A stretch of 64,000 nucleotides of DNA from Chiridota heheva (Eukaryota; Echinodermata; Holothuroidea; Apodida; Chiridotidae): NCBI GenBank assembly GCA_020152595.1, contig JAIGNY010004486.1, forward strand, positions 1,328,001-1,392,000, written 5' to 3'. The notes below the pieces were generated by a model. The model had not been told where the DNA came from, made no database searches, and saw only the letters and a list, made by a program, of their open reading frames with translations. Made by a program: the position numbers and the translations under genes. Position 1 is the first letter of the stretch; each line of letters begins with the position of its first letter. This document shows positions 1-64,000 of the stretch, piece after piece.

Positions 1-4729
<4,729 letters not shown>

Positions 4730-5545
4730 GTTTCCCTTTGACAATTTCTTAACTTGTATATATTGTAAAAAGTAGCAAGAAGGGTCGCCAAGTAAAACTG
4801 CAGGAATCACGGAATTCTTCTATTGTTTTATACCTCGTGAATGTTTTTATCACCTGTACAACCAAGGGTACTATAATATGTTGGTGGGTGCTGCTAGGTC
4901 CTGTAGTGACACGGAATCAAAAACATACCTGTGGACCAACAGAAATAACATGGAGCTCTCCTTGATAGTCTTTTAATTTTTAATCCTTGTGTATGATGTT
5001 TTACTGTTTTATGTCATGTATCTGTCAATTGTGTTATATGGTTGTTTATGTATGATATTGATATAGTTAACTGTTTTTTTTTTTTTGTGTGTAAGTAAAT
5101 TCTGAAGAACGAATCTCTTGTTCCACCCTTGCATAACTTGGTTAAAAATAATCTTCCCCGGATAAAATTACTTTTGGGGATTGCAGTTTTCAGAAAATCT
5201 GCATCATAAAGAATTCAGAAACTAAATTAGGGTTTACTGTTCCACATAAGTATCCTTTTTTCGCACAATTAAATAAAATTACTGTATGCAGAACAAAATT
5301 CTTTTAAAGTTGAGGTGATGTGTGATTTTTCTCCTTGACCCCTGCTGTTTTTGTTCTTTCTTTAGGGTGGGGGGGGGGTGGGGGTGCATTGCATTTTAAA
5401 AATGCTTTCATATTTTTCTAAATCGACCAGGCTTATAGGATACCAAACATGTTATCTTTCCACAGTTCTTTCAAGTGAGCCCCCTTTAACAGTTTTAACT
5501 GGCCATTTGTTTGTCATCTTCAATAAACATATCTCTTAATGTCAA
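4730..5545 (+). other. 3' UTR of H3.3
   Basis: AT-rich sequence after the H3.3 stop codon. It contains AATAAA hexamers at 5272-5277 and 5522-5527. A polyadenylated H3.3 message would end shortly after one of these; the later site is flanked by a T-rich stretch. I saw no histone stem-loop of the replication-dependent type, as expected for H3.3. Confidence 0.6.
5522..5527 (+). promoter_or_regulatory. Likely H3.3 poly(A) signal AATAAA
   Basis: A canonical hexamer about 0.8 kb after the stop codon, followed by T-rich sequence within 30-50 bases. An alternative hexamer lies at 5272. Confidence 0.5.
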
Positions 5546-6382
5546 ACTTACAATTTGTTTGTTGTTTTCTTTAACATATTAGCTATGTTATTTAAATCTT
5601 GTAATATAAGGAAAAGGTTTGCCTTACTAATTTTATGTTATTTAAATCTTGCATCCCAAGTCAAGATTTTCACTAATGTCCTGCTTTCAATATATTACCC
5701 ACAGAAGAAGGGTACTCTTAAAGAGCTTAAGTGTTTCCCCAATTTGGCAGATGTTACGATCATTTTTGCGCCTTGCACAGACTAGTACTTTCCCTACAAA
5801 ATCCCTCATATTTTTCGTAACTCTAGGACATCCTAGAATTATTATTTCTAATATCATAACAGATTTAAAAAGTGATCAGTTTTGGAACTGATATTTAATC
5901 TTTTGCTTCTCCAAATGGTGTTGTGTAATTTTACCCTCTATATGAAGAGCCATACACAAGATCTAGTGTGTGATTAAGGATATCAAAAGAAAATAGTGAT
6001 TCTTTTAAAGGTAAAAGCACTAAATAAAATGATCAATGCAAAACAAACGGTACAATTTTCTGAAAGTTTGTTTTTAATGCATTGCAAAGAATTTCATAGG
6101 TTGTGTCAAAAGTGCAACCAATTGGATAAACTTTGGGTTAGTTGTTGCTCCCTGTCCAAAGACCCTTCGATGAAAATCTCGACTAATTGTCGGAAAAAAG
6201 GTCAGTCGATTTTCATGTGGATACGAGTCAAATTGCAACAACTGGATGGAATTAAATATATGATTGGGTTATACATCCTATGCATGAAAGATTTGTATCT
6301 ATCCGGATCCTTATTAAAAAAATCGCACCTATATTTTAAATAGAAGTTTGAGCAGCATTGTCATCTGAAGTTAATTATATGA
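5546..6382. other. Intergenic, nothing recognised
   Basis: AT-rich non-coding sequence. The 115-codon open frame at 5996-6343 has no recognisable domain or splice context and I do not treat it as a gene. Confidence 0.5.
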
Positions 6383-6496
6383 TAAACCCTTATCCTACCA
6401 GCACTATTTTTAAATGCGCCTGGGTAGTGGAGTTTAAAGGCGATGCCCAAAACTGCCGACAAAATCACCGCGTGGTAGAAGAAGACTTTAGGGTTA
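6383..6496. mobile_element. Short MITE-like element, copy A
   Basis: About 114 bp starting TAAACCCTTATCCTAC and ending TTTAGGGTTAA, so its ends are inverted repeats. The interior (ATGCGCCTGG, then GCCCAAAAC, then CACCGCGTGGTA) matches copy B at 7432-7534 in the same order. No coding capacity. Confidence 0.7.
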
Positions 6497-7431
6497 ATTA
6501 GAGCTGCGATCGTTTCTAGCTAATAAGTGTAAACGTTCTTAAGTCTTGCTGTTGAAAATTAAATCGCACACAATCGGCTGACAAAATTCCAATCAATGAC
6601 TTTACAAATACAAACGGTAGACCCGATTAGCATAATCCTTTTAAAATGTGAGAATCACAAATGCAACTTCCTGCACCTATGAATAGGATATTTTGGATTT
6701 TGCCGAAATCTTAAGTAGGCTACTTGTGAAATGCACAGCAGTAGACGGTGAAACTAACAATAGGCTTTAAATCCCACTCGATTAAGGGCCGGAACAGTCA
6801 AAATACTTGAATTGGTACAATTACATGCAATTATTACCAGTTTAATAAATTTTGCAAGAAAGAAAAAATATTTCAAAATAAACAGTTTTTGAGAGAACTG
6901 AAATTCTATGTGCTTCGGAAAGATAACACCATTTTTTCAGAACTTCTGTGGTAGTGGCGTAGTTTTGAAAAGTTTTACGGCGAGGTATCGTAGTACGCAG
7001 ATTTTCAGTGAAACTGAAAAACAGTCGCAACCTAGAAAGGAAGTTGTATGTTATTAAACTGAACTTCCATGCACATTTTCCATAAAAATGATTTATACTG
7101 CAGAAGTAAAAAAAATTACGATTTGGAAAGCAAAACTTGAGCGTCTAAATCGGCAACGAGTCCAGTACTTTTGCCATACTGGCTGCGCGATTTTTATTTA
7201 CTTCGCATCATAAATTTGAAGCAATTTTGGTGTATTTCTGAAAACTACGGCACTCAACGTGTGTAAAATTCACTTTTTTTGGCGTGTAAACATTTACTAA
7301 AATCCCTAAGCGTTCACAGCTCTAGAGTTAAATCAAATCATCCGGTCGTCAGAGCAGCAAAGTAGAGTTTGTTCCACTTCGGTGGGCAGCCCACTGTATT
7401 TTTTTTACTTCGCGCACTTGTCGCCAGTTGA

Positions 7432-7534
7432 TTAACCCTTACTTTACTATTCAAAATGCGCCTGGGGGGGCGGAGTCCCAAGACCGGGCACCCAAAACCG
7501 TGATAATATCGCCACGTGGTAAAGCAAGGGTTAA
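7432..7534. mobile_element. Short MITE-like element, copy B
   Basis: A 103-bp element. Its first 16 bases, TTAACCCTTACTTTAC, match the reverse complement of its last 16 at 15 of 16 positions. It is homologous to copy A at 6383-6496. The roughly 0.9 kb between the two copies holds no recognisable gene. The element is a candidate non-autonomous DNA transposon. Confidence 0.75.
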
Positions 7535-7817
7535 GAGTAAAATGAAGTATCTTTTACTCCTTGAGAATGCTGGAATATCACAAGTCCTACTAAGTGCATA
7601 AGCTTAGTTAAAGTAAGAGTTACACAGCAAATTTAGGATTCTTGAGAATTTTTTTACCTATATATCTTAGTAATGGCTTATCAAGAGTTTTTTTTAATGT
7701 GGGTTCTAGTGCTCTTTTAACATGTATGACGTTGGTAAAATTATTGGATATTTCAGGTAAGAACGCTATCCAAATATTTAAAGGCAGATTTTGCTGATAA
7801 TTCTGAGCAGCAGTCTA

Positions 7818-8322
7818 AAAGGATTAGTTCAGGGGTCAAGCAAGTTAATCTTACACGAAAGATGATTTCAAACAATGTGAAGAAAGCATACACAAACATT
7901 CTGTTACACAGATATTTCAAACGCATACACAAACATTCCGTTACACAGATATTTCAAGTTGTGTAGAAATGACTGAATTCTGACTCGTGATATCACACAG
8001 CTTCACAAGTCTGCATTTGGTCATATTTTGTGGCTAATAAACCATTGGATCTGTCAGAAAAGTAGTAGAACGGAATCTACTAAGGGTAGCTATAATTGCA
8101 ACACCTGAAGAAAGCTCAAGGAAAAATTAAATAGTGAAAAAGTTTAATGAATTTGCTTTTAAATACATTGTTTTGAATGAAAATTAGGGTGTCAACCTTT
8201 CGTAGTAGACTTACAACACCAGTCATTTCTACACAGATTAACCTTTCATAGTAAACTTACAACGCCAGTCATTTCTACATAGATAAGAGCCTTAAACTTG
8301 CTTGACCAAGAGCTAATCCTTT
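7818..8322. mobile_element. Inverted-repeat element, AGGATTAG family, copy 1
   Basis: The left end reads AAAGGATTAGTTCAGGGGTC, then AAGCAAGTT. The right end is close to its reverse complement (AACTTGCTTGACC...CTAATCCTTT). The interior contains a 38-bp tandem duplication near 7893-7963 and a duplication of about 44 bp near 8193-8284. There is no open frame. It is a non-autonomous DNA element by structure; related copies lie at 10476, 34073 and 40035. Confidence 0.75.
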
Positions 8323-8534
8323 CAATGGGTCACAATACTGACAATACAAGTTATCACAAATCGAAGTTTCAGCATTAAGAAATACAAAATTATTTGATCC
8401 AATTCTTTCCCAAATTTCAATATTGTGCTCTACTGCAAAACCTGGTTCAAGGTTATAATACTAGCCAACTTCTCTTATTTGTTTTTTTGGTAAAAAAAAA
8501 AAAAGGATCAATTTTTTTTAAAGTTGCGTATCAT

Positions 8535-8592
8535 ATTGGTTTCTTATAATGCGCATTTCTACATCTTGGTTTCTTATAATGCACATTTCTAA
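8535..8592. repeat. Tandem duplication of about 32 bp
   Basis: The phrase TTGGTTTCTTATAATGC, followed by CATTTCTA, occurs twice in succession with a single internal difference. Confidence 0.8.
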
Positions 8593-8840
8593 TGTAGCTA
8601 CAGATGGAGCCTTAAAACTTGACTGGGACGGGAAGTAAATGAACACCACGTTGTAACGCTTCTCTTTATGAATAGCATTCACAGAAGCAGGTAGGATGTT
8701 ACTGTCCTACCAGGCTACCACCAAGACCGATGATTTAATGTCTCCTCCCAAGGATGGTGTATGCCAATCAATCATTGTCATAGAGAAAAAAGAGCTAGCT
8801 GCTTCGACGTATCTGTCTGCATAGCTGTGGAAATCAAGTT

Positions 8841-8915
8841 ATGACCTGACCGAGCCTTGACCCCAGACATTGTAGCATCTTGGTCGTGTGCTCTGCCAAC
8901 TGAGCTACCTGTTCT
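8841..8915 (-). mobile_element. tRNA-derived SINE head
   Basis: Read on the minus strand, GGTAGCTCAGTTGGCAGAGC is a good polymerase III A box and GGGGTCAAGGCTCGG lies at the B-box position about 40 bases later. The acceptor-stem ends do not pair well and no mature tRNA fold is evident, so a SINE or tRNA pseudogene is likelier than a functional tRNA. Confidence 0.6.
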
Positions 8916-9004
8916 CCTTTTTGTCTTGCCTGCGAAGCAGGATGAAGCGGCATCCACAAATATTTAACATGAGCTCATAACCTAAAAAATGGTGCACATT
9001 CATG

Positions 9005-9855
9005 TAACTTGGCGCAGAGGTAGAGGACATGGGTACTGTTCAAATGAGCATGATTGGGAGGTTGTGTTTGCATACTTATTAGCTTATTTGCATAACAATC
9101 AAAATCTATGATATCTCTTAAATTGAAGTGGGTGTGGGAATTTTATTCACACAAATGATCATAATGTGAAAAGCACGGTCTATTTTTAGTGGTGAGGTTA
9201 TTGTGCATATTAATTAGGCTATTTGCATTAGAATACTTTCATACAATATATTTATTTCACCTGAGATAAATACTTAGTACAGTGGTAGAAGGCATCGGTA
9301 CTGTTCCGTTAAGATGATTGGGGGGAATGTGTGTGCGTACTAATTTAGTTATTTGCATAAGCATGATAGTGCTTCAGAATGCTTAAAGTCCTTACATTGG
9401 TTGCCAATAAGGTCTAGAATTTTATTTTGGTTGCTATGCAGGTCTTTCAAATGTTTAAATGGATTAGCTCCAACCTACTTAACAAGTAATTTTTATGTAA
9501 AACAAAGCAATCATTCACTGAGATCGACTCAATCTTGCACATTCGAAATACCAAAATCTTTGGGAATCGTAGATTTTCTGTCGCTGGGCCAAAATTGGAG
9601 TAGATTGCCGGCTGAGATAAAACATCACATCTTTCTCCCTTTTCAGGAAAAAATTTAATACTCTCTTTTTCAATTAGCATTTGAATGATTACTCTGCTTG
9701 ACTTTTTATTTTGATTGTAAAGTGCCACTAATTATAGTTGGTACTGTAGAAGCGAGCACTATATAAATAACACCTATTATTATTAATGAAAATATTTGTT
9801 TCTATGATATCTCTAAAAGTAAAGTGGGTGTGGGGACACAATCAATGTTACTTGT
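9005..9855. repeat. Tandem pair of a repeat of about 265 bp, second copy split by a LINE
   Basis: The first copy has the ordered phrases GGTACTGTTC, TGATTGGGAGG, TTATTTGCATAA and TATGATATCTCTTAAA, then GTGGGTGTGGG. The same phrases recur from about 9298, but between the TTATTTGCATAA phrase (about 9350) and the TATGATATCTCTAAA phrase (about 9802) lies a LINE fragment. This gives the order of events: tandem duplication first, LINE insertion second. Confidence 0.65.
9360..9790 (+). mobile_element. CR1/L2-like non-LTR retrotransposon 3' fragment
   Basis: The open frame around 9374-9655 reads LKSLHWLPIRSRILFWLLCR and then CLNGLAPTYL, with SNHSLRSTQ further on. This is the familiar C-terminal segment of CR1/Rex-type reverse transcriptases, after the catalytic domain. 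It is followed by an untranslated tail (GTAAAGTGCC...ACTATATAAATAA) ending in an ATT repeat. The fragment is 5'-truncated and has lost the fingers and palm, so it is inactive. Confidence 0.8.
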
Positions 9856-10475
9856 AAAAACATGCACTGTTACTAATTGTAAAATGAGAAAATTAAAAAT
9901 ATATGGCAGACGAGACTTAATAACTTCACATTTCCAATTTATTTGATGGAATCATAATTTACCAGTGCAATTATCAGAATTTGTTTTAGTTCTTGCCCAT
10001 CTGAGAGATGACCATATCTTCCTTCCTCCTGGAAGAGAGGTGGGGAAAAAATACATATTTCAACTAAATAATTTGCATGGGAGCAGTCATTTTGTTCATA
10101 CTGCCCTCTACAAACATCAACACAGTTCTTGATAAAAGTAATGTATTTCTTCATAATCTTTATGAAATTTTCTAGCTTATAGGAAATTACATTTCCTTAC
10201 TGATAAAATCCTTAAGAAGTTTATTTCAGTGCACACTAAATAGAAATTTCCAAGAAGAATTATAAAGAAATCCTGTCCTAACACTGGGTAAATAATGTAG
10301 CAGTCTTTCAACACCAAATAAATCTCCTGTTACACATTTAGACATGGATTACATAAGAACTGAATAAGCTTTTTAGATGCAGTTTTTGGCATTTAAGTTT
10401 CTTTTTTAATTCTCTATCACATATCAGGTTAAATTGTTGACTGAATTGATTCACACCAAAAGATTCTGCAACAAG
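9856..10475. other. Intergenic, nothing recognised
   Basis: AT-rich sequence with no conserved open frame, RNA gene or clear repeat. Confidence 0.4.
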
Positions 10476-10830
10476 TTAAAGGATTAGTTCAGTGGTCAAG
10501 CATATTTATTTTATATGAAGGAGGATTTCAAAAGAAACCAAATGGTGCAGAAAACATTCCACAATCTTAGTCCACTAAGGAGATATTCAAGTTTAAAGTT
10601 TGGTATTATTTCTGTAAAAATGACTTAAATCAAGACAAGTTGTGATGTCACAGCCTCAGATTTCTCAAAGTCTTTATGTATTTTAAAGAAAGCTTATTTA
10701 ATTTTTTCACTATTTAAATTATTTTTCCTTAAACTTTCTTTAGGTGGTATAGAATACATAAAGACTGAGGAATCTTAGAGTCTTCGTTCATATAAGATAA
10801 ACATACTTGACCACTGAAGTAATCCTTTAA
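10476..10830. mobile_element. Inverted-repeat element, AGGATTAG family, copy 2
   Basis: The shortest complete member, 355 bp. It starts TTAAAGGATTAGTTCAGTGG, then TCAAGCA. It ends with the near reverse complement (CTTGACCACTGAAG, then TAATCCTTTAA). The left and right halves also mirror each other further inward (TCAGATTTCTCAAAG...AAAGACTGAGGAATCTTAGA), so the whole element can fold into a long hairpin. No protein is encoded. Confidence 0.8.
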
Positions 10831-11269
10831 TACTTGTTAGTACATAAGTGTAGAGCAGCCGTGGTGTAGAGTAATAATACTAAGTCCAAATATACAGACC
10901 ATCTGAGATGGCTACGGAAACAGAAATGAATTATTTTTCCATATTTGTCCTCTTTCTATTATTTCTGGAACATGGGATGACCGGTTACATCAAATCATTT
11001 GCAAATATTTGTCAATTTTAATCATCAAAAAAATTCCAAGACATTTTCAAATTAGTAAAATTGAATAATATAGTGGGTGTCTGTTCCAGATAATTCATTG
11101 ATTGATTGATTTACTGGTTGAGGTAAGCATTTACGGTATTTTGGATTTCCAAAATAGGTTAAAATGCCCTAAAAATCAATCAATGAAAAGGGGGATGCAG
11201 TGCTGAGATAAAAAGAAAGTATCATCTTCCATAATACTTCCTCTAGGGTAGCAAAATTTCAGTCACCTT

Positions 11270-11338
11270 TTGTTTCTCTTTATTCTACACTTGTTTCATA
11301 CTTTTGTTTCTCTTTATTCTACACTTGTTTCATACTTT
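11270..11338. repeat. 34-bp tandem duplication across the UQCC4 3' end
   Basis: CTTTTGTTTCTCTTTATTCT, followed by ACACTTGTTTCATA, is present twice in direct succession. On the minus strand each copy carries AATAAA (11318-11313 and 11284-11279), so the duplication doubled the poly(A) signal just behind the stop codon of the minus-strand gene. Confidence 0.85.
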
Positions 11339-11735
11339 TGTTTCATCCTCTGTATTCTCATCTTGTTCCTCTTCAGGTGCTTCAAGACCTGGCAATCGGT
11401 CAAAAAGAGTTTTTTCAAGCTGTCTATCAATATCTGTTTCTTTTCTTACAACGCACCATATAAGAAGAGCATTAACAAGGATGCATATTGTTAATACTTT
11501 CCATAATGGTTGCTTTTTATGGGATCCAAAGCTTTTGTTGACTGACCAAGTAGTGGGCCCTGCCTTACTCTTCGTGTACTGAATGGGATCGTCAAGTATT
11601 TCCTCTTTATTCTCTAGAGGGACCTTGGAAGAAATGCTTCGATGGGAAGGTAAAGTCCTGATAGTAAGAAGCTTAACATGATCGTGTCCACATGCAGGCA
11701 GACAATTAACACAGGTACTTGATGAAAAAGTTGGT
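11330..11735 (-). CDS. UQCC4: UQCC4/CCSMST1-like complex III assembly factor, last exon
   Basis: Predicted small mitochondrial inner-membrane protein. In vertebrates the family (CCSMST1, C16orf91) assists assembly of ubiquinol-cytochrome c reductase. The exon gives 134 residues plus stop. The family signature is clear: an acidic DDPIQYTKSKA segment, a TWSV motif, basic residues before PLWKVL, one transmembrane span (about 11506-11447) ending in IWC, then RKETDID and an acidic tail. On the minus strand the 5' border is a T-rich tract ending in CAG at 11736. The open frame runs on to a Met at 11821, but that part is poly-Phe read from the pyrimidine tract and is probably intronic. The exon enters needing two bases from an upstream exon, which should carry the mitochondrial presequence; I did not find it. 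Recognition is from remembered family features. Confidence 0.75.
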
Positions 11736-11821
11736 CTGAAATAAAAAAAAAAGAATCGAACAAATCTCAATGAGTTCAGTGTAAACATTGCAATTTTCTT
11801 TAAAGAGACAAAGTCTGACAT

Positions 11822-14458
11822 AATCCTTATTTTATAAAATAGAATTTATGATAAGAGTTTTATACCCCCAAGCAAGCTAACACAATTTGTTTAATTATTA
11901 AAAACTTTAAAGCTACTAGTACTATGGGAGCTACCATTTTGATTTCAAAACATGCAGATTGTGATGTCATCATCCCAGCAGGATGTTGGAATGCTTCGTA
12001 TTTCTTTATAATCTACCTAAGTTTTCTAGTTTATGCAAAATTCTTTTTCTTTTGTAAGGGTCAAGGACATTTTTGTGTACATATGAAATTATCAAAACAT
12101 GCTGTTAAAACTTTGTGCCACATCATTTCAAAATAAAGACTTTAATCACATTTATAAAAAAAAATACATTATAATCCTCATGTCCCTGTTGGGGAAATTA
12201 TGTCATCATGCACAATATTTCATGACAGAATTGAACAAAATGGCAGCCTCCATGTGTCAACTTCAAACATGAACAACTTGAGATAGGAATAAGATTTTGA
12301 CTTGCTGTTTTGGGGTGTTGGTTAAGGTTTGTATCCTCTATCATATGAAATAATGATTATATCAGACTTTGTGCCTCCTTTAAAAAGACTTGAAACGTTG
12401 ACCCCACACATATCTAACAACTATATACAATCTCTGAATATCTGACATCAAAGCAGCATCAATAAAAGTACCAGTGGCATATTCAAAGGTAGGGCAACTT
12501 TCCCCATGGCAAACTTGCGGATGAAAAACATGTTATGGCCCCAAACTTTTTTGGAAAAATGGTACCTGCCTCCCCCTTCATCCCCCCACACCCTTGGGTT
12601 ACATTATATACAACTTTAAATGAGGCGTATACAGAAAGCCCTAGGAAAAGTTAGTTTCCCATTATAAGATTACTTCCAGACTTATGGACAAGTGACTTAA
12701 TCACAAAAAAGAAAAAAAATTATACATGACAAAATACTTCATTAAAATTGAATCAACTGCACATACGTCTATTCCCTTTTATCTCAAGCATCATAGAAGA
12801 AAGCAAGCAATTATGTTTTGGCCATTCAACAATCTGCCACACATGTAAAAAGCTGGAAAATGACCCTCGCAGACACTAGGGGTTTCCCAAGGATCTGTTG
12901 GGTTTATTCCGAAATCTATCACCTGATGTAACAATTTAATGGGCTGCAGAATGGCTTACAAGGACAATTTTACATATAATTGGCATAAACTTGATGTTTT
13001 CCAAGTGGGACTCCAATTGCAGAAAGAAATATTTTTAACTTGGTGAACTGCAGATGTCAAGAAGGGTGTACGTGACCAGCATTTTGGCTTGTGTAGAGAT
13101 GAAGGGGTGAAATGACAAAATTGACCCCCCTGGCAACACCCATGGATCTGTACACCTTACTTGCTCAATAGGAAAATCGTACCCATACATGACAATAAGG
13201 ATTTCTATGTTAATGTGTTTGTTTGAACATGAAAATTTAAGAAAGTTTTTCAACTTCTTTCTTTCTCCTTTTCCATTTGTATTGTACATTTGATGTGAAA
13301 ATAACTTAAAACATTACACCAAAATACTAATTAAGAAGTTCTTAAAAGTGCATTAATTCAAAAAAGCTTTAATGCTCAAGTTACAGTACAAGCAAGAACA
13401 AAATAGAAGAAACTAATGATGATAAGAAACAATAGAAAGTTAAAAAATACTTTTAAAAAGTTGTCTAAAATAAATGTTTCTTAAGTAAAGATTTAAAATT
13501 TTGTATGACTGAGCTTGACGAATATGGAAATGATATTTGGTCCTGAGTTTTCACTGTTGATTGTTCTGAAAATGGTTGAAATGACAAATCAATCGTTTGT
13601 TAACATTTTTTTTTTCCTCATGTAAAATTAGATGAGGAAGCTATTTATCTAGATTTCAAGAAACTGTAATTTTTTTCTTCAGATATAACGGAACTTCCCA
13701 TGCAGTCTAAACTTAATGACCCCTATGGTTGCCATTTCAAGTGAAGAGCAACTCGGTGATATGATTGTAGTTTTCAAAAGATTTCCTCTCAAATTTGAAT
13801 GATTCAAGAGTTGCAAGTGTTGAGCCATCAAAATTCAACAAGTAAGGTTTCCAAATCTGCAAAGATTGTTCAGCCTAACTGCTCTACCACTGTACCAGTT
13901 TGTAAACTTGGGAGTGGCATTATGGATGTGGGCAGCTCAAACTTAAAAAAAAAAAATTACTGAATGCATATTGGTGTAAGCGAGAAGTTTGCCTTTATTA
14001 TGAATATAATTATAATCTGTCCTTTAGTTTAGATTTAATTTTGTATCAGTGTCACAGTACAAAGCAAGTACGTACAATATTTCAGAAACAACATAAAATT
14101 CTGGCCTTGCAGTCAGTAAAATAGTATATTTGGGAAAAAGAAGAGAGAGAAAGTTAGAAAAACTTAAAGAGGGAGGCTCGTATTAGTAAAATTGTGTAAT
14201 GAGAATGGGATGCAAACATTTGACGGCACTTCCGGTTGTGAATGCAAGTGCTGTGCTGCCTGTTTGTTCAGTCAGACAGTGGCACGCTGTGTGTGCCGAG
14301 TTTTATGTACAGTACTTACGTTACTGTGACAAGAAACTTAGTTTTGTCAGAAAGAAAAGGCAAAAGTAAATAATAATACAATAGTCACTAGACGAAAATT
14401 ACTGAGAAAAGAAAGGAAAATTCGAAATAAATGATTCAATTTGGGCTCTAACTCATGA
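11822..14458. other. Intergenic or first intron of the minus-strand UQCC4-like gene
   Basis: No convincing exon found. There is a purine/pyrimidine-rich patch at 14100-14180 and, at about 14220-14300, a less AT-rich stretch with CACTTCCGG (an ETS-type sequence common at promoters of mitochondrial-protein genes). The latter is a possible but unproven promoter for the upstream part of the UQCC4-like gene. A repeat phrase CCCCTATGGTTGCCATTT near 13715-13745 recurs at 26240-26260. Confidence 0.35.
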
Positions 14459-14525
14459 CTGTTGGTCTGAGAAAAAAAATATGTGACCCATCACCCTAAC
14501 CAACTGGGCTATTAAATGTGTTGAC
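14459..14525 (-). mobile_element. Decayed tRNA-like sequence
   Basis: On the minus strand the order TTAATAGCCCAGTTGGTTAG (A-box-like), then a gap, then GAGTTAGAGCCC (weak B box) resembles a tRNA or tRNA-derived SINE head. Several conserved bases are lost, including the GTTCRA core, so this is a relic rather than a gene. Confidence 0.4.
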
Positions 14526-14624
14526 CTTCACAGCATTTTTAATCAATATTGTAAGGACCCTGTTTTTTTCTTCCTACCCAAGATTTGCCCAGAGTTATCT
14601 CCCCTAATTCTTGTCTATTATGCA

Positions 14625-15374
14625 ACTATCAATTGTATGATGCACCCTCCGACCCTCGGGATATGTGCGTCAATGTTCATAGGTGAGTTTTACATTCATA
14701 CTTATTGACGCACCTCTGCATTGTATTTTTGACTGACAATTGCCTACTTTTGACACACCTCAAAAAGATTTTCTGACGGACATATTGGTAAAATGAATGT
14801 CCTTGTGACAAACCTGATAATAATTTATATCGATATTGATTACGAAGAAATAGTTCAGTCCACCAAAAGTGTGGTCGATTTAGTGAAAACTTGTGAGGTA
14901 CTGACATAATTTGACATAAGGCTCTGTTCATTTTCTTAAACTTTTTTGGTGTATTCCTCCTTATGGAATGCACATAAATATATTTATGAATTTAAAAATT
15001 TGGAATGTTAAAATATTCTTTTAGAAATTCTATTGTTAATAATAGTTGCAAATTTATTTTTCATCGGATTGATACTGTACTTAATACCTCTTGCCTGAAT
15101 ATTGTGTGTATCTGATTGTGGTTATGGCCTGTTCATTGCTGTAACTTAGTTGCATTTTTATAATACATACAATAGGTATTGGGACCAACACAATGTTGTT
15201 TGATATAGGTTTTAACACAACTGAAAGAATGACGACATTGACACACCTATTATTCTTTGAATGACTGATATTTGATGTACAATGATTTACCCCTGTGTCA
15301 AAATTTGATTGTAGTTGACGCAACATTGACCCACATATCCTGGGGGTCGGAGGGTGCGTCATACAATTGATAGG
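14625..15374. mobile_element. 750-bp inverted-repeat transposon with TGCA target duplication
   Basis: The left end begins ACTATCAATTGTATGATGCA and continues CCCTCCGACCCTCGGGATATGTG. The right end is its inverse (CACATATCCTGGGGGTCGG...CAATTGATAGG). The paired arms are about 50 bases with few mismatches. The element is flanked by TGCA at 14621-14624 and 15375-15378, a plausible 4-bp target-site duplication. Open frames of 98 and 93 codons on the minus strand show no transposase features, so it is probably a non-autonomous derivative of a DNA transposon. Confidence 0.8.
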
Positions 15375-15378
15375 TGCA

Positions 15379-16679
15379 TTACAAGGCAGTGTAGTGTTAT
15401 GTAGTCAAGTATGTTAAGTTTGTTGTTAACGGCTATAGTGATAGAGGAGCTATAGACAATCATTTGCATTTTCTAGGTTATACAAAGAGGGACTTACTGG
15501 CCACATTCCCTTCCCTAATTTACATTTCTTTTGAGTTCTTCTTGAGATCAAGTATGTAAATTACATTAACAGTCAGGTATCTGGTATGTAAATGAGCTTG
15601 GCAGATACTGCTTGTACAAATTATATTGGTTATAGTTGATCATGTTATACAAGGTGTGGTTTATTAGGAATCAGTGAGTTATAGTTGAGAAGCAAGACTA
15701 AGTCTTACAACCTTGCAGTAAGAGTATTTTATTTCACACCAGACTCACAGTTTTGTTCTCAGTGCTTAGGGAGTGTGTGCTGACAGTTGCAGTGACTAGA
15801 AGCCTAGCCAACCTCAATCTATTAGATAAGGCTTGACTAAGGCGATGGGATCCTAAGGAAGAGAAATCTCCGGGAAGAAATCAGCCAGTTCTTATCACTT
15901 CAGTTTTAGGTCTGACTGCAGCGAGGGAAAAACAATAACATAATTACTCTCCCATAGTTGTGGAAGAAAGCATGGGAGAGTAAGATTGTATGCACTATTG
16001 GAGCTCCTGTTGGAGTTGACACTGTTGGAGTTTCTGTTAGAGTTGTTGAGACTTCAATTTTCTCTCTTGGTGTGCTGCTTTTTTCTAAGCCTAGGCCAGC
16101 TCGGTTCATTACAATATATACATTGAAATACGAGACAACGAATCGTGCAGCATTTGGTTGAAATTTTACCCAATCAAACAATTTAATTCCATATGACGAT
16201 TTTGCTTCTTTAATTTAGAACTCTCCGGGGTCTTAGAAATGCTTTTCATCCAGACAGTACAGTATACATTGTAGGCATCACACATTCAATTTATGCTTTG
16301 GGCGTAGTAAAGTAAAACGAATGGCAACTTACTTTTTCAGTACCAAAGACAATATGCCTAACGTTACTTTTTCTGTATAAAATAAATTAAATTACCATAA
16401 CACACAGATACGCAGTCTCTTCTGACTTTAGGATTTTCCTGGATCCTGTTCTGTTAGCTCAAAGCTTGTATTTATGCTGAATTTATCTTGTCTTGTTGAA
16501 TTAATCTGGATGCATTCTTTGTAATCATAGTGTAAAGGGCTCGTTTTTCCAATGTCTGTCTAGTCTTGCCTTAAATTGTGGGTATTGATTTGGATGTTAA
16601 AACTGAATTTGGTAAACTATTCCATATCAACTGAGCGGTGCACAAAAGAGAATTTCCTTAAGTTAAGCCATGGGCGGAT
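15379..16679. other. Intergenic, nothing recognised
   Basis: AT-rich sequence. The only structure I noted is a small perfect hairpin at about 15949-15986, with CTCTCCCAT arms around a 15-20 base loop. The overlapping open frames on both strands at 15906-16181 have no family features. Confidence 0.4.
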
Positions 16680-17130
16680 TTTAAAGATCTTATACTCATG
16701 TCCCCTAGTTGATGAATCCCCTTTGTATACCTACCTATGATATTTCCTAGACGAAAGGCTAGTAGCCTCAGATTTCAGACCTAAAACCCAAAGTGTCGAG
16801 TAATTTGTGACTCTCAGTCTTAAAGTGAAAGCAAAAATCCTGATCACACCAGTGCTTATCCAACCTGTTCTTAAACAAATTTAGATTACACGCTTCCACA
16901 ACCTCCTTAGGTAAATTATTCCTTAACTTGCAAATCCGATTAGAGAAAAATTTATGTCGAACGCTGGTGGAAGAATGTGATTGAAGAATTTTCCTGTTTT
17001 TAAAACCTCTTGTTCTAGTATCATTACGAATAGGTAATAAATTTGCAACTCTTGTCTATATAAGAGACAATCTTATATACTTCAATCATATCACTTCTTG
17101 CTCTTCTGTAGGCCCTAAGCTCTTGTTGTA
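16680..17130 (-). mobile_element. CR1/L2-like LINE fragment, reverse transcriptase C-terminus
   Basis: The minus-strand translation, broken by frameshifts, contains RAYRRARSDMIEVYKI, then a stop and shift, then NRICKLRNNLPKEVVEACNL and FKNRLDKHW. This is the typical C-terminal block of CR1/L2-group reverse transcriptases. It is 5'-truncated and inactivated by several lesions. Confidence 0.8.
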
Positions 17131-17999
17131 TGAATATTATTAAACCGAATGTGACAAACTGACAGTTAGGGTCCTACTACGAATGACAATTTAACCTTAC
17201 CCTACCTAAAAAAAAATTTCATTCGTTTTTTTTTGAGTGTATTCAATTGTCAGACGCTTCGCACAACAATGAACGTCAGTCGGACTCTTCCGATTGATGA
17301 TTGTGTGTAACTTAGTTACACTGTAGGCCTACGTTAATTACAAATTTAGCATTCTCATTCGTTTATCTTACCGTGCATGTAACAATAGTTTGGTACGCAA
17401 CTTACCTCTGGCTCAAAAGGCGAAATAAACTCAATTTCCTACTCATTGCTGACATTTCTCTGAACTGAGTGACGATTTAAATAATTTGGAGTAACCTTGA
17501 TATAGGCCTAGGCTGATAATTCTAACATGACTGCCACAAATATATTATATAACGTGACATTGTTGCAGTTGTGCAATTACTTCTGGTGGTACAATATTAT
17601 TAGTCTTCTCTCACGACTTGACTAAACATACAGATCATACTTCGAACCACCAGGGAGTTGTTATTTAGACGATCAGTTTAGTTAAAAGTTCTAGATCTAA
17701 GGATGCTTTTCCCCGGCTTTGTTGTTTATGTGTCGGAGGTGAGCCTGTGCGATGAATCCTTAAGGCATGATAGACTTACACATTTACCATGATAGATAGC
17801 ACAGTAGCCTCGCACGGGAGTCCACAAAATGAGAGAGGAGGGGGGGAAAGGGATCTCGCTGAGATTCTATAATTAAAAATCGGGAAGAGAGGGAAGGGAG
17901 GTAGGCGGGGATTAAAGGCATCGGTTTTGTAAATAAGTGGATTCGTGACGGGTACCCGAAGAGGAACTTTGGAAGATACCTTGTTTTTGCACGAAGTTT

Positions 18000-18782
18000 A
18001 AAAATTCAATTAACATAACATAACAAGATGACAGGCTAAGAAGGTAAGTCATCCCATCATTTTTTTTTAAAGCCCAAACTTACACCACCACCACCACAAA
18101 AAATAGATGTCAAAGAAGCCCAGAGTTGAAGAACTTATCAAAATTGACTTTGAAATTGTGAACAGAATTGGAACTAACTATACCCACTCAGGAAACCATT
18201 CCACTCATTAACAACTCTTTGCGAAAAGCTAAAACGCCGAATATCTATCCGTGAGAAGTCTTTTGTCAACTTCAAACTGTTACAACGCGTCACATGAGGA
18301 TTAGCTGAAACATGCAAGAAATTACAGGAAGTCAAAGCATCATTACCAGATAGAAATTTAAAAACCTAAATAACATAACATAAAAAGATTACTGGCTTAG
18401 AAGGGTAAGTCACCCCATAAAAAGCCCAAACTAACACCACCACCACAAAAAAAATCCAAAAAAAAATCAAAGACGCCCAGAGTTATTAAAGAACTTATTA
18501 ATGTTGACATTGGAATTGTGAACAAAATTGCAGCTAACTACCCACTCGGAAAACCATTCCACTCTTTGCGAAAAGCTTAAACGTCGAATATCTATCCAAA
18601 TCATATCGCCGCGGCCGAATATCTATCCGAATCATATCGCCACGTACTCTTCTCAACTCAAGCGTGGTCAAACCAAGAATTCGCAACCTAGATTCCTTAC
18701 TTCGGGAAGAAATCTAGTGGCCCTTCGCTGAACCTGCTCCAAATAAACGTATCCTTCTCATAAAGGGATTTCAAGCCTGAAT
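18000..18782 (-). mobile_element. Two adjacent LINE 3' ends (minus strand)
   Basis: Two copies of the same 3' end, at about 18010-18360 and 18370-18780, each begin on the plus strand with AACATAACATAA-type tails. Each continues with the reverse complement of the tail seen at 23110-23490 (TTAGCCCGT...TTATGTTATG) and with ACACCACCACCACAAAAAA. Both are truncated before the catalytic domain. Confidence 0.75.
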
Positions 18783-19880
18783 AGCATAGTAACATAACAT
18801 AACAAGATGACGGGCTAAGAAGGGAGAGTCATCCCATGAAAAGCTCAAACTAACACCACCACCACCACCAAAAAATTAATAAAATCAAAGCCTAGATTCG
18901 TAAGAGAGATTCCTAACTTTGAGAATAAGTCTAGTGGCTGTTTGCTGAATCTGCTCCAAAATAAACTTATCCTTTTCATACTCAAGGTGAGGCCTGACTA
19001 ACTGCTAATACAAATTCAGAACCAAGAAAACAACAAATTCATCTAATCAAACCAAACATCCTATTTGCCCTTAGCTGCTAAAGCACACTGTTTAGAAGGC
19101 TTCAAATTGCTAGTAATGACAACAACTAGATCCCTTTCTTGATCAACACAACCACGATTTAAACCTTTCTTGCAGTAATCAAAAGCCAAATTGCTCTGAC
19201 CAAAATGAATAACTTTGCATTTATCTACATTGAATGACCTCTGCCACGTTCGGGTCCAAGTAACTAACTTATCCAGATCAGTTTGCAACAGTCAGACAGT
19301 GACGAATCCTTACCATCATCAACAGTTCTGTTAGCTTAGGGTCATCAGTAAATTTACAAATCCTGGAGCCAAGGTAATTAAGATAGAAAAAAGACGCGGA
19401 CCCAATACAGAACCCTAAAGAACACCACTTGTAACCTTTACTTGTAACCTTCTTCCATAAGATACTTCACCATTAACAAGAACTCTTTGCGACCTGTTAA
19501 TTAACCAAGAAGAGTCCAACTGGCACACTTTCCCTGCACACCAAGTGGTATTGTTTTCAACATTAGCCTGCCTAACGGAACCTTATTAAATGGTTTTGGA
19601 AATCTTTAACATATAACATTATGACCACAATGAATTTGTTTAGTAAAATGATTAAAAAACTTCAATAAATTAGAAACACAAGACCTCTTAGGTAAGAAGC
19701 CATACTGGGACAAATTCAGCAAACCATTGACCAGTAAATGATCTAGTACAATATCCTTAACAATGGACTCCATGACCTTCAAGTTGCACACAACACTAGT
19801 AAGACTCAATAGTAAATGCTGAGAACCTATAAACTTTTAACAAAATTCCTAACGTCTGAGCGTTAAACCTACTGAGATAA
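18783..19880 (-). mobile_element. CR1/L2-like LINE with reverse transcriptase fragments (minus strand)
   Basis: The minus strand encodes, in order, pieces of a non-LTR reverse transcriptase: 19809-19606 (SLTSVVCNLKVMESIVKD, NLSQYGFLPKRSCVSNLL), then 19288-19061 (LDKLVTWTRTW, FNVDKCKVIHFGQ). The 3' end at 18783-18900 matches the two adjacent tails. Frameshifts separate the pieces and I do not see the YADD catalytic box, so the copy is dead. These motifs place it in the CR1/L2/Jockey group. Confidence 0.82.
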
Positions 19881-20269
19881 ACATTAACGATTTGACAGTT
19901 TGGGAACCATTTCTAAACAACTATATGACGTGAATTTTGGGTAAAATTGTGCTCTGATTCTAAAAAATTCTTATTTCCGATGCTCCAAAATGGCGTTAAA
20001 TCGTTCAAAAAGTTAAAAAAATTATGAGATGAAAGGAAGAAATTCAATTTTGCCATTAAAATCTACAATTGCGTCGGCATTTCTAAACAGGTAGAGAAAT
20101 AAGTGAAAATTGAGAAAATATAAACAAAATCGTGGGTTCCATTGTCGAAGCCTTGTTAGTGGCCAGGAAGCCAGGGGCGAAGCCATAACGACGGAACGTA
20201 CAGTGCAGAGAACGAGCAGCTAGATATTCGTTATTAGTTTAAGTAGGAATATTCACACCCACTCCCATC

Positions 20270-20278
20270 ATGCCCAGG
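20270..20278 (+). CDS. TOP3A: Possible first coding exon of the mitochondrial TOP3A isoform
   Basis: ATGCCCAGG is followed at once by GTAAGA, a good donor, at the end of a comparatively CG-containing stretch (20150-20278). Spliced to the acceptor at 26491 it stays in frame and gives Met-Pro-Arg plus 16 residues before the Met at 26540. That is an N-terminal extension of 19 residues with basic and hydrophobic character, like the presequence of vertebrate TOP3A. Only phase, donor strength and arrangement support this; the splice partner is not proven. Confidence 0.3.
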
Positions 20279-20389
20279 GTAAGAAAAAATGTCGCTTTTG
20301 GCAAAGAAGGCCATAAACTATACAAATAGTGGTGTAGCTTATTTCATTGGAGACAGGGGAATCAAGGCGGGGGGAACAGGGGAAACGTA

Positions 20390-20580
20390 CCGCTCCAACT
20401 TTTCTCAAAAGTTTGAAAAGTGTCCTTTTTTTAGAGAGAAAAAAAGTTCCTTTTTTCTGAGAAAAAGGTGCCTTTTTTCAGACGGGAAAAGGCCCGTTTT
20501 ATGAAAGAAAAGTGCCTTTTTTTAGAAGGAAAAGTGCCCTTATAAAGAGGATAAAACCTTTTTAGAGAAGGCCCAGAACA
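20390..20580. repeat. Degenerate repeat with GAAAAGTGCCTTTTTT-type units
   Basis: Variants of AAAAGTGCCTTTTTTNAGA recur about six to seven times at irregular spacing of about 20-35 bases. Each unit is a near inverted repeat (purine half, pyrimidine half). No coding potential. Confidence 0.6.
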
Positions 20581-22043
20581 TGCCTTTTAGACATGGAACA
20601 ATTTTTTTTAAAACTATATAACTGATCTTTTTATTAAAGAAAGAAACACAAGAAACGCCCTAACAAGACTGAAATTGTGAAATTCGCATACGCTATTCCG
20701 AAATTTCCTTAAAGACAAAGTTGGGGCCCAACAGCTCTATATCATGGAATTTTCATACTTAAAAAGCCTTAGCCTCTGCCTATCTTTGTTTTTTCATCTT
20801 ATCTCGTAAATACTTTTAAAATTCAGTTCTAAAGTGTTCGAGCCATCCCAAATTTCATTATAATGAGCCTGCATCTTTGAAATAGGCCATGCAGGGCAAA
20901 ACTTAGTATTTGGAACCGGGCCATTGTGATACTAGTAAACTGACGTGACCTCCCCAATATTTTTTGTTAAGTTTAAAAGGTGGCCTTCTGCAGAGATTAA
21001 AAAAGTGTTTAAAAAAATGTATTGAAGTCCTCTTATTATAAGTGATCTTTTTATTGACAGGTTGAAGAAAGTAACACAAACACCTCACAAAATTTCACTC
21101 GCCGTGACATGTGGGGCGCCTTTAATTTGAGTTCTGAAAAGACATACACGGAGACCATTGCCACTCACTGGCTGAAGACTGGGTGTGAATTGCCATCTTG
21201 TCTAATTTATCTGTTTATATTGATATACCGTGTTACATTTATCCTCAGCCATGATCTATATAAGAATTAATCCTTCCGATTTCAAAACTTATGATCTATG
21301 AATTTTCCCATTTGTGTAGATTTTGGTATAGCATGTATAAAATTGCTCTATTTTACCAACTTTTGGACCAAATTATTTTGAGTTTTTGACGCTGTAAATT
21401 AAAAAAGAAGGGAACATAGGTCACCACTAAGAATTTTCAGATCGATTAAAGTTTATACATGAACATATAAAGTTGTGCTACTGCTTTGAAAAACACGATA
21501 GTTGAAAAAGTGCCTCTCAGATTATGTGCCCCCAGATTTAAACATTTTCCGGTTCACTTTATGCGTACTGCACGTGCAAGTGGCAAATTTCGTATCTGTA
21601 ATAATAAAAAAAAAAAGTAAAGAAATTTTCTGGTATTGGTGGTGGTAGTAGGGACGAAGGGGAAGGGAATGGGGAAATTTATTAATGCCCCTAAATCTAT
21701 TTTATACAAGATTACTTTACATGCTTTATAAATAAATACAAGTCCCAGCAGGTACAGGTTTTGAAAGAGTATAGAAAGGGGTACCTCAAGTACAGGTAGG
21801 CCTGGCAACATCAAAATGTTAACATAACATTGCATATGTAAAAAAATATGTTTGTGCCGACTTATCACCAGATTATGCACACAGCGGAGCCTAAGGGAAA
21901 AAAATGAAGAGATTATGCTGTAGTTCAAAATCGATTCGTTAGACCTTCATTATTGGGAAAGGATGATGGCACTTTGCCCCAATAAGATTATTGAGAGACA
22001 TAAACCCGTGGCTCCCATTTCATAGCCCCATATTAATTATCTA

Positions 22044-23612
22044 ATTATCATAGGCGTATGGCACGTGCTTATATGGGCGACGCTTGCCTGAAAAATAAAG
22101 CGATTGCCCAAATATTTGGGTGGGTTCAATTGCTCAATTGTTGGATTTTGTTCAAAAAATTAATACCGATAATCAACATTTCGGATAGAATGTACAAACA
22201 TACTCACTATATTCAAAATGCTATAATCATGGTGTAGTGAATAAAATTGATAAATTTTGAAATACACATGGATGAGTTCTGGAAATTGCTTTAAAACAAC
22301 CGTGTAACGCATTGGTAGTAGACTATATAGCTAGTATTGATAGTTAGTAATGACGTCACAATGTTCCACCATTTAGAAGCAAATGATGTTTTATACAACA
22401 AGCAAATGTGCTTCCTCAGAAAAATGTGCACTATGCCTACTCAGTATATAGCCTTTTATGTTTTTGCTCCTAAAATGACGGGCATCCACACGAGACAAAA
22501 TATTAAACCATGGAGTTTTCGTTAACATCTCCCGGATTAATCACAAACACGTATGACTTCAATTGTAATCAACTTACAACATTGGGTCAAAAATTAATTA
22601 CATCAAAAAATAGTATCTGACTTAACTTTTTTTTAAATATATTTTTGTTTCTTGGTAGAGAGGTTGTTCTTAATTTGTATAAGCAGTTAATCAGGCCTCA
22701 CCTTGAGTATGCTATTCAGGCTTGGAGTCCCTTTTATGGGAAGGATAAGTTTATTTTGGAGCAGCTTCAGCGAAGAGCCACTAGACTTATTCCCGAAGTA
22801 AGGAATCTTTTTTATGAATCTAGGTTGCGAATTTTTAGTTTGACCACGCTTGGGTTGAGAAGAGTACGTGGCAATTTGATTCAGGTTTTTAAGTTCCTAT
22901 GATGCCTTGACTTCCTGTTATTTCTTGCATGTTTGAGCATGGTAACAGTTTAAAGTTGACCAAAGAGTTCTCACGGGTAGATATGCGGCGTTTTAGCTTT
23001 TCGTAAAGAATTGTTAAAGAGTGGAATGTTTAGTTCCAATTCTGTTCACTATTTCAAAGTCAATATTGATAAGTTCTTTACTAACTCTGGGCTTCTTTGA
23101 TTATTTTTGTGGTGGTTGGTGTTGGTGTTAGTTTGGGCTTTTTATGGGTCGACTAACCTTTCTTAGCCCGTAATCTTGTTATGTTATCTTATATTCGGCG
23201 TTTTAGTTTTTCGCAAATAGTTGTTAATGAGTGGAATGGTTTGCCTGAGTGAGTAGTTAGCTCCAATTCTGTTCACAATTTCAAAGTCAAAATTGATAAT
23301 TTCTTTACTTACTCTGGGCGTCTTTGATTTTTTGTTTGTTTTTGGTAGTGGTGGTGTTAGTGTGAGTTTAGGCTTTACATGAGGTGACTAACCCGTCTAA
23401 GCCCGTTTTCTTGTTATGCTATGTTATGTTTTTATGGGGTGACTAACCCTTCTTACAGTCTTAGCCCGTAATCTTGTTATGTTATGTTATATATATATTT
23501 TTTTATTAATTTACCCTTCTGCCCAAAAAGCGCTGCTGATGCCTAAAAATGTGTCCATTTTGGAAACTGGGGGGGGGGGGAAGTTCTCCCTTTGCCCGAC
23601 GTCCTGTGCGCC
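22044..23612. mobile_element. Composite element with CATAGGCG inverted ends and an inner LINE
   Basis: The left end reads ATTATCATAGGCGTATGGCA and the right end inverts to ATTATCATAGGCGCACAGGA, about 15 matching bases. The outer parts contain GCCCAAATATTTGGG and CTGCCCAAAAAGCG. Between them sits a plus-strand LINE fragment with several tails. It could be one DNA element invaded by a LINE, or two fragments; the interior is too decayed to decide. Confidence 0.45.
22640..23490 (+). mobile_element. CR1/L2-like LINE fragment followed by repeated 3' tails
   Basis: The open frame 22645-22902 encodes LYKQLIRPHLEYAIQAWSPF, then LEQLQRRATRLIPE and LRIFSLTTLGLRRVRGNLIQ. This is the conserved thumb-to-C-terminal segment of CR1/L2-type reverse transcriptases. 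Three successive 3' ends (each with TTAGCCCGT...CTTGTTATGTTAT) follow at about 23110-23192, 23195-23430 and 23435-23490. The family is the same as the minus-strand copies at 18000-19880. Confidence 0.85.
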
Positions 23613-23625
23613 TATGATAATGATT

Positions 23626-25470
23626 GTAAAGGCTGGAAGCAAGTATAGCCAATAATTTCATTGACCTTTGTTTGCTAACGTCGATCTAATCATGGAGGTA
23701 GACCTCCATGGTCTAATATAAGTATGCACCCTAACTAAGATGGCAGCTTCCTTGTAAGGCCTACATTCGGAGATTTTGCGCGCGATTTTCGAAATTAATT
23801 GATAATTAAGTGTTATCATCGTCCAATGAAGCATATTTTCTTGAAATTGGTAACTATTGGCCTTATATCTGCGAATTACTTCATTGATTTTTTCTTTCCA
23901 TTAAAGCTATTTACGAAGGCTTATCCAAGCTAAGTTTAGGCCAGAGCCTATATTTAGCCCAGTACATGCCCTGCGTGACGATTACATTAGTCATTAGGCT
24001 AACCGGCGTTAACGATACAAAATAGGCAAGCTTTTGATGTTGCAATTGATCATTCAGTGTATCAAGCGTTAGGTTTAAATTGACACCATCCACAGAGCTC
24101 TACGTTAGGCTAAGAAGAACTTAAAAGTTACTTTTATTAATATTCAACTTAGCAAAAACATTGTTAACTTTTTAATCTTTAACATGTATTAATTATTTCA
24201 ATGGGCACAACTGCGGAATACCCTGCATTTTTTGATATTACTTTGTAGCAGTTTTACACACTTTTTACCTCGTTGCCTGTGCCCAAAGCATTTCCCAAGT
24301 TTTCAACTTGAATTAAAAACTCCACTACTTAGCCCGTAGCCCTATTCAAAACTCAAAAGGACACCCAACCATGTAGCTCATAGCCTATGAATATATGTCA
24401 TTGTGTTTGCACCGGGTCCAAAAATCGGACCGGGTATCCGACCTGCATAATTTGTAGGGTATCCGGGTATCCGACCTGCCAACAAGGACTTATCAATATT
24501 TTTCGCGAGTTAATGTTAAAATCAACCTTGCACTTTGTAAAATCTTGTGATATTTCTTGTTTTTTCAATCGTTTCTTTGTTTTTGTGAATACAGAAATAA
24601 AAAAACAAATGTTTCTAGTCTCTTTTATTGACCTGTCTTCATAAAATACCACACAAAATAATATACTCAATTCCTCAAAATTTCACAGAACGAGTGTTTT
24701 CTGGAATAATACGTGATTCCACGGTTCTGTTATGTGCACGCTCAGTAGCACGTAACAATTTCATTTGAACACAAGTTGTGATTGGTTTATAATAGGTGTT
24801 ATGTTTTTTTCAGCAAATAGCAGACACGCTTTTAAAATAGTTTGCTAATGTACAATCACAATATATTTTTTCTGTAGCATACTACACACACTGCTTTTTG
24901 GGTATATCTTTTTTTTACAGCAAAGTTTAGAGAGTTTAAGGTTTTGCGCTACTAGTACATGTATAGTAGTACTACTAGCGTACCTACATTACTAGCCACA
25001 TCGCTCGTTCAACATTTCTGCGATCTGTGACATTATTTTGTGATTGTTTTATTGCATTACATTGGAATAGAAAAGAAACAAAACACTTTTAAAATTCTTG
25101 TAACTTAAGATTTATTCTTTTAACATACAATTCTGAAACAGAAACAGTCTTCTATTGGTAATATTATGAAAATCCATACCCGGGTTGTATTTTCGAAACC
25201 GGATAGCAACACAATCGGAAAAAACTTAGAAAACACAATAAAAAACTTTGGCTTATACATGACATTGACAGACTGTGTAGGCTTAGCCTCTTCATTTCTA
25301 GGTACACTTCTGGAATAGCAGGCTATTCTGCAGTTACCTAATTTCAGTGATAACAAAGAAGCATCTTAAAGAAAACATAGCCTACATACTTTCAATTTCA
25401 AATTCATATTACCTTAAACCAGGAATTTTCACAGACATAAATTCCTTTTTTAATTCCCTAAAAAAATGTT
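23626..25470. other. Intergenic or TOP3A first intron, nothing supported
   Basis: No gene recognised. At 24415-24480 a short phrase GGGTATCCGACCTGC is repeated in direct order. The remainder is AT-rich. Confidence 0.4.
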
Positions 25471-25793
25471 CAAAAACTTTTCTCCTTAGGTGCAAAATTG
25501 GGGAAAATTTTAAGCTATTTTGAATGCCTTGTTAGACTTATCTTTAATACAGCTGTTTGTAATTTGAAATTTATTGAGACATTAAGTAATTCATAAATGA
25601 CTAAGTAACAATCACAATATGTTTAATTTTATAAGTGTATTTTCATCCCAAGTTTATGATTTGTTTATGATCAAATCTAAATAGTGTGATTTAACTTGAT
25701 TTTAGTAATAAAAACGATTGGAATTTCCTTTTTTAAAGCCTCAAAAGTGTCTCTAAGTTTCCCCAATTTTGCACCCAAGGCAGGAAGTTTTTG
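25471..25793. mobile_element. 323-bp MITE-like inverted-repeat element
   Basis: The left arm CAAAAACTTTTCTCCTTAGG plus TGCAAAATTGGGGAAA is mirrored at the right end (TTTCCCCAATTTTGCACCCAAGG...GTTTTTG). The arms extend with mismatches to about 55 bases. The interior is AT-rich without coding capacity. Confidence 0.7.
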
Positions 25794-26490
25794 TATATTT
25801 TATGCGGGGTATGGATTGTTAAGGAATTTATCTTGCTATTTTAAAGAATTTCATGACCAGGGATGCAAGAGTTTTCAAATAAGAATACAAAATAAGCAAA
25901 GTTTGAGGTGTTTCCTCCCTGTGTTTCCTATGCAACCTAACACTAAAGACCCCTCATCATCATCTTCCTTGGGCTTTACTGTGCAGAAACCTCCACTGGA
26001 GTATACACGCACAGCCACGAACGACTATGGTTGCCATTTGAAGTGTGGCCTATATTCAACATCAAGCCTAAAATATGGCATTGAAAAATACCGTCGATAT
26101 ACACTGTAGATACTATAACCTTTTCTGGTTCCTGATTGATTTTTTTTTGTGGAAATCAGACGTGAAATCTGAATTTTTATAGCATAGTCGGAATTAATTT
26201 TCGTTAAATATCAGGGTATTTCTTATGCAGCCTAACTTTACAACCCCTATGGTTGCCATTTTGATTGTGGCCTATTGTTTCAAAAGTGTCTTGGATTCTG
26301 CAATTTATACTCCTAGTAGGCTACATGCATTGGCTTTGCATGCTTTTTTTTCAGACAACTTAAAAGTGTTTATACTGTAATTAATTAGAAGACAATAACA
26401 CAATTTCATGCCCAAATGAAATAGGAAAGAACACAAAAGTATGGTGTAAAAATCACATTATTGATTAAATGTGTTTACTGTCTTTTCACA
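25794..26490. other. Dispersed repeat sequence just before TOP3A
   Basis: This contains two copies (about 25920-26060 and 26215-26285) of a repeat phrase TATGCAGCCTAACTTT then CCCCTATGGTTGCCATTT. The first copy is interrupted by about 80 bases. A third relative lies at 13690-13760. The region ends in the 3' splice site ACTGTCTTTTCACAG at 26491. Confidence 0.5.
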
Positions 26491-26491
26491 G

Positions 26492-26641
26492 AGAGAAATA
26501 CATGTTTTTCTTGGATTTAAACATCTGTGTCAGTATTCCATGGCAGGCCGTGGAAGAATAAGAAAAGTTCTCAATGTAGCAGAAAAGAATGATGCGGCCA
26601 AGTCACTGGCAGAGTTAATGTCCCGGGGTACTTACAGGAGG
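26492..26641 (+). CDS. TOP3A: TOP3A exon with the nuclear start codon (exon 1)
   Basis: Acceptor CTTTTCACAG at 26482-26491 and donor GTAAGT at 26642. The Met at 26540 opens [20 protein letters not shown] and is the best nuclear-isoform start. The 48 bases between the acceptor and this Met are open in the same frame and begin in phase 0. An upstream exon ending in phase 0 could therefore add a mitochondrial presequence, as in vertebrate TOP3A with its two starts. The exon ends in phase 0 after Arg34. Confidence 0.9.
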
Positions 26642-29600
26642 GTAAGTATTAACCAATTATCATACCACACAGTGAATGAAATTTATTATAAATCATTATT
26701 TGAAATATTTCTTATTTTTTTCGTGCACTACTATGTTTTTGAGGATTTATCCTGTTTTTGTTTCTGGATTTTCTGCCTTTTCCCTCAGGATTTTCATCAG
26801 ACAGCGCACTGGGGCCTATCTCCCAGTGCGGGCAGCTTTTGGTCTTATATCTATCACTCTCCACCACCCGTGTTTTTTCATCCATCCTCCTGCATCTTTC
26901 TGCCTTCTACCCCCCTATTTTGTTATCCTTTCTCCTCTCCTTCCCTTTTCCATTGCCATGTAAGGGACCTTTTTTTGTACCTTATTTTCTGTGCTCATTT
27001 TCCCTATCCTTGATCTCTAATAGGCCTTCCTTTTTTTCTCACCCTAGACCTTACCCCATTCTTTTCCCCACTGTCCTCCGCTATTAGGGCACTTGCTGCC
27101 TCCTTTTCATCCCCTTCACTTCTGTATATATATATATATATTTTTTTTTATCATTATGGACACATCAGAAATTGAAACTTCACTTCAACCCTACAGACAT
27201 GTCCAGAAACTCCTCAAAAGGCCATCCTCCCCCCTCAGTCTCATTTCCCCTCCCATTCCTCTCCTCCCCCTCTCCTCTCCTCACAACTTCCAACCACCCC
27301 CATCCCTCCCCACCATGGCCAAATTTTATCATTGTCTCTTCCCCCAGTGATCCAGGCCTCAAAAACCTCTCCACATTTGCCCTCACTAAGGCCCTTCAGG
27401 CTATCATTGGTACCCCCGGCCATGTCAAACACCTTCAATCTGTAGACCTCCTGATCAAATGTTCCACCTCTTCCCAATCCAAACTCCTCCTAGCGGCCAC
27501 AACCCTTGCCAACACAAATGATAAAATCATCACCTCCTCCCACCGCTATCCTAATTCTTCCAGGGAGTAAGCAAGTGCCAAGATCTTTAGGGAACCCCCC
27601 TCTAGGAAATAAAAACTGAACTGACATCACAAGGCATCACTGACATCTGCCAACTTGCCCTCTCCTGCAGCAATACCATCATCCAAACCAGCACATACTT
27701 CCTCACGTTCAACTCCCCCACCCCTCCCACCTCCATACACATTAGTTACCTCAACGTCCCCATCTCCCCATACATACCCAACCCTCTCAGATAGCACAAC
27801 TGTCAAACATTCGGCCACGGGATAGACTGCCCCTCTCAAGCCGCTGTGCAAAATGTGGCTCCACCACCCATGATCAAACCAACTGTAAAAATGAACCTAA
27901 TTGCATTAACCATTCTGAAAAACACCCTGCCTCTTTCAACTTATGCCCCAAGTGGATTAGAGAAAGGAGGTCTCCAAAATAAAAAAACCTCCAAAATGTC
28001 TCCTTCCCAGAAGCCAGAAAGATTCTTGATTCCCAAACCCCGAACTAGCTAAATGCCAACATCCACACCTTCTCCAAGCTTTCTCCCACAACAACCCTAC
28101 CACCACCAACAACATTAATCACATCTTCACCCGCACTGTATCCAAGGGCATCCAGGCAGACATAGTTTGAAGGCTAGCTTTCCCACCAGGGAAAAGCCAC
28201 TTTTACCCCTACCTCACTTATTTCTGCCTCCCTCTCTACCTCTTCCACATCCTCCAACATTTTCAGGCCCTCAGATCAATACGCCACTACTCTCTCCCAT
28301 CATGGGAAAACCAGTTCAGCAACATGCCACCTCCTAAGGACCACACACCTCAACAGAGCACCTCAACAGAGCACCTCAACTCAACAAATAACCAAAGGCA
28401 ACCTTCAGAACATCCACAGATCTCCCATCAACCAACACAAACCTTCAGAACATCCACAGATCTCCCATCAACCAACACAAACCTTCCAAATTTTCCCCAA
28501 GCTTACCTTTTACCCCTCACCACTCAGGTGAGAAACACCAGGCCAACACTTTTATATGTTAGAATCGTCAATAGGTGCCAGGATCATCAAGATATTAATG
28601 AGAATAAGAGTCAAGATCTGATTTAGTTAAGGGCCATATTTATTCTGTTGATTCCGGTTGATGGGTGTATACAAGTAATATGTCAGTACAAGCAAAGCAG
28701 AACTACTGGGGGTTAAAGGGCATAAGTAAGCAAGATTTAACAAACACCAAGAGAAACTCCTCCAAAAATGAACAGAAACCAAATCTTCCCAACTCAGAAC
28801 ACCAAGCACCCAATGCCAACTCCTCAGTCACCTTACAGCAACAATGAAAATACCCCAGCCCAACTTTCTTCATCTTCAAACCTCCTGTTCATAAACTACA
28901 ATCCTTTCCAAAACATGGACGTCCGCCAGCCCCCCCCCCCATCTTCCCCCCCGGACCTGGGTCCCCCTCAGGGGCCACTGCCTCACTAATTATTTTTAAT
29001 GGCTGCTGATATCATACAATGGAACTGTTGTGGACTTTCTGCCAATTTCTAAGAACTTGCCTAGTACCATCTGCCTTCTGAAAACCTTTTTATCCTCCTC
29101 CTACTCCATCCCCTCTCAGGGGTATTCAGGACACTTTATCTCCCAGAATGCCAGAAAAGCTGCTGGTTGCTCTTCCATCTATGTCAGGAATGATATCCCT
29201 TTGAGCCTCGTCCCTATTCACTCCAACCCTCCTGCCATCTCGTGACTTTACACAAAACCATCACGACCTGTAACCTTTACATCCCAACTAAATACCCCCT
29301 CCCCCACTGACCTTGAATACCTCATCTCCCAACTCCCCGAACCTTTTATCCTAATGGGTGATGTCAATGCTCACAACCCCCTTTGGGGCTCCTTGACAGT
29401 CAGGGGTAAACACATTGAAAACTTTCTGAACCAATATAACCTCTGTCTCCTCAACAACGGCTCTCCCACTTACTTACACCTGGGAACAAGTACCTTCACC
29501 AGCATCGATCTTTCCATCTGCGACCCCTCTCTGTTTGTAGAGTTCTCGGACTGGAGAGTTCACCCTTCGCTCTGTGGAAGTAACCATTTCCCCATCTTCA

Positions 29601-32600
29601 TATCTCCTCAACACATACTTTCCCTACTAACTGGAAATTCAGCCTGCAGACTGGAATTTTTACTCCAGTTTATGCAAAATCTCCATCACCAATGGTATCC
29701 CTCTCTCCGACAACCCCGTCATTCTCTTTACTTCCTAGGTTCTGAAAATTGCTAATTTTTCTATCCCCACTTCCTCCTTCAACCCGAAGAACTTCAAACC
29801 TTGGTTCACCACTGATTGCAAAAAAGCAATATCTCTCAAAAATTAAAACCCTCCATCTCTTCAAAACCCACCCATCTCCCCAAAACCTGGATAACTTTCG
29901 TATTCTTAGAGCTAAAGCCACTTTCCAATTCTTTCGCAACCTGAAAATCGAGGCTGAGAGAAACTTTCTGAACTTCTAGTCTAACAATCAGGAAAACTAC
30001 AACCTTCTATTCAAACTCCAAGCTCTCCTCCATCTTCAAAAAATCTTGGTCCTCTCCCAAGGCCCTGATGCCATTCACTATAATCTCATCAAAAACCTTC
30101 TCAGGACTTCTCTGGACATCTTACTCAAAATTTACATCCACCTGTGGTCCTCCAAACCTTTCCCCCAACATTTAGAGAGAGGCCATCAATATTCCCATCC
30201 CTAAGCCCAACAAAGACAGAACCATTCCCAATATATTATCGCCCCATCACTCTCACCTCTACCTCTGGAAGATAATGGAGCGTGTGGTGAATTATAGACC
30301 TTGCTGGTACTTTTGAAGAACTTTCTTCTCTCCTCAAACTAGACACTTTATGTCCGTGAAGCCTTCATCAGGAACCACCACACCATTTCCATCTTCTTTG
30401 ACATCAAAAGGCCTTTGACACCACCTGGCGGTATGGTATTCTCAGAGACCTACACTCCTCCGGCCTCAGAGGTCTCCTTCCAATCTTCCTCCAGAACTAT
30501 CTCTATTCTCGCTATTTCAGGGTGCATATTAGTAACAACTACTCACAAAGGTATACCCAGCACCTGGGTGTCCCTCAAGAAGCATCCTCTTTCCAACTCT
30601 TTTTAACCTGAAAATCAACAGCATCACCGAAGCTTTCTCGCTAACATCAAGTGTTCTCTCTATGTTGATGATTTTGCTATTTTCTTGTCCTCCCCATACT
30701 TCCAAACCTTCCAAATTAATCTTCAAAATGCCTGGACAACTAAGCTCACTAGAGTGACACCAATGGCTTTAATTTCTCAAAAGACAAAACTGTTTTCATT
30801 TATTTCAACAACAGCAACTCTTTCTTTCTTTGTCCCAATCTCCGTCTCAAAGATTCCATCATTCCCAGTAAGGAAAGTTTTTGTTTCCGTGGAATCACTC
30901 AATTCTAAGCTCTCTTACCTTCCTCACATCAACATCCTCAAAACCAACTGTTACAAAACCCTCAGTCTTCTCAAGGTCCTCTCCAACACATACTGGAAAG
31001 CCAATTGTCTCACCTTGCTCACCCTTTATATTTCTCCCTTCTCAGATCATTGCTGGACTACGACAATTTATCTACGGCTCTGCCCGCAAATGTTACTTGA
31101 GACACCTGGAGGTCATTGAAAACACTGCCCTAAGGATCTGCCTGGGTGTCATCCAAACCACCCTATTGCCAGTCTTCACGTAGAAGCCAATGAACTCCCC
31201 CTTGACCTGAAGTGCACAAAGGCTGGTCTCTCGTTTGCTTTTCGCATCCTCACTGACCCACGGAACCCTTGTTTCCATTCTACCTGCTCTCCTTCCTTTA
31301 CTAACCTCTTCAATTCAACAAATGCATTCCTCCACCGTTGGGTATCCGGATGCATTCCCATCTTCCCAAAGCCAACATTAATATTTTCTCTTTAGCCATG
31401 CACACTACCCCTCCCACTCCCACCTGGATTATACCTCCTCCAAGTCTTCCAAGGCCTCACCTCCTACATGAAAGCTCTTCATAACCCTGCCTTTTTTTTG
31501 CTCCAAATACTGCCAACTCAGTAGACACTTCCACGACTACTCCTTCCTCTTCACAGTTCCAATGGGAATGCTCCTCTGCAGCCTTCGCCTCCTGTCCTGG
31601 TTTCACCCTTTTTTCAAGATTACCAGATAAAGCTACCATCTATTCTGCTGAAGCAAAGGCTACCCTCCTAGCTTTAAACTTTGCAGAACTTCCTTCTGTC
31701 CCCGCTTCGTCATTTCTCTAACTCCAAAATCAGTTCTCACAGGTACCCTTAACATGCTCTGTATAATCCACTTATCTTACAAATCTTAAACAAAATTACT
31801 ATCTTTCTTCCTCGGGGAAGAAAATCATCTTCTTCTGGAATCCACAGCCACGTCGGTATCCTTGGAGACGAAAGGACCGACAGAGCAGCCAACAACGTTC
31901 TGATCAACCATATTTCTCCAATCCTTGTGCCACACTCTTGACTTTCACCGCAACCATTTCCAGGTACCTCAGGAAGACCTGGCATGACTCCTGGAATCTT
32001 AAGACTAGTAACAAACTCCACACTATCAATCCCAAAGTAGGGGACCAACCCTCCCTTACACAGTCACAATCGTAGAGAGGACATTGTCACCATCCGCATA
32101 CGTCTTGATCATTCCTTTCTCACCCACTCCAACCTCTTAGCAGGCTTTCCAAACCTCTCTGCCCTACTTGCAACACTGCTCTTCTTGATCAAACATATCC
32201 TCTTAAACTATGCTTTATACCTCAACTCCAGATCACTCCTTTCCTCCTCCACTTCAATGTTCTGAGATTCACAAGAGATTACCATCACTATGTACTGACA
32301 CAATTAGACATGTGAAATAATCATCTTATAATTTGATCTGAGTTGAGATATTTCTCGAATAGATGTGTATGTGAATATTGCACATGTATGTGATATTCTT
32401 TTCTTGCTGAAATTGATCAACTAAACTAGAACTTCAATAAAGTAGTAGCTCATCATATAATTTGGGGTGGATATAAGCTTGTTTTTGTGAGTGGCTTGTT
32501 AATTTGAGTAGACTGGGGTTGTTAGGAATACACGTCAGCAGGTTAGTGCTGTCAGATGTGGGGGCAGGGGAAGGGGTGGGGGGGGGAGGGAGTGCTTACT

Positions 32601-35600
32601 TCAAGCTTACTTCACTAAACTCTATATAGCAATTACTACTATAGATGACAAGGAATTCTGTAAATTCCCTAACCCTAAAGCAAGCAGAAAGACCAAAGTT
32701 AATGTTATTGTCAGTATATCATATTTCTGTTGATGAATCTGTTTATAGGGAAAATTAACACAAAAGCTATCTGTGTGGTTAGAAGCCATTTATGACTGAA
32801 TGTAACATTCATAAACAGATAAAAGTCATTGATGCTCTAGCCTTTTATAATTTTACTCATACTGAGGATGTTAAATTTGAACAAATACTTATAATAATGG
32901 TCTTTTATTTTTAACAGAGAGAGGGATTTTCACCATACAACAAGATCTACGAGTTTGAATATGAGCTGTTTAACCAGAAATGTCCAATGGTGATGACATC
33001 AGTATCAGGGCACCTGATGAATTATGCATTCACTGCTGCTTATAAGAGTTGGTAAGCTCATGAACTGCTTTGTTGTGACATCTAGAATGAGCATAAAATG
33101 ATGAGGATACTAGTTTATTAAAGGCTCCACATAACAGACAGTGTAGACAATTTAAAGAAATGTAATAGATTTTTATCAAGTTTGACTAATGGTAATGACA
33201 TTTTATTTGTAGGTATAACCTCTGCATTTTGCTATATTTAGATACCTTAAATTTCTTTACTGTCTGGAATCAGTAAAGCTCTTATTTTGGGGTAGGAGGC
33301 AGGCTAGTACTGATCATCACAGCAGGCTAGTACTGATCATCACAGCAGGCTAGTACTGATCATCACAGCAGGCTAGTACTGATCATCACAGCAGGCTAGT
33401 ACTGATCATCACAGCAGGCTAGTACTGATCATCACAGCAGGCTAGTACTGATCATCACAACAGGCTAGTACTGATCATCACAGCAGGCAGTACTGATCAT
33501 CACAGCAGGCTACTGATCATCACAGCAGGCTAGTACTGATCATCACAGCAGGCTAGTACTGATCATCACAGCAGGCTAGTACTGATCATCACAGCAGGCT
33601 AGTACTGATCATCACAACAGGCTAGTACTGATCATCACAGCAGGCTAGTACTGATCATCACAACAGGCTAGTACTGATCATCACAGCAGGCTAGTACTGA
33701 TCATCACAGCAGAGGTGATTGGAACAAATCAAATAAATTTGTCTTACACAAGAACACACCACTGCAGATTGTTATTTGCTCAGTTTCTTGCTGCAATATG
33801 TTCCTGAGCATTAAAAGTGTTGTCGTGTTATATATACTGCCTTACTTACACCTTACATTTTTGAAACGTAAATTTTACCCTTCAGTCTTACTAACACATT
33901 TTTGGACAAATCAAAACATTTTATGCAAACATTTTCTGAAGGTAATGCTTGTGTTCTTTGCAGTTCTAAATCATACAAAAAGTGGATCCATCTGAGGGCT
34001 TTTTGACTTGCAACGAACAATTTTAATTCCTCTCTACTTTGAGAGGGGTAAATTTCAGTTTAGATCCTTCTCTTAAAGTATTAGTTTAGTGGTCAAGCAA
34101 GTTTATCTTAAATGAAAGAGGACTTTAATAGAAACAAAATGGTAAAGAAACTACTTTGATATCTTATTTTGTTAATGAAATATTCATTGTTTAAAGCTTT
34201 ATCATTTCTAAGAAGAAGTGACTGGTGTAACAAGTCTACTATGGAAGGTTGGTGCCCTCATCCTCCCATTCTTAATGTATTTTAAAGGAAATGTATTTAA
34301 CTTTTTTACTATTTAAATTATTTTTCATCAAACTTTCTTCAAATGGTAAATTATAATTACCTTTCTAGATTCTCTGACTACTTTCCCTGACATTCCCAAT
34401 GGTTTGTAAGACATAAAACCACAGGACAAAATATTATATAATACATAAAAGACTTTAAGGAATCTGACGTTATGATGTCACAACTAGTCTGATTTCAATC
34501 GTTTCTATACAGATGACACCAAACTTTAAACTTAAATAAGATTGTTGAAATCCATTTTGTTTCTTGTGAAGTCCTAATTCATGTAAACTGAAATTGCTTG
34601 ACCTCCTTTAAGCTGGAACTATTCTGGAATTTCCAGAAGTGACCACACCCACCCACTTCTGTTTTTGCACAATGCTTCTTTGTACTTATATGCAAATTTA
34701 CACTGATTGGTATGTGGTAATAGTACTGTTAGTGTTTTGTGCCATAATAAGTAACATTTTTCTTTTCCAGGAAAAGCTGCAATCCAGTGGCTTTGTTTGA
34801 TGCAGCCATTCACAAAGTTTGCCCAGATGACTACAAGAACATTAAGGTAAGTGTAAAATCCTAGCATAGGGGTACAACTTTTGGCAAAATGTGTTTCTTG
34901 TAATACAATTTTATTCAGTTCTTAAAGTAACTGAACATTTCAAAAAAAAATTGATGATGTTATAAATTTGTTTTAGATAATTGCAACTAATAATATTCTT
35001 CTTAAATTTTTGTCCTAAAGATTAAATCTTATTCAAAGAATACAAAAATAGTATAATTTAAAATAATAATGAAAGAAATGCATGGCAAACATACTTCTCT
35101 AAATAGCAAATTACTGCTATTTCAAGATTTTTCCAAAGCAAGTCACAGAAATAGACATGGAATGGATGATGAGAGGTGGCATGTTCAAGCCTTTTAGTTC
35201 AACTGGTGCAGCTGGTACTATTGCATGGGCCTATACAGCTGCAGTGCCAGTTGAAAAAGTATATAACTGGAAGGAAGGGAATATTGCATGGTTATTGACA
35301 TGAGATGATTTATGCAAACTTTATCTGTGATTATGGAGGACTGTATAAGTCCTGTGGATGCCTAGGATTTATGTATAAAACCTGTGGATGCCTATAGGAT
35401 GTATGAATAGGTCCTGTGGATGCCTAGGATTTATTGTATAAGTCCTGTGGATGCCTATGATTTATGTATAAGTCCTGTGGATGCCTAGGATTTATGTATA
35501 AGTCCTGTGGATGCCTAGGATTTATGTATAAGTCCTGTGGATGCCTAGGATTTATGTATAAGTCCTGTAGATGCCTAGGATTTATGTATAAGTCCTGTAG

Positions 35601-38600
35601 ATGCCTAGGATTTATGTATAAGTCCTGTGGATGCCTAGGATTTATTGTATAAGTCCTGTGGATGCCTATAGGATGTATGTATAGGTCCTGTAGATGCCTA
35701 GGATTTATGTATAAGTCCTGTGGATGCCTAGGATTTATATATAAGTCCTGTAGATGCCTAGGATTTATGTATAAGTCCTGTAGATGCCTAGGATTTATGT
35801 ATAAGTTCTGTGGATGCCTAGGATTTATGTATAAGTCCTGTGGATGCCTAGGATTTATGTATAAGTCCTGTGGATGCCTAGGATTTATGTATAAGTCCTG
35901 TGGATGCCTAGGATTTATGTATAAGTCCTGTGGATGCCTAGGATTTATTGTATAAGTCCTGTGGATGCCTATAGGATGTATGTATAGGTCCTGTAGATGC
36001 CTAGGATTTATGTATAAGTCCTGTGGATGCCTAGGATTTATATATAAGTCCTGTAGATGCCTAGGATTTATGTATAAGTCCTGTAGATGCCTATAGGATG
36101 TACTGTATGTATAAGTCCTGTAGATGCCTAGGATTTATGTATAAGTCCTGTGGATGCCTATGATTTATGTATAAGTCCTGTGGATGCCTAGGATTTATGT
36201 ATAAGTCCTGTGGATGCCTAGGATTTATGTATAAGTCCTGTGGATGCCTAGGATTTATGTATAAGTCCTGTGGATGCCTAGGATTTATTGTATAAGTCCT
36301 GTGGATGCCTAGGATTTATGTATAGGTCCTGTAGATGCCTAGGATTTATGTATAAGTCCTGTGGATGCCTAGGATTTATGTATAAGTCCTGTGGATGCCT
36401 AGGATTTATGTATAAGTCCTGTGGATGCCTAGGATTTATGTATAAGTCCTGTGGATGCCTAGGATTTATGTATAAGTCCTGTGGATGCCTAGGATTTATG
36501 TATAAGTCCTGTGGATGCCTAGGATTTATGTATAAGTCCTGTGGATGCCTAGGATTTATGTATAAGTCTTGTGGATGCCTAGGATTTATGTATAAGTCCT
36601 GTGGATGCCTATGATTTATGTATAAGTCCTGTGGATGCCTATAGGATGTACTGTATGTATAAGTCCTGTGGATGCCTAGGATTTATGTATAAGTCCTGTG
36701 GATGCCTGGGATTTGTATGTATAAGTTCTGTGGATGCCTAGGATTTATGTATAAGTCCTGTGGATGCCTAGGATTTATTGTATAAGTCCTGTAGATGCCT
36801 ATAGGATGTACTGTATGTATAAGTTCTGTGGATGCCTAGGATTTATGTATAAGTCCTGTGGATGCCTAGGATTTATGTATAAGTCCTGTGGATGCCTAGG
36901 ATTTATGTATAAGTCCTGTGGAAGCCTAGGATTTATGTATAAGTCCTGTGGATGCCTAGGATGTATGTATAAGTCCTGTGGATGCCTAGGATTTATTGTA
37001 TAAGTCCTGTGGATGCCTATGATTTATGTATTAGTCCTGTGGATGCCTAGGATGTATGTATAAGTCCTGTGGATGCCTAGGATTTATTGTATAAGTCCTG
37101 TGGATGCCTATGATTTATGTATAAGTCCTGTGGATGCCTAGGATTTATGTATAAGTCCTGTGGATGCCTAGGATGTATGTATAAGTCCTGTAGATGCCTA
37201 GGATTTATGTATAAGTCCTGTGGATGCCTAGGATTTATGTATAAGTCCTGTGGATGCCTAGGATTTATGTATAAGTCCTGTGGATGCCTAGGATTTATTG
37301 TATAAGTCCTGTGGATGCCTAGGATTTATGTATAAGTCCTGTGGATGCCTAGGATTTATGTATAAGTCCTGTGGATGCCTAGGATTTATGTATAAGTCCT
37401 GTGGATGCCTAGGATTTATGTATAAGTCCTGTGGATGCCTAGGATGTACTTATGTATAAGTCTTGTGGATGCCTAGAATTTAGGATTTATGTATAAGTCC
37501 TGTGGATGCCTAGGATTTATGTATAATCATGTGGATGCCTAGGATTTATGTATAAGTCCTGTGGATGCCTAGGATTTATGTATAAGTCCTGTGGATGCCT
37601 AGGATTTATGTATAAGTCCTGTGGATGCCTAGGATTTATGTATAAGTCCTGTGGATGCCTAGGATTTATGTATAGGTCCTGTGGATGCCTAGGATTTATG
37701 TATAAGTCCTGTGGATGCCTAGGATTTATGTATAAGTCCTGTGGATGCCTAGGATTTATGTATAAGTCCTGTGGATGCCTAGGATTTATTAACAAATTGA
37801 AACAAGTTTTAAATTTAAAGTATAGTGTATTCTAAAGTTCTGGAAATGGCATTTGAAGTTTTTGAGTTATGGGGAAGCTAAAAATGAGGGTTTTACAATC
37901 ATTGACAAAATTAGTGATGTATGAAGAGGACAAAACTGAAATGTTATACTTGATGATATTTTTCTTTGATTTTAGTCTTTAAAATGATGAATTTCTTTTC
38001 CAGATTCCAACTTAAAATTGATTTGGGGTACATATGGCCAACATCCCCAAATTTGTTAGAATCAGCTGCTTAGAGCTGAAAAAATGATCTACAGTTCTGG
38101 CGGTAATAACCACAAGAAAATTAGGAATTCGCAGGATGATTTTTTTTAAAGAGATTTCTTGAGTGAACAACATCAGTATGTGGTAAATATGTGCTCTAAA
38201 AATGTCCCCCATGTAATTGTGCGATTAAAAGTACATTAAATTGTGAAAGAGGGAAGTATACAAAGATGTATTCACTACATCAATATAATTTCTGTCTCAA
38301 TTTTCTCAGGAAGATTTTTGACACCTTTGTTTAGAACCATGGAAAATTTTATAATTAATTCCAACTCTGCTCATGGCCAACATCCCCAAACTTGTTAAAA
38401 TCAGCAGCTCTCATTTGAGCAAATGTAGTAAGTAGTTCATGATTGAGAAATCAGCAGCTCTCCTTTGAGCTAATGTAGTAAGTAGTTCATGATAAAGAAA
38501 TCAACAGCTCTCCTTTGAGCTAATGTAGTAAGTAGTACATGATTAAGAAATCAGCAGCTCTCCTTTGAGCTAATGTAATAAGTAGTTCATGATTAAGAAA

Positions 38601-39503
38601 TTAGCAGCTCTCCTTTGAGCTAATGCAGTAAGTAGTACATGATTAAGAAATCAGCAGCTCTCCTTTGAGAAAATGTAATAAGTAGTACATGATTAAAAAA
38701 TCAGCAGCTCTCCTTTGAGCAAATGTAGTAAGTAGTACATGATTAAGAAATCAGCAGCTCTCCTTTGAGCTAATGTAGTAAGTAGTACATGATTAAGAAA
38801 TCAGCAGCTCTCCTTTAAGCAAATGTAGTAAGTAGTACATGATTAAGAAATCAGCAGCTCTCCTTTGAGCTAATGTAGTAAGTAGTACATGATTAAGAAA
38901 TCAGCAGCTCTCCTTTGAGCAAATGTAGTAAGTAGTACATGATTAAGAAATCAGCAGCTCTCCTTTGAGCAAATGTAGTAAGTAGTACATGATTAAGAAA
39001 TCAGCAGCTCTCCTTTGAGCAAATGTAGTAAGTAGTACATGATTAAGAAATCAAGGATTCATGTAAGGAAATGGATAGGTACATACACCATACATCAGAA
39101 GTATGTAAATTAACACAGACAAATTCTCAAAGAGGTAAAATTTTCATATTTTATCCACTTTTTCAAGGATTGCTTTTTGTTATTTCCTTCGTTTTTGCTT
39201 TTGATTTTTTAAGCCATTTCCGACTGGTTAGCTCAATTGGTAGAGCACCAGCTTATCAGCCGGTAGGTCTTGGGTTAAACTCGGTTGAGTCATACCAAAA
39301 CATTAAAATGGAACCTGTAGCCCTCTCGCCTGGTGCTCAGCATAAGAGATTGGAGCAGGGTAATAGGACATGTGTGGCTGCTGCTACTTGTGCCTCCAAA
39401 GTTTCCATTGTAAAGCGCTTTGAGTTTGCATTGCACGTAGAAAAGCTCTAAATAAGAATTATGTATTATTAAAATTTTTCTATTATATTATCACTATTAA
39501 TTA

Positions 39504-39589
<86 letters not shown>

Positions 39590-42500
39590 TATTATCATCA
39601 TCATCATCATCATTATCATCATCATCATCATCATTCATTATCATCATTATTATTATTATTAATAGTATTATTATTTCATTACTGTTTTTATTAATCTATT
39701 AAATTGTTATATTGTTATTGTTTTTTGTAAACTGCTTTTTCAGAGTCATCATTATTATTATTATCATTATTATTATTATTTCACTACTGTTTTTTATTAA
39801 TCTGTAAATATGTTTTTTGTAAACTGCTTTTTCAGAGGACACTTGAAAGAGAGGTGAAGCAGTGTGATGTCCTGGTGATTTGGACAGATTGTGACAGAGA
39901 GGGTGAAAATATTGGATATGAGGTTATCGATGTCTGCACTGCTGGTGAGATGTTTAACCTTTAAAGTTAGAGAAGTTTATCTTATATGAAAGATGACTTC
40001 AAAGAAAGCATTCTTATTACCATTAGGGAGATATTTAAAAGACTAGTTCAGGGGTCAAACAAGTTTATCTTAGATGAAAGAGGATTCAAAAGATACAAAA
40101 TGGTAAAGAAAGCATTCAAAATTCTTATTCTGTTATGGACATTTTAAAGTTACTGTATCAGAAACCAAACCCCTACTTTGATTTATAAAGGGGCAGGGTG
40201 CTAGACTTGTTGAGGGGCACATTAATGCGTGCACAAAGCGCTGCATCTTTTCGGCATGGAGTCCTGGGGCCTCCTTAAGGCTCAATCCCATGGTGAAGAA
40301 GCTTTGGGATTTTAGCTATAATCATACCTCAGAATAAAACCATTCTAATAGATATTGATAAGGACCATTCATGAGCCAAACAGAACAATTGCTTACTATG
40401 CTATCATTCTGTGATCTGTATTCATGTAAGGTATTCATTTATGAGGTTAATTAAGATTAAGTTAAAAAAAAAAATATAAAATATAAACTTTTTTTCTTTC
40501 TTTCTCATGAGAGGCAGGGCAGATTCCCAGGGGAGCAGGGCAGGCCGCCTCTGTAAAACAGCAAAGCTAGGGGTCTGTGAACTGCTTTCTTCTCCCCCCC
40601 CCTCCCCTTCTCCACACTTTTTTGCTAGGTCATTTGGGTGGTAAAATTGGTAAATTATGAACATAGAATTGAATTAATTGTTAAAATTATTTCAAAGTTT
40701 GGTCAAATTTGTCAATAAATTTAGCGAAAATTGACCAAATTTTCTTCAAAAACGAAGCAAATTGCCTATAAATAAATGAAATTATCTGAAAATAGCCAAA
40801 AATTATTGACATTTCCTAAAATTGACAAAAAGATAACCAAAATGTTAAGGAAAAAGCCTGAAAATTAATACAATTTTCCTATAAAATCAAAGAAAATTAC
40901 CTGAAAATGAAGTAAAAAGTAAGAAAAATTTGGTAGAATTGTTCAAAATTTTGGTCGAATTTGTTTACAAATTTTCCAAAAATTGAGAAAAATGGCTCAA
41001 ACATGAAGAAAATTTACCAACAATTGAGAAAAATGGCCCCAAAATGATGGAAATTTCCCAAAAATGAACAAAAATTTCCCTTAAAATTTTCATAAATTTT
41101 GAGGAAAATGCCTGAACTGTTTTGAAAATTGAAAAAATTGCTCAAAAATAAACAAAATTTTCGAAAAACTAACAAAGAATTCACTGAAATATTAAGAAAA
41201 GTGCCTGGATATGAAGGAAATTTACCCAAAATGAAAGAAAATTCCCCAAAATGAAGAAAATTTTCTGAAAAAAATTTTCCAACTAACAGCAGCATCAGTG
41301 TTGGACTTTAATTTACTCCCCCTCCGAGAGATGACCCTTCCTATGCCCATGCCTACCAATATGATTGCGACTTGGTATACAAATATGAACAGATGAATGT
41401 GATGACAATCTTATTTTCGCCATTTACTTCTTCAAAAACTGCTCGCGATCCCTGTGTATGTATCATTTGTATAGAAACAACTGAAATGAGACTAGCTGTG
41501 ACATCACATCCTCAGATTCCTCAAAGCCTTTATGTATTCTAAGTTATGTTCGTGTGATTCTGTGTCTTTAAAACCATTGGAAAGTAACAAAACAGAATTT
41601 ATTAAGGGTAATTATAATTTACCACCTAAAGAAAATTTGGGAGAAATAATTTAAATAGTAAAAATAATACTTTCAATAATCCAAAAAAATAAATCATTAA
41701 GTCGTGTTTCTCAGAAAGTGAGGATACGGGGTGCTTTTGCTACACCAGTCATATCCATACAGATGATTTGATTATCTTCTGAAGAGGATAAGATATCGAA
41801 GTACTGTACATAGTTTCTTCACCAATTTGTTTGTGTTAAAGTTCTCTTCCATATAAGATGATCAAATCCACCATCAACAACCTCTCTGGTATCGACAACA
41901 TTCATATTACCCATCTTAGAATAGGTCACACTCACCTCACTCACTCCCACCTCTTTATATGCACCCCCTAACCCCTCTTCAACAATTGCCATTGGACCCT
42001 CACAATCCATCACGTTCTCCTTGCTTGCCCCTTGTACAACCTTCCCAGAGCTTCCCTCACTCCCCACAACTCAATTGCTGAGTTCTTCCAAAAAAATCCT
42101 CTGGATAAAATTATCTCTTTCCTTCATCATGCTTCCCTCTACAACCATATTTAATTCTCCTCTTCCACCCCCTCTCTACTTTGTTTTTGTTTCACCCATG
42201 CACCTCCTTTCTTGATCACAGCTTTCTGACTTTGTTCTTGAATTTCTCTCATTTTCCCCCTGTTTCCTTTCCTTCCTACCTCTAGAATGATCTGACCTCT
42301 CAGGCACAATTTGACCCTTGTTGTTGTGGTGCCGTTAAGCCCTCATCAAACAAACAAATAAGTTAAACTTGCTTGACCACTAAACTAATTCTTAAATGAC
42401 ATGCTCAGAGGACGCAACATAAACCGAACGGCAAAAAAAGTTTTGACAAATTTTGTTCTTTTGAAAAGGATAATGAATTCAAAAACTTCATACATGTTTT

Positions 42501-45500
42501 TAAATTTATTCCAATTTTCCAAATGATCTTTATCTTATGCTTTAAATTTTGTTCATGTGTTAGTCAAGATGAGGTGATCACAAAATGTAACTATTCATTT
42601 TGTAATCATAAGATAAAGGAAAACATCAGTAATTTACCGAGAATACAAAGGACCTGCAAATGGTAAAAAATCATGTCACATTTATTCCATAATGGTGTAG
42701 ATTGGGTTTGAGCTTTTCTTAATTTGTCTTCATTTCTTTTCTTGATAGTGAAAAGAAATATAGAAGTTTACCGAGCCAGATTTTCTGAAATAACGCCACA
42801 GTAAGTCACTTCTCTTGTATATGTAATTGAAGCAATTACTTGTGTGTAATCATTAAACACTGTTGTCAAATGTCAGTACCTTAAGTCAATTATTTTTTCT
42901 TAGTAACTGAACTATAGGTGAGCGTGTGTGTGTGAGAGAGACTAGGGGGGAGGGAAGGGGGGGGGGGGGGTGAGCTTTTGGGTTTCTGGAGGGAGGGAGG
43001 GACTAGTGCTTAGTCACATGTCATAATAACATGGTAATCTGATATCCCTATCATCTTGTATTATTTGCATGTACCATGATGAGAAGGGGAGCCCTCCCTA
43101 GGGTATTCTATTCTATATGTATTTTTTCCTGTATATGTAAGTTTCCTATTGTTATTCATTATCTTATGTTCCTTTATTTGTTTGTTTGTACAGGGAGTCT
43201 GCTTTGTAAAAGCAACAGCTCGTTCAGACCTCCACCAATCATCTTCTTATTTGAATATACCATTGCGCTTTGTTGTTATATTATCATGATTAGTGTATCA
43301 ATCAATCAAATCAAATGTTGTTGTAGTGGACAATTTTAGCATTTGAGTTTGTTCATCTTATATGATAGAGGAAAATAAAATAGACTGATTAATGAGTAAA
43401 GTGAGATTTATTTATCCACCACCCTGTCTATACCCTCGCAGCTCTCCTCCCCAAATCACAAAGTAAATTCTGTTTAACAATTTACCATTTGTTTTATCAC
43501 AATTACTTGATATCGAGTCTTGTAATGCTATAGATATTTAAGTTTTGAAAAATGAATTTACTTCAATTAAAAAAAAAGAGGTAATTATGAAAGCTAAGAG
43601 ATTTTTGGTATTTATCTCTAACTTTGATAAATTCATTAGTTTCCTTATCTGCTTAAAAATGGGCGATATGTCAGTATCCCAGACAAACCGATGTAAAGTG
43701 CTAGATGTGGGTTTGTCAATACTTCACGTAATATTGTTTGATGGAATTTAACCTCTGGTTTTCAAGGCAACTTAGAAGATCTATGGACAGATAGCAACAA
43801 CTTGAGCTTAATTGGAAGAAATTCTGCTATAAACCATGAAAATAGCAAAAAATGTTCCTCGAAATCAGTTAAACCTTGACCATTTTACAGCGTCTTCAAT
43901 TTAGAGCCTTATTATCATCAATTATGCAAATTTTATTGTAATTTTGTGATTACAGTTTACAGGTAACATCCCCTACCAGTTCCTGAAACACCTCCCCAAC
44001 AAGGCCACCACTACCCTACTCACCATCCTCAACCACATTTGGTCCTCACACTCCTTTCCCCCTATCTGGAGGACAGCTATTGTCACCCCCGTCCTTAAAC
44101 CGGGGAAAAACAGTACTGACCCCTCCAGCTACAGCCCCATCAGCCTCACCTGCTGTCTCTGTAAAATTATGGAAAGGATCATTAACCAGAGACTAAACTG
44201 GTTTCTTGAGACCAACCGTATCCTCTCCATGCACCAAAGCGGGAACCAAGAACCCTTTTTACAACCTCATTAGGTACCCTAATTTCTCCACCCTCTTTGA
44301 TAGGACTAAAACCCTATCCCCTCCCTTTGGCTTACGCATTAAATCAGACCTCCTACATCTCGGCATCAGCCCCGCCACTCTCGGCACCTTCTCCTGACCC
44401 ACTTTTACTCCTTGGGCCACCCCCTCCCTTCTATTCACCTGGGCCTCTCCACTCATCACAAAACCAAACCCACCCTAACCTCTTCATCAATCTCCACAAC
44501 CAAATCAATTTCCAACTCTTAAACTACACCTCCATCTATACTGATGGCTCCAAGGAAGCCAACAAGACATCTGCTGCTGCCGTCATCCAAGACATCACCC
44601 TCAGTAGCAGACTTCCCGACTACTCATCCATCTTTTCAGCCAAGGCAAAGGCCATCCTCCTCGCCCTCAACTTGATTAAGTACTCTTCGCTCAGCCACTT
44701 TGTCATCTTCTCTGATTTTAAGGCTGTTCTTACTTCTTTACTCAATCTTAAATGGGATAACCTTACATCCCACCTCCTCCTCCATAAACTCCTTTTGCCC
44801 ACTCTCTGCAGGAGAAGTATTCTTTTCTTCTTAATACCCAGCCATGTTGGCATCCCTGGCAATAACAGGGCTGATGCAGCCGCTAAGCTTGCCCTCAACC
44901 TCCTCCAACCCTTTTCCCCAAAACCCTTTCTGACATCAAAACCGCTTTTAGCTTCCCTTGTTCGTGACCGCTGGCAAACCTCATGGGACTCCCAAATTAG
45001 TAACAAACTCCAGGTCATCCAGCCCACCATTCTGATCAAACCCACCATCAACAACCTCTCTCGTGTCACCAACATTCATATTACTCGTCTTAGAATTGGT
45101 CACACCCACCTCATTCACTCCCACCTCCTTATTTCCCCCCTCGCCAACCTAACTCTGCAACAATTGCCATTGCCCCCTCACAGCCCATCATGTTTTCCTT
45201 GCTTGCCCCTGTACAACCTTCCCAGAGCTTCCCTTGCTCCCCACAACTCAATTGCTGAGTTCTTCCAGAAAAATCCTCTGGATGAAATTATCTCCTTCCT
45301 TCATCATGCTTCCCTCCACAACCATATTTAGTTTTTCTCTTCCACCCCCCTCTCTCTACTTTGTTTTTTTCACCCATGCACCTCCTCTCTCAATCCCAGG
45401 TTTCTGATTTTTTTGTTCTTGTATTTCTCTCATTCTCCCCCTGTTTCCTTTCCTTCCTACCTCTAGAATGATCTAACCTCTCAGGCACAATTTGACATTC

Positions 45501-48500
45501 ATTGTCATGGTGCCGTTAAGCCCTTATCAAACAAACAATAATTTTGTGACATCACAACAAGAAAACCTGTAAGTTTCCTTATGTTAACAATTTTTCAACA
45601 ATGTACTTTGAATAGAAGCAGTTGATTTTAACCAAGGGATTTTGACGTTCCATCATACCCTCTGTCAAAATTTAAGCAGGATAAAAAAGTCAGTGAATGA
45701 AATTTAGGACAGAAATTTAAAGAATTTCATCAAAGATTTTCAGCTGTCCTCTTTTATACATCAAAACATTTGCATTCATTAAAACTAGTTAGAAATTACA
45801 GGTGCTATTGTCGTAAATTAGAGACTACTCTTTTCAGAATTGAAAGTTCTTTCTAGTGAATATACACTCTCTACCTGTCCATATACCTCAAAACCCCACC
45901 AACCAATAGATAAATAAATATATGTTTTACGTGTATTTGAATGTTTTAACTACAAAGGTTTGTAATGTTTTTTGCATATGGCTCCCATTACTGAAAAGTT
46001 TTGTATCATTGTGCCATCAGGTCAGTGGCAAGGGCGTGTAGCACCTTACAGCGTCCAGATGAAAACACATCACTTGCCGTTGATGTCAGGCAGCAGCTTG
46101 ATTTAAGGATAGGGGCAGCCTTTACCAGGTTTCAGACGCTCCGACTCCAAAAGGTGTTTCCCGAAAAACTTCAACAGCAGCTCATTAGCTTTGGAAGTTG
46201 TCAGTTCCCAACTTTAGGTTTTGTGGTAGAACGGTATAAGCTTTTGGAGGCATTCATTCCCGAGGTGTTTTATAAAATCAAAGGTAGGAAAAGCTTTTTG
46301 AATATTTAGTATCTAATGGTTGTACAAAATATCTGAAACTTTAAATTTATTTGCATTTATTCAATAATGAACTGATATTCTTTGTCAGCATTGTCCATCT
46401 TACATGTACATGGTGAAGGACAAGATAGCATAAGAATTGTTAAAGAGGTGAAATCGTCATATGGACACAATGTTTAGAACTCATTCCAATTGTTTCATTG
46501 GTTGAGATTTCAACCAATTGTTGCACAATTTGTTGGCCCTTATTTTACAATATATATTAAATAAAACCCCAAGAATGGATGGCATTCAAAATAGCCCAAT
46601 AAGTTAAGGCGATAGGCTTCAGATATTTTTCAAACCAATAGTTGTATGTTCGAATCCCGCCAGAACCAGTTTTTCTGAATTTTTCTTTTTCTTTTTTTGC
46701 TCTTTGTATTTTTTGTCTGGTGACTGCTATGTAGTATTATCTTACTAAAACCTCCAAACCCCCAAATCATCCCCCCAACCCCTGGTTCTCAGATGACTGC
46801 AAAACCGCCATCAAGAACAGGAAAAGAGCCCTCAGGAACTTTAAAACTAACCCGACCACCCATAACCTTAACCTCTTTCGTGATCAGCCGTGCAAGGCCA
46901 GACGCACTATCAAGGACAGTAAAACCAACACTTGGAACAACTTTATCTCTTCTCTCACCACCAACACCCCCACTAAGAAGATTTGGAGAATGGTTAACAG
47001 CTTCCACGGCAGAGTAGGCAAATCTTCCATCTCCCATCTCTCTTGGAATGGAGACCTTCTCACCGCATAAAAAAAAGACATCGTTGACCACCTCGCCGCC
47101 TCTTTCAGCAACATCTCGGCCTCGACCAACTACTCCAATGCTTTCAAAATCAAAAAAGCTGCGATGAAGCCCGAGAATCACTTTTCCCTCTGACAACTCC
47201 AAAGCTACAACACCCTCTCACCCTTTCTGAATTAAACCAAGCCATCAGCGACGCTGGCTGCACCTCCAAGGGCCCAGATAACATCCCCTATCAGTTTCTG
47301 AAACACCTCCCCATCAAAGCCACCACTACCCTACTCACCATCTTCAACCACATTTGGTCCTCACACTCCTTTCCCCCTATCTGGAGGACAGCTATTGTCA
47401 TCCCCGTTCTTAAACCGAGGAAGGATAGCACCGACCCCACCAGCTACCGACCCATCGCCCTTACTTGCTGTCTCTGTAAAATTATGGAAAAGATCATTAA
47501 TCAGAGACTAAACTGGTTCCTCGAGACCAACAGAATCCTCTCTCCTCACCAAAGCGGCTTCCAAAACGCCGCAATACCTAGACCAGTTAATTACGCTTTC
47601 GACACCGCTATCCGGGAATCCTTTGCAAAAAGGAACACCTCATTGCCATATTTTTTGACCTCGAAAGCTTTCGACACTACTTGGAAATACGGCATTACCC
47701 GAAACTTCACACCATTGGCCTCAGAGGCCACCTCCCATCTTTATTCAAAACTTCCTCTCACCCAGGCAGTTTCCAAGTTCAGTATTACACCTCTCCAAGC
47801 CGCACCCCCAAGAAGAGGGCGTCCCCCAAGGCAGCATCCTCTCCCCACTCTCTTCAACCTGAGCATTAATGACATCGGGAATGACCTTGGCCCCAGCATC
47901 AAACGTACCCTCACGGATGACTTCACCATCTTCTACTCCTCCCCTAGCTTTCCTATTGTTGAAAATAGGCTTCAAACCAGCCTCAATCAGCTGCAAGTCT
48001 GGAGCAACAATAACGGTTTTAGATTCTCCAAAGACAAGACAGTCTGCATGCACTTTTGTCATTTCAACAACCTCCACCTAACCCGAACTTTGTGCTCATG
48101 GGAATCGCATCCCTAAAGTTGAAAACACAAAGTTCCTTGGTCTAACTCTAGACCCCAAGCTCACCTACAAGCCACACATCACCAACCTGAAACTAAAATG
48201 CAATAGCTCCTCAACCTCCTCCGACTGCTCTCCAACACTACTTGGGAGCGAACCGCTATGCTCTCCTCAAAATTTTCAGGCTCACCATTCGTGCCAAGCT
48301 TGACTATGGCAATATTGTTTACTGTGTCGCTCACAACTCATACCTCAACCACATTAACACCATCCAAAATGAAGCCCTCAGGCTTTGTCTAGGAGCCTAC
48401 AGGACCTCCCCAATCACTAGCCTTCATGTTGAAGCCAGACCCCCTTTCTACTTAGATGTAAAAGCTTAGCCTCTCCTATGCTTTTAGAGTCCTCACCAAC

Positions 48501-51500
48501 ACTCAGAACCCTGTTTACAACCTCATTAGGTACCCCAATTTCTCCTCCCTCTTTGATAGGACTAAAACCCTATCGCCCCCTTCAGCTTACGCATTAAATC
48601 AGACCTCTTTCAACTTGGCATCAACCCCGCCCACTCGGCACCTATTCCTGGCCCACTTTCCGCCCCTTGGGCCACCCCCTTCCTTCTGTCCACCTAGACC
48701 TCTCCACTTATAACAAAACTCAAACTCACCTAATCTCTTCATCAATCTCCACAACCAAATCAAAGACCAACTCTCAAATTACACCTCTATCTATACTGAT
48801 GGCTCCAAGGAAGGCAACAAGACAGCTGCTGCTGCCATCATCCAAGACATCACCCTCAGTAGCAGACTTCCTGACCACTCATCCATCTTTTCAGCCGAGG
48901 CTAAGGCCATTCTCCTCGCCCTCAACTTTATTGAGTACTCTCCTCTTAGTCACTTTGCCATTTTCTCTGACTCAAAGGCTGTTCTTACTTCATTACTCAA
49001 TCTTAAATGGGATAACCTCACCTGCCACCTCCTCCTCCGGAAACTCTTTTCTCCCACCTCTGCAGGAAAAGTGTTCTTTTCTTCTGGATACCCAGCCATG
49101 TTGGCATCCCTGGCAATGACAGGGCTGATACAGCCACTAAGCTTGCCCTTAACCTCCTCCCTTCCCTTTTCCCAAAACCCTCTCTGACATCAAACCGCTT
49201 TATCGCTTCTCTTGTTCGTGACCGCTGGCAAACCTTATGGAACTTCCAAATTGATAACAAACTCCATGTTATCCAGCCCACAATCCCGATCAAATCCACC
49301 ATCAACAACCTTTCTCGTATCGATAACGCGTTCATATTACCCGTCTTAGAATTGGTCACACCCACCTCACTCACTCCCACCTCCTTATTGGTTCCCCCAA
49401 CCCCTCTGTAACAATTGCCACTGCATCCTTACAATCCAACACGTTCTCCTTGCTTGCCCCCTGTACAACCTTCCCAGAGCTTCTCGCTCCCCACAACTCA
49501 ATTGCTGAGTTCTTCCAAAAATCCTCCAGATAAAATAGTCTCCTTCCTTCAGCATGCATCCCTCTACAACCATATTTAATCCTCCTCTTCCACCCCCTCT
49601 CTACTCTGTTTTTAGTTTTACCCATGCACCTCCTCTCTCGATCACAGCTTTCTGGCTTTTGTTCTTGAATTTCTCTCATTCTTCCCCTGGTCTCTTTCCT
49701 TACTACCTCTAAAATGATCTGACCTCTCAGGCACAATTTGACCTTCGTTGTCGTGGTGCCGTTAAGACCTCATCAAACAAACAAACAAACTAATCTTTCA
49801 CTTTCACTTTTTTTTTTAACAAATATGTTGAAAAATCAAAGTTTCCCGTAGGCCTAGATCGTTATAAAGTTATGCACTACGATTGAATCTTCACACACAC
49901 ACACAATGCTATATATGCTCATGTACAAACACACAGGGATTTCTTGTGTTCCAGAACCAGAGGTGATATGAAAGTTCTCATTCCCCAATTTGACAGAGAC
50001 CAACGATGTACGAACTGAGACATTTTCCCTCTTGAAGAAGCTATTCAAGAATCTTTTTGAACTAAGGAGTTATTCAAGTTAGAAGTTTTCAGAACTTTAA
50101 TTGATTAATGTAAGAAGTCTATTTGACAAAAATTAGCATTACTCTTACATTTCTTCAAAGTCCTCATTTTTTGTTGAAATATCTCTCAAAGAAAGTACTA
50201 CAAGTATGGTGAGTGACCCAAATTCAGCCACCCTCGAATTTCAACCACCTAATCTTACCCACCTTAGCAAAGTCGGACAAAATGTTATGATTACCAAGTG
50301 TTAATTAAACTCAATTTTCACTAATTAGCTGCTTCGTAAGTTGATTGTGCAGTTAAGAATAAGAATTTATTGAAGTGTATATTGATTTTTAACGACGATC
50401 GGACGTATGTTTTTCTGGTACACCTACTGGATAATTAGGCATGTTTAACACAGTGGTTGAAATTCAGGTCAGTCATGGAATGTTTGAATTGACCAAAACA
50501 GTGACATATTTTGATTGAAAGTTCAATAAAGTGATGCCACATATCCCAAACCGGTCATGCATTGTTTCGAAGTATTGGAGATTAAGTTAGAACATTGATT
50601 AGTCAATATTTTGTTATCATTTTCAAAAACATTGCAAATTTGTACTTTAAGAGGTTAAAATTTGGGCCTACCATGCTACTACATGTGAAAGTAGGTAAAG
50701 TAGTTGCGATCATCTGAATGAACTTTTGAAAAATCTTTATTAAAATACTTCACTCCATTCTCAATAAAGTTATATAATAGTAATGAGAGTACTTTCAAAA
50801 CACATCAGAAATCATAAGCTTTTCAAATATGTTAAAGATTGGTGGCTGTGTTCTTGTTTTGTGTATGTTTGACCAGTGACAATGAGCGAGATATCCAGGT
50901 TAGATATTCAGGCGAGATACTCAGGTGAGATATCCAGGTGGACAACGAGAAATGTGTAACATGTGACCTTTCACAAGATATCAGATATTCCAGAGGGTGA
51001 CAAGAATTACACAATAACGCTATCATTCAATAACTGGGTGGTATACTTCCAGAAAATTCACAATGATCTCATACATTGACCCATACTGACCTGCTGATGC
51101 AATCTTCTCGATTTAGAACATTGTGACAATGTTTCTTAAATTAAAACATTTATCAGAGGGTTATGCATCTGCTACGCCTACTCCTAAAAATAGAAACTGC
51201 TAGAAGTCTATATGAGAGACTGTTTTCAAGTTAATTGTCGAGGTTCCATCAATTTTCAATTAACTGTGTCTTATTCTCTTACATTGAGAAATATTACTGC
51301 CTTTATTCAGTGTGTGGATATTTATCGTACATTCAACGTTTTATAATGTTGACTTCTGCTTGATGATTATTACACTCAGATGTCACTTTTGCCTTAAACT
51401 GTTTGCCGATATAAATTTTAAAGTGGATCTATACAGCTGTTATACAAGTCTTTCAATGAGCTCATAAATCCTACAGACCTAAAACTTCGAGAGAAATCAT

Positions 51501-54500
51501 GGCATTGATCAATTTTATTAAAAACTCGTCGCAGCACTGGATTATTAATATCTTGGAATACGAGAAGGACTTACCTAAATCTTTCAAAATGACAAGACAG
51601 ATAGCTCATAAATCAGGTTGGATATTTAACAGATAGCTTATCATCTTCACCATCACAGTATCAGGTTAGGATATTTAACAGATAGACCTCTTTACAATCA
51701 CAGTATCAGGTTAGATATTTAAAAATCACAGTATCAGGTTAGATATTTAACAGATAGAAATCATACCAGGCATTGATCAATTTTATTCATCTTCACCTTC
51801 AAAAGGATACAGATAGCTTATCATCTTCACCATCACAGTATCAGGTTAGGATATCTAACAGATAGCTCATCATCTTTACAATCACAGTATCAGCACTGGA
51901 TTATTCATATCTTGGAAGTATCAGGTTAGGAGGACTTACCAGATAGCTTATCATCTTAAATATCAACTGTCACCCAAAGGATGATTTAGACAGATAGCTC
52001 ATCATTTTCACCATCACAGTATCAGGTTGGGATATTTAACAGGATATCTTTTCAGGTTAGATATTTAACAGATAGCTCATCATCTTCACCATCACAGTAT
52101 CAGGTTGGGATATTTGAGAGATAGCTCATCATCTTCACCATCACAGTATCAGGTTAAGATATTTAACAGATAGCTCATCATCTTCACCATCACAGTATCA
52201 GGTTGGGATATTTAAGAGATAGCTCATCATCTTCACCATCACAGTATCAGGTTGGGATATTTGAGAGATAGCTCATCATCTTCACCATCACAGTATCAGG
52301 TTAGGATATTTAACAGATAGCTCATAATCTTCACTATCACAGTATTAGGTTAGGATATTTAACAGATAGCTCATCATCTTCACCATCACAGTATCAGGTT
52401 GGGATATTTAACAGATAGATATCAGGTTAGGATATTTAACAGATAGCTCATCATCTTCACCATCACAGTATCAGGTTAGGATATTTAACAGATCATCTTC
52501 ACCATCACAGTATCAGGTTAGGATATTTAACAGATAGCTCATCATCTTCACCATCACAGTATCAGGTTAGGATATTTAACAGATAGCTCATCATCTTCAC
52601 CATCACAGTATCAGGTTAGGATATTTAACAGATAGCTCATCATCTTCACCATCACAGTATCAGGTTAGGATATTTAACAGATAGCTCATCATCTTCACCA
52701 TCACAGTATCAGGTTAGGATATTTAACAGATAGCTTATCATCTTCACCATCACAGTATCAGGTTAGGGTATTTAACAGATAGCTTATCATATTTACTATC
52801 ACAGTATCAGGTTAGGATATTTAACAGATAGCTCATCATCTTCACCATCACAGTATCAGGTTAGGATATTTAACAGATAGCTCATCATCTTTACCATCAC
52901 AGTATCAGGTTAGGATATTTAACAGATAGCTCATCATCTCTCACCATCACAGTATCAGGTTAGGATATTTAACAGATAGCTCATCATCTTCACTTCACAG
53001 TATCAGGTTAGGATATTTAACAGATAGCTTATCATCTTCACCATCACACAGTATCAGGTTAGGATATTTAACAGATAGCTCATCATCTTCACCTTCACAG
53101 TATCAGGTTAGGATATCTAACAGATAGCTTATCATCTTCACCATCACAGTATCAGGTTAGGATATCTAACAGATAGCTCATCATCTTCACAATCACAGTA
53201 TCAGGTTAGGGTATTTAACAGATAGCTTATCATCTTCACCATCACAGTATCAGGTTAGGATATTTAACAGATAGCTCATCATCTTCACCATCACAGTATC
53301 AGGTTAGGATATTTAACAGATAGCTCATCATCTTCACCATCACAGTATCAGGTTAGGATATTTAACAGATAGATCACAGCAGGTTAGGATATTTAACAGA
53401 TAGCTCATCATATTTACTATCACAGTATCAGGTTAGGATATTTAACAGATAGCTCATCATCTTCACCATCACAGTATCAGGTTGGGATATTTAACAGATA
53501 GCTCATCATCTTCACCATCACAGTATCAGGTTAGGATATTTAACAGATAGCTTATCATCTTCACCATCACAGTATCAGGTTAGGATATTTAACAGATAGC
53601 TCATCATCTTCACCATCACAGTATCAGGTTGATATTTAACAGGATATTTAACAGATAGCTCATCATCTTCACCATCACAGTATCAGGTTAGGATATTTAA
53701 CAGATAGCTCATCATCTTCACCATCACAGTATCAGGTTAGGATATTTAACAGATAGCTCATCATCTTCACCATCACAGTATCAGGTTAGGATATTTAACA
53801 GATAGCTTATCATCTTCACCATCACAGTATCAGGTTAGGATATTTAACAGATAGCTCATCATCTTCACCATCACAGTATCAGGTTAGGATATTTAACAGA
53901 TAGCTCATCATCTTCACCATTAACAGGGATAGCTCATCATCTTCACCATCACAGTATCAGGTTAGGATATTTAACAGATAGCTCATCATCTTTACCATCA
54001 CAGTATCAGGTTAGATATTTAACAGATAGTTCATCATCTTCACCATCACAGTATCAGGTTAGGATATTTAACAGATAGCTCATCATCTTCACCATCACAG
54101 TATCAGGTTAGATATTTAACAGATAGCTTATCATCTTCACTATCACAGTATCAGGTTAGGATATTTAACAGATAGCTCATCATCTTCACCATCACAGGTA
54201 TCAGGTTAGGGGATATTTAACAGATAGCTCATCATCTTCACCATCACAGTATCAGGTTAGGATATTTAACAGATAGCTCATCATCTTCACCATCACAGTA
54301 TCAGGTTAACAGAGGCTCATCATCTTCACCATCACAGTATCAGGTTAGATATTTAACAGATAGCTCATCATCTTCACCATCACAGTATCAGGTTAGGATA
54401 TTTATCACAGAGGTTAGCTCATCATCTTCACCATCACAGTATCAGGTTAGGATATTTAACAGATAGCAGATAGCTCTATCATCTTCACCATCACAGTATC

Positions 54501-57500
54501 AGGTTAGGATATTTAACAGATAGCTCATCATCTTCACCATCACAGTATCAGGTTGGGATATTTAACAGATAGCTATCATCTTCACCATCACAGTATCAGG
54601 TTAGGATATTTAACAGATAGCTCATCATCTTCACCATCACAGTATCAGGTTAGGATATTTAACAGATAGCTCATTATCATCTTTCACAGTATCAGGTTAG
54701 GATATTTAACAGATAGCTCATCATCTTCACCATCACAGTATCAGGTTTATTTAACAGATAGCTCATCATCTTCACCATCACAGTATCAGGTTAGGATATT
54801 TAACAGATAGCTCATCATCTTCACCATCACAGTATCAGGTTAGGATATTTAACAGATAGCTCATCATCTTCACCATCACAGTATATTTAACAGATAGCAG
54901 GTTTATCATCTTCACCATCACAGTATCAGGTTAGGATATTTAACAGATAGCTCATCATCTTCACCATCACAGTATCAGGTTAGGATATTTAACAGATAGC
55001 TCATTATCTTCACCTTCACAGTATCAGGTTAGGATATTTAACAGATAGCTCATTATCTTCACCTTCACAGTATCAGGTTAGCTATATTTAACAGATAGCT
55101 CATCATCTTCACCATCACAGTATCAGGTTAGATATTTAACAGATAGCTCATTATCTTCACCTTCACAGTATCAGGTTAGGATATTTAACAGATAGCTTAT
55201 CATCTTCACCATCACAGTATCAGGTTAGGGTATTTAACAGATAGCTTATCATATTTACTATCACAGTATCAGGTTAGGATCACAGTATCAGGTTAGGCTA
55301 TTTCAGATAGTTCATATCTTCACCATCACAGTATCAGGTTAGGGATATTTAACAGATAGCTCACCATCTTCACCATCACAGTATCAGGTTAGGATATTTA
55401 ACAGATAGCTCATCATCTTCACCATCACAGTATCAGGTTAGGATATTTAACAGATAGCTCATCATCTTCACCATCACAGTATCAGGTTGGGATATTTAAC
55501 AGATAGCTCATCATCTTCACCATCACATCACAGTATCAGGTTAGGCAGATCATCATCTTCACCATCACAGTATCAGGCTATTTAACAGATAGCTCATCAT
55601 CTTCACCATAGTATCAGATATATAGGCTCATCATCTTCACCATCACAGTATCAGGTTAGGATATTTAACAGATAGCTCATCATCTTCACCATCACAGTAT
55701 CAGGTTAGGATATCTTAACAGAGGCTCATCATCTTAGTATCAGGTTAGGATATTTAACAGATAGCTCATCATCTTCACCATCACAGTATCAGGTTAGGAT
55801 ATTTAACAGATAGCTCATCATCTTCACCATCAGTATCAGGTTATATTTCAGGCTCATCATCTTTCAGGGATATTTAACAGATAGCTCATCATCTTCACCA
55901 TCACAGTATCAGGTTAGGATATTTAACAGATAGCTCATCATCTTCACCATCACAGTATCAGGTTAGGATATTTAACAGATAGCTCATCATCTTCACCATC
56001 ACAGTATCAGGTTAGGATATTTAACAGATAGCTCATCATCTTCACCATCACAGTATCAGGTTAGGCTCATCATCTTTCACAGTATCAGGTTAGATATTTA
56101 ACAGATAGCTCATCATCTTCACCATCACAGTATCAGGTTAGGATATTTAACAGATAGCTCATCATCTTCACCATCACAGTATCAGGTTAGGCTATTTAAC
56201 AGATAGCTCATCATCTTCACCATCACAGTATCAGGTTAGGATATTTAACAGATAGCTCATCATCTTCACCATCACAGTATCAGGTTAGGCTATTTAACAG
56301 ATAGCTCATCATCTTCACCATCACAGTATCAGGTTAGGATATTTAACAGATAGCTCATCATCTTCACCATCACAGTATCAGGTTAGGATATTTAACAGAT
56401 AGCTCATCATCTTCACCATCACAGTATCAGGTTAGGATATTTAACAGATAGCTCATCATCTTCACCATCACAGTATCAGGTTAGGATATTTAACAGATAG
56501 CTCATCATCTTCACCATCACAGTATCAGGTTAGGATATTTAACAGATAGCTCATCATCTTCACCATCACAGTATCAGGTTAGGATATTTAACATATAGCT
56601 TATCATCTTCACCATCACAGTGTCAGGTTGGGATATTTAAGTAGGCTATCTTTAAGAGTATTGTTTATATTGTACACGACAATAAGTTTGAACATAATTG
56701 TTCAAATTTAAAGTCACTGATCTTGATTTTTATCTTTTGGCATTCTTTTGTTACTTTTCTATTTTTGGTCCCATAACAAATGAATATTTGAATTTATTCT
56801 TGACATCATCAAAAGTAAAGTATTTACTAGTTGAATCATTAAAACTTCTCTGGCACCTTTACAATAAAAAAACTATACATTATGTGAAGTATGAACACTG
56901 GTAGAAGTAACAGTTTTGTTACCATAACCTAAACCTATCAACTGTTTAACAACATTGCAAATCAAAGTATGCATTTTGCAGCATGTTGTTGTCTTACAAC
57001 CCAACTGATAGTACAGTAAAGCATAAGGAAATTCTGGTGAGAATTCACACCAGTGAAATTACTTAAATTTGATTGGTTTATGAACAAATATTTTGAATAC
57101 AAAGTAATTCACAAAATAAAATAAATTCCACAATCTGACATTGGCATCTAAGTTTGATGCTCGAAAGAGATAATTTAGAAGATGCTGATTCAATAGATAA
57201 AAAAAATTCTCAGTGCATTATGTTGAAGCCATCAGGGACATTCTTAATGTTGTTTCAATGAATCACTTGTTGAAACATTCATTTAGTTTTCTTTCCATTT
57301 GAAATTGATCTGTGTTTTGGGGTTCAAATTATTTCCACGAAATTTTGAAAGAAAAAGATATGCATCAAAAATTGATGTCTCTAAGTTAGAAAATAAGCCA
57401 CACTCACCATAGCAATGCGGTAACTGTGTGGGGGAAACAAACCTCAAATCTGCAATCATGCAGCACCAATGCATTGACATTTAGATGTTCATGTTGCCTG

Positions 57501-60500
57501 CTGCAAGCTTTGATATATCATGTCAGATCTTCGGATCTTTAGAATTTTTAGCAAAAGGAATAAACAAAATTCCGTTTGTTCACCATTTTGGGTAACGGGA
57601 ATCGGATTTACAAAGCACATAGCGGGCCCATAGGCGCAATTTTTGTTCGCCATCTTGTCGTCACTCAGTCTGTGTGTGCAGAAATTTGTTTTGTGTAGCA
57701 TATTGCATTGACTGCATGAGAGCACGCCGCTAGCTAGCTGTACTGTACCAGTACCATGTAGGATTTTTTCCCCACTTAGATATGAAGATTTTGTTGCTTG
57801 GCAAATTTGTGCGGTGATTGGTTGAAAACGCTGTCAGTCAACTAACTCAGAGAGGTCAATTGAAGTTGTGAAACTTTTTTTAACATATCGTTTTGATGAT
57901 ACTGCTCTTATCACCTTCAGTAACACATCAAACAGAGCAGGGAGTGACTGAATTTAACTGGAAGAGGCAGCGGCTGTTCAACAGATTAGCATGCGAGGTT
58001 TTGCTGCAAGTTTGTTTGGAGGTATGCTAACTAAATTGTGATCTTTCAACTACAAAGATAGTAAGCAAACAAGTTCAAAGCAAAAAGATCTCATTTTTTA
58101 GAAGGTCACTTTTTAATACACCCACGCGATCTTTAAAATGCAATCGCTTCTAAATAGAAAAAGATATCAATATGATTTTTACACCAAATTGTTTCTTTAA
58201 TAATTCCTTTTTCATATATCTGAAAATGAAAATTCACAGGAATATTTCTTTAAAACAGTTCAAAGGTCCTGGAATGTTTCAGTCCAGGTCCTTGAAAGTC
58301 CTGAAACTTTACATCTCCACATGTGTATGAACCCTGTTTTTGCAACCAGTTGTGGTAAAAAAAATCAAATATTTGTTTTCAACTCTGTTTCAGATGAAGC
58401 ATTTATTCATGATTTAGGTGATTAGATTGTACCTTGTTTTTAAAACTATATTTCCTCTATTTTGCCACTGCATCTCTCTCATAGTATGTATTAAAGAATA
58501 ATAATCATAATCATAATAATGATAATAATAATACTCATTATAATAATCATATTCATTATAATAATAATAATCATAATCATAATAATAATTATAATTAAAT
58601 TCATAATAATGATAATGATAATATATAAAACAAATAATAATAGTAATACTGATTTCTTACATTGCGCTTTTCTATGCATGATGTGTACTCAAAGTACTTT
58701 ACACTGGTGAGTCAAATTACTCGGCAACAGCTCAAGATAAGCACTATGAACTTGAGTGGAGCAGAATTATATATGCTGGACACTGCAGTCTGTATGCTGG
58801 ACACTGTGCAGTCTGTATGCTGGACACTGTGCAGTCTGTATGCTGGACACTGTGCAGTCTGTATGCTGGACACTGTGCAGTCTGTATGCTGGACACTGTG
58901 CAGTCTGTATGCTGGACACTGTGCAGTCTGTATGCTGGACACTGTGCAGTCTGTATGCTGGACACTGTGCAGTCTGTATGCTGGACACTGCAGTCTGTAT
59001 GCTGGACACTGTGCAGTCTGCATGCTGGACGCTGTGCAGTCTGTATGCTGGACGCTGTGCAGTCTGTATGCTGGACACTGTGCAGTCTGTATGCTGGACG
59101 CTGTGCAGTCTGTATGCTGGACGCTGTGCAGTCTGTATGCTGGACACTGCAGACTGTATGCTGGACACTGTGCAGTCTGCATGCTGGACACTGTGCAGTC
59201 TGTATGCTGGACGCTGTGCAGTCTGTATGCTGGACACTGTGCAGTTTGTATGCTCTGTGCAGTCTGTATGCTGGACACTGTGCAGTCTGTATGCTGGACA
59301 CTGTGCAGTCTGTATGCTGGACACTGCAGACTGTATGCTGGACACTGTGCAGTCTGTATGCTGGACACTGTGCAGTCTGTATGCTGGACACTGTGCAGTC
59401 TGTATGCTGGACGCTGTGCAGTCTGTATGCTGGACACTGCAGTCTGTATGCTGGACACTGCAGACTCTATGCTGGACACTGTGCAGTCTGTATGCTGGAC
59501 GCTGTGCAGTCTGTATGCTGGACACTGTGCAGTCTGTATGCTGGACACTGTGCAGTCTGTATGCTGGACACTGTGCAGTCTGTATGCTGGACACTGTGCA
59601 GTCTGTATGCTGGACACTGTGCAGTCTGCATGCTGGACACTGCAGTCTGTATGCTGGACACTGTGCAGTCTGTATGCTCTGTCTGTATGCTGGACACTGG
59701 ACTGGACTGTGCAGTCTGTATGCTGGACACTGTGCAGTCTGCATGCTGGACACTGTGCAGTCTGTATGCTGGACACTGTGCAGTCTGTATGCTGGACACT
59801 GTGCAGTCTGTATGCTGGACACTGTGCAGTCTGTATGCTGGACACTGTGCAGTCTGCATGCTGGACGCTGTGCAGTCATTTTTGCTGAGAGTACATTTGA
59901 ATCCTTTTATCAAAATTAAAACTTAAACATAATTATTTAAACATACGTTGTGATAGTTTTTACTATTTATTATAAAAGATAAGATATTCTTTCATTTCAG
60001 GAACCACTGGCCAAAGTAGTAGATGTTAGAAGTCGCAACAAAAGTAAATGGCGGCCGTTACCAATGGATACTGTAGTAAGTGATCCTAATGAAGAAAATC
60101 AATCAATTAAATTAAACGTAAACTTCATGTGAGAAAACAGTTTGAAATTAAGTCTGCATCAACGTTAGGAATAAATGTTGGTTTGTTTCTTTTATTTTGG
60201 GTGACCTATTATGACCTTTTGCTGAAAAATGATAATTATGTATCAAATAATTAGTAACATGCTAATGAGAGAACTTAAGGTACGAGGTTGGTTGTTAAGC
60301 ACCCTGAGCATTATTTATGGTGAATACTGGCACTTTACAAGAACACTGATTGAGTTGTTATTATCTAAGGTACTATCACTGATCCATCACGGGCTGGAAG
60401 ATAGTGGGCATCTTTGATTCAACCTGTCATATGGGAATGTGTACACTGTAAGTCAAATGACTTGCCAGGTTGCCTGAGATATCACACAACTAATAATTAA

Positions 60501-63500
60501 GAACAAACACTAAGTATTCTATTTGATTTCAGTTGTATCTTTACCTCTGTTAATGAGATTATGTTTTTGCCAGTTGGATTTAAAATGATTTGTTATCAAT
60601 GAACGTATGGAAAAGAGAGGTAAATGCGGGTTTCTGAGACATCACTTGTAAGAAATGTGTACTCTAGTGTGTGCCGTGTATCACTTGTAAGAGATGTACT
60701 GTAGTGTGTGCCCTGTATCATTTGTAAGAGATGTGTACTCTAGTGTGTGCCCTGTATCACTTGTAAGAGATGTACTGTAGTGTGTGCCCTGTATCACTTG
60801 TAAGAGATGTACTCTAGTGTGTGCCCTGTATCACTTGTAAGAGTCATGTACTCTAGTGTGTGCCTTGTATCACTTGTAAGAGATGTACTCTAGTGTGTGC
60901 CCTGTATCACTTGTAAGAGATGTGTACTCTAGTGTGTGCCGTGTATCACTTGTAAGAGATGTGTACTCTAGTGTGTGCCCTGTATTACTTGTAAGAGATG
61001 TGTACTCTAGTGTGTGCCCTGTATTACTTGTAAGAGATGTGTACTCTAGTGTGTGCCCTGTATCACTTGTAAGAGATGTGTACTCTAGTGTGTGCCCTGT
61101 ATCACTTGTAAGAGATGTGTACTCTAGTGAGTGTGTGCCCTGTATCACTTGTAAGAGATGTGTACTCTAGTGTGTGCCCTGTATCACTTGTAAGAGATGT
61201 GTACTCTAGTGTGTGCCCTGTATTACTTGTAAGAGATGTGTACTCTAGTGTGTGCCCTGTATTACTTGTAAGAGATGTGTACTCTAGTGTGTGCCCTGTA
61301 TCACTTGTAAGAGATGTACTGTAGTGTGTGCCTTGTATCACTTGTAAGAGATGTACTCTAGTGTGTGCCCTGTATCACTTGTAAGAGTCGTGTACTCTAG
61401 TGTGTGCCTTGTATCACTTGTAAGAGATGTACTGTAGTGTGTGCCGTGTATCATTTGTAAGAGATGTGTACTCTAGTGTGTGCCTTGCATCACTTGTAAG
61501 AGATGTACTGTAGTGTGTGCCGTGTATCATTTGTAAGAGATGTGTACTCTAGTGTGTGCCCTGTATCACTTGTAAGAGATGTGTACTCTAGTGTGTGCCC
61601 TGTATTACTTGTAAGAGATGTGTACTCTAGTGTGTGCCCTGTATCACTTGTAAGAGATGTGTACTCTAGTGTGTGCCCTGTATCACTTGTAAGAGATGTG
61701 TACTCTAGTGTGTGCCCTGTATTACTTGTAAGAGATGTGTACTCTAGTGTGTGCCCTGTATCACTTGTAAGAGATGTGTACTCTAGTGAGTGTGTGCCCT
61801 GTATTACTTGTAAGAGATGTGTACTCTAGTGTGTGCCCTGTATCACTTGTAAGAGATGTGTACTCTAGTGTGTGCCCTGTATCACTTGTAAGAGATGTGT
61901 ACTCTAGTGTGTGCCCTGTATCACTTGTAAGAGATGTGTACTCTAGTGTGTGCCCTGTATTACTTGTAAAGATGATGTACTCTAGTGTGTGCCCTGTATC
62001 ACTTGTAAGAGATGATGTACTCTAGTGTGTGCCCTGTATCACTTGTAAGAGATGTACTCTAGTGTGTGCCCTGTATCACTTGTAAGAGATGTGTACTCTA
62101 GTGTGTGCCCTGTATCACTTGTAAGAGATGTGTGCTCTAGTGTGTGCCCTGTATCACTTGTAAGAGATGTACTGTAGTGTGTGCCGTGTATCACTTGTAA
62201 GAGATGTGTACTCTAGTGTGTGCCCTGTATTACTTGTAAGAGATGTGTACTCTAGTGTGTGCCCTGTATCACTTGTAAGAGATGTGTACTCTAGTGTGTG
62301 CCCTGTATCACTTGTAAGAGATGTGTACTCTAGTGTGTGCCCTGTATTACTTGTAAGAGATGTGTACTCTAGTGAGTGTGTGCCCTGTATCACTTGTAAG
62401 AGATGTACTCTAGTGTGTGCCCTGTATCACTTGTAAGAGATGTACTCTAGTGTGTGCCCTGTATCACTTGTAAGAGATGTGTACTCTAGTGTGTGCCCTG
62501 TATCACTTGTAAGAGATGTACTCTAGTGTGTGCCCTGTATCACTTGTAAGAGATGTACTCTAGTGTGTGCCCTGTATCACTTGTAAGAGATGTACTCTAG
62601 TGTGTGCCCTGTATCACTTGTAAGAGATGTGTACTCTAGTGTGTGCCCTGTATCACTTGTAAGAGATGTGTACTCTAGTGTGTGCCCTGTATTACTTGTA
62701 AGAGATGTGTACTCTAGTGAGTGTGTGCCCTGTATCACTTGTAAGAGATGTGTACTCTAGTGTGTGCCCTGTATTACTTGTAAGAGATGTGTACTCTAGT
62801 GTGTGCCCTGTATTACTTGTAAGAGATGTGTACTCTAGTGTGTGCCCTGTATCACTTGTAAGAGATGTGTACTCTAGTGTGTGCCCTGTATCACTTGTAA
62901 GAGATGTGTACTCTAGTGTGTGCCCTGTATTACTTGTAAGAGATGTGTACTCTAGTGTGTGCCCTGTATCACTTGTAAGAGATGTGTACTCTAGTGAGTG
63001 TGTGCCCTGTATTACTTGTAAGAGATGTGTACTCTAGTGTGTGCCCTGTATCACTTGTAAGAGATGTACTGTAGTGTGTGCCTTGTATCACTTGTAAGAG
63101 ATGTACTCTAGTGTGTGCCCTGTATCACTTGTAAGAGATGTACTCTAGTGTGTGCCTTGCATCACTTGTAAGAGATGTACTGTAGTGTGTGCCGTGTATC
63201 ATTTGTAAGAGATGTGTACTCTAGTGTGTGCCCTGTATCACTTGTAAGAGATGTGTACTCTAGTGTGTGCCCTGTATTACTTGTAAGAGATGTGTACTCT
63301 AGTGAGTGTGTGCCCTGTATCACTTGTAAGAGATGTGTACTCTAGTGAGTGTGTGCCCTGTATCACTTGTAAGAGATGTGTACTCTAGTGTGTGCCCTGT
63401 ATCACTTGTAAGAGATGTGTACTCTAGTGTGTGCCCTGTATCACTTGTAAGAGATGTGTACTCTAGTGAGTGTGTGCCCTGTATCACTTGTAAGAGATGT

Positions 63501-64000
63501 GTACTCCAGTGTGTGCCCTGTATTACTTGTAAGAGATGTGTACTCTAGTGAGTGTGTGCCCTGTATCACTTGTAAGAGATGTGTACTCTAGTGTGTGCCC
63601 TGTAGTGTTACGTTTGGTTTCCATATTGATTCCTTTCCATCATGATTTTCTCCCTTCTTCAAGGAATTAGAGAAACTGTCTTCTCGGAAGTTGCGCATCA
63701 GTGCCAAAGAAACAATGAAAATTGCTGAAAAACTTTACACTCAGGGGTAAGAATTTGTTATTATTAAATTATATTAATAATTGTCAAGAAAGTCCTCTTT
63801 CATATTACATGATATGACCACTGAACTAATCTTTTAATCATATCACATGGTATGACCACTGAACTAATCTTTTAATCATATCACATGATATGACCTCTGA
63901 ACTAATCTTTTAATCATATCACATGATATGACCACTGAACTAATCCTGTAATCACCTCTTAGTGATTTTCATGTTTTTGTTTTTTTCCTTTGCAGATACA
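26540..64000 (+). CDS. TOP3A: DNA topoisomerase III alpha, 5' part (exons 1-10, partial)
   Basis: Type IA topoisomerase that passes single strands through a transient 5'-phosphotyrosine break. With BLM and RMI1/2 it dissolves double Holliday junctions, and an isoform decatenates mitochondrial DNA. The coding exons, counted from the Met at 26540, are 26540-26641, 32918-33051, 34771-34846, 39836-39944, 42749-42800, 46021-46283, 57921-58021, 60001-60075, 63664-63746 and 63996 onward. All have GT donors and AG acceptors and join without a frameshift into 333 codons. The Toprim domain shows Glu15 in VAEKNDAAK and DCDREGEN with Asp122, Asp124 and Glu126. Later blocks include [47 protein letters not shown] and [13 protein letters not shown]. 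The window ends at G-Y-I, so the catalytic Tyr should be residue 336, just outside. Introns are up to 11.6 kb and full of repeats; the exons are clean, which argues for an active gene. Confidence 0.95.
27127..27143. repeat. (TA)n microsatellite
   Basis: About eight TA dinucleotides followed by poly-T, inside the 5' part of the LINE in TOP3A intron 1. Confidence 0.9.
28395..28490. repeat. Tandem duplication of about 45 bp between LINE gag and endonuclease
   Basis: ACCTTCAGAACATCCACAGA, continuing TCTCCCATCAACCAACACAA, occurs twice in direct succession. A smaller duplication (CACCTCAACAGAG) lies just upstream. Confidence 0.85.
32291..32917 (+). other. End of TOP3A intron 1
   Basis: AT-rich sequence with a G-rich run near 32560-32590, ending in the acceptor TTATTTTTAACAG. 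Nothing else recognised. Confidence 0.6.
32918..33051 (+). CDS. TOP3A: TOP3A exon 2
   Basis: Encodes [20 protein letters not shown] and [16 protein letters not shown], ending in a split Trp codon (phase 2). The KIYEF and TSVSGHL segments are conserved Toprim-domain sequence of type IA enzymes. Acceptor TTTTAACAG, donor GTAAGC. Confidence 0.95.
33300..33712. repeat. 23-bp minisatellite, about 18 copies, TOP3A intron 2
   Basis: The unit is CAGGCTAGTACTGATCATCA plus CAG. Copies are nearly identical. Two lack a few bases (about 33487 and 33508) and three share an A-for-G variant (CACAACAGG), so they form sub-families. The unit contains the palindromes AGTACT and TGATCA side by side. Confidence 0.95.
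34073..34611. mobile_element. Inverted-repeat element, AGGATTAG family, copy 3
   Basis: It starts TTAAAGTATTAGTTTAGTGG, then TCAAGCAAGTTTATCTTA, and ends TTGCTTGACCTCCTTTAA. The interior shares AGAGGACTTTAATAGAAACAAAATGGTAAAG with copies 2 and 4. It is non-coding and sits in TOP3A intron 2. Confidence 0.75.
34771..34846 (+). CDS. TOP3A: TOP3A exon 3
   Basis: Completes the split Trp codon and encodes [20 protein letters not shown] then YKNIK. Vertebrate TOP3A has the same W-x-SCNP-x-x-LF arrangement. Acceptor TTTTCCAG, donor GTAAGT, ends in phase 0. Confidence 0.95.
34847..35341 (+). other. Start of TOP3A intron 3
   Basis: AT-rich sequence with no recognised feature up to the start of the 30-bp array. 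Confidence 0.6.
35342..37790. repeat. 30-bp minisatellite, about 80 copies, TOP3A intron 3
   Basis: The consensus unit is TTTATGTATAAGTCCTGTGG plus ATGCCTAGGA. Variant units (TAGATG for TGGATG; TTATTG with one extra base; CTATAGGATGTA) recur in ordered blocks. For example, the block from 35641 is repeated from 35944, a 303-base shift. As 30 is a multiple of three, one plus frame reads a [10 protein letters not shown] decapeptide over and over, and a minus frame reads [10 protein letters not shown]. These frames are by-products of the repeat, not genes. Confidence 0.97.
37800..38384 (+). other. TOP3A intron 3 between two arrays
   Basis: AT-rich sequence. The phrase TGGCCAACATCCCCAAA-TTGTTA-AATCAGC occurs at 38034-38070 and again at 38374-38405, where it leads into the 50-bp array. 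The array seed therefore lies in a small duplicated segment. Confidence 0.6.
38396..39052. repeat. 50-bp minisatellite, about 13 copies, TOP3A intron 3
   Basis: The unit is AAATCAGCAGCTCTCCTTTG, then AGCAAATGTAGTAAGTAGTA, then CATGATTAAG, with point variants (GCTAATG/GCAAATG, TTCATG/TACATG). The first units are the most diverged, the later ones nearly identical. Confidence 0.95.
39218..39478 (+). mobile_element. tRNA-derived SINE, TOP3A intron 3
   Basis: GGTTAGCTCAATTGGTAGAGC (A box) and GGTCTTGGGTTAAACTC (B box with one change from GTTCRANYC) form a tRNA-like head of about 70 bases. A body follows, then a tail GTAAAGCGCTTTGAGTTTGC...AGCTCTAAATAAG that resembles the 3' end of the LINE fragment at 9715-9785, then an ATT microsatellite. 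This is the usual structure of a SINE that uses LINE machinery through a shared tail. Confidence 0.8.
39479..39782. repeat. (ATT)n/(ATC)n microsatellites
   Basis: Long ATT runs, then ATC runs, then mixed ATT/ATC with short interruptions. It directly follows the SINE tail and probably grew from it. Confidence 0.95.
39836..39944 (+). CDS. TOP3A: TOP3A exon 4 (Toprim acidic motif)
   Basis: Encodes [20 protein letters not shown] then [16 protein letters not shown], ending in phase 1. It carries the DxDxE triad (Asp122, Asp124, Glu126 counted from the Met at 26540) that binds Mg2+ in type IA topoisomerases. Acceptor CTTTTTCAG, donor GTGAGA. Confidence 0.96.
40690..41285. repeat. AT-rich degenerate array of about 30-35 bp units
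   Basis: Variants of AAAATGAA-AAAATTTNCCNAAAAATGA recur throughout, with almost no G/C except short CC or GG steps. The minus strand reads a loose periodic GxF/NF pattern over 93 codons, a by-product. It lies inside MITE copy 4. Confidence 0.65.
41815..42360 (+). mobile_element. 3' end of an I-clade-like LINE
   Basis: About 545 bases match the last part of the copies ending at 45540 and 49793 (for example AAATCCACCATCAACAACCT and ACAACCTTCCCAGAGCTTCC, and the end GGTGCCGTTAAGCCCTCATC followed by AAACAAACAAA). It starts downstream of the RNase H domain, so it has no enzyme. Plus strand. Confidence 0.88.
42749..42800 (+). CDS. TOP3A: TOP3A exon 5
   Basis: Only 52 bases. After a split Val codon it encodes [16 protein letters not shown] and the first two bases of a Gln codon. 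RARFSEITP is a hallmark just downstream of the Toprim domain in TOP3A/TOP3B. Acceptor TTCTTGATAG, donor GTAAGT. Confidence 0.95.
42801..43938 (+). other. TOP3A intron 5 before the LINE
   Basis: Includes a GT-rich and poly-G microsatellite stretch at about 42915-43010. Otherwise AT-rich with no recognised gene or repeat. Confidence 0.55.
43939..45549 (+). mobile_element. I-clade-like LINE copy with internal deletion, TOP3A intron 5
   Basis: Flanked by TAATTTTGTGA at 43939-43949 and 45539-45549, a likely target-site duplication. The 5'-truncated copy starts in the N-terminal part of the reverse transcriptase. At about 44243 it jumps from the segment around HQSG to a point about 0.95 kb further on, so the RT core, including the YADD box, is missing compared with the copy at 46745. 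The 344-codon frame 44297-45331 covers the RNase H domain: YTDGS (44537-44551), IFSDFKAV and [18 protein letters not shown]. The catalytic Glu in SAEAKA is Lys here. It ends GGTGCCGTTAAGCCC plus a CAAA tail. Confidence 0.85.
46021..46283 (+). CDS. TOP3A: TOP3A exon 6
   Basis: At 263 bases the largest TOP3A exon here. It completes the split Gln codon, then encodes [52 protein letters not shown] and [10 protein letters not shown], ending in phase 1. The GAAFTRFQT and GSCQFPTLG blocks are diagnostic of TOP3A and form part of the domain around the active-site gate. Acceptor TGCCATCAG, donor GTAGGA. Confidence 0.96.
46596..46670 (+). mobile_element. Degenerate tRNA-like sequence (Leu/Ser-type length)
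   Basis: AGTTAAGGCGATAGGCTTCA, then a longer middle, then TATGTTCGAATCCCGCCAGA. The B box GTTCGAATCCC is perfect. The A-box half is partly eroded and the long middle suggests a type II tRNA ancestor. No convincing acceptor stem; a SINE or pseudogene. Confidence 0.5.
46745..49793 (+). mobile_element. I-clade-like LINE copy, about 3 kb, TOP3A intron 6
   Basis: 5'-truncated after the endonuclease. It starts with [20 protein letters not shown] (about 46782), the linker before the reverse transcriptase. RT blocks: [19 protein letters not shown] (about 47410), [15 protein letters not shown] (47478 on), SPHQSGF, and a catalytic box read as LTDDF (Asp pair at 47916-47921) where YADD/YVDD is normal. 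RNase H follows with YTDGS (48792-48806), SAEAKA and IFSDSKAV, then a frameshift before the last motif. The 3' end is GGTGCCGTTAAGACCTCATC plus (CAAA)n. At least several frameshifts; inactive. Confidence 0.87.
49794..51497 (+). other. TOP3A intron 6, unrecognised
   Basis: AT-rich sequence. At 50880-50945 a motif AGATATCCAGGT/AGATATTCAGGC of about 18 bases repeats three to four times. Otherwise nothing recognised. Confidence 0.5.
51596..56640. repeat. 49-bp satellite array, about 100 copies, TOP3A intron 6
   Basis: The consensus unit is AGGATATTTAACAGATAGCT, then CATCATCTTCACCATCACAG, then TATCAGGTT. The central units are nearly identical. The left edge (51596-52080) and a part on the right (about 54300-56100) contain truncated, fused or shuffled units. 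The left edge also contains pieces of the neighbouring unique DNA. The high homogeneity points to recent amplification; some irregular units may be assembly errors. Confidence 0.97.
56641..57920 (+). other. TOP3A intron 6, last part
   Basis: AT-rich, with a slightly more CG-containing patch at 57570-57740. No supported gene. It ends in the acceptor TTATCACCTTCAG. Confidence 0.5.
57921..58021 (+). CDS. TOP3A: TOP3A exon 7
   Basis: Completes a split Val codon and encodes [20 protein letters not shown] then [13 protein letters not shown], ending in phase 0. The open-reading track alone would miss it because it is short. It was found by searching for the FNWKR-x-RLF block expected between exons 6 and 8, and it joins both neighbours in phase. 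Acceptor CACCTTCAG, donor GTATGC. Confidence 0.95.
58495..58640. repeat. (ATA/ATC)n low-complexity tract
   Basis: Runs of AATAATAATCATAATAATG with no longer period. The poly-Ile and poly-Met/Ile frames over it on both strands are not genes. Confidence 0.95.
58774..59876. repeat. 23-bp minisatellite, about 47 copies, TOP3A intron 7
   Basis: The unit is GTCTGTATGCTGGACACTGT plus GCA. Variants include a version without GT-GC (CACTGCAGTCTG), GACGCTG for GACACTG, and CTGCATG for CTGTATG. The unit has no stop codon in any frame on either strand and its length is not a multiple of three. All six frames are therefore open for 150-400 codons; none is a credible gene. It is unrelated to the other 23-bp array at 33300. 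Confidence 0.97.
60001..60075 (+). CDS. TOP3A: TOP3A exon 8
   Basis: 75 bases, phase 0 at both ends, encoding [20 protein letters not shown] then PMDTV. VEVRS-x-x-KSKWRP in vertebrate TOP3A is the counterpart. Acceptor TTTCATTTCAG, donor GTAAGT. Confidence 0.96.
60076..60630 (+). other. TOP3A intron 8 before the array
   Basis: AT-rich, nothing recognised. Confidence 0.55.
60640..63605. repeat. 39-bp minisatellite, about 75 copies, TOP3A intron 8
   Basis: The common unit is GTATCACTTGTAAGAGATGT then GTACTCTAGTGTGTGCCCT. Length variants are 37 bp (AGATGTACTCT) and 43 bp (AGTGAGTGTGTGCC), with TATTAC and TGTAGTG base variants. The order of variant units repeats in blocks. The array ends about 60 bases before exon 9. 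A reading frame of [13 protein letters not shown] repeats is a by-product of 39 being a multiple of three. Confidence 0.97.
63664..63746 (+). CDS. TOP3A: TOP3A exon 9
   Basis: Encodes [20 protein letters not shown] then AEKLYTQ and the first two bases of a Gly codon (phase 2). SAKETM[19 protein letters not shown] is the approach to the active site in TOP3A. Acceptor CCTTCTTCAAG, donor GTAAGA. Confidence 0.96.
63778..63955. repeat. Tandem copies of the AGGATTAG-family right end
   Basis: A 38-bp unit TGACCACTGAACTAATCTTT, then TAATCATATCACATGATA, occurs about four times. TGACCACTGAACTAATC is the right terminal repeat of the MITE family (compare 10808 and 42373). The left part (GTCAAGAAAGTCCTCTTTCATAT) matches the family's inner arm. 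Confidence 0.75.
63996..64000 (+). CDS. TOP3A: TOP3A exon 10, first 5 bases
   Basis: After the acceptor TTTCCTTTGCAG the bases ATACA complete Gly332 and give Tyr333 and the start of an Ile codon, as expected for the GYISYPRTE block. The catalytic tyrosine codon should lie 2 codons further on. Confidence 0.85.

Follow-up and report, generated by a model that had tools for sequence, protein, structure and literature searches.

In animals, introns are rarely the region in which tandem repeats are densest, and in Daphnia pulex repeats with units >8 bp stand at a much lower level in introns than elsewhere, according to the published account (PMC3152781). In lancelets, two reports describe mirages, that is, tandem copies of intron/exon boundaries, in Adh3, globins, troponin C and PGBD5; the Adh3 mirage units measure 10-72 bp, and the mirages are reported without disturbed splicing (PMC3087553, PMC3902484). 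The intronic minisatellite CeRep25B of C. elegans has been linked to alternative splicing (PMC4039745). It forms one family near alternative exons, whereas the arrays of TOP3A described here, although also intronic, have units that differ. With regard to mechanism, fill-in by CST/Pol alpha-primase at breaks is described as making small tandem duplications (PMC8355091); such fill-in would supply founder duplications of arbitrary sequence, and is proposed here for the first step only. The TOP3A arrays of the holothurian Chiridota heheva resemble ordinary animal minisatellites or VNTRs in their units (10-240 bp), interspersed variants and local origin, but differ from them in that half of the TOP3A intron DNA is array. 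A literature search of partial coverage found no animal with a comparable intronic minisatellite load, which is no proof of absence.

The TOP3A arrays are real but not specific to TOP3A, and their interest lies in the pattern at the level of the genome. Very probably they are a sample of a widespread in-situ amplification of minisatellites, heaviest in introns and largely neutral, which needs nothing in TOP3A. Under this explanation, short stretches of the 1.1-Gb genome would be amplified in place, each array having its own unit, and the amplified DNA would be whatever was present, unique or within old dispersed repeats. Introns would bear the heaviest load, with arrays tolerated up to the splice signals. 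The first step would be an ordinary small tandem duplication, through break fill-in and end joining or through template slippage; gene conversion or unequal exchange of several units at a time would then raise the copy number, largely neutrally, and TOP3A itself would contribute nothing necessary.

The window is a stretch of 64,000 nucleotides of contig JAIGNY010004486.1, and 100 kb were examined on each side of it, giving a locus of 264 kb; positions are counted from the first base of the window, and negative ones lie upstream. Toprim and Topoisom_bac domain matches in the window identified the gene as TOP3A, and the top PDB match was human TOP3A (4cgy, 6.8e-38; TOP3B, 2e-21). Exons were mapped by tblastn with a human TOP3A query, and the last two were located through the zinc-knuckle CGICGEQG/HTRRTC and splice sites. 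The gene extends from 26,540 to 137,648 (111 kb, 23 exons), continuing 74 kb past the window end with a similar array density there. On the plus strand, exon 1 with the coding start lies at 26540..26641 (in tblastn, 68% identical to residues 3-35 of human TOP3A, with a GT donor next), followed by exon 2 (32918..33051) and exon 3 (34772..34848), by exon 4 with the Toprim motif (39836..39943, from a domain match and the human mapping) and by exon 5 (42748..42800). Exon 6 (46022..46282) rests on a domain match, a PDB match and the human mapping, and exons 7 (57921..58021), 8 (59990..60075, its 3' end placed by eye) and 9 (63664..63746) on the human mapping, as do exons 2, 3 and 5. Upstream, five non-overlapping human-unkempt exon matches and PDB match 5elh identified unkempt; the unkempt stretch is taken here as -100 to -22.9 kb and may include some intergenic DNA. 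Between unkempt (minus strand) and TOP3A (plus strand) there is an H3.3-like histone gene with an intron (3405-3782 and 4568-4726, plus strand); H3.3 and unkempt are presumably neighbours in the human genome as well. TMF1 lies downstream of TOP3A. Rfam models matched nothing within the window, and a single tRNA was found when 140 kb of flanking DNA were scanned. A search of the assembly for the COX1 family gave no match.

Arrays were called with Tandem Repeats Finder (TRF), and those of >=150 bp were counted. A preliminary description of the window, made from the letters alone, had reported six arrays in introns 2, 3 (twice), 6, 7 and 8, covering about 12-13 kb and sharing no sequence. TRF agreed with their positions and unit lengths and the human TOP3A exon mapping with the intron numbers, and the arrays summed to 12,617 bp out of 30,306 bp. 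They are a 23-bp x18 array in intron 2 (33299..33712), a 30-bp x80 array with 15 distinct variants among its 80 units (35342..37789) and a 50-bp x13 array (38398..39053) in intron 3, a 49-bp array with an irregular start in intron 6 (51612..56640; 96 units parsed, from 52052 onward), a 23-bp x49 array in intron 7 (58772..59877), which stops 113 bp short of exon 8, and a 39-bp x76 array in intron 8 (60641..63604), which stops 60 bp short of exon 9. An array absent from the preliminary description (38 bp x4, 63800..63954) occupies most of the 249-bp intron 9. The six units are indeed without common sequence, none of them having two or more 9-mers in common with any other unit on either strand, and one spreading satellite was rejected as a source since units were almost without common 9-mers. 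In the whole gene, arrays of >=150 bp occur in 17 of the 22 introns (introns 1, 4, 5, 14 and 16 have none), arrays make up 52% of the intron DNA (56,013/108,510 bases), and the biggest, of 10.6 kb (50 bp x204), lies in the last intron. With head-to-tail units of about 7 to 100 or more bp, these arrays are minisatellites. The introns also hold C-rich fragments, named by eye as non-LTR-type retroelements, with reverse-transcriptase-like frames at 27000-31900, 43900-45400 and 46700-49800.

The preliminary description had ascribed the arrays to a property local to TOP3A, in comparison with the DNA at 1-26 kb, which it took to be without any array longer than about 100 bp. No single TRF row there reaches 100 bp, although two overlapping rows at 20416-20538 together span 123 bp; this comparator, however, is an unusually array-poor stretch. 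From -22.9 to 26.5 kb, the intergenic DNA upstream of TOP3A has one 334-bp array in 49 kb (0.20 arrays/10 kb, 0.7% array; binomial p 0.0001 vs surroundings). The 264-kb locus as a whole contains 57 arrays of >=150 bp, which make up 29% of its bases, and of 234 sliding windows of 30 kb, 89, many of them overlapping TOP3A, equal or exceed the reported stretch. In number, arrays are as dense in the unkempt stretch (2.85/10 kb) as in TOP3A (2.70/10 kb), and intergenic DNA downstream of TOP3A has 2.79/10 kb, a value from only 4 arrays in 14 kb; the 7 kb readable at the start of TMF1 contained none. By bases, TOP3A is the highest of the stretches measured (50% vs 25% in the unkempt stretch) because of a few giant arrays. 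Arrays thus grow longer in TOP3A than in unkempt, a point against the general process proposed here.

Beyond the locus, the assembly was sampled on a blind grid with 66 tiles of 500 or 2,000 bases, several per contig and seven on the window's own contig. Among the 61 readable tiles, 13 touched an array, and 5,840 of 39,500 bp (15%) were array; the values were 10/39 tiles and 16.5% of bases (bootstrap 7.5-25.8%) on contigs >=100 kb, and 3/22 tiles and 10.3% of bases on contigs <100 kb. As an intron control, MutS_V exon matches were used to mark the introns of two MutS-family genes, in which ten blind 200-bp probes were placed. Seven of the ten fell in arrays, representing at least five separate arrays with units of 62 bp (two probes 2 kb apart), 24 bp, 37 bp, 24 bp and 21 bp (two probes 2 kb apart). 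Thus, as far as two more genes allow, a similar load exists elsewhere, an observation of the kind that the preliminary description had named as refuting its proposal, and the idea of a property local to TOP3A was not supported. The genome-level pattern is drawn from a single locus of 264 kb together with 61 tiles and ten probes, and the intron controls are the two further genes and unkempt.

On this sampling, introns look richer in arrays than the genome at large. It is possible, if rather doubtful, that a transcription- or intron-linked process, such as R-loops, transcription-replication conflict or splicing-linked breaks, forms arrays in introns genome-wide. The intron figures (TOP3A 52%, the unkempt stretch 25%, 7/10 probes) exceed those of the 49-kb intergenic stretch (0.7%) and the tiles (15%), and probes differ from tiles with a Fisher p of 0.004, the probes being partly dependent and amounting to about five separate arrays in two genes. 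Several observations nevertheless speak against such a process. First, there was no sense-strand skew, G exceeding C in 17/30 TOP3A arrays and 13/22 unkempt-stretch arrays. Second, the intergenic DNA downstream of TOP3A equals introns in arrays/10 kb, and a 10-bp array with a proven single-copy forerunner, described below, is intergenic. Third, tiles low in CpG, which stand in roughly for methylated gene bodies, were 12% array vs 17% for high-CpG tiles. Finally, five TOP3A introns, as listed above, are array-free.

Little is documented of the birth of minisatellites, because the state before expansion can rarely be observed. In this locus, old dispersed repeats provided such a state. The 49-bp array of intron 6 adjoins the left part of an old dispersed repeat (50975..51584, plus strand), which has a paralogous copy near -4.7 kb, and the right part of the repeat follows the array (56641..56778, plus strand; matching -2993..-2959 and -2927..-2835). 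For the left part, 40 copies were scored from 710 candidates. In the further copy at -4.86 to -2.84 kb, a 10-bp unit is present 33 times at -4.7 kb, in intergenic DNA, while a reading by eye shows a single CTGCTACGCC at the equivalent point of the intron-6 copy. The 49-bp array, in turn, is missing from the -4.86 kb copy, where about 0.94 kb of unrelated sequence is found instead. The two copies of this repeat therefore carry different arrays at different points. The second case is the 7-kb array of intron 17, with a basic unit of 63 bp (72% identity at lag 63) and about 110 units. Two paralogues, at 111.5 kb and -70.9 kb, each have this unit once between matching flanks (identity 49/64 and 48/64; scores of 46 and 43 vs null maxima of 29 and 26), and alignments with one unit were best (221 vs 160 and 142; 167 vs 130 and 129) when compared with none or two units. 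Judged from these paralogues, the local birth of arrays is seen directly twice (33x 10 bp; ~110x 63 bp). The intron-17 element (98500-106100), in which the 63-bp centre is amplified to 7 kb, has flanks that are mutually inverted (110/139 identical), and looks like a palindromic MITE. At a candidate empty site for the 30-bp array of intron 20, a single unit was not significant (score 20 vs null 95% of 26).

An alternative is that arrays arrive already formed, inserted at many sites as satellites or by transposons, which we regard as unlikely. When 16 arrays were compared with the whole assembly, relatives on other contigs were found for at least 2. The 127-bp (2 x 63) array has them on at least seven other contigs with ~82-84% identity, which suggests that either one segment was amplified in several copies or arrays moved, and the 49-bp unit of intron 6 recurs as a second array at C3169:202780-204392 (84-97% identity). 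By contrast, 5/16 matched at their own place only. The 50-bp array of intron 3 and the 39-bp array of intron 8 were found at their own place only, among the matches listed, and the intron-2 array had full-strength matches at its own place only, with weak ones (66-75%) on contigs C2792 and C3641. Members of a 24-bp minisatellite family (TGGGATGCCATGTGGGACATGGGG with its variants) lie at several loci, among them -94333 and 125684, so not every array is private. In addition, a dispersed repeat borders the 49-bp array on the left, and for 28 of the 57 arrays a flank recurs elsewhere in the sequence compared. Against insertion of whole arrays stand the paralogous repeat copies with one unit and no array, the two copies of one repeat with different arrays at different points, and the lack of common sequence among most units. 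The independent expansion put forward in the preliminary description is supported for most arrays, which look like separate expansions of different sequences; two of them have single-unit, array-free paralogues.

Amplification in place would also need no special property of the units, and little was found in common among them. A comparison of 5-mers and 6-mers in 57 units with matched non-array DNA revealed no shared motif (top z 2.8/4.5, below null 95% maxima of 4.1/5.9), and no folding bias was detected across 54 units (mean z -0.26, Wilcoxon p 0.20), among which three were unusually foldable, including the palindromic 38-bp unit at 63800. A G-rich hypervariable minisatellite with a core motif was rejected in the absence of strand skew and of a common core. 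The CpG content of the TOP3A units is low: CpG occurs in 2/30 of them, where G+C-matched draws from the unique intron DNA of the gene predict 14.1 (0/400 draws as low), and CpG observed/expected is 0.045 in TOP3A arrays vs 0.34 in the gene's non-array DNA. In the unkempt stretch, 12/22 units have CpG vs 11.9 expected. Old methylated DNA would be the simplest cause of the CpG-poor TOP3A units, though the background includes unmasked repeats. CpG decay inside the TOP3A arrays was rejected as the cause, there being no excess of CpG-making minority variants (15/184 columns vs 64/430 other A/T>G/C columns), and low CpG was likewise rejected as an indicator that DNA is rich in arrays: rho was -0.46 in the 264 kb (56 windows), but the relation did not hold in blind tiles.

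A driver specific to TOP3A, be it an origin, a fork stall, a recombination hotspot or the function of the gene, is very improbable. No other stretch measured does reach the array fraction of TOP3A, and the units of this gene are nearly CpG-free, but neighbouring stretches equal it in array number and the introns of two other genes have arrays. R-loops, fork stalling or a recombination motif found no backing, as no consistent skew, motif or folding signal was present. An assembly artefact is the least credible explanation of all, for although two arrays are uniform throughout (39 and 18 copies), the many interspersed variants of most parsed arrays would not be the product of collapse or stutter errors and arrays occurred on every large contig group sampled.

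Returning to amplification in place, the variants indicate how arrays may have grown. Apart from the two arrays in which all units are identical, most parsed arrays have many interspersed variants (e.g. 15/80 and 35/286 units). In the 30 parsed arrays taken together, adjacent units were hardly more similar than distant ones, with clear exceptions at -27479, -65781 and 120496. This pattern argues for multi-unit growth or array-wide homogenisation over step-by-step slippage. Edge divergence was rejected as a sign of unequal exchange, as the result was mixed, edges being more diverged than the core in 11/30 arrays.

In introns 9, 19 and 8, an array and the acceptor are separated by 42, 47 and 60 bp, respectively, and such close approach, together with the near filling of a 249-bp intron, is as expected if splice signals alone restrain arrays. 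One of the 30 TOP3A arrays overlaps an exon. This 18-bp array of 61 copies (+73073-74197) repeats CATAG/GTATGT 46 times, from the exon-13 donor onward, and when exon 13 is extended by 30 bp, 38 bp of it match the array with 100% identity. Its unit contains both an intron/exon boundary and a splice signal, and in repeating the exon-13 donor it is like the lancelet mirages. It differs from those in having 61 copies and in being the only one of the 30 TOP3A arrays to overlap an exon. Because 23 of the 46 repeated donors precede the first in-frame stop, use of a later donor would add up to ~177 residues in frame at HGIG/TDATH. We tentatively consider, without holding it probable, that continuing intron-biased amplification may have made minisatellites a main ingredient of introns genome-wide, turning single-copy stretches of 10-60 bp into tens or hundreds of copies and sometimes engulfing splice sites; in TOP3A, this would have produced 46 equivalent donors and, if these are used, in-frame repeats in the catalytic core.

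The old dispersed repeats of this genome form natural before/after pairs, with one unit in one copy vs 33 or ~110 in another, and the genome holds thousands more copies. If the intron load holds genome-wide, it would make this animal a good system for studying why arrays accumulate in introns and how splicing survives them.
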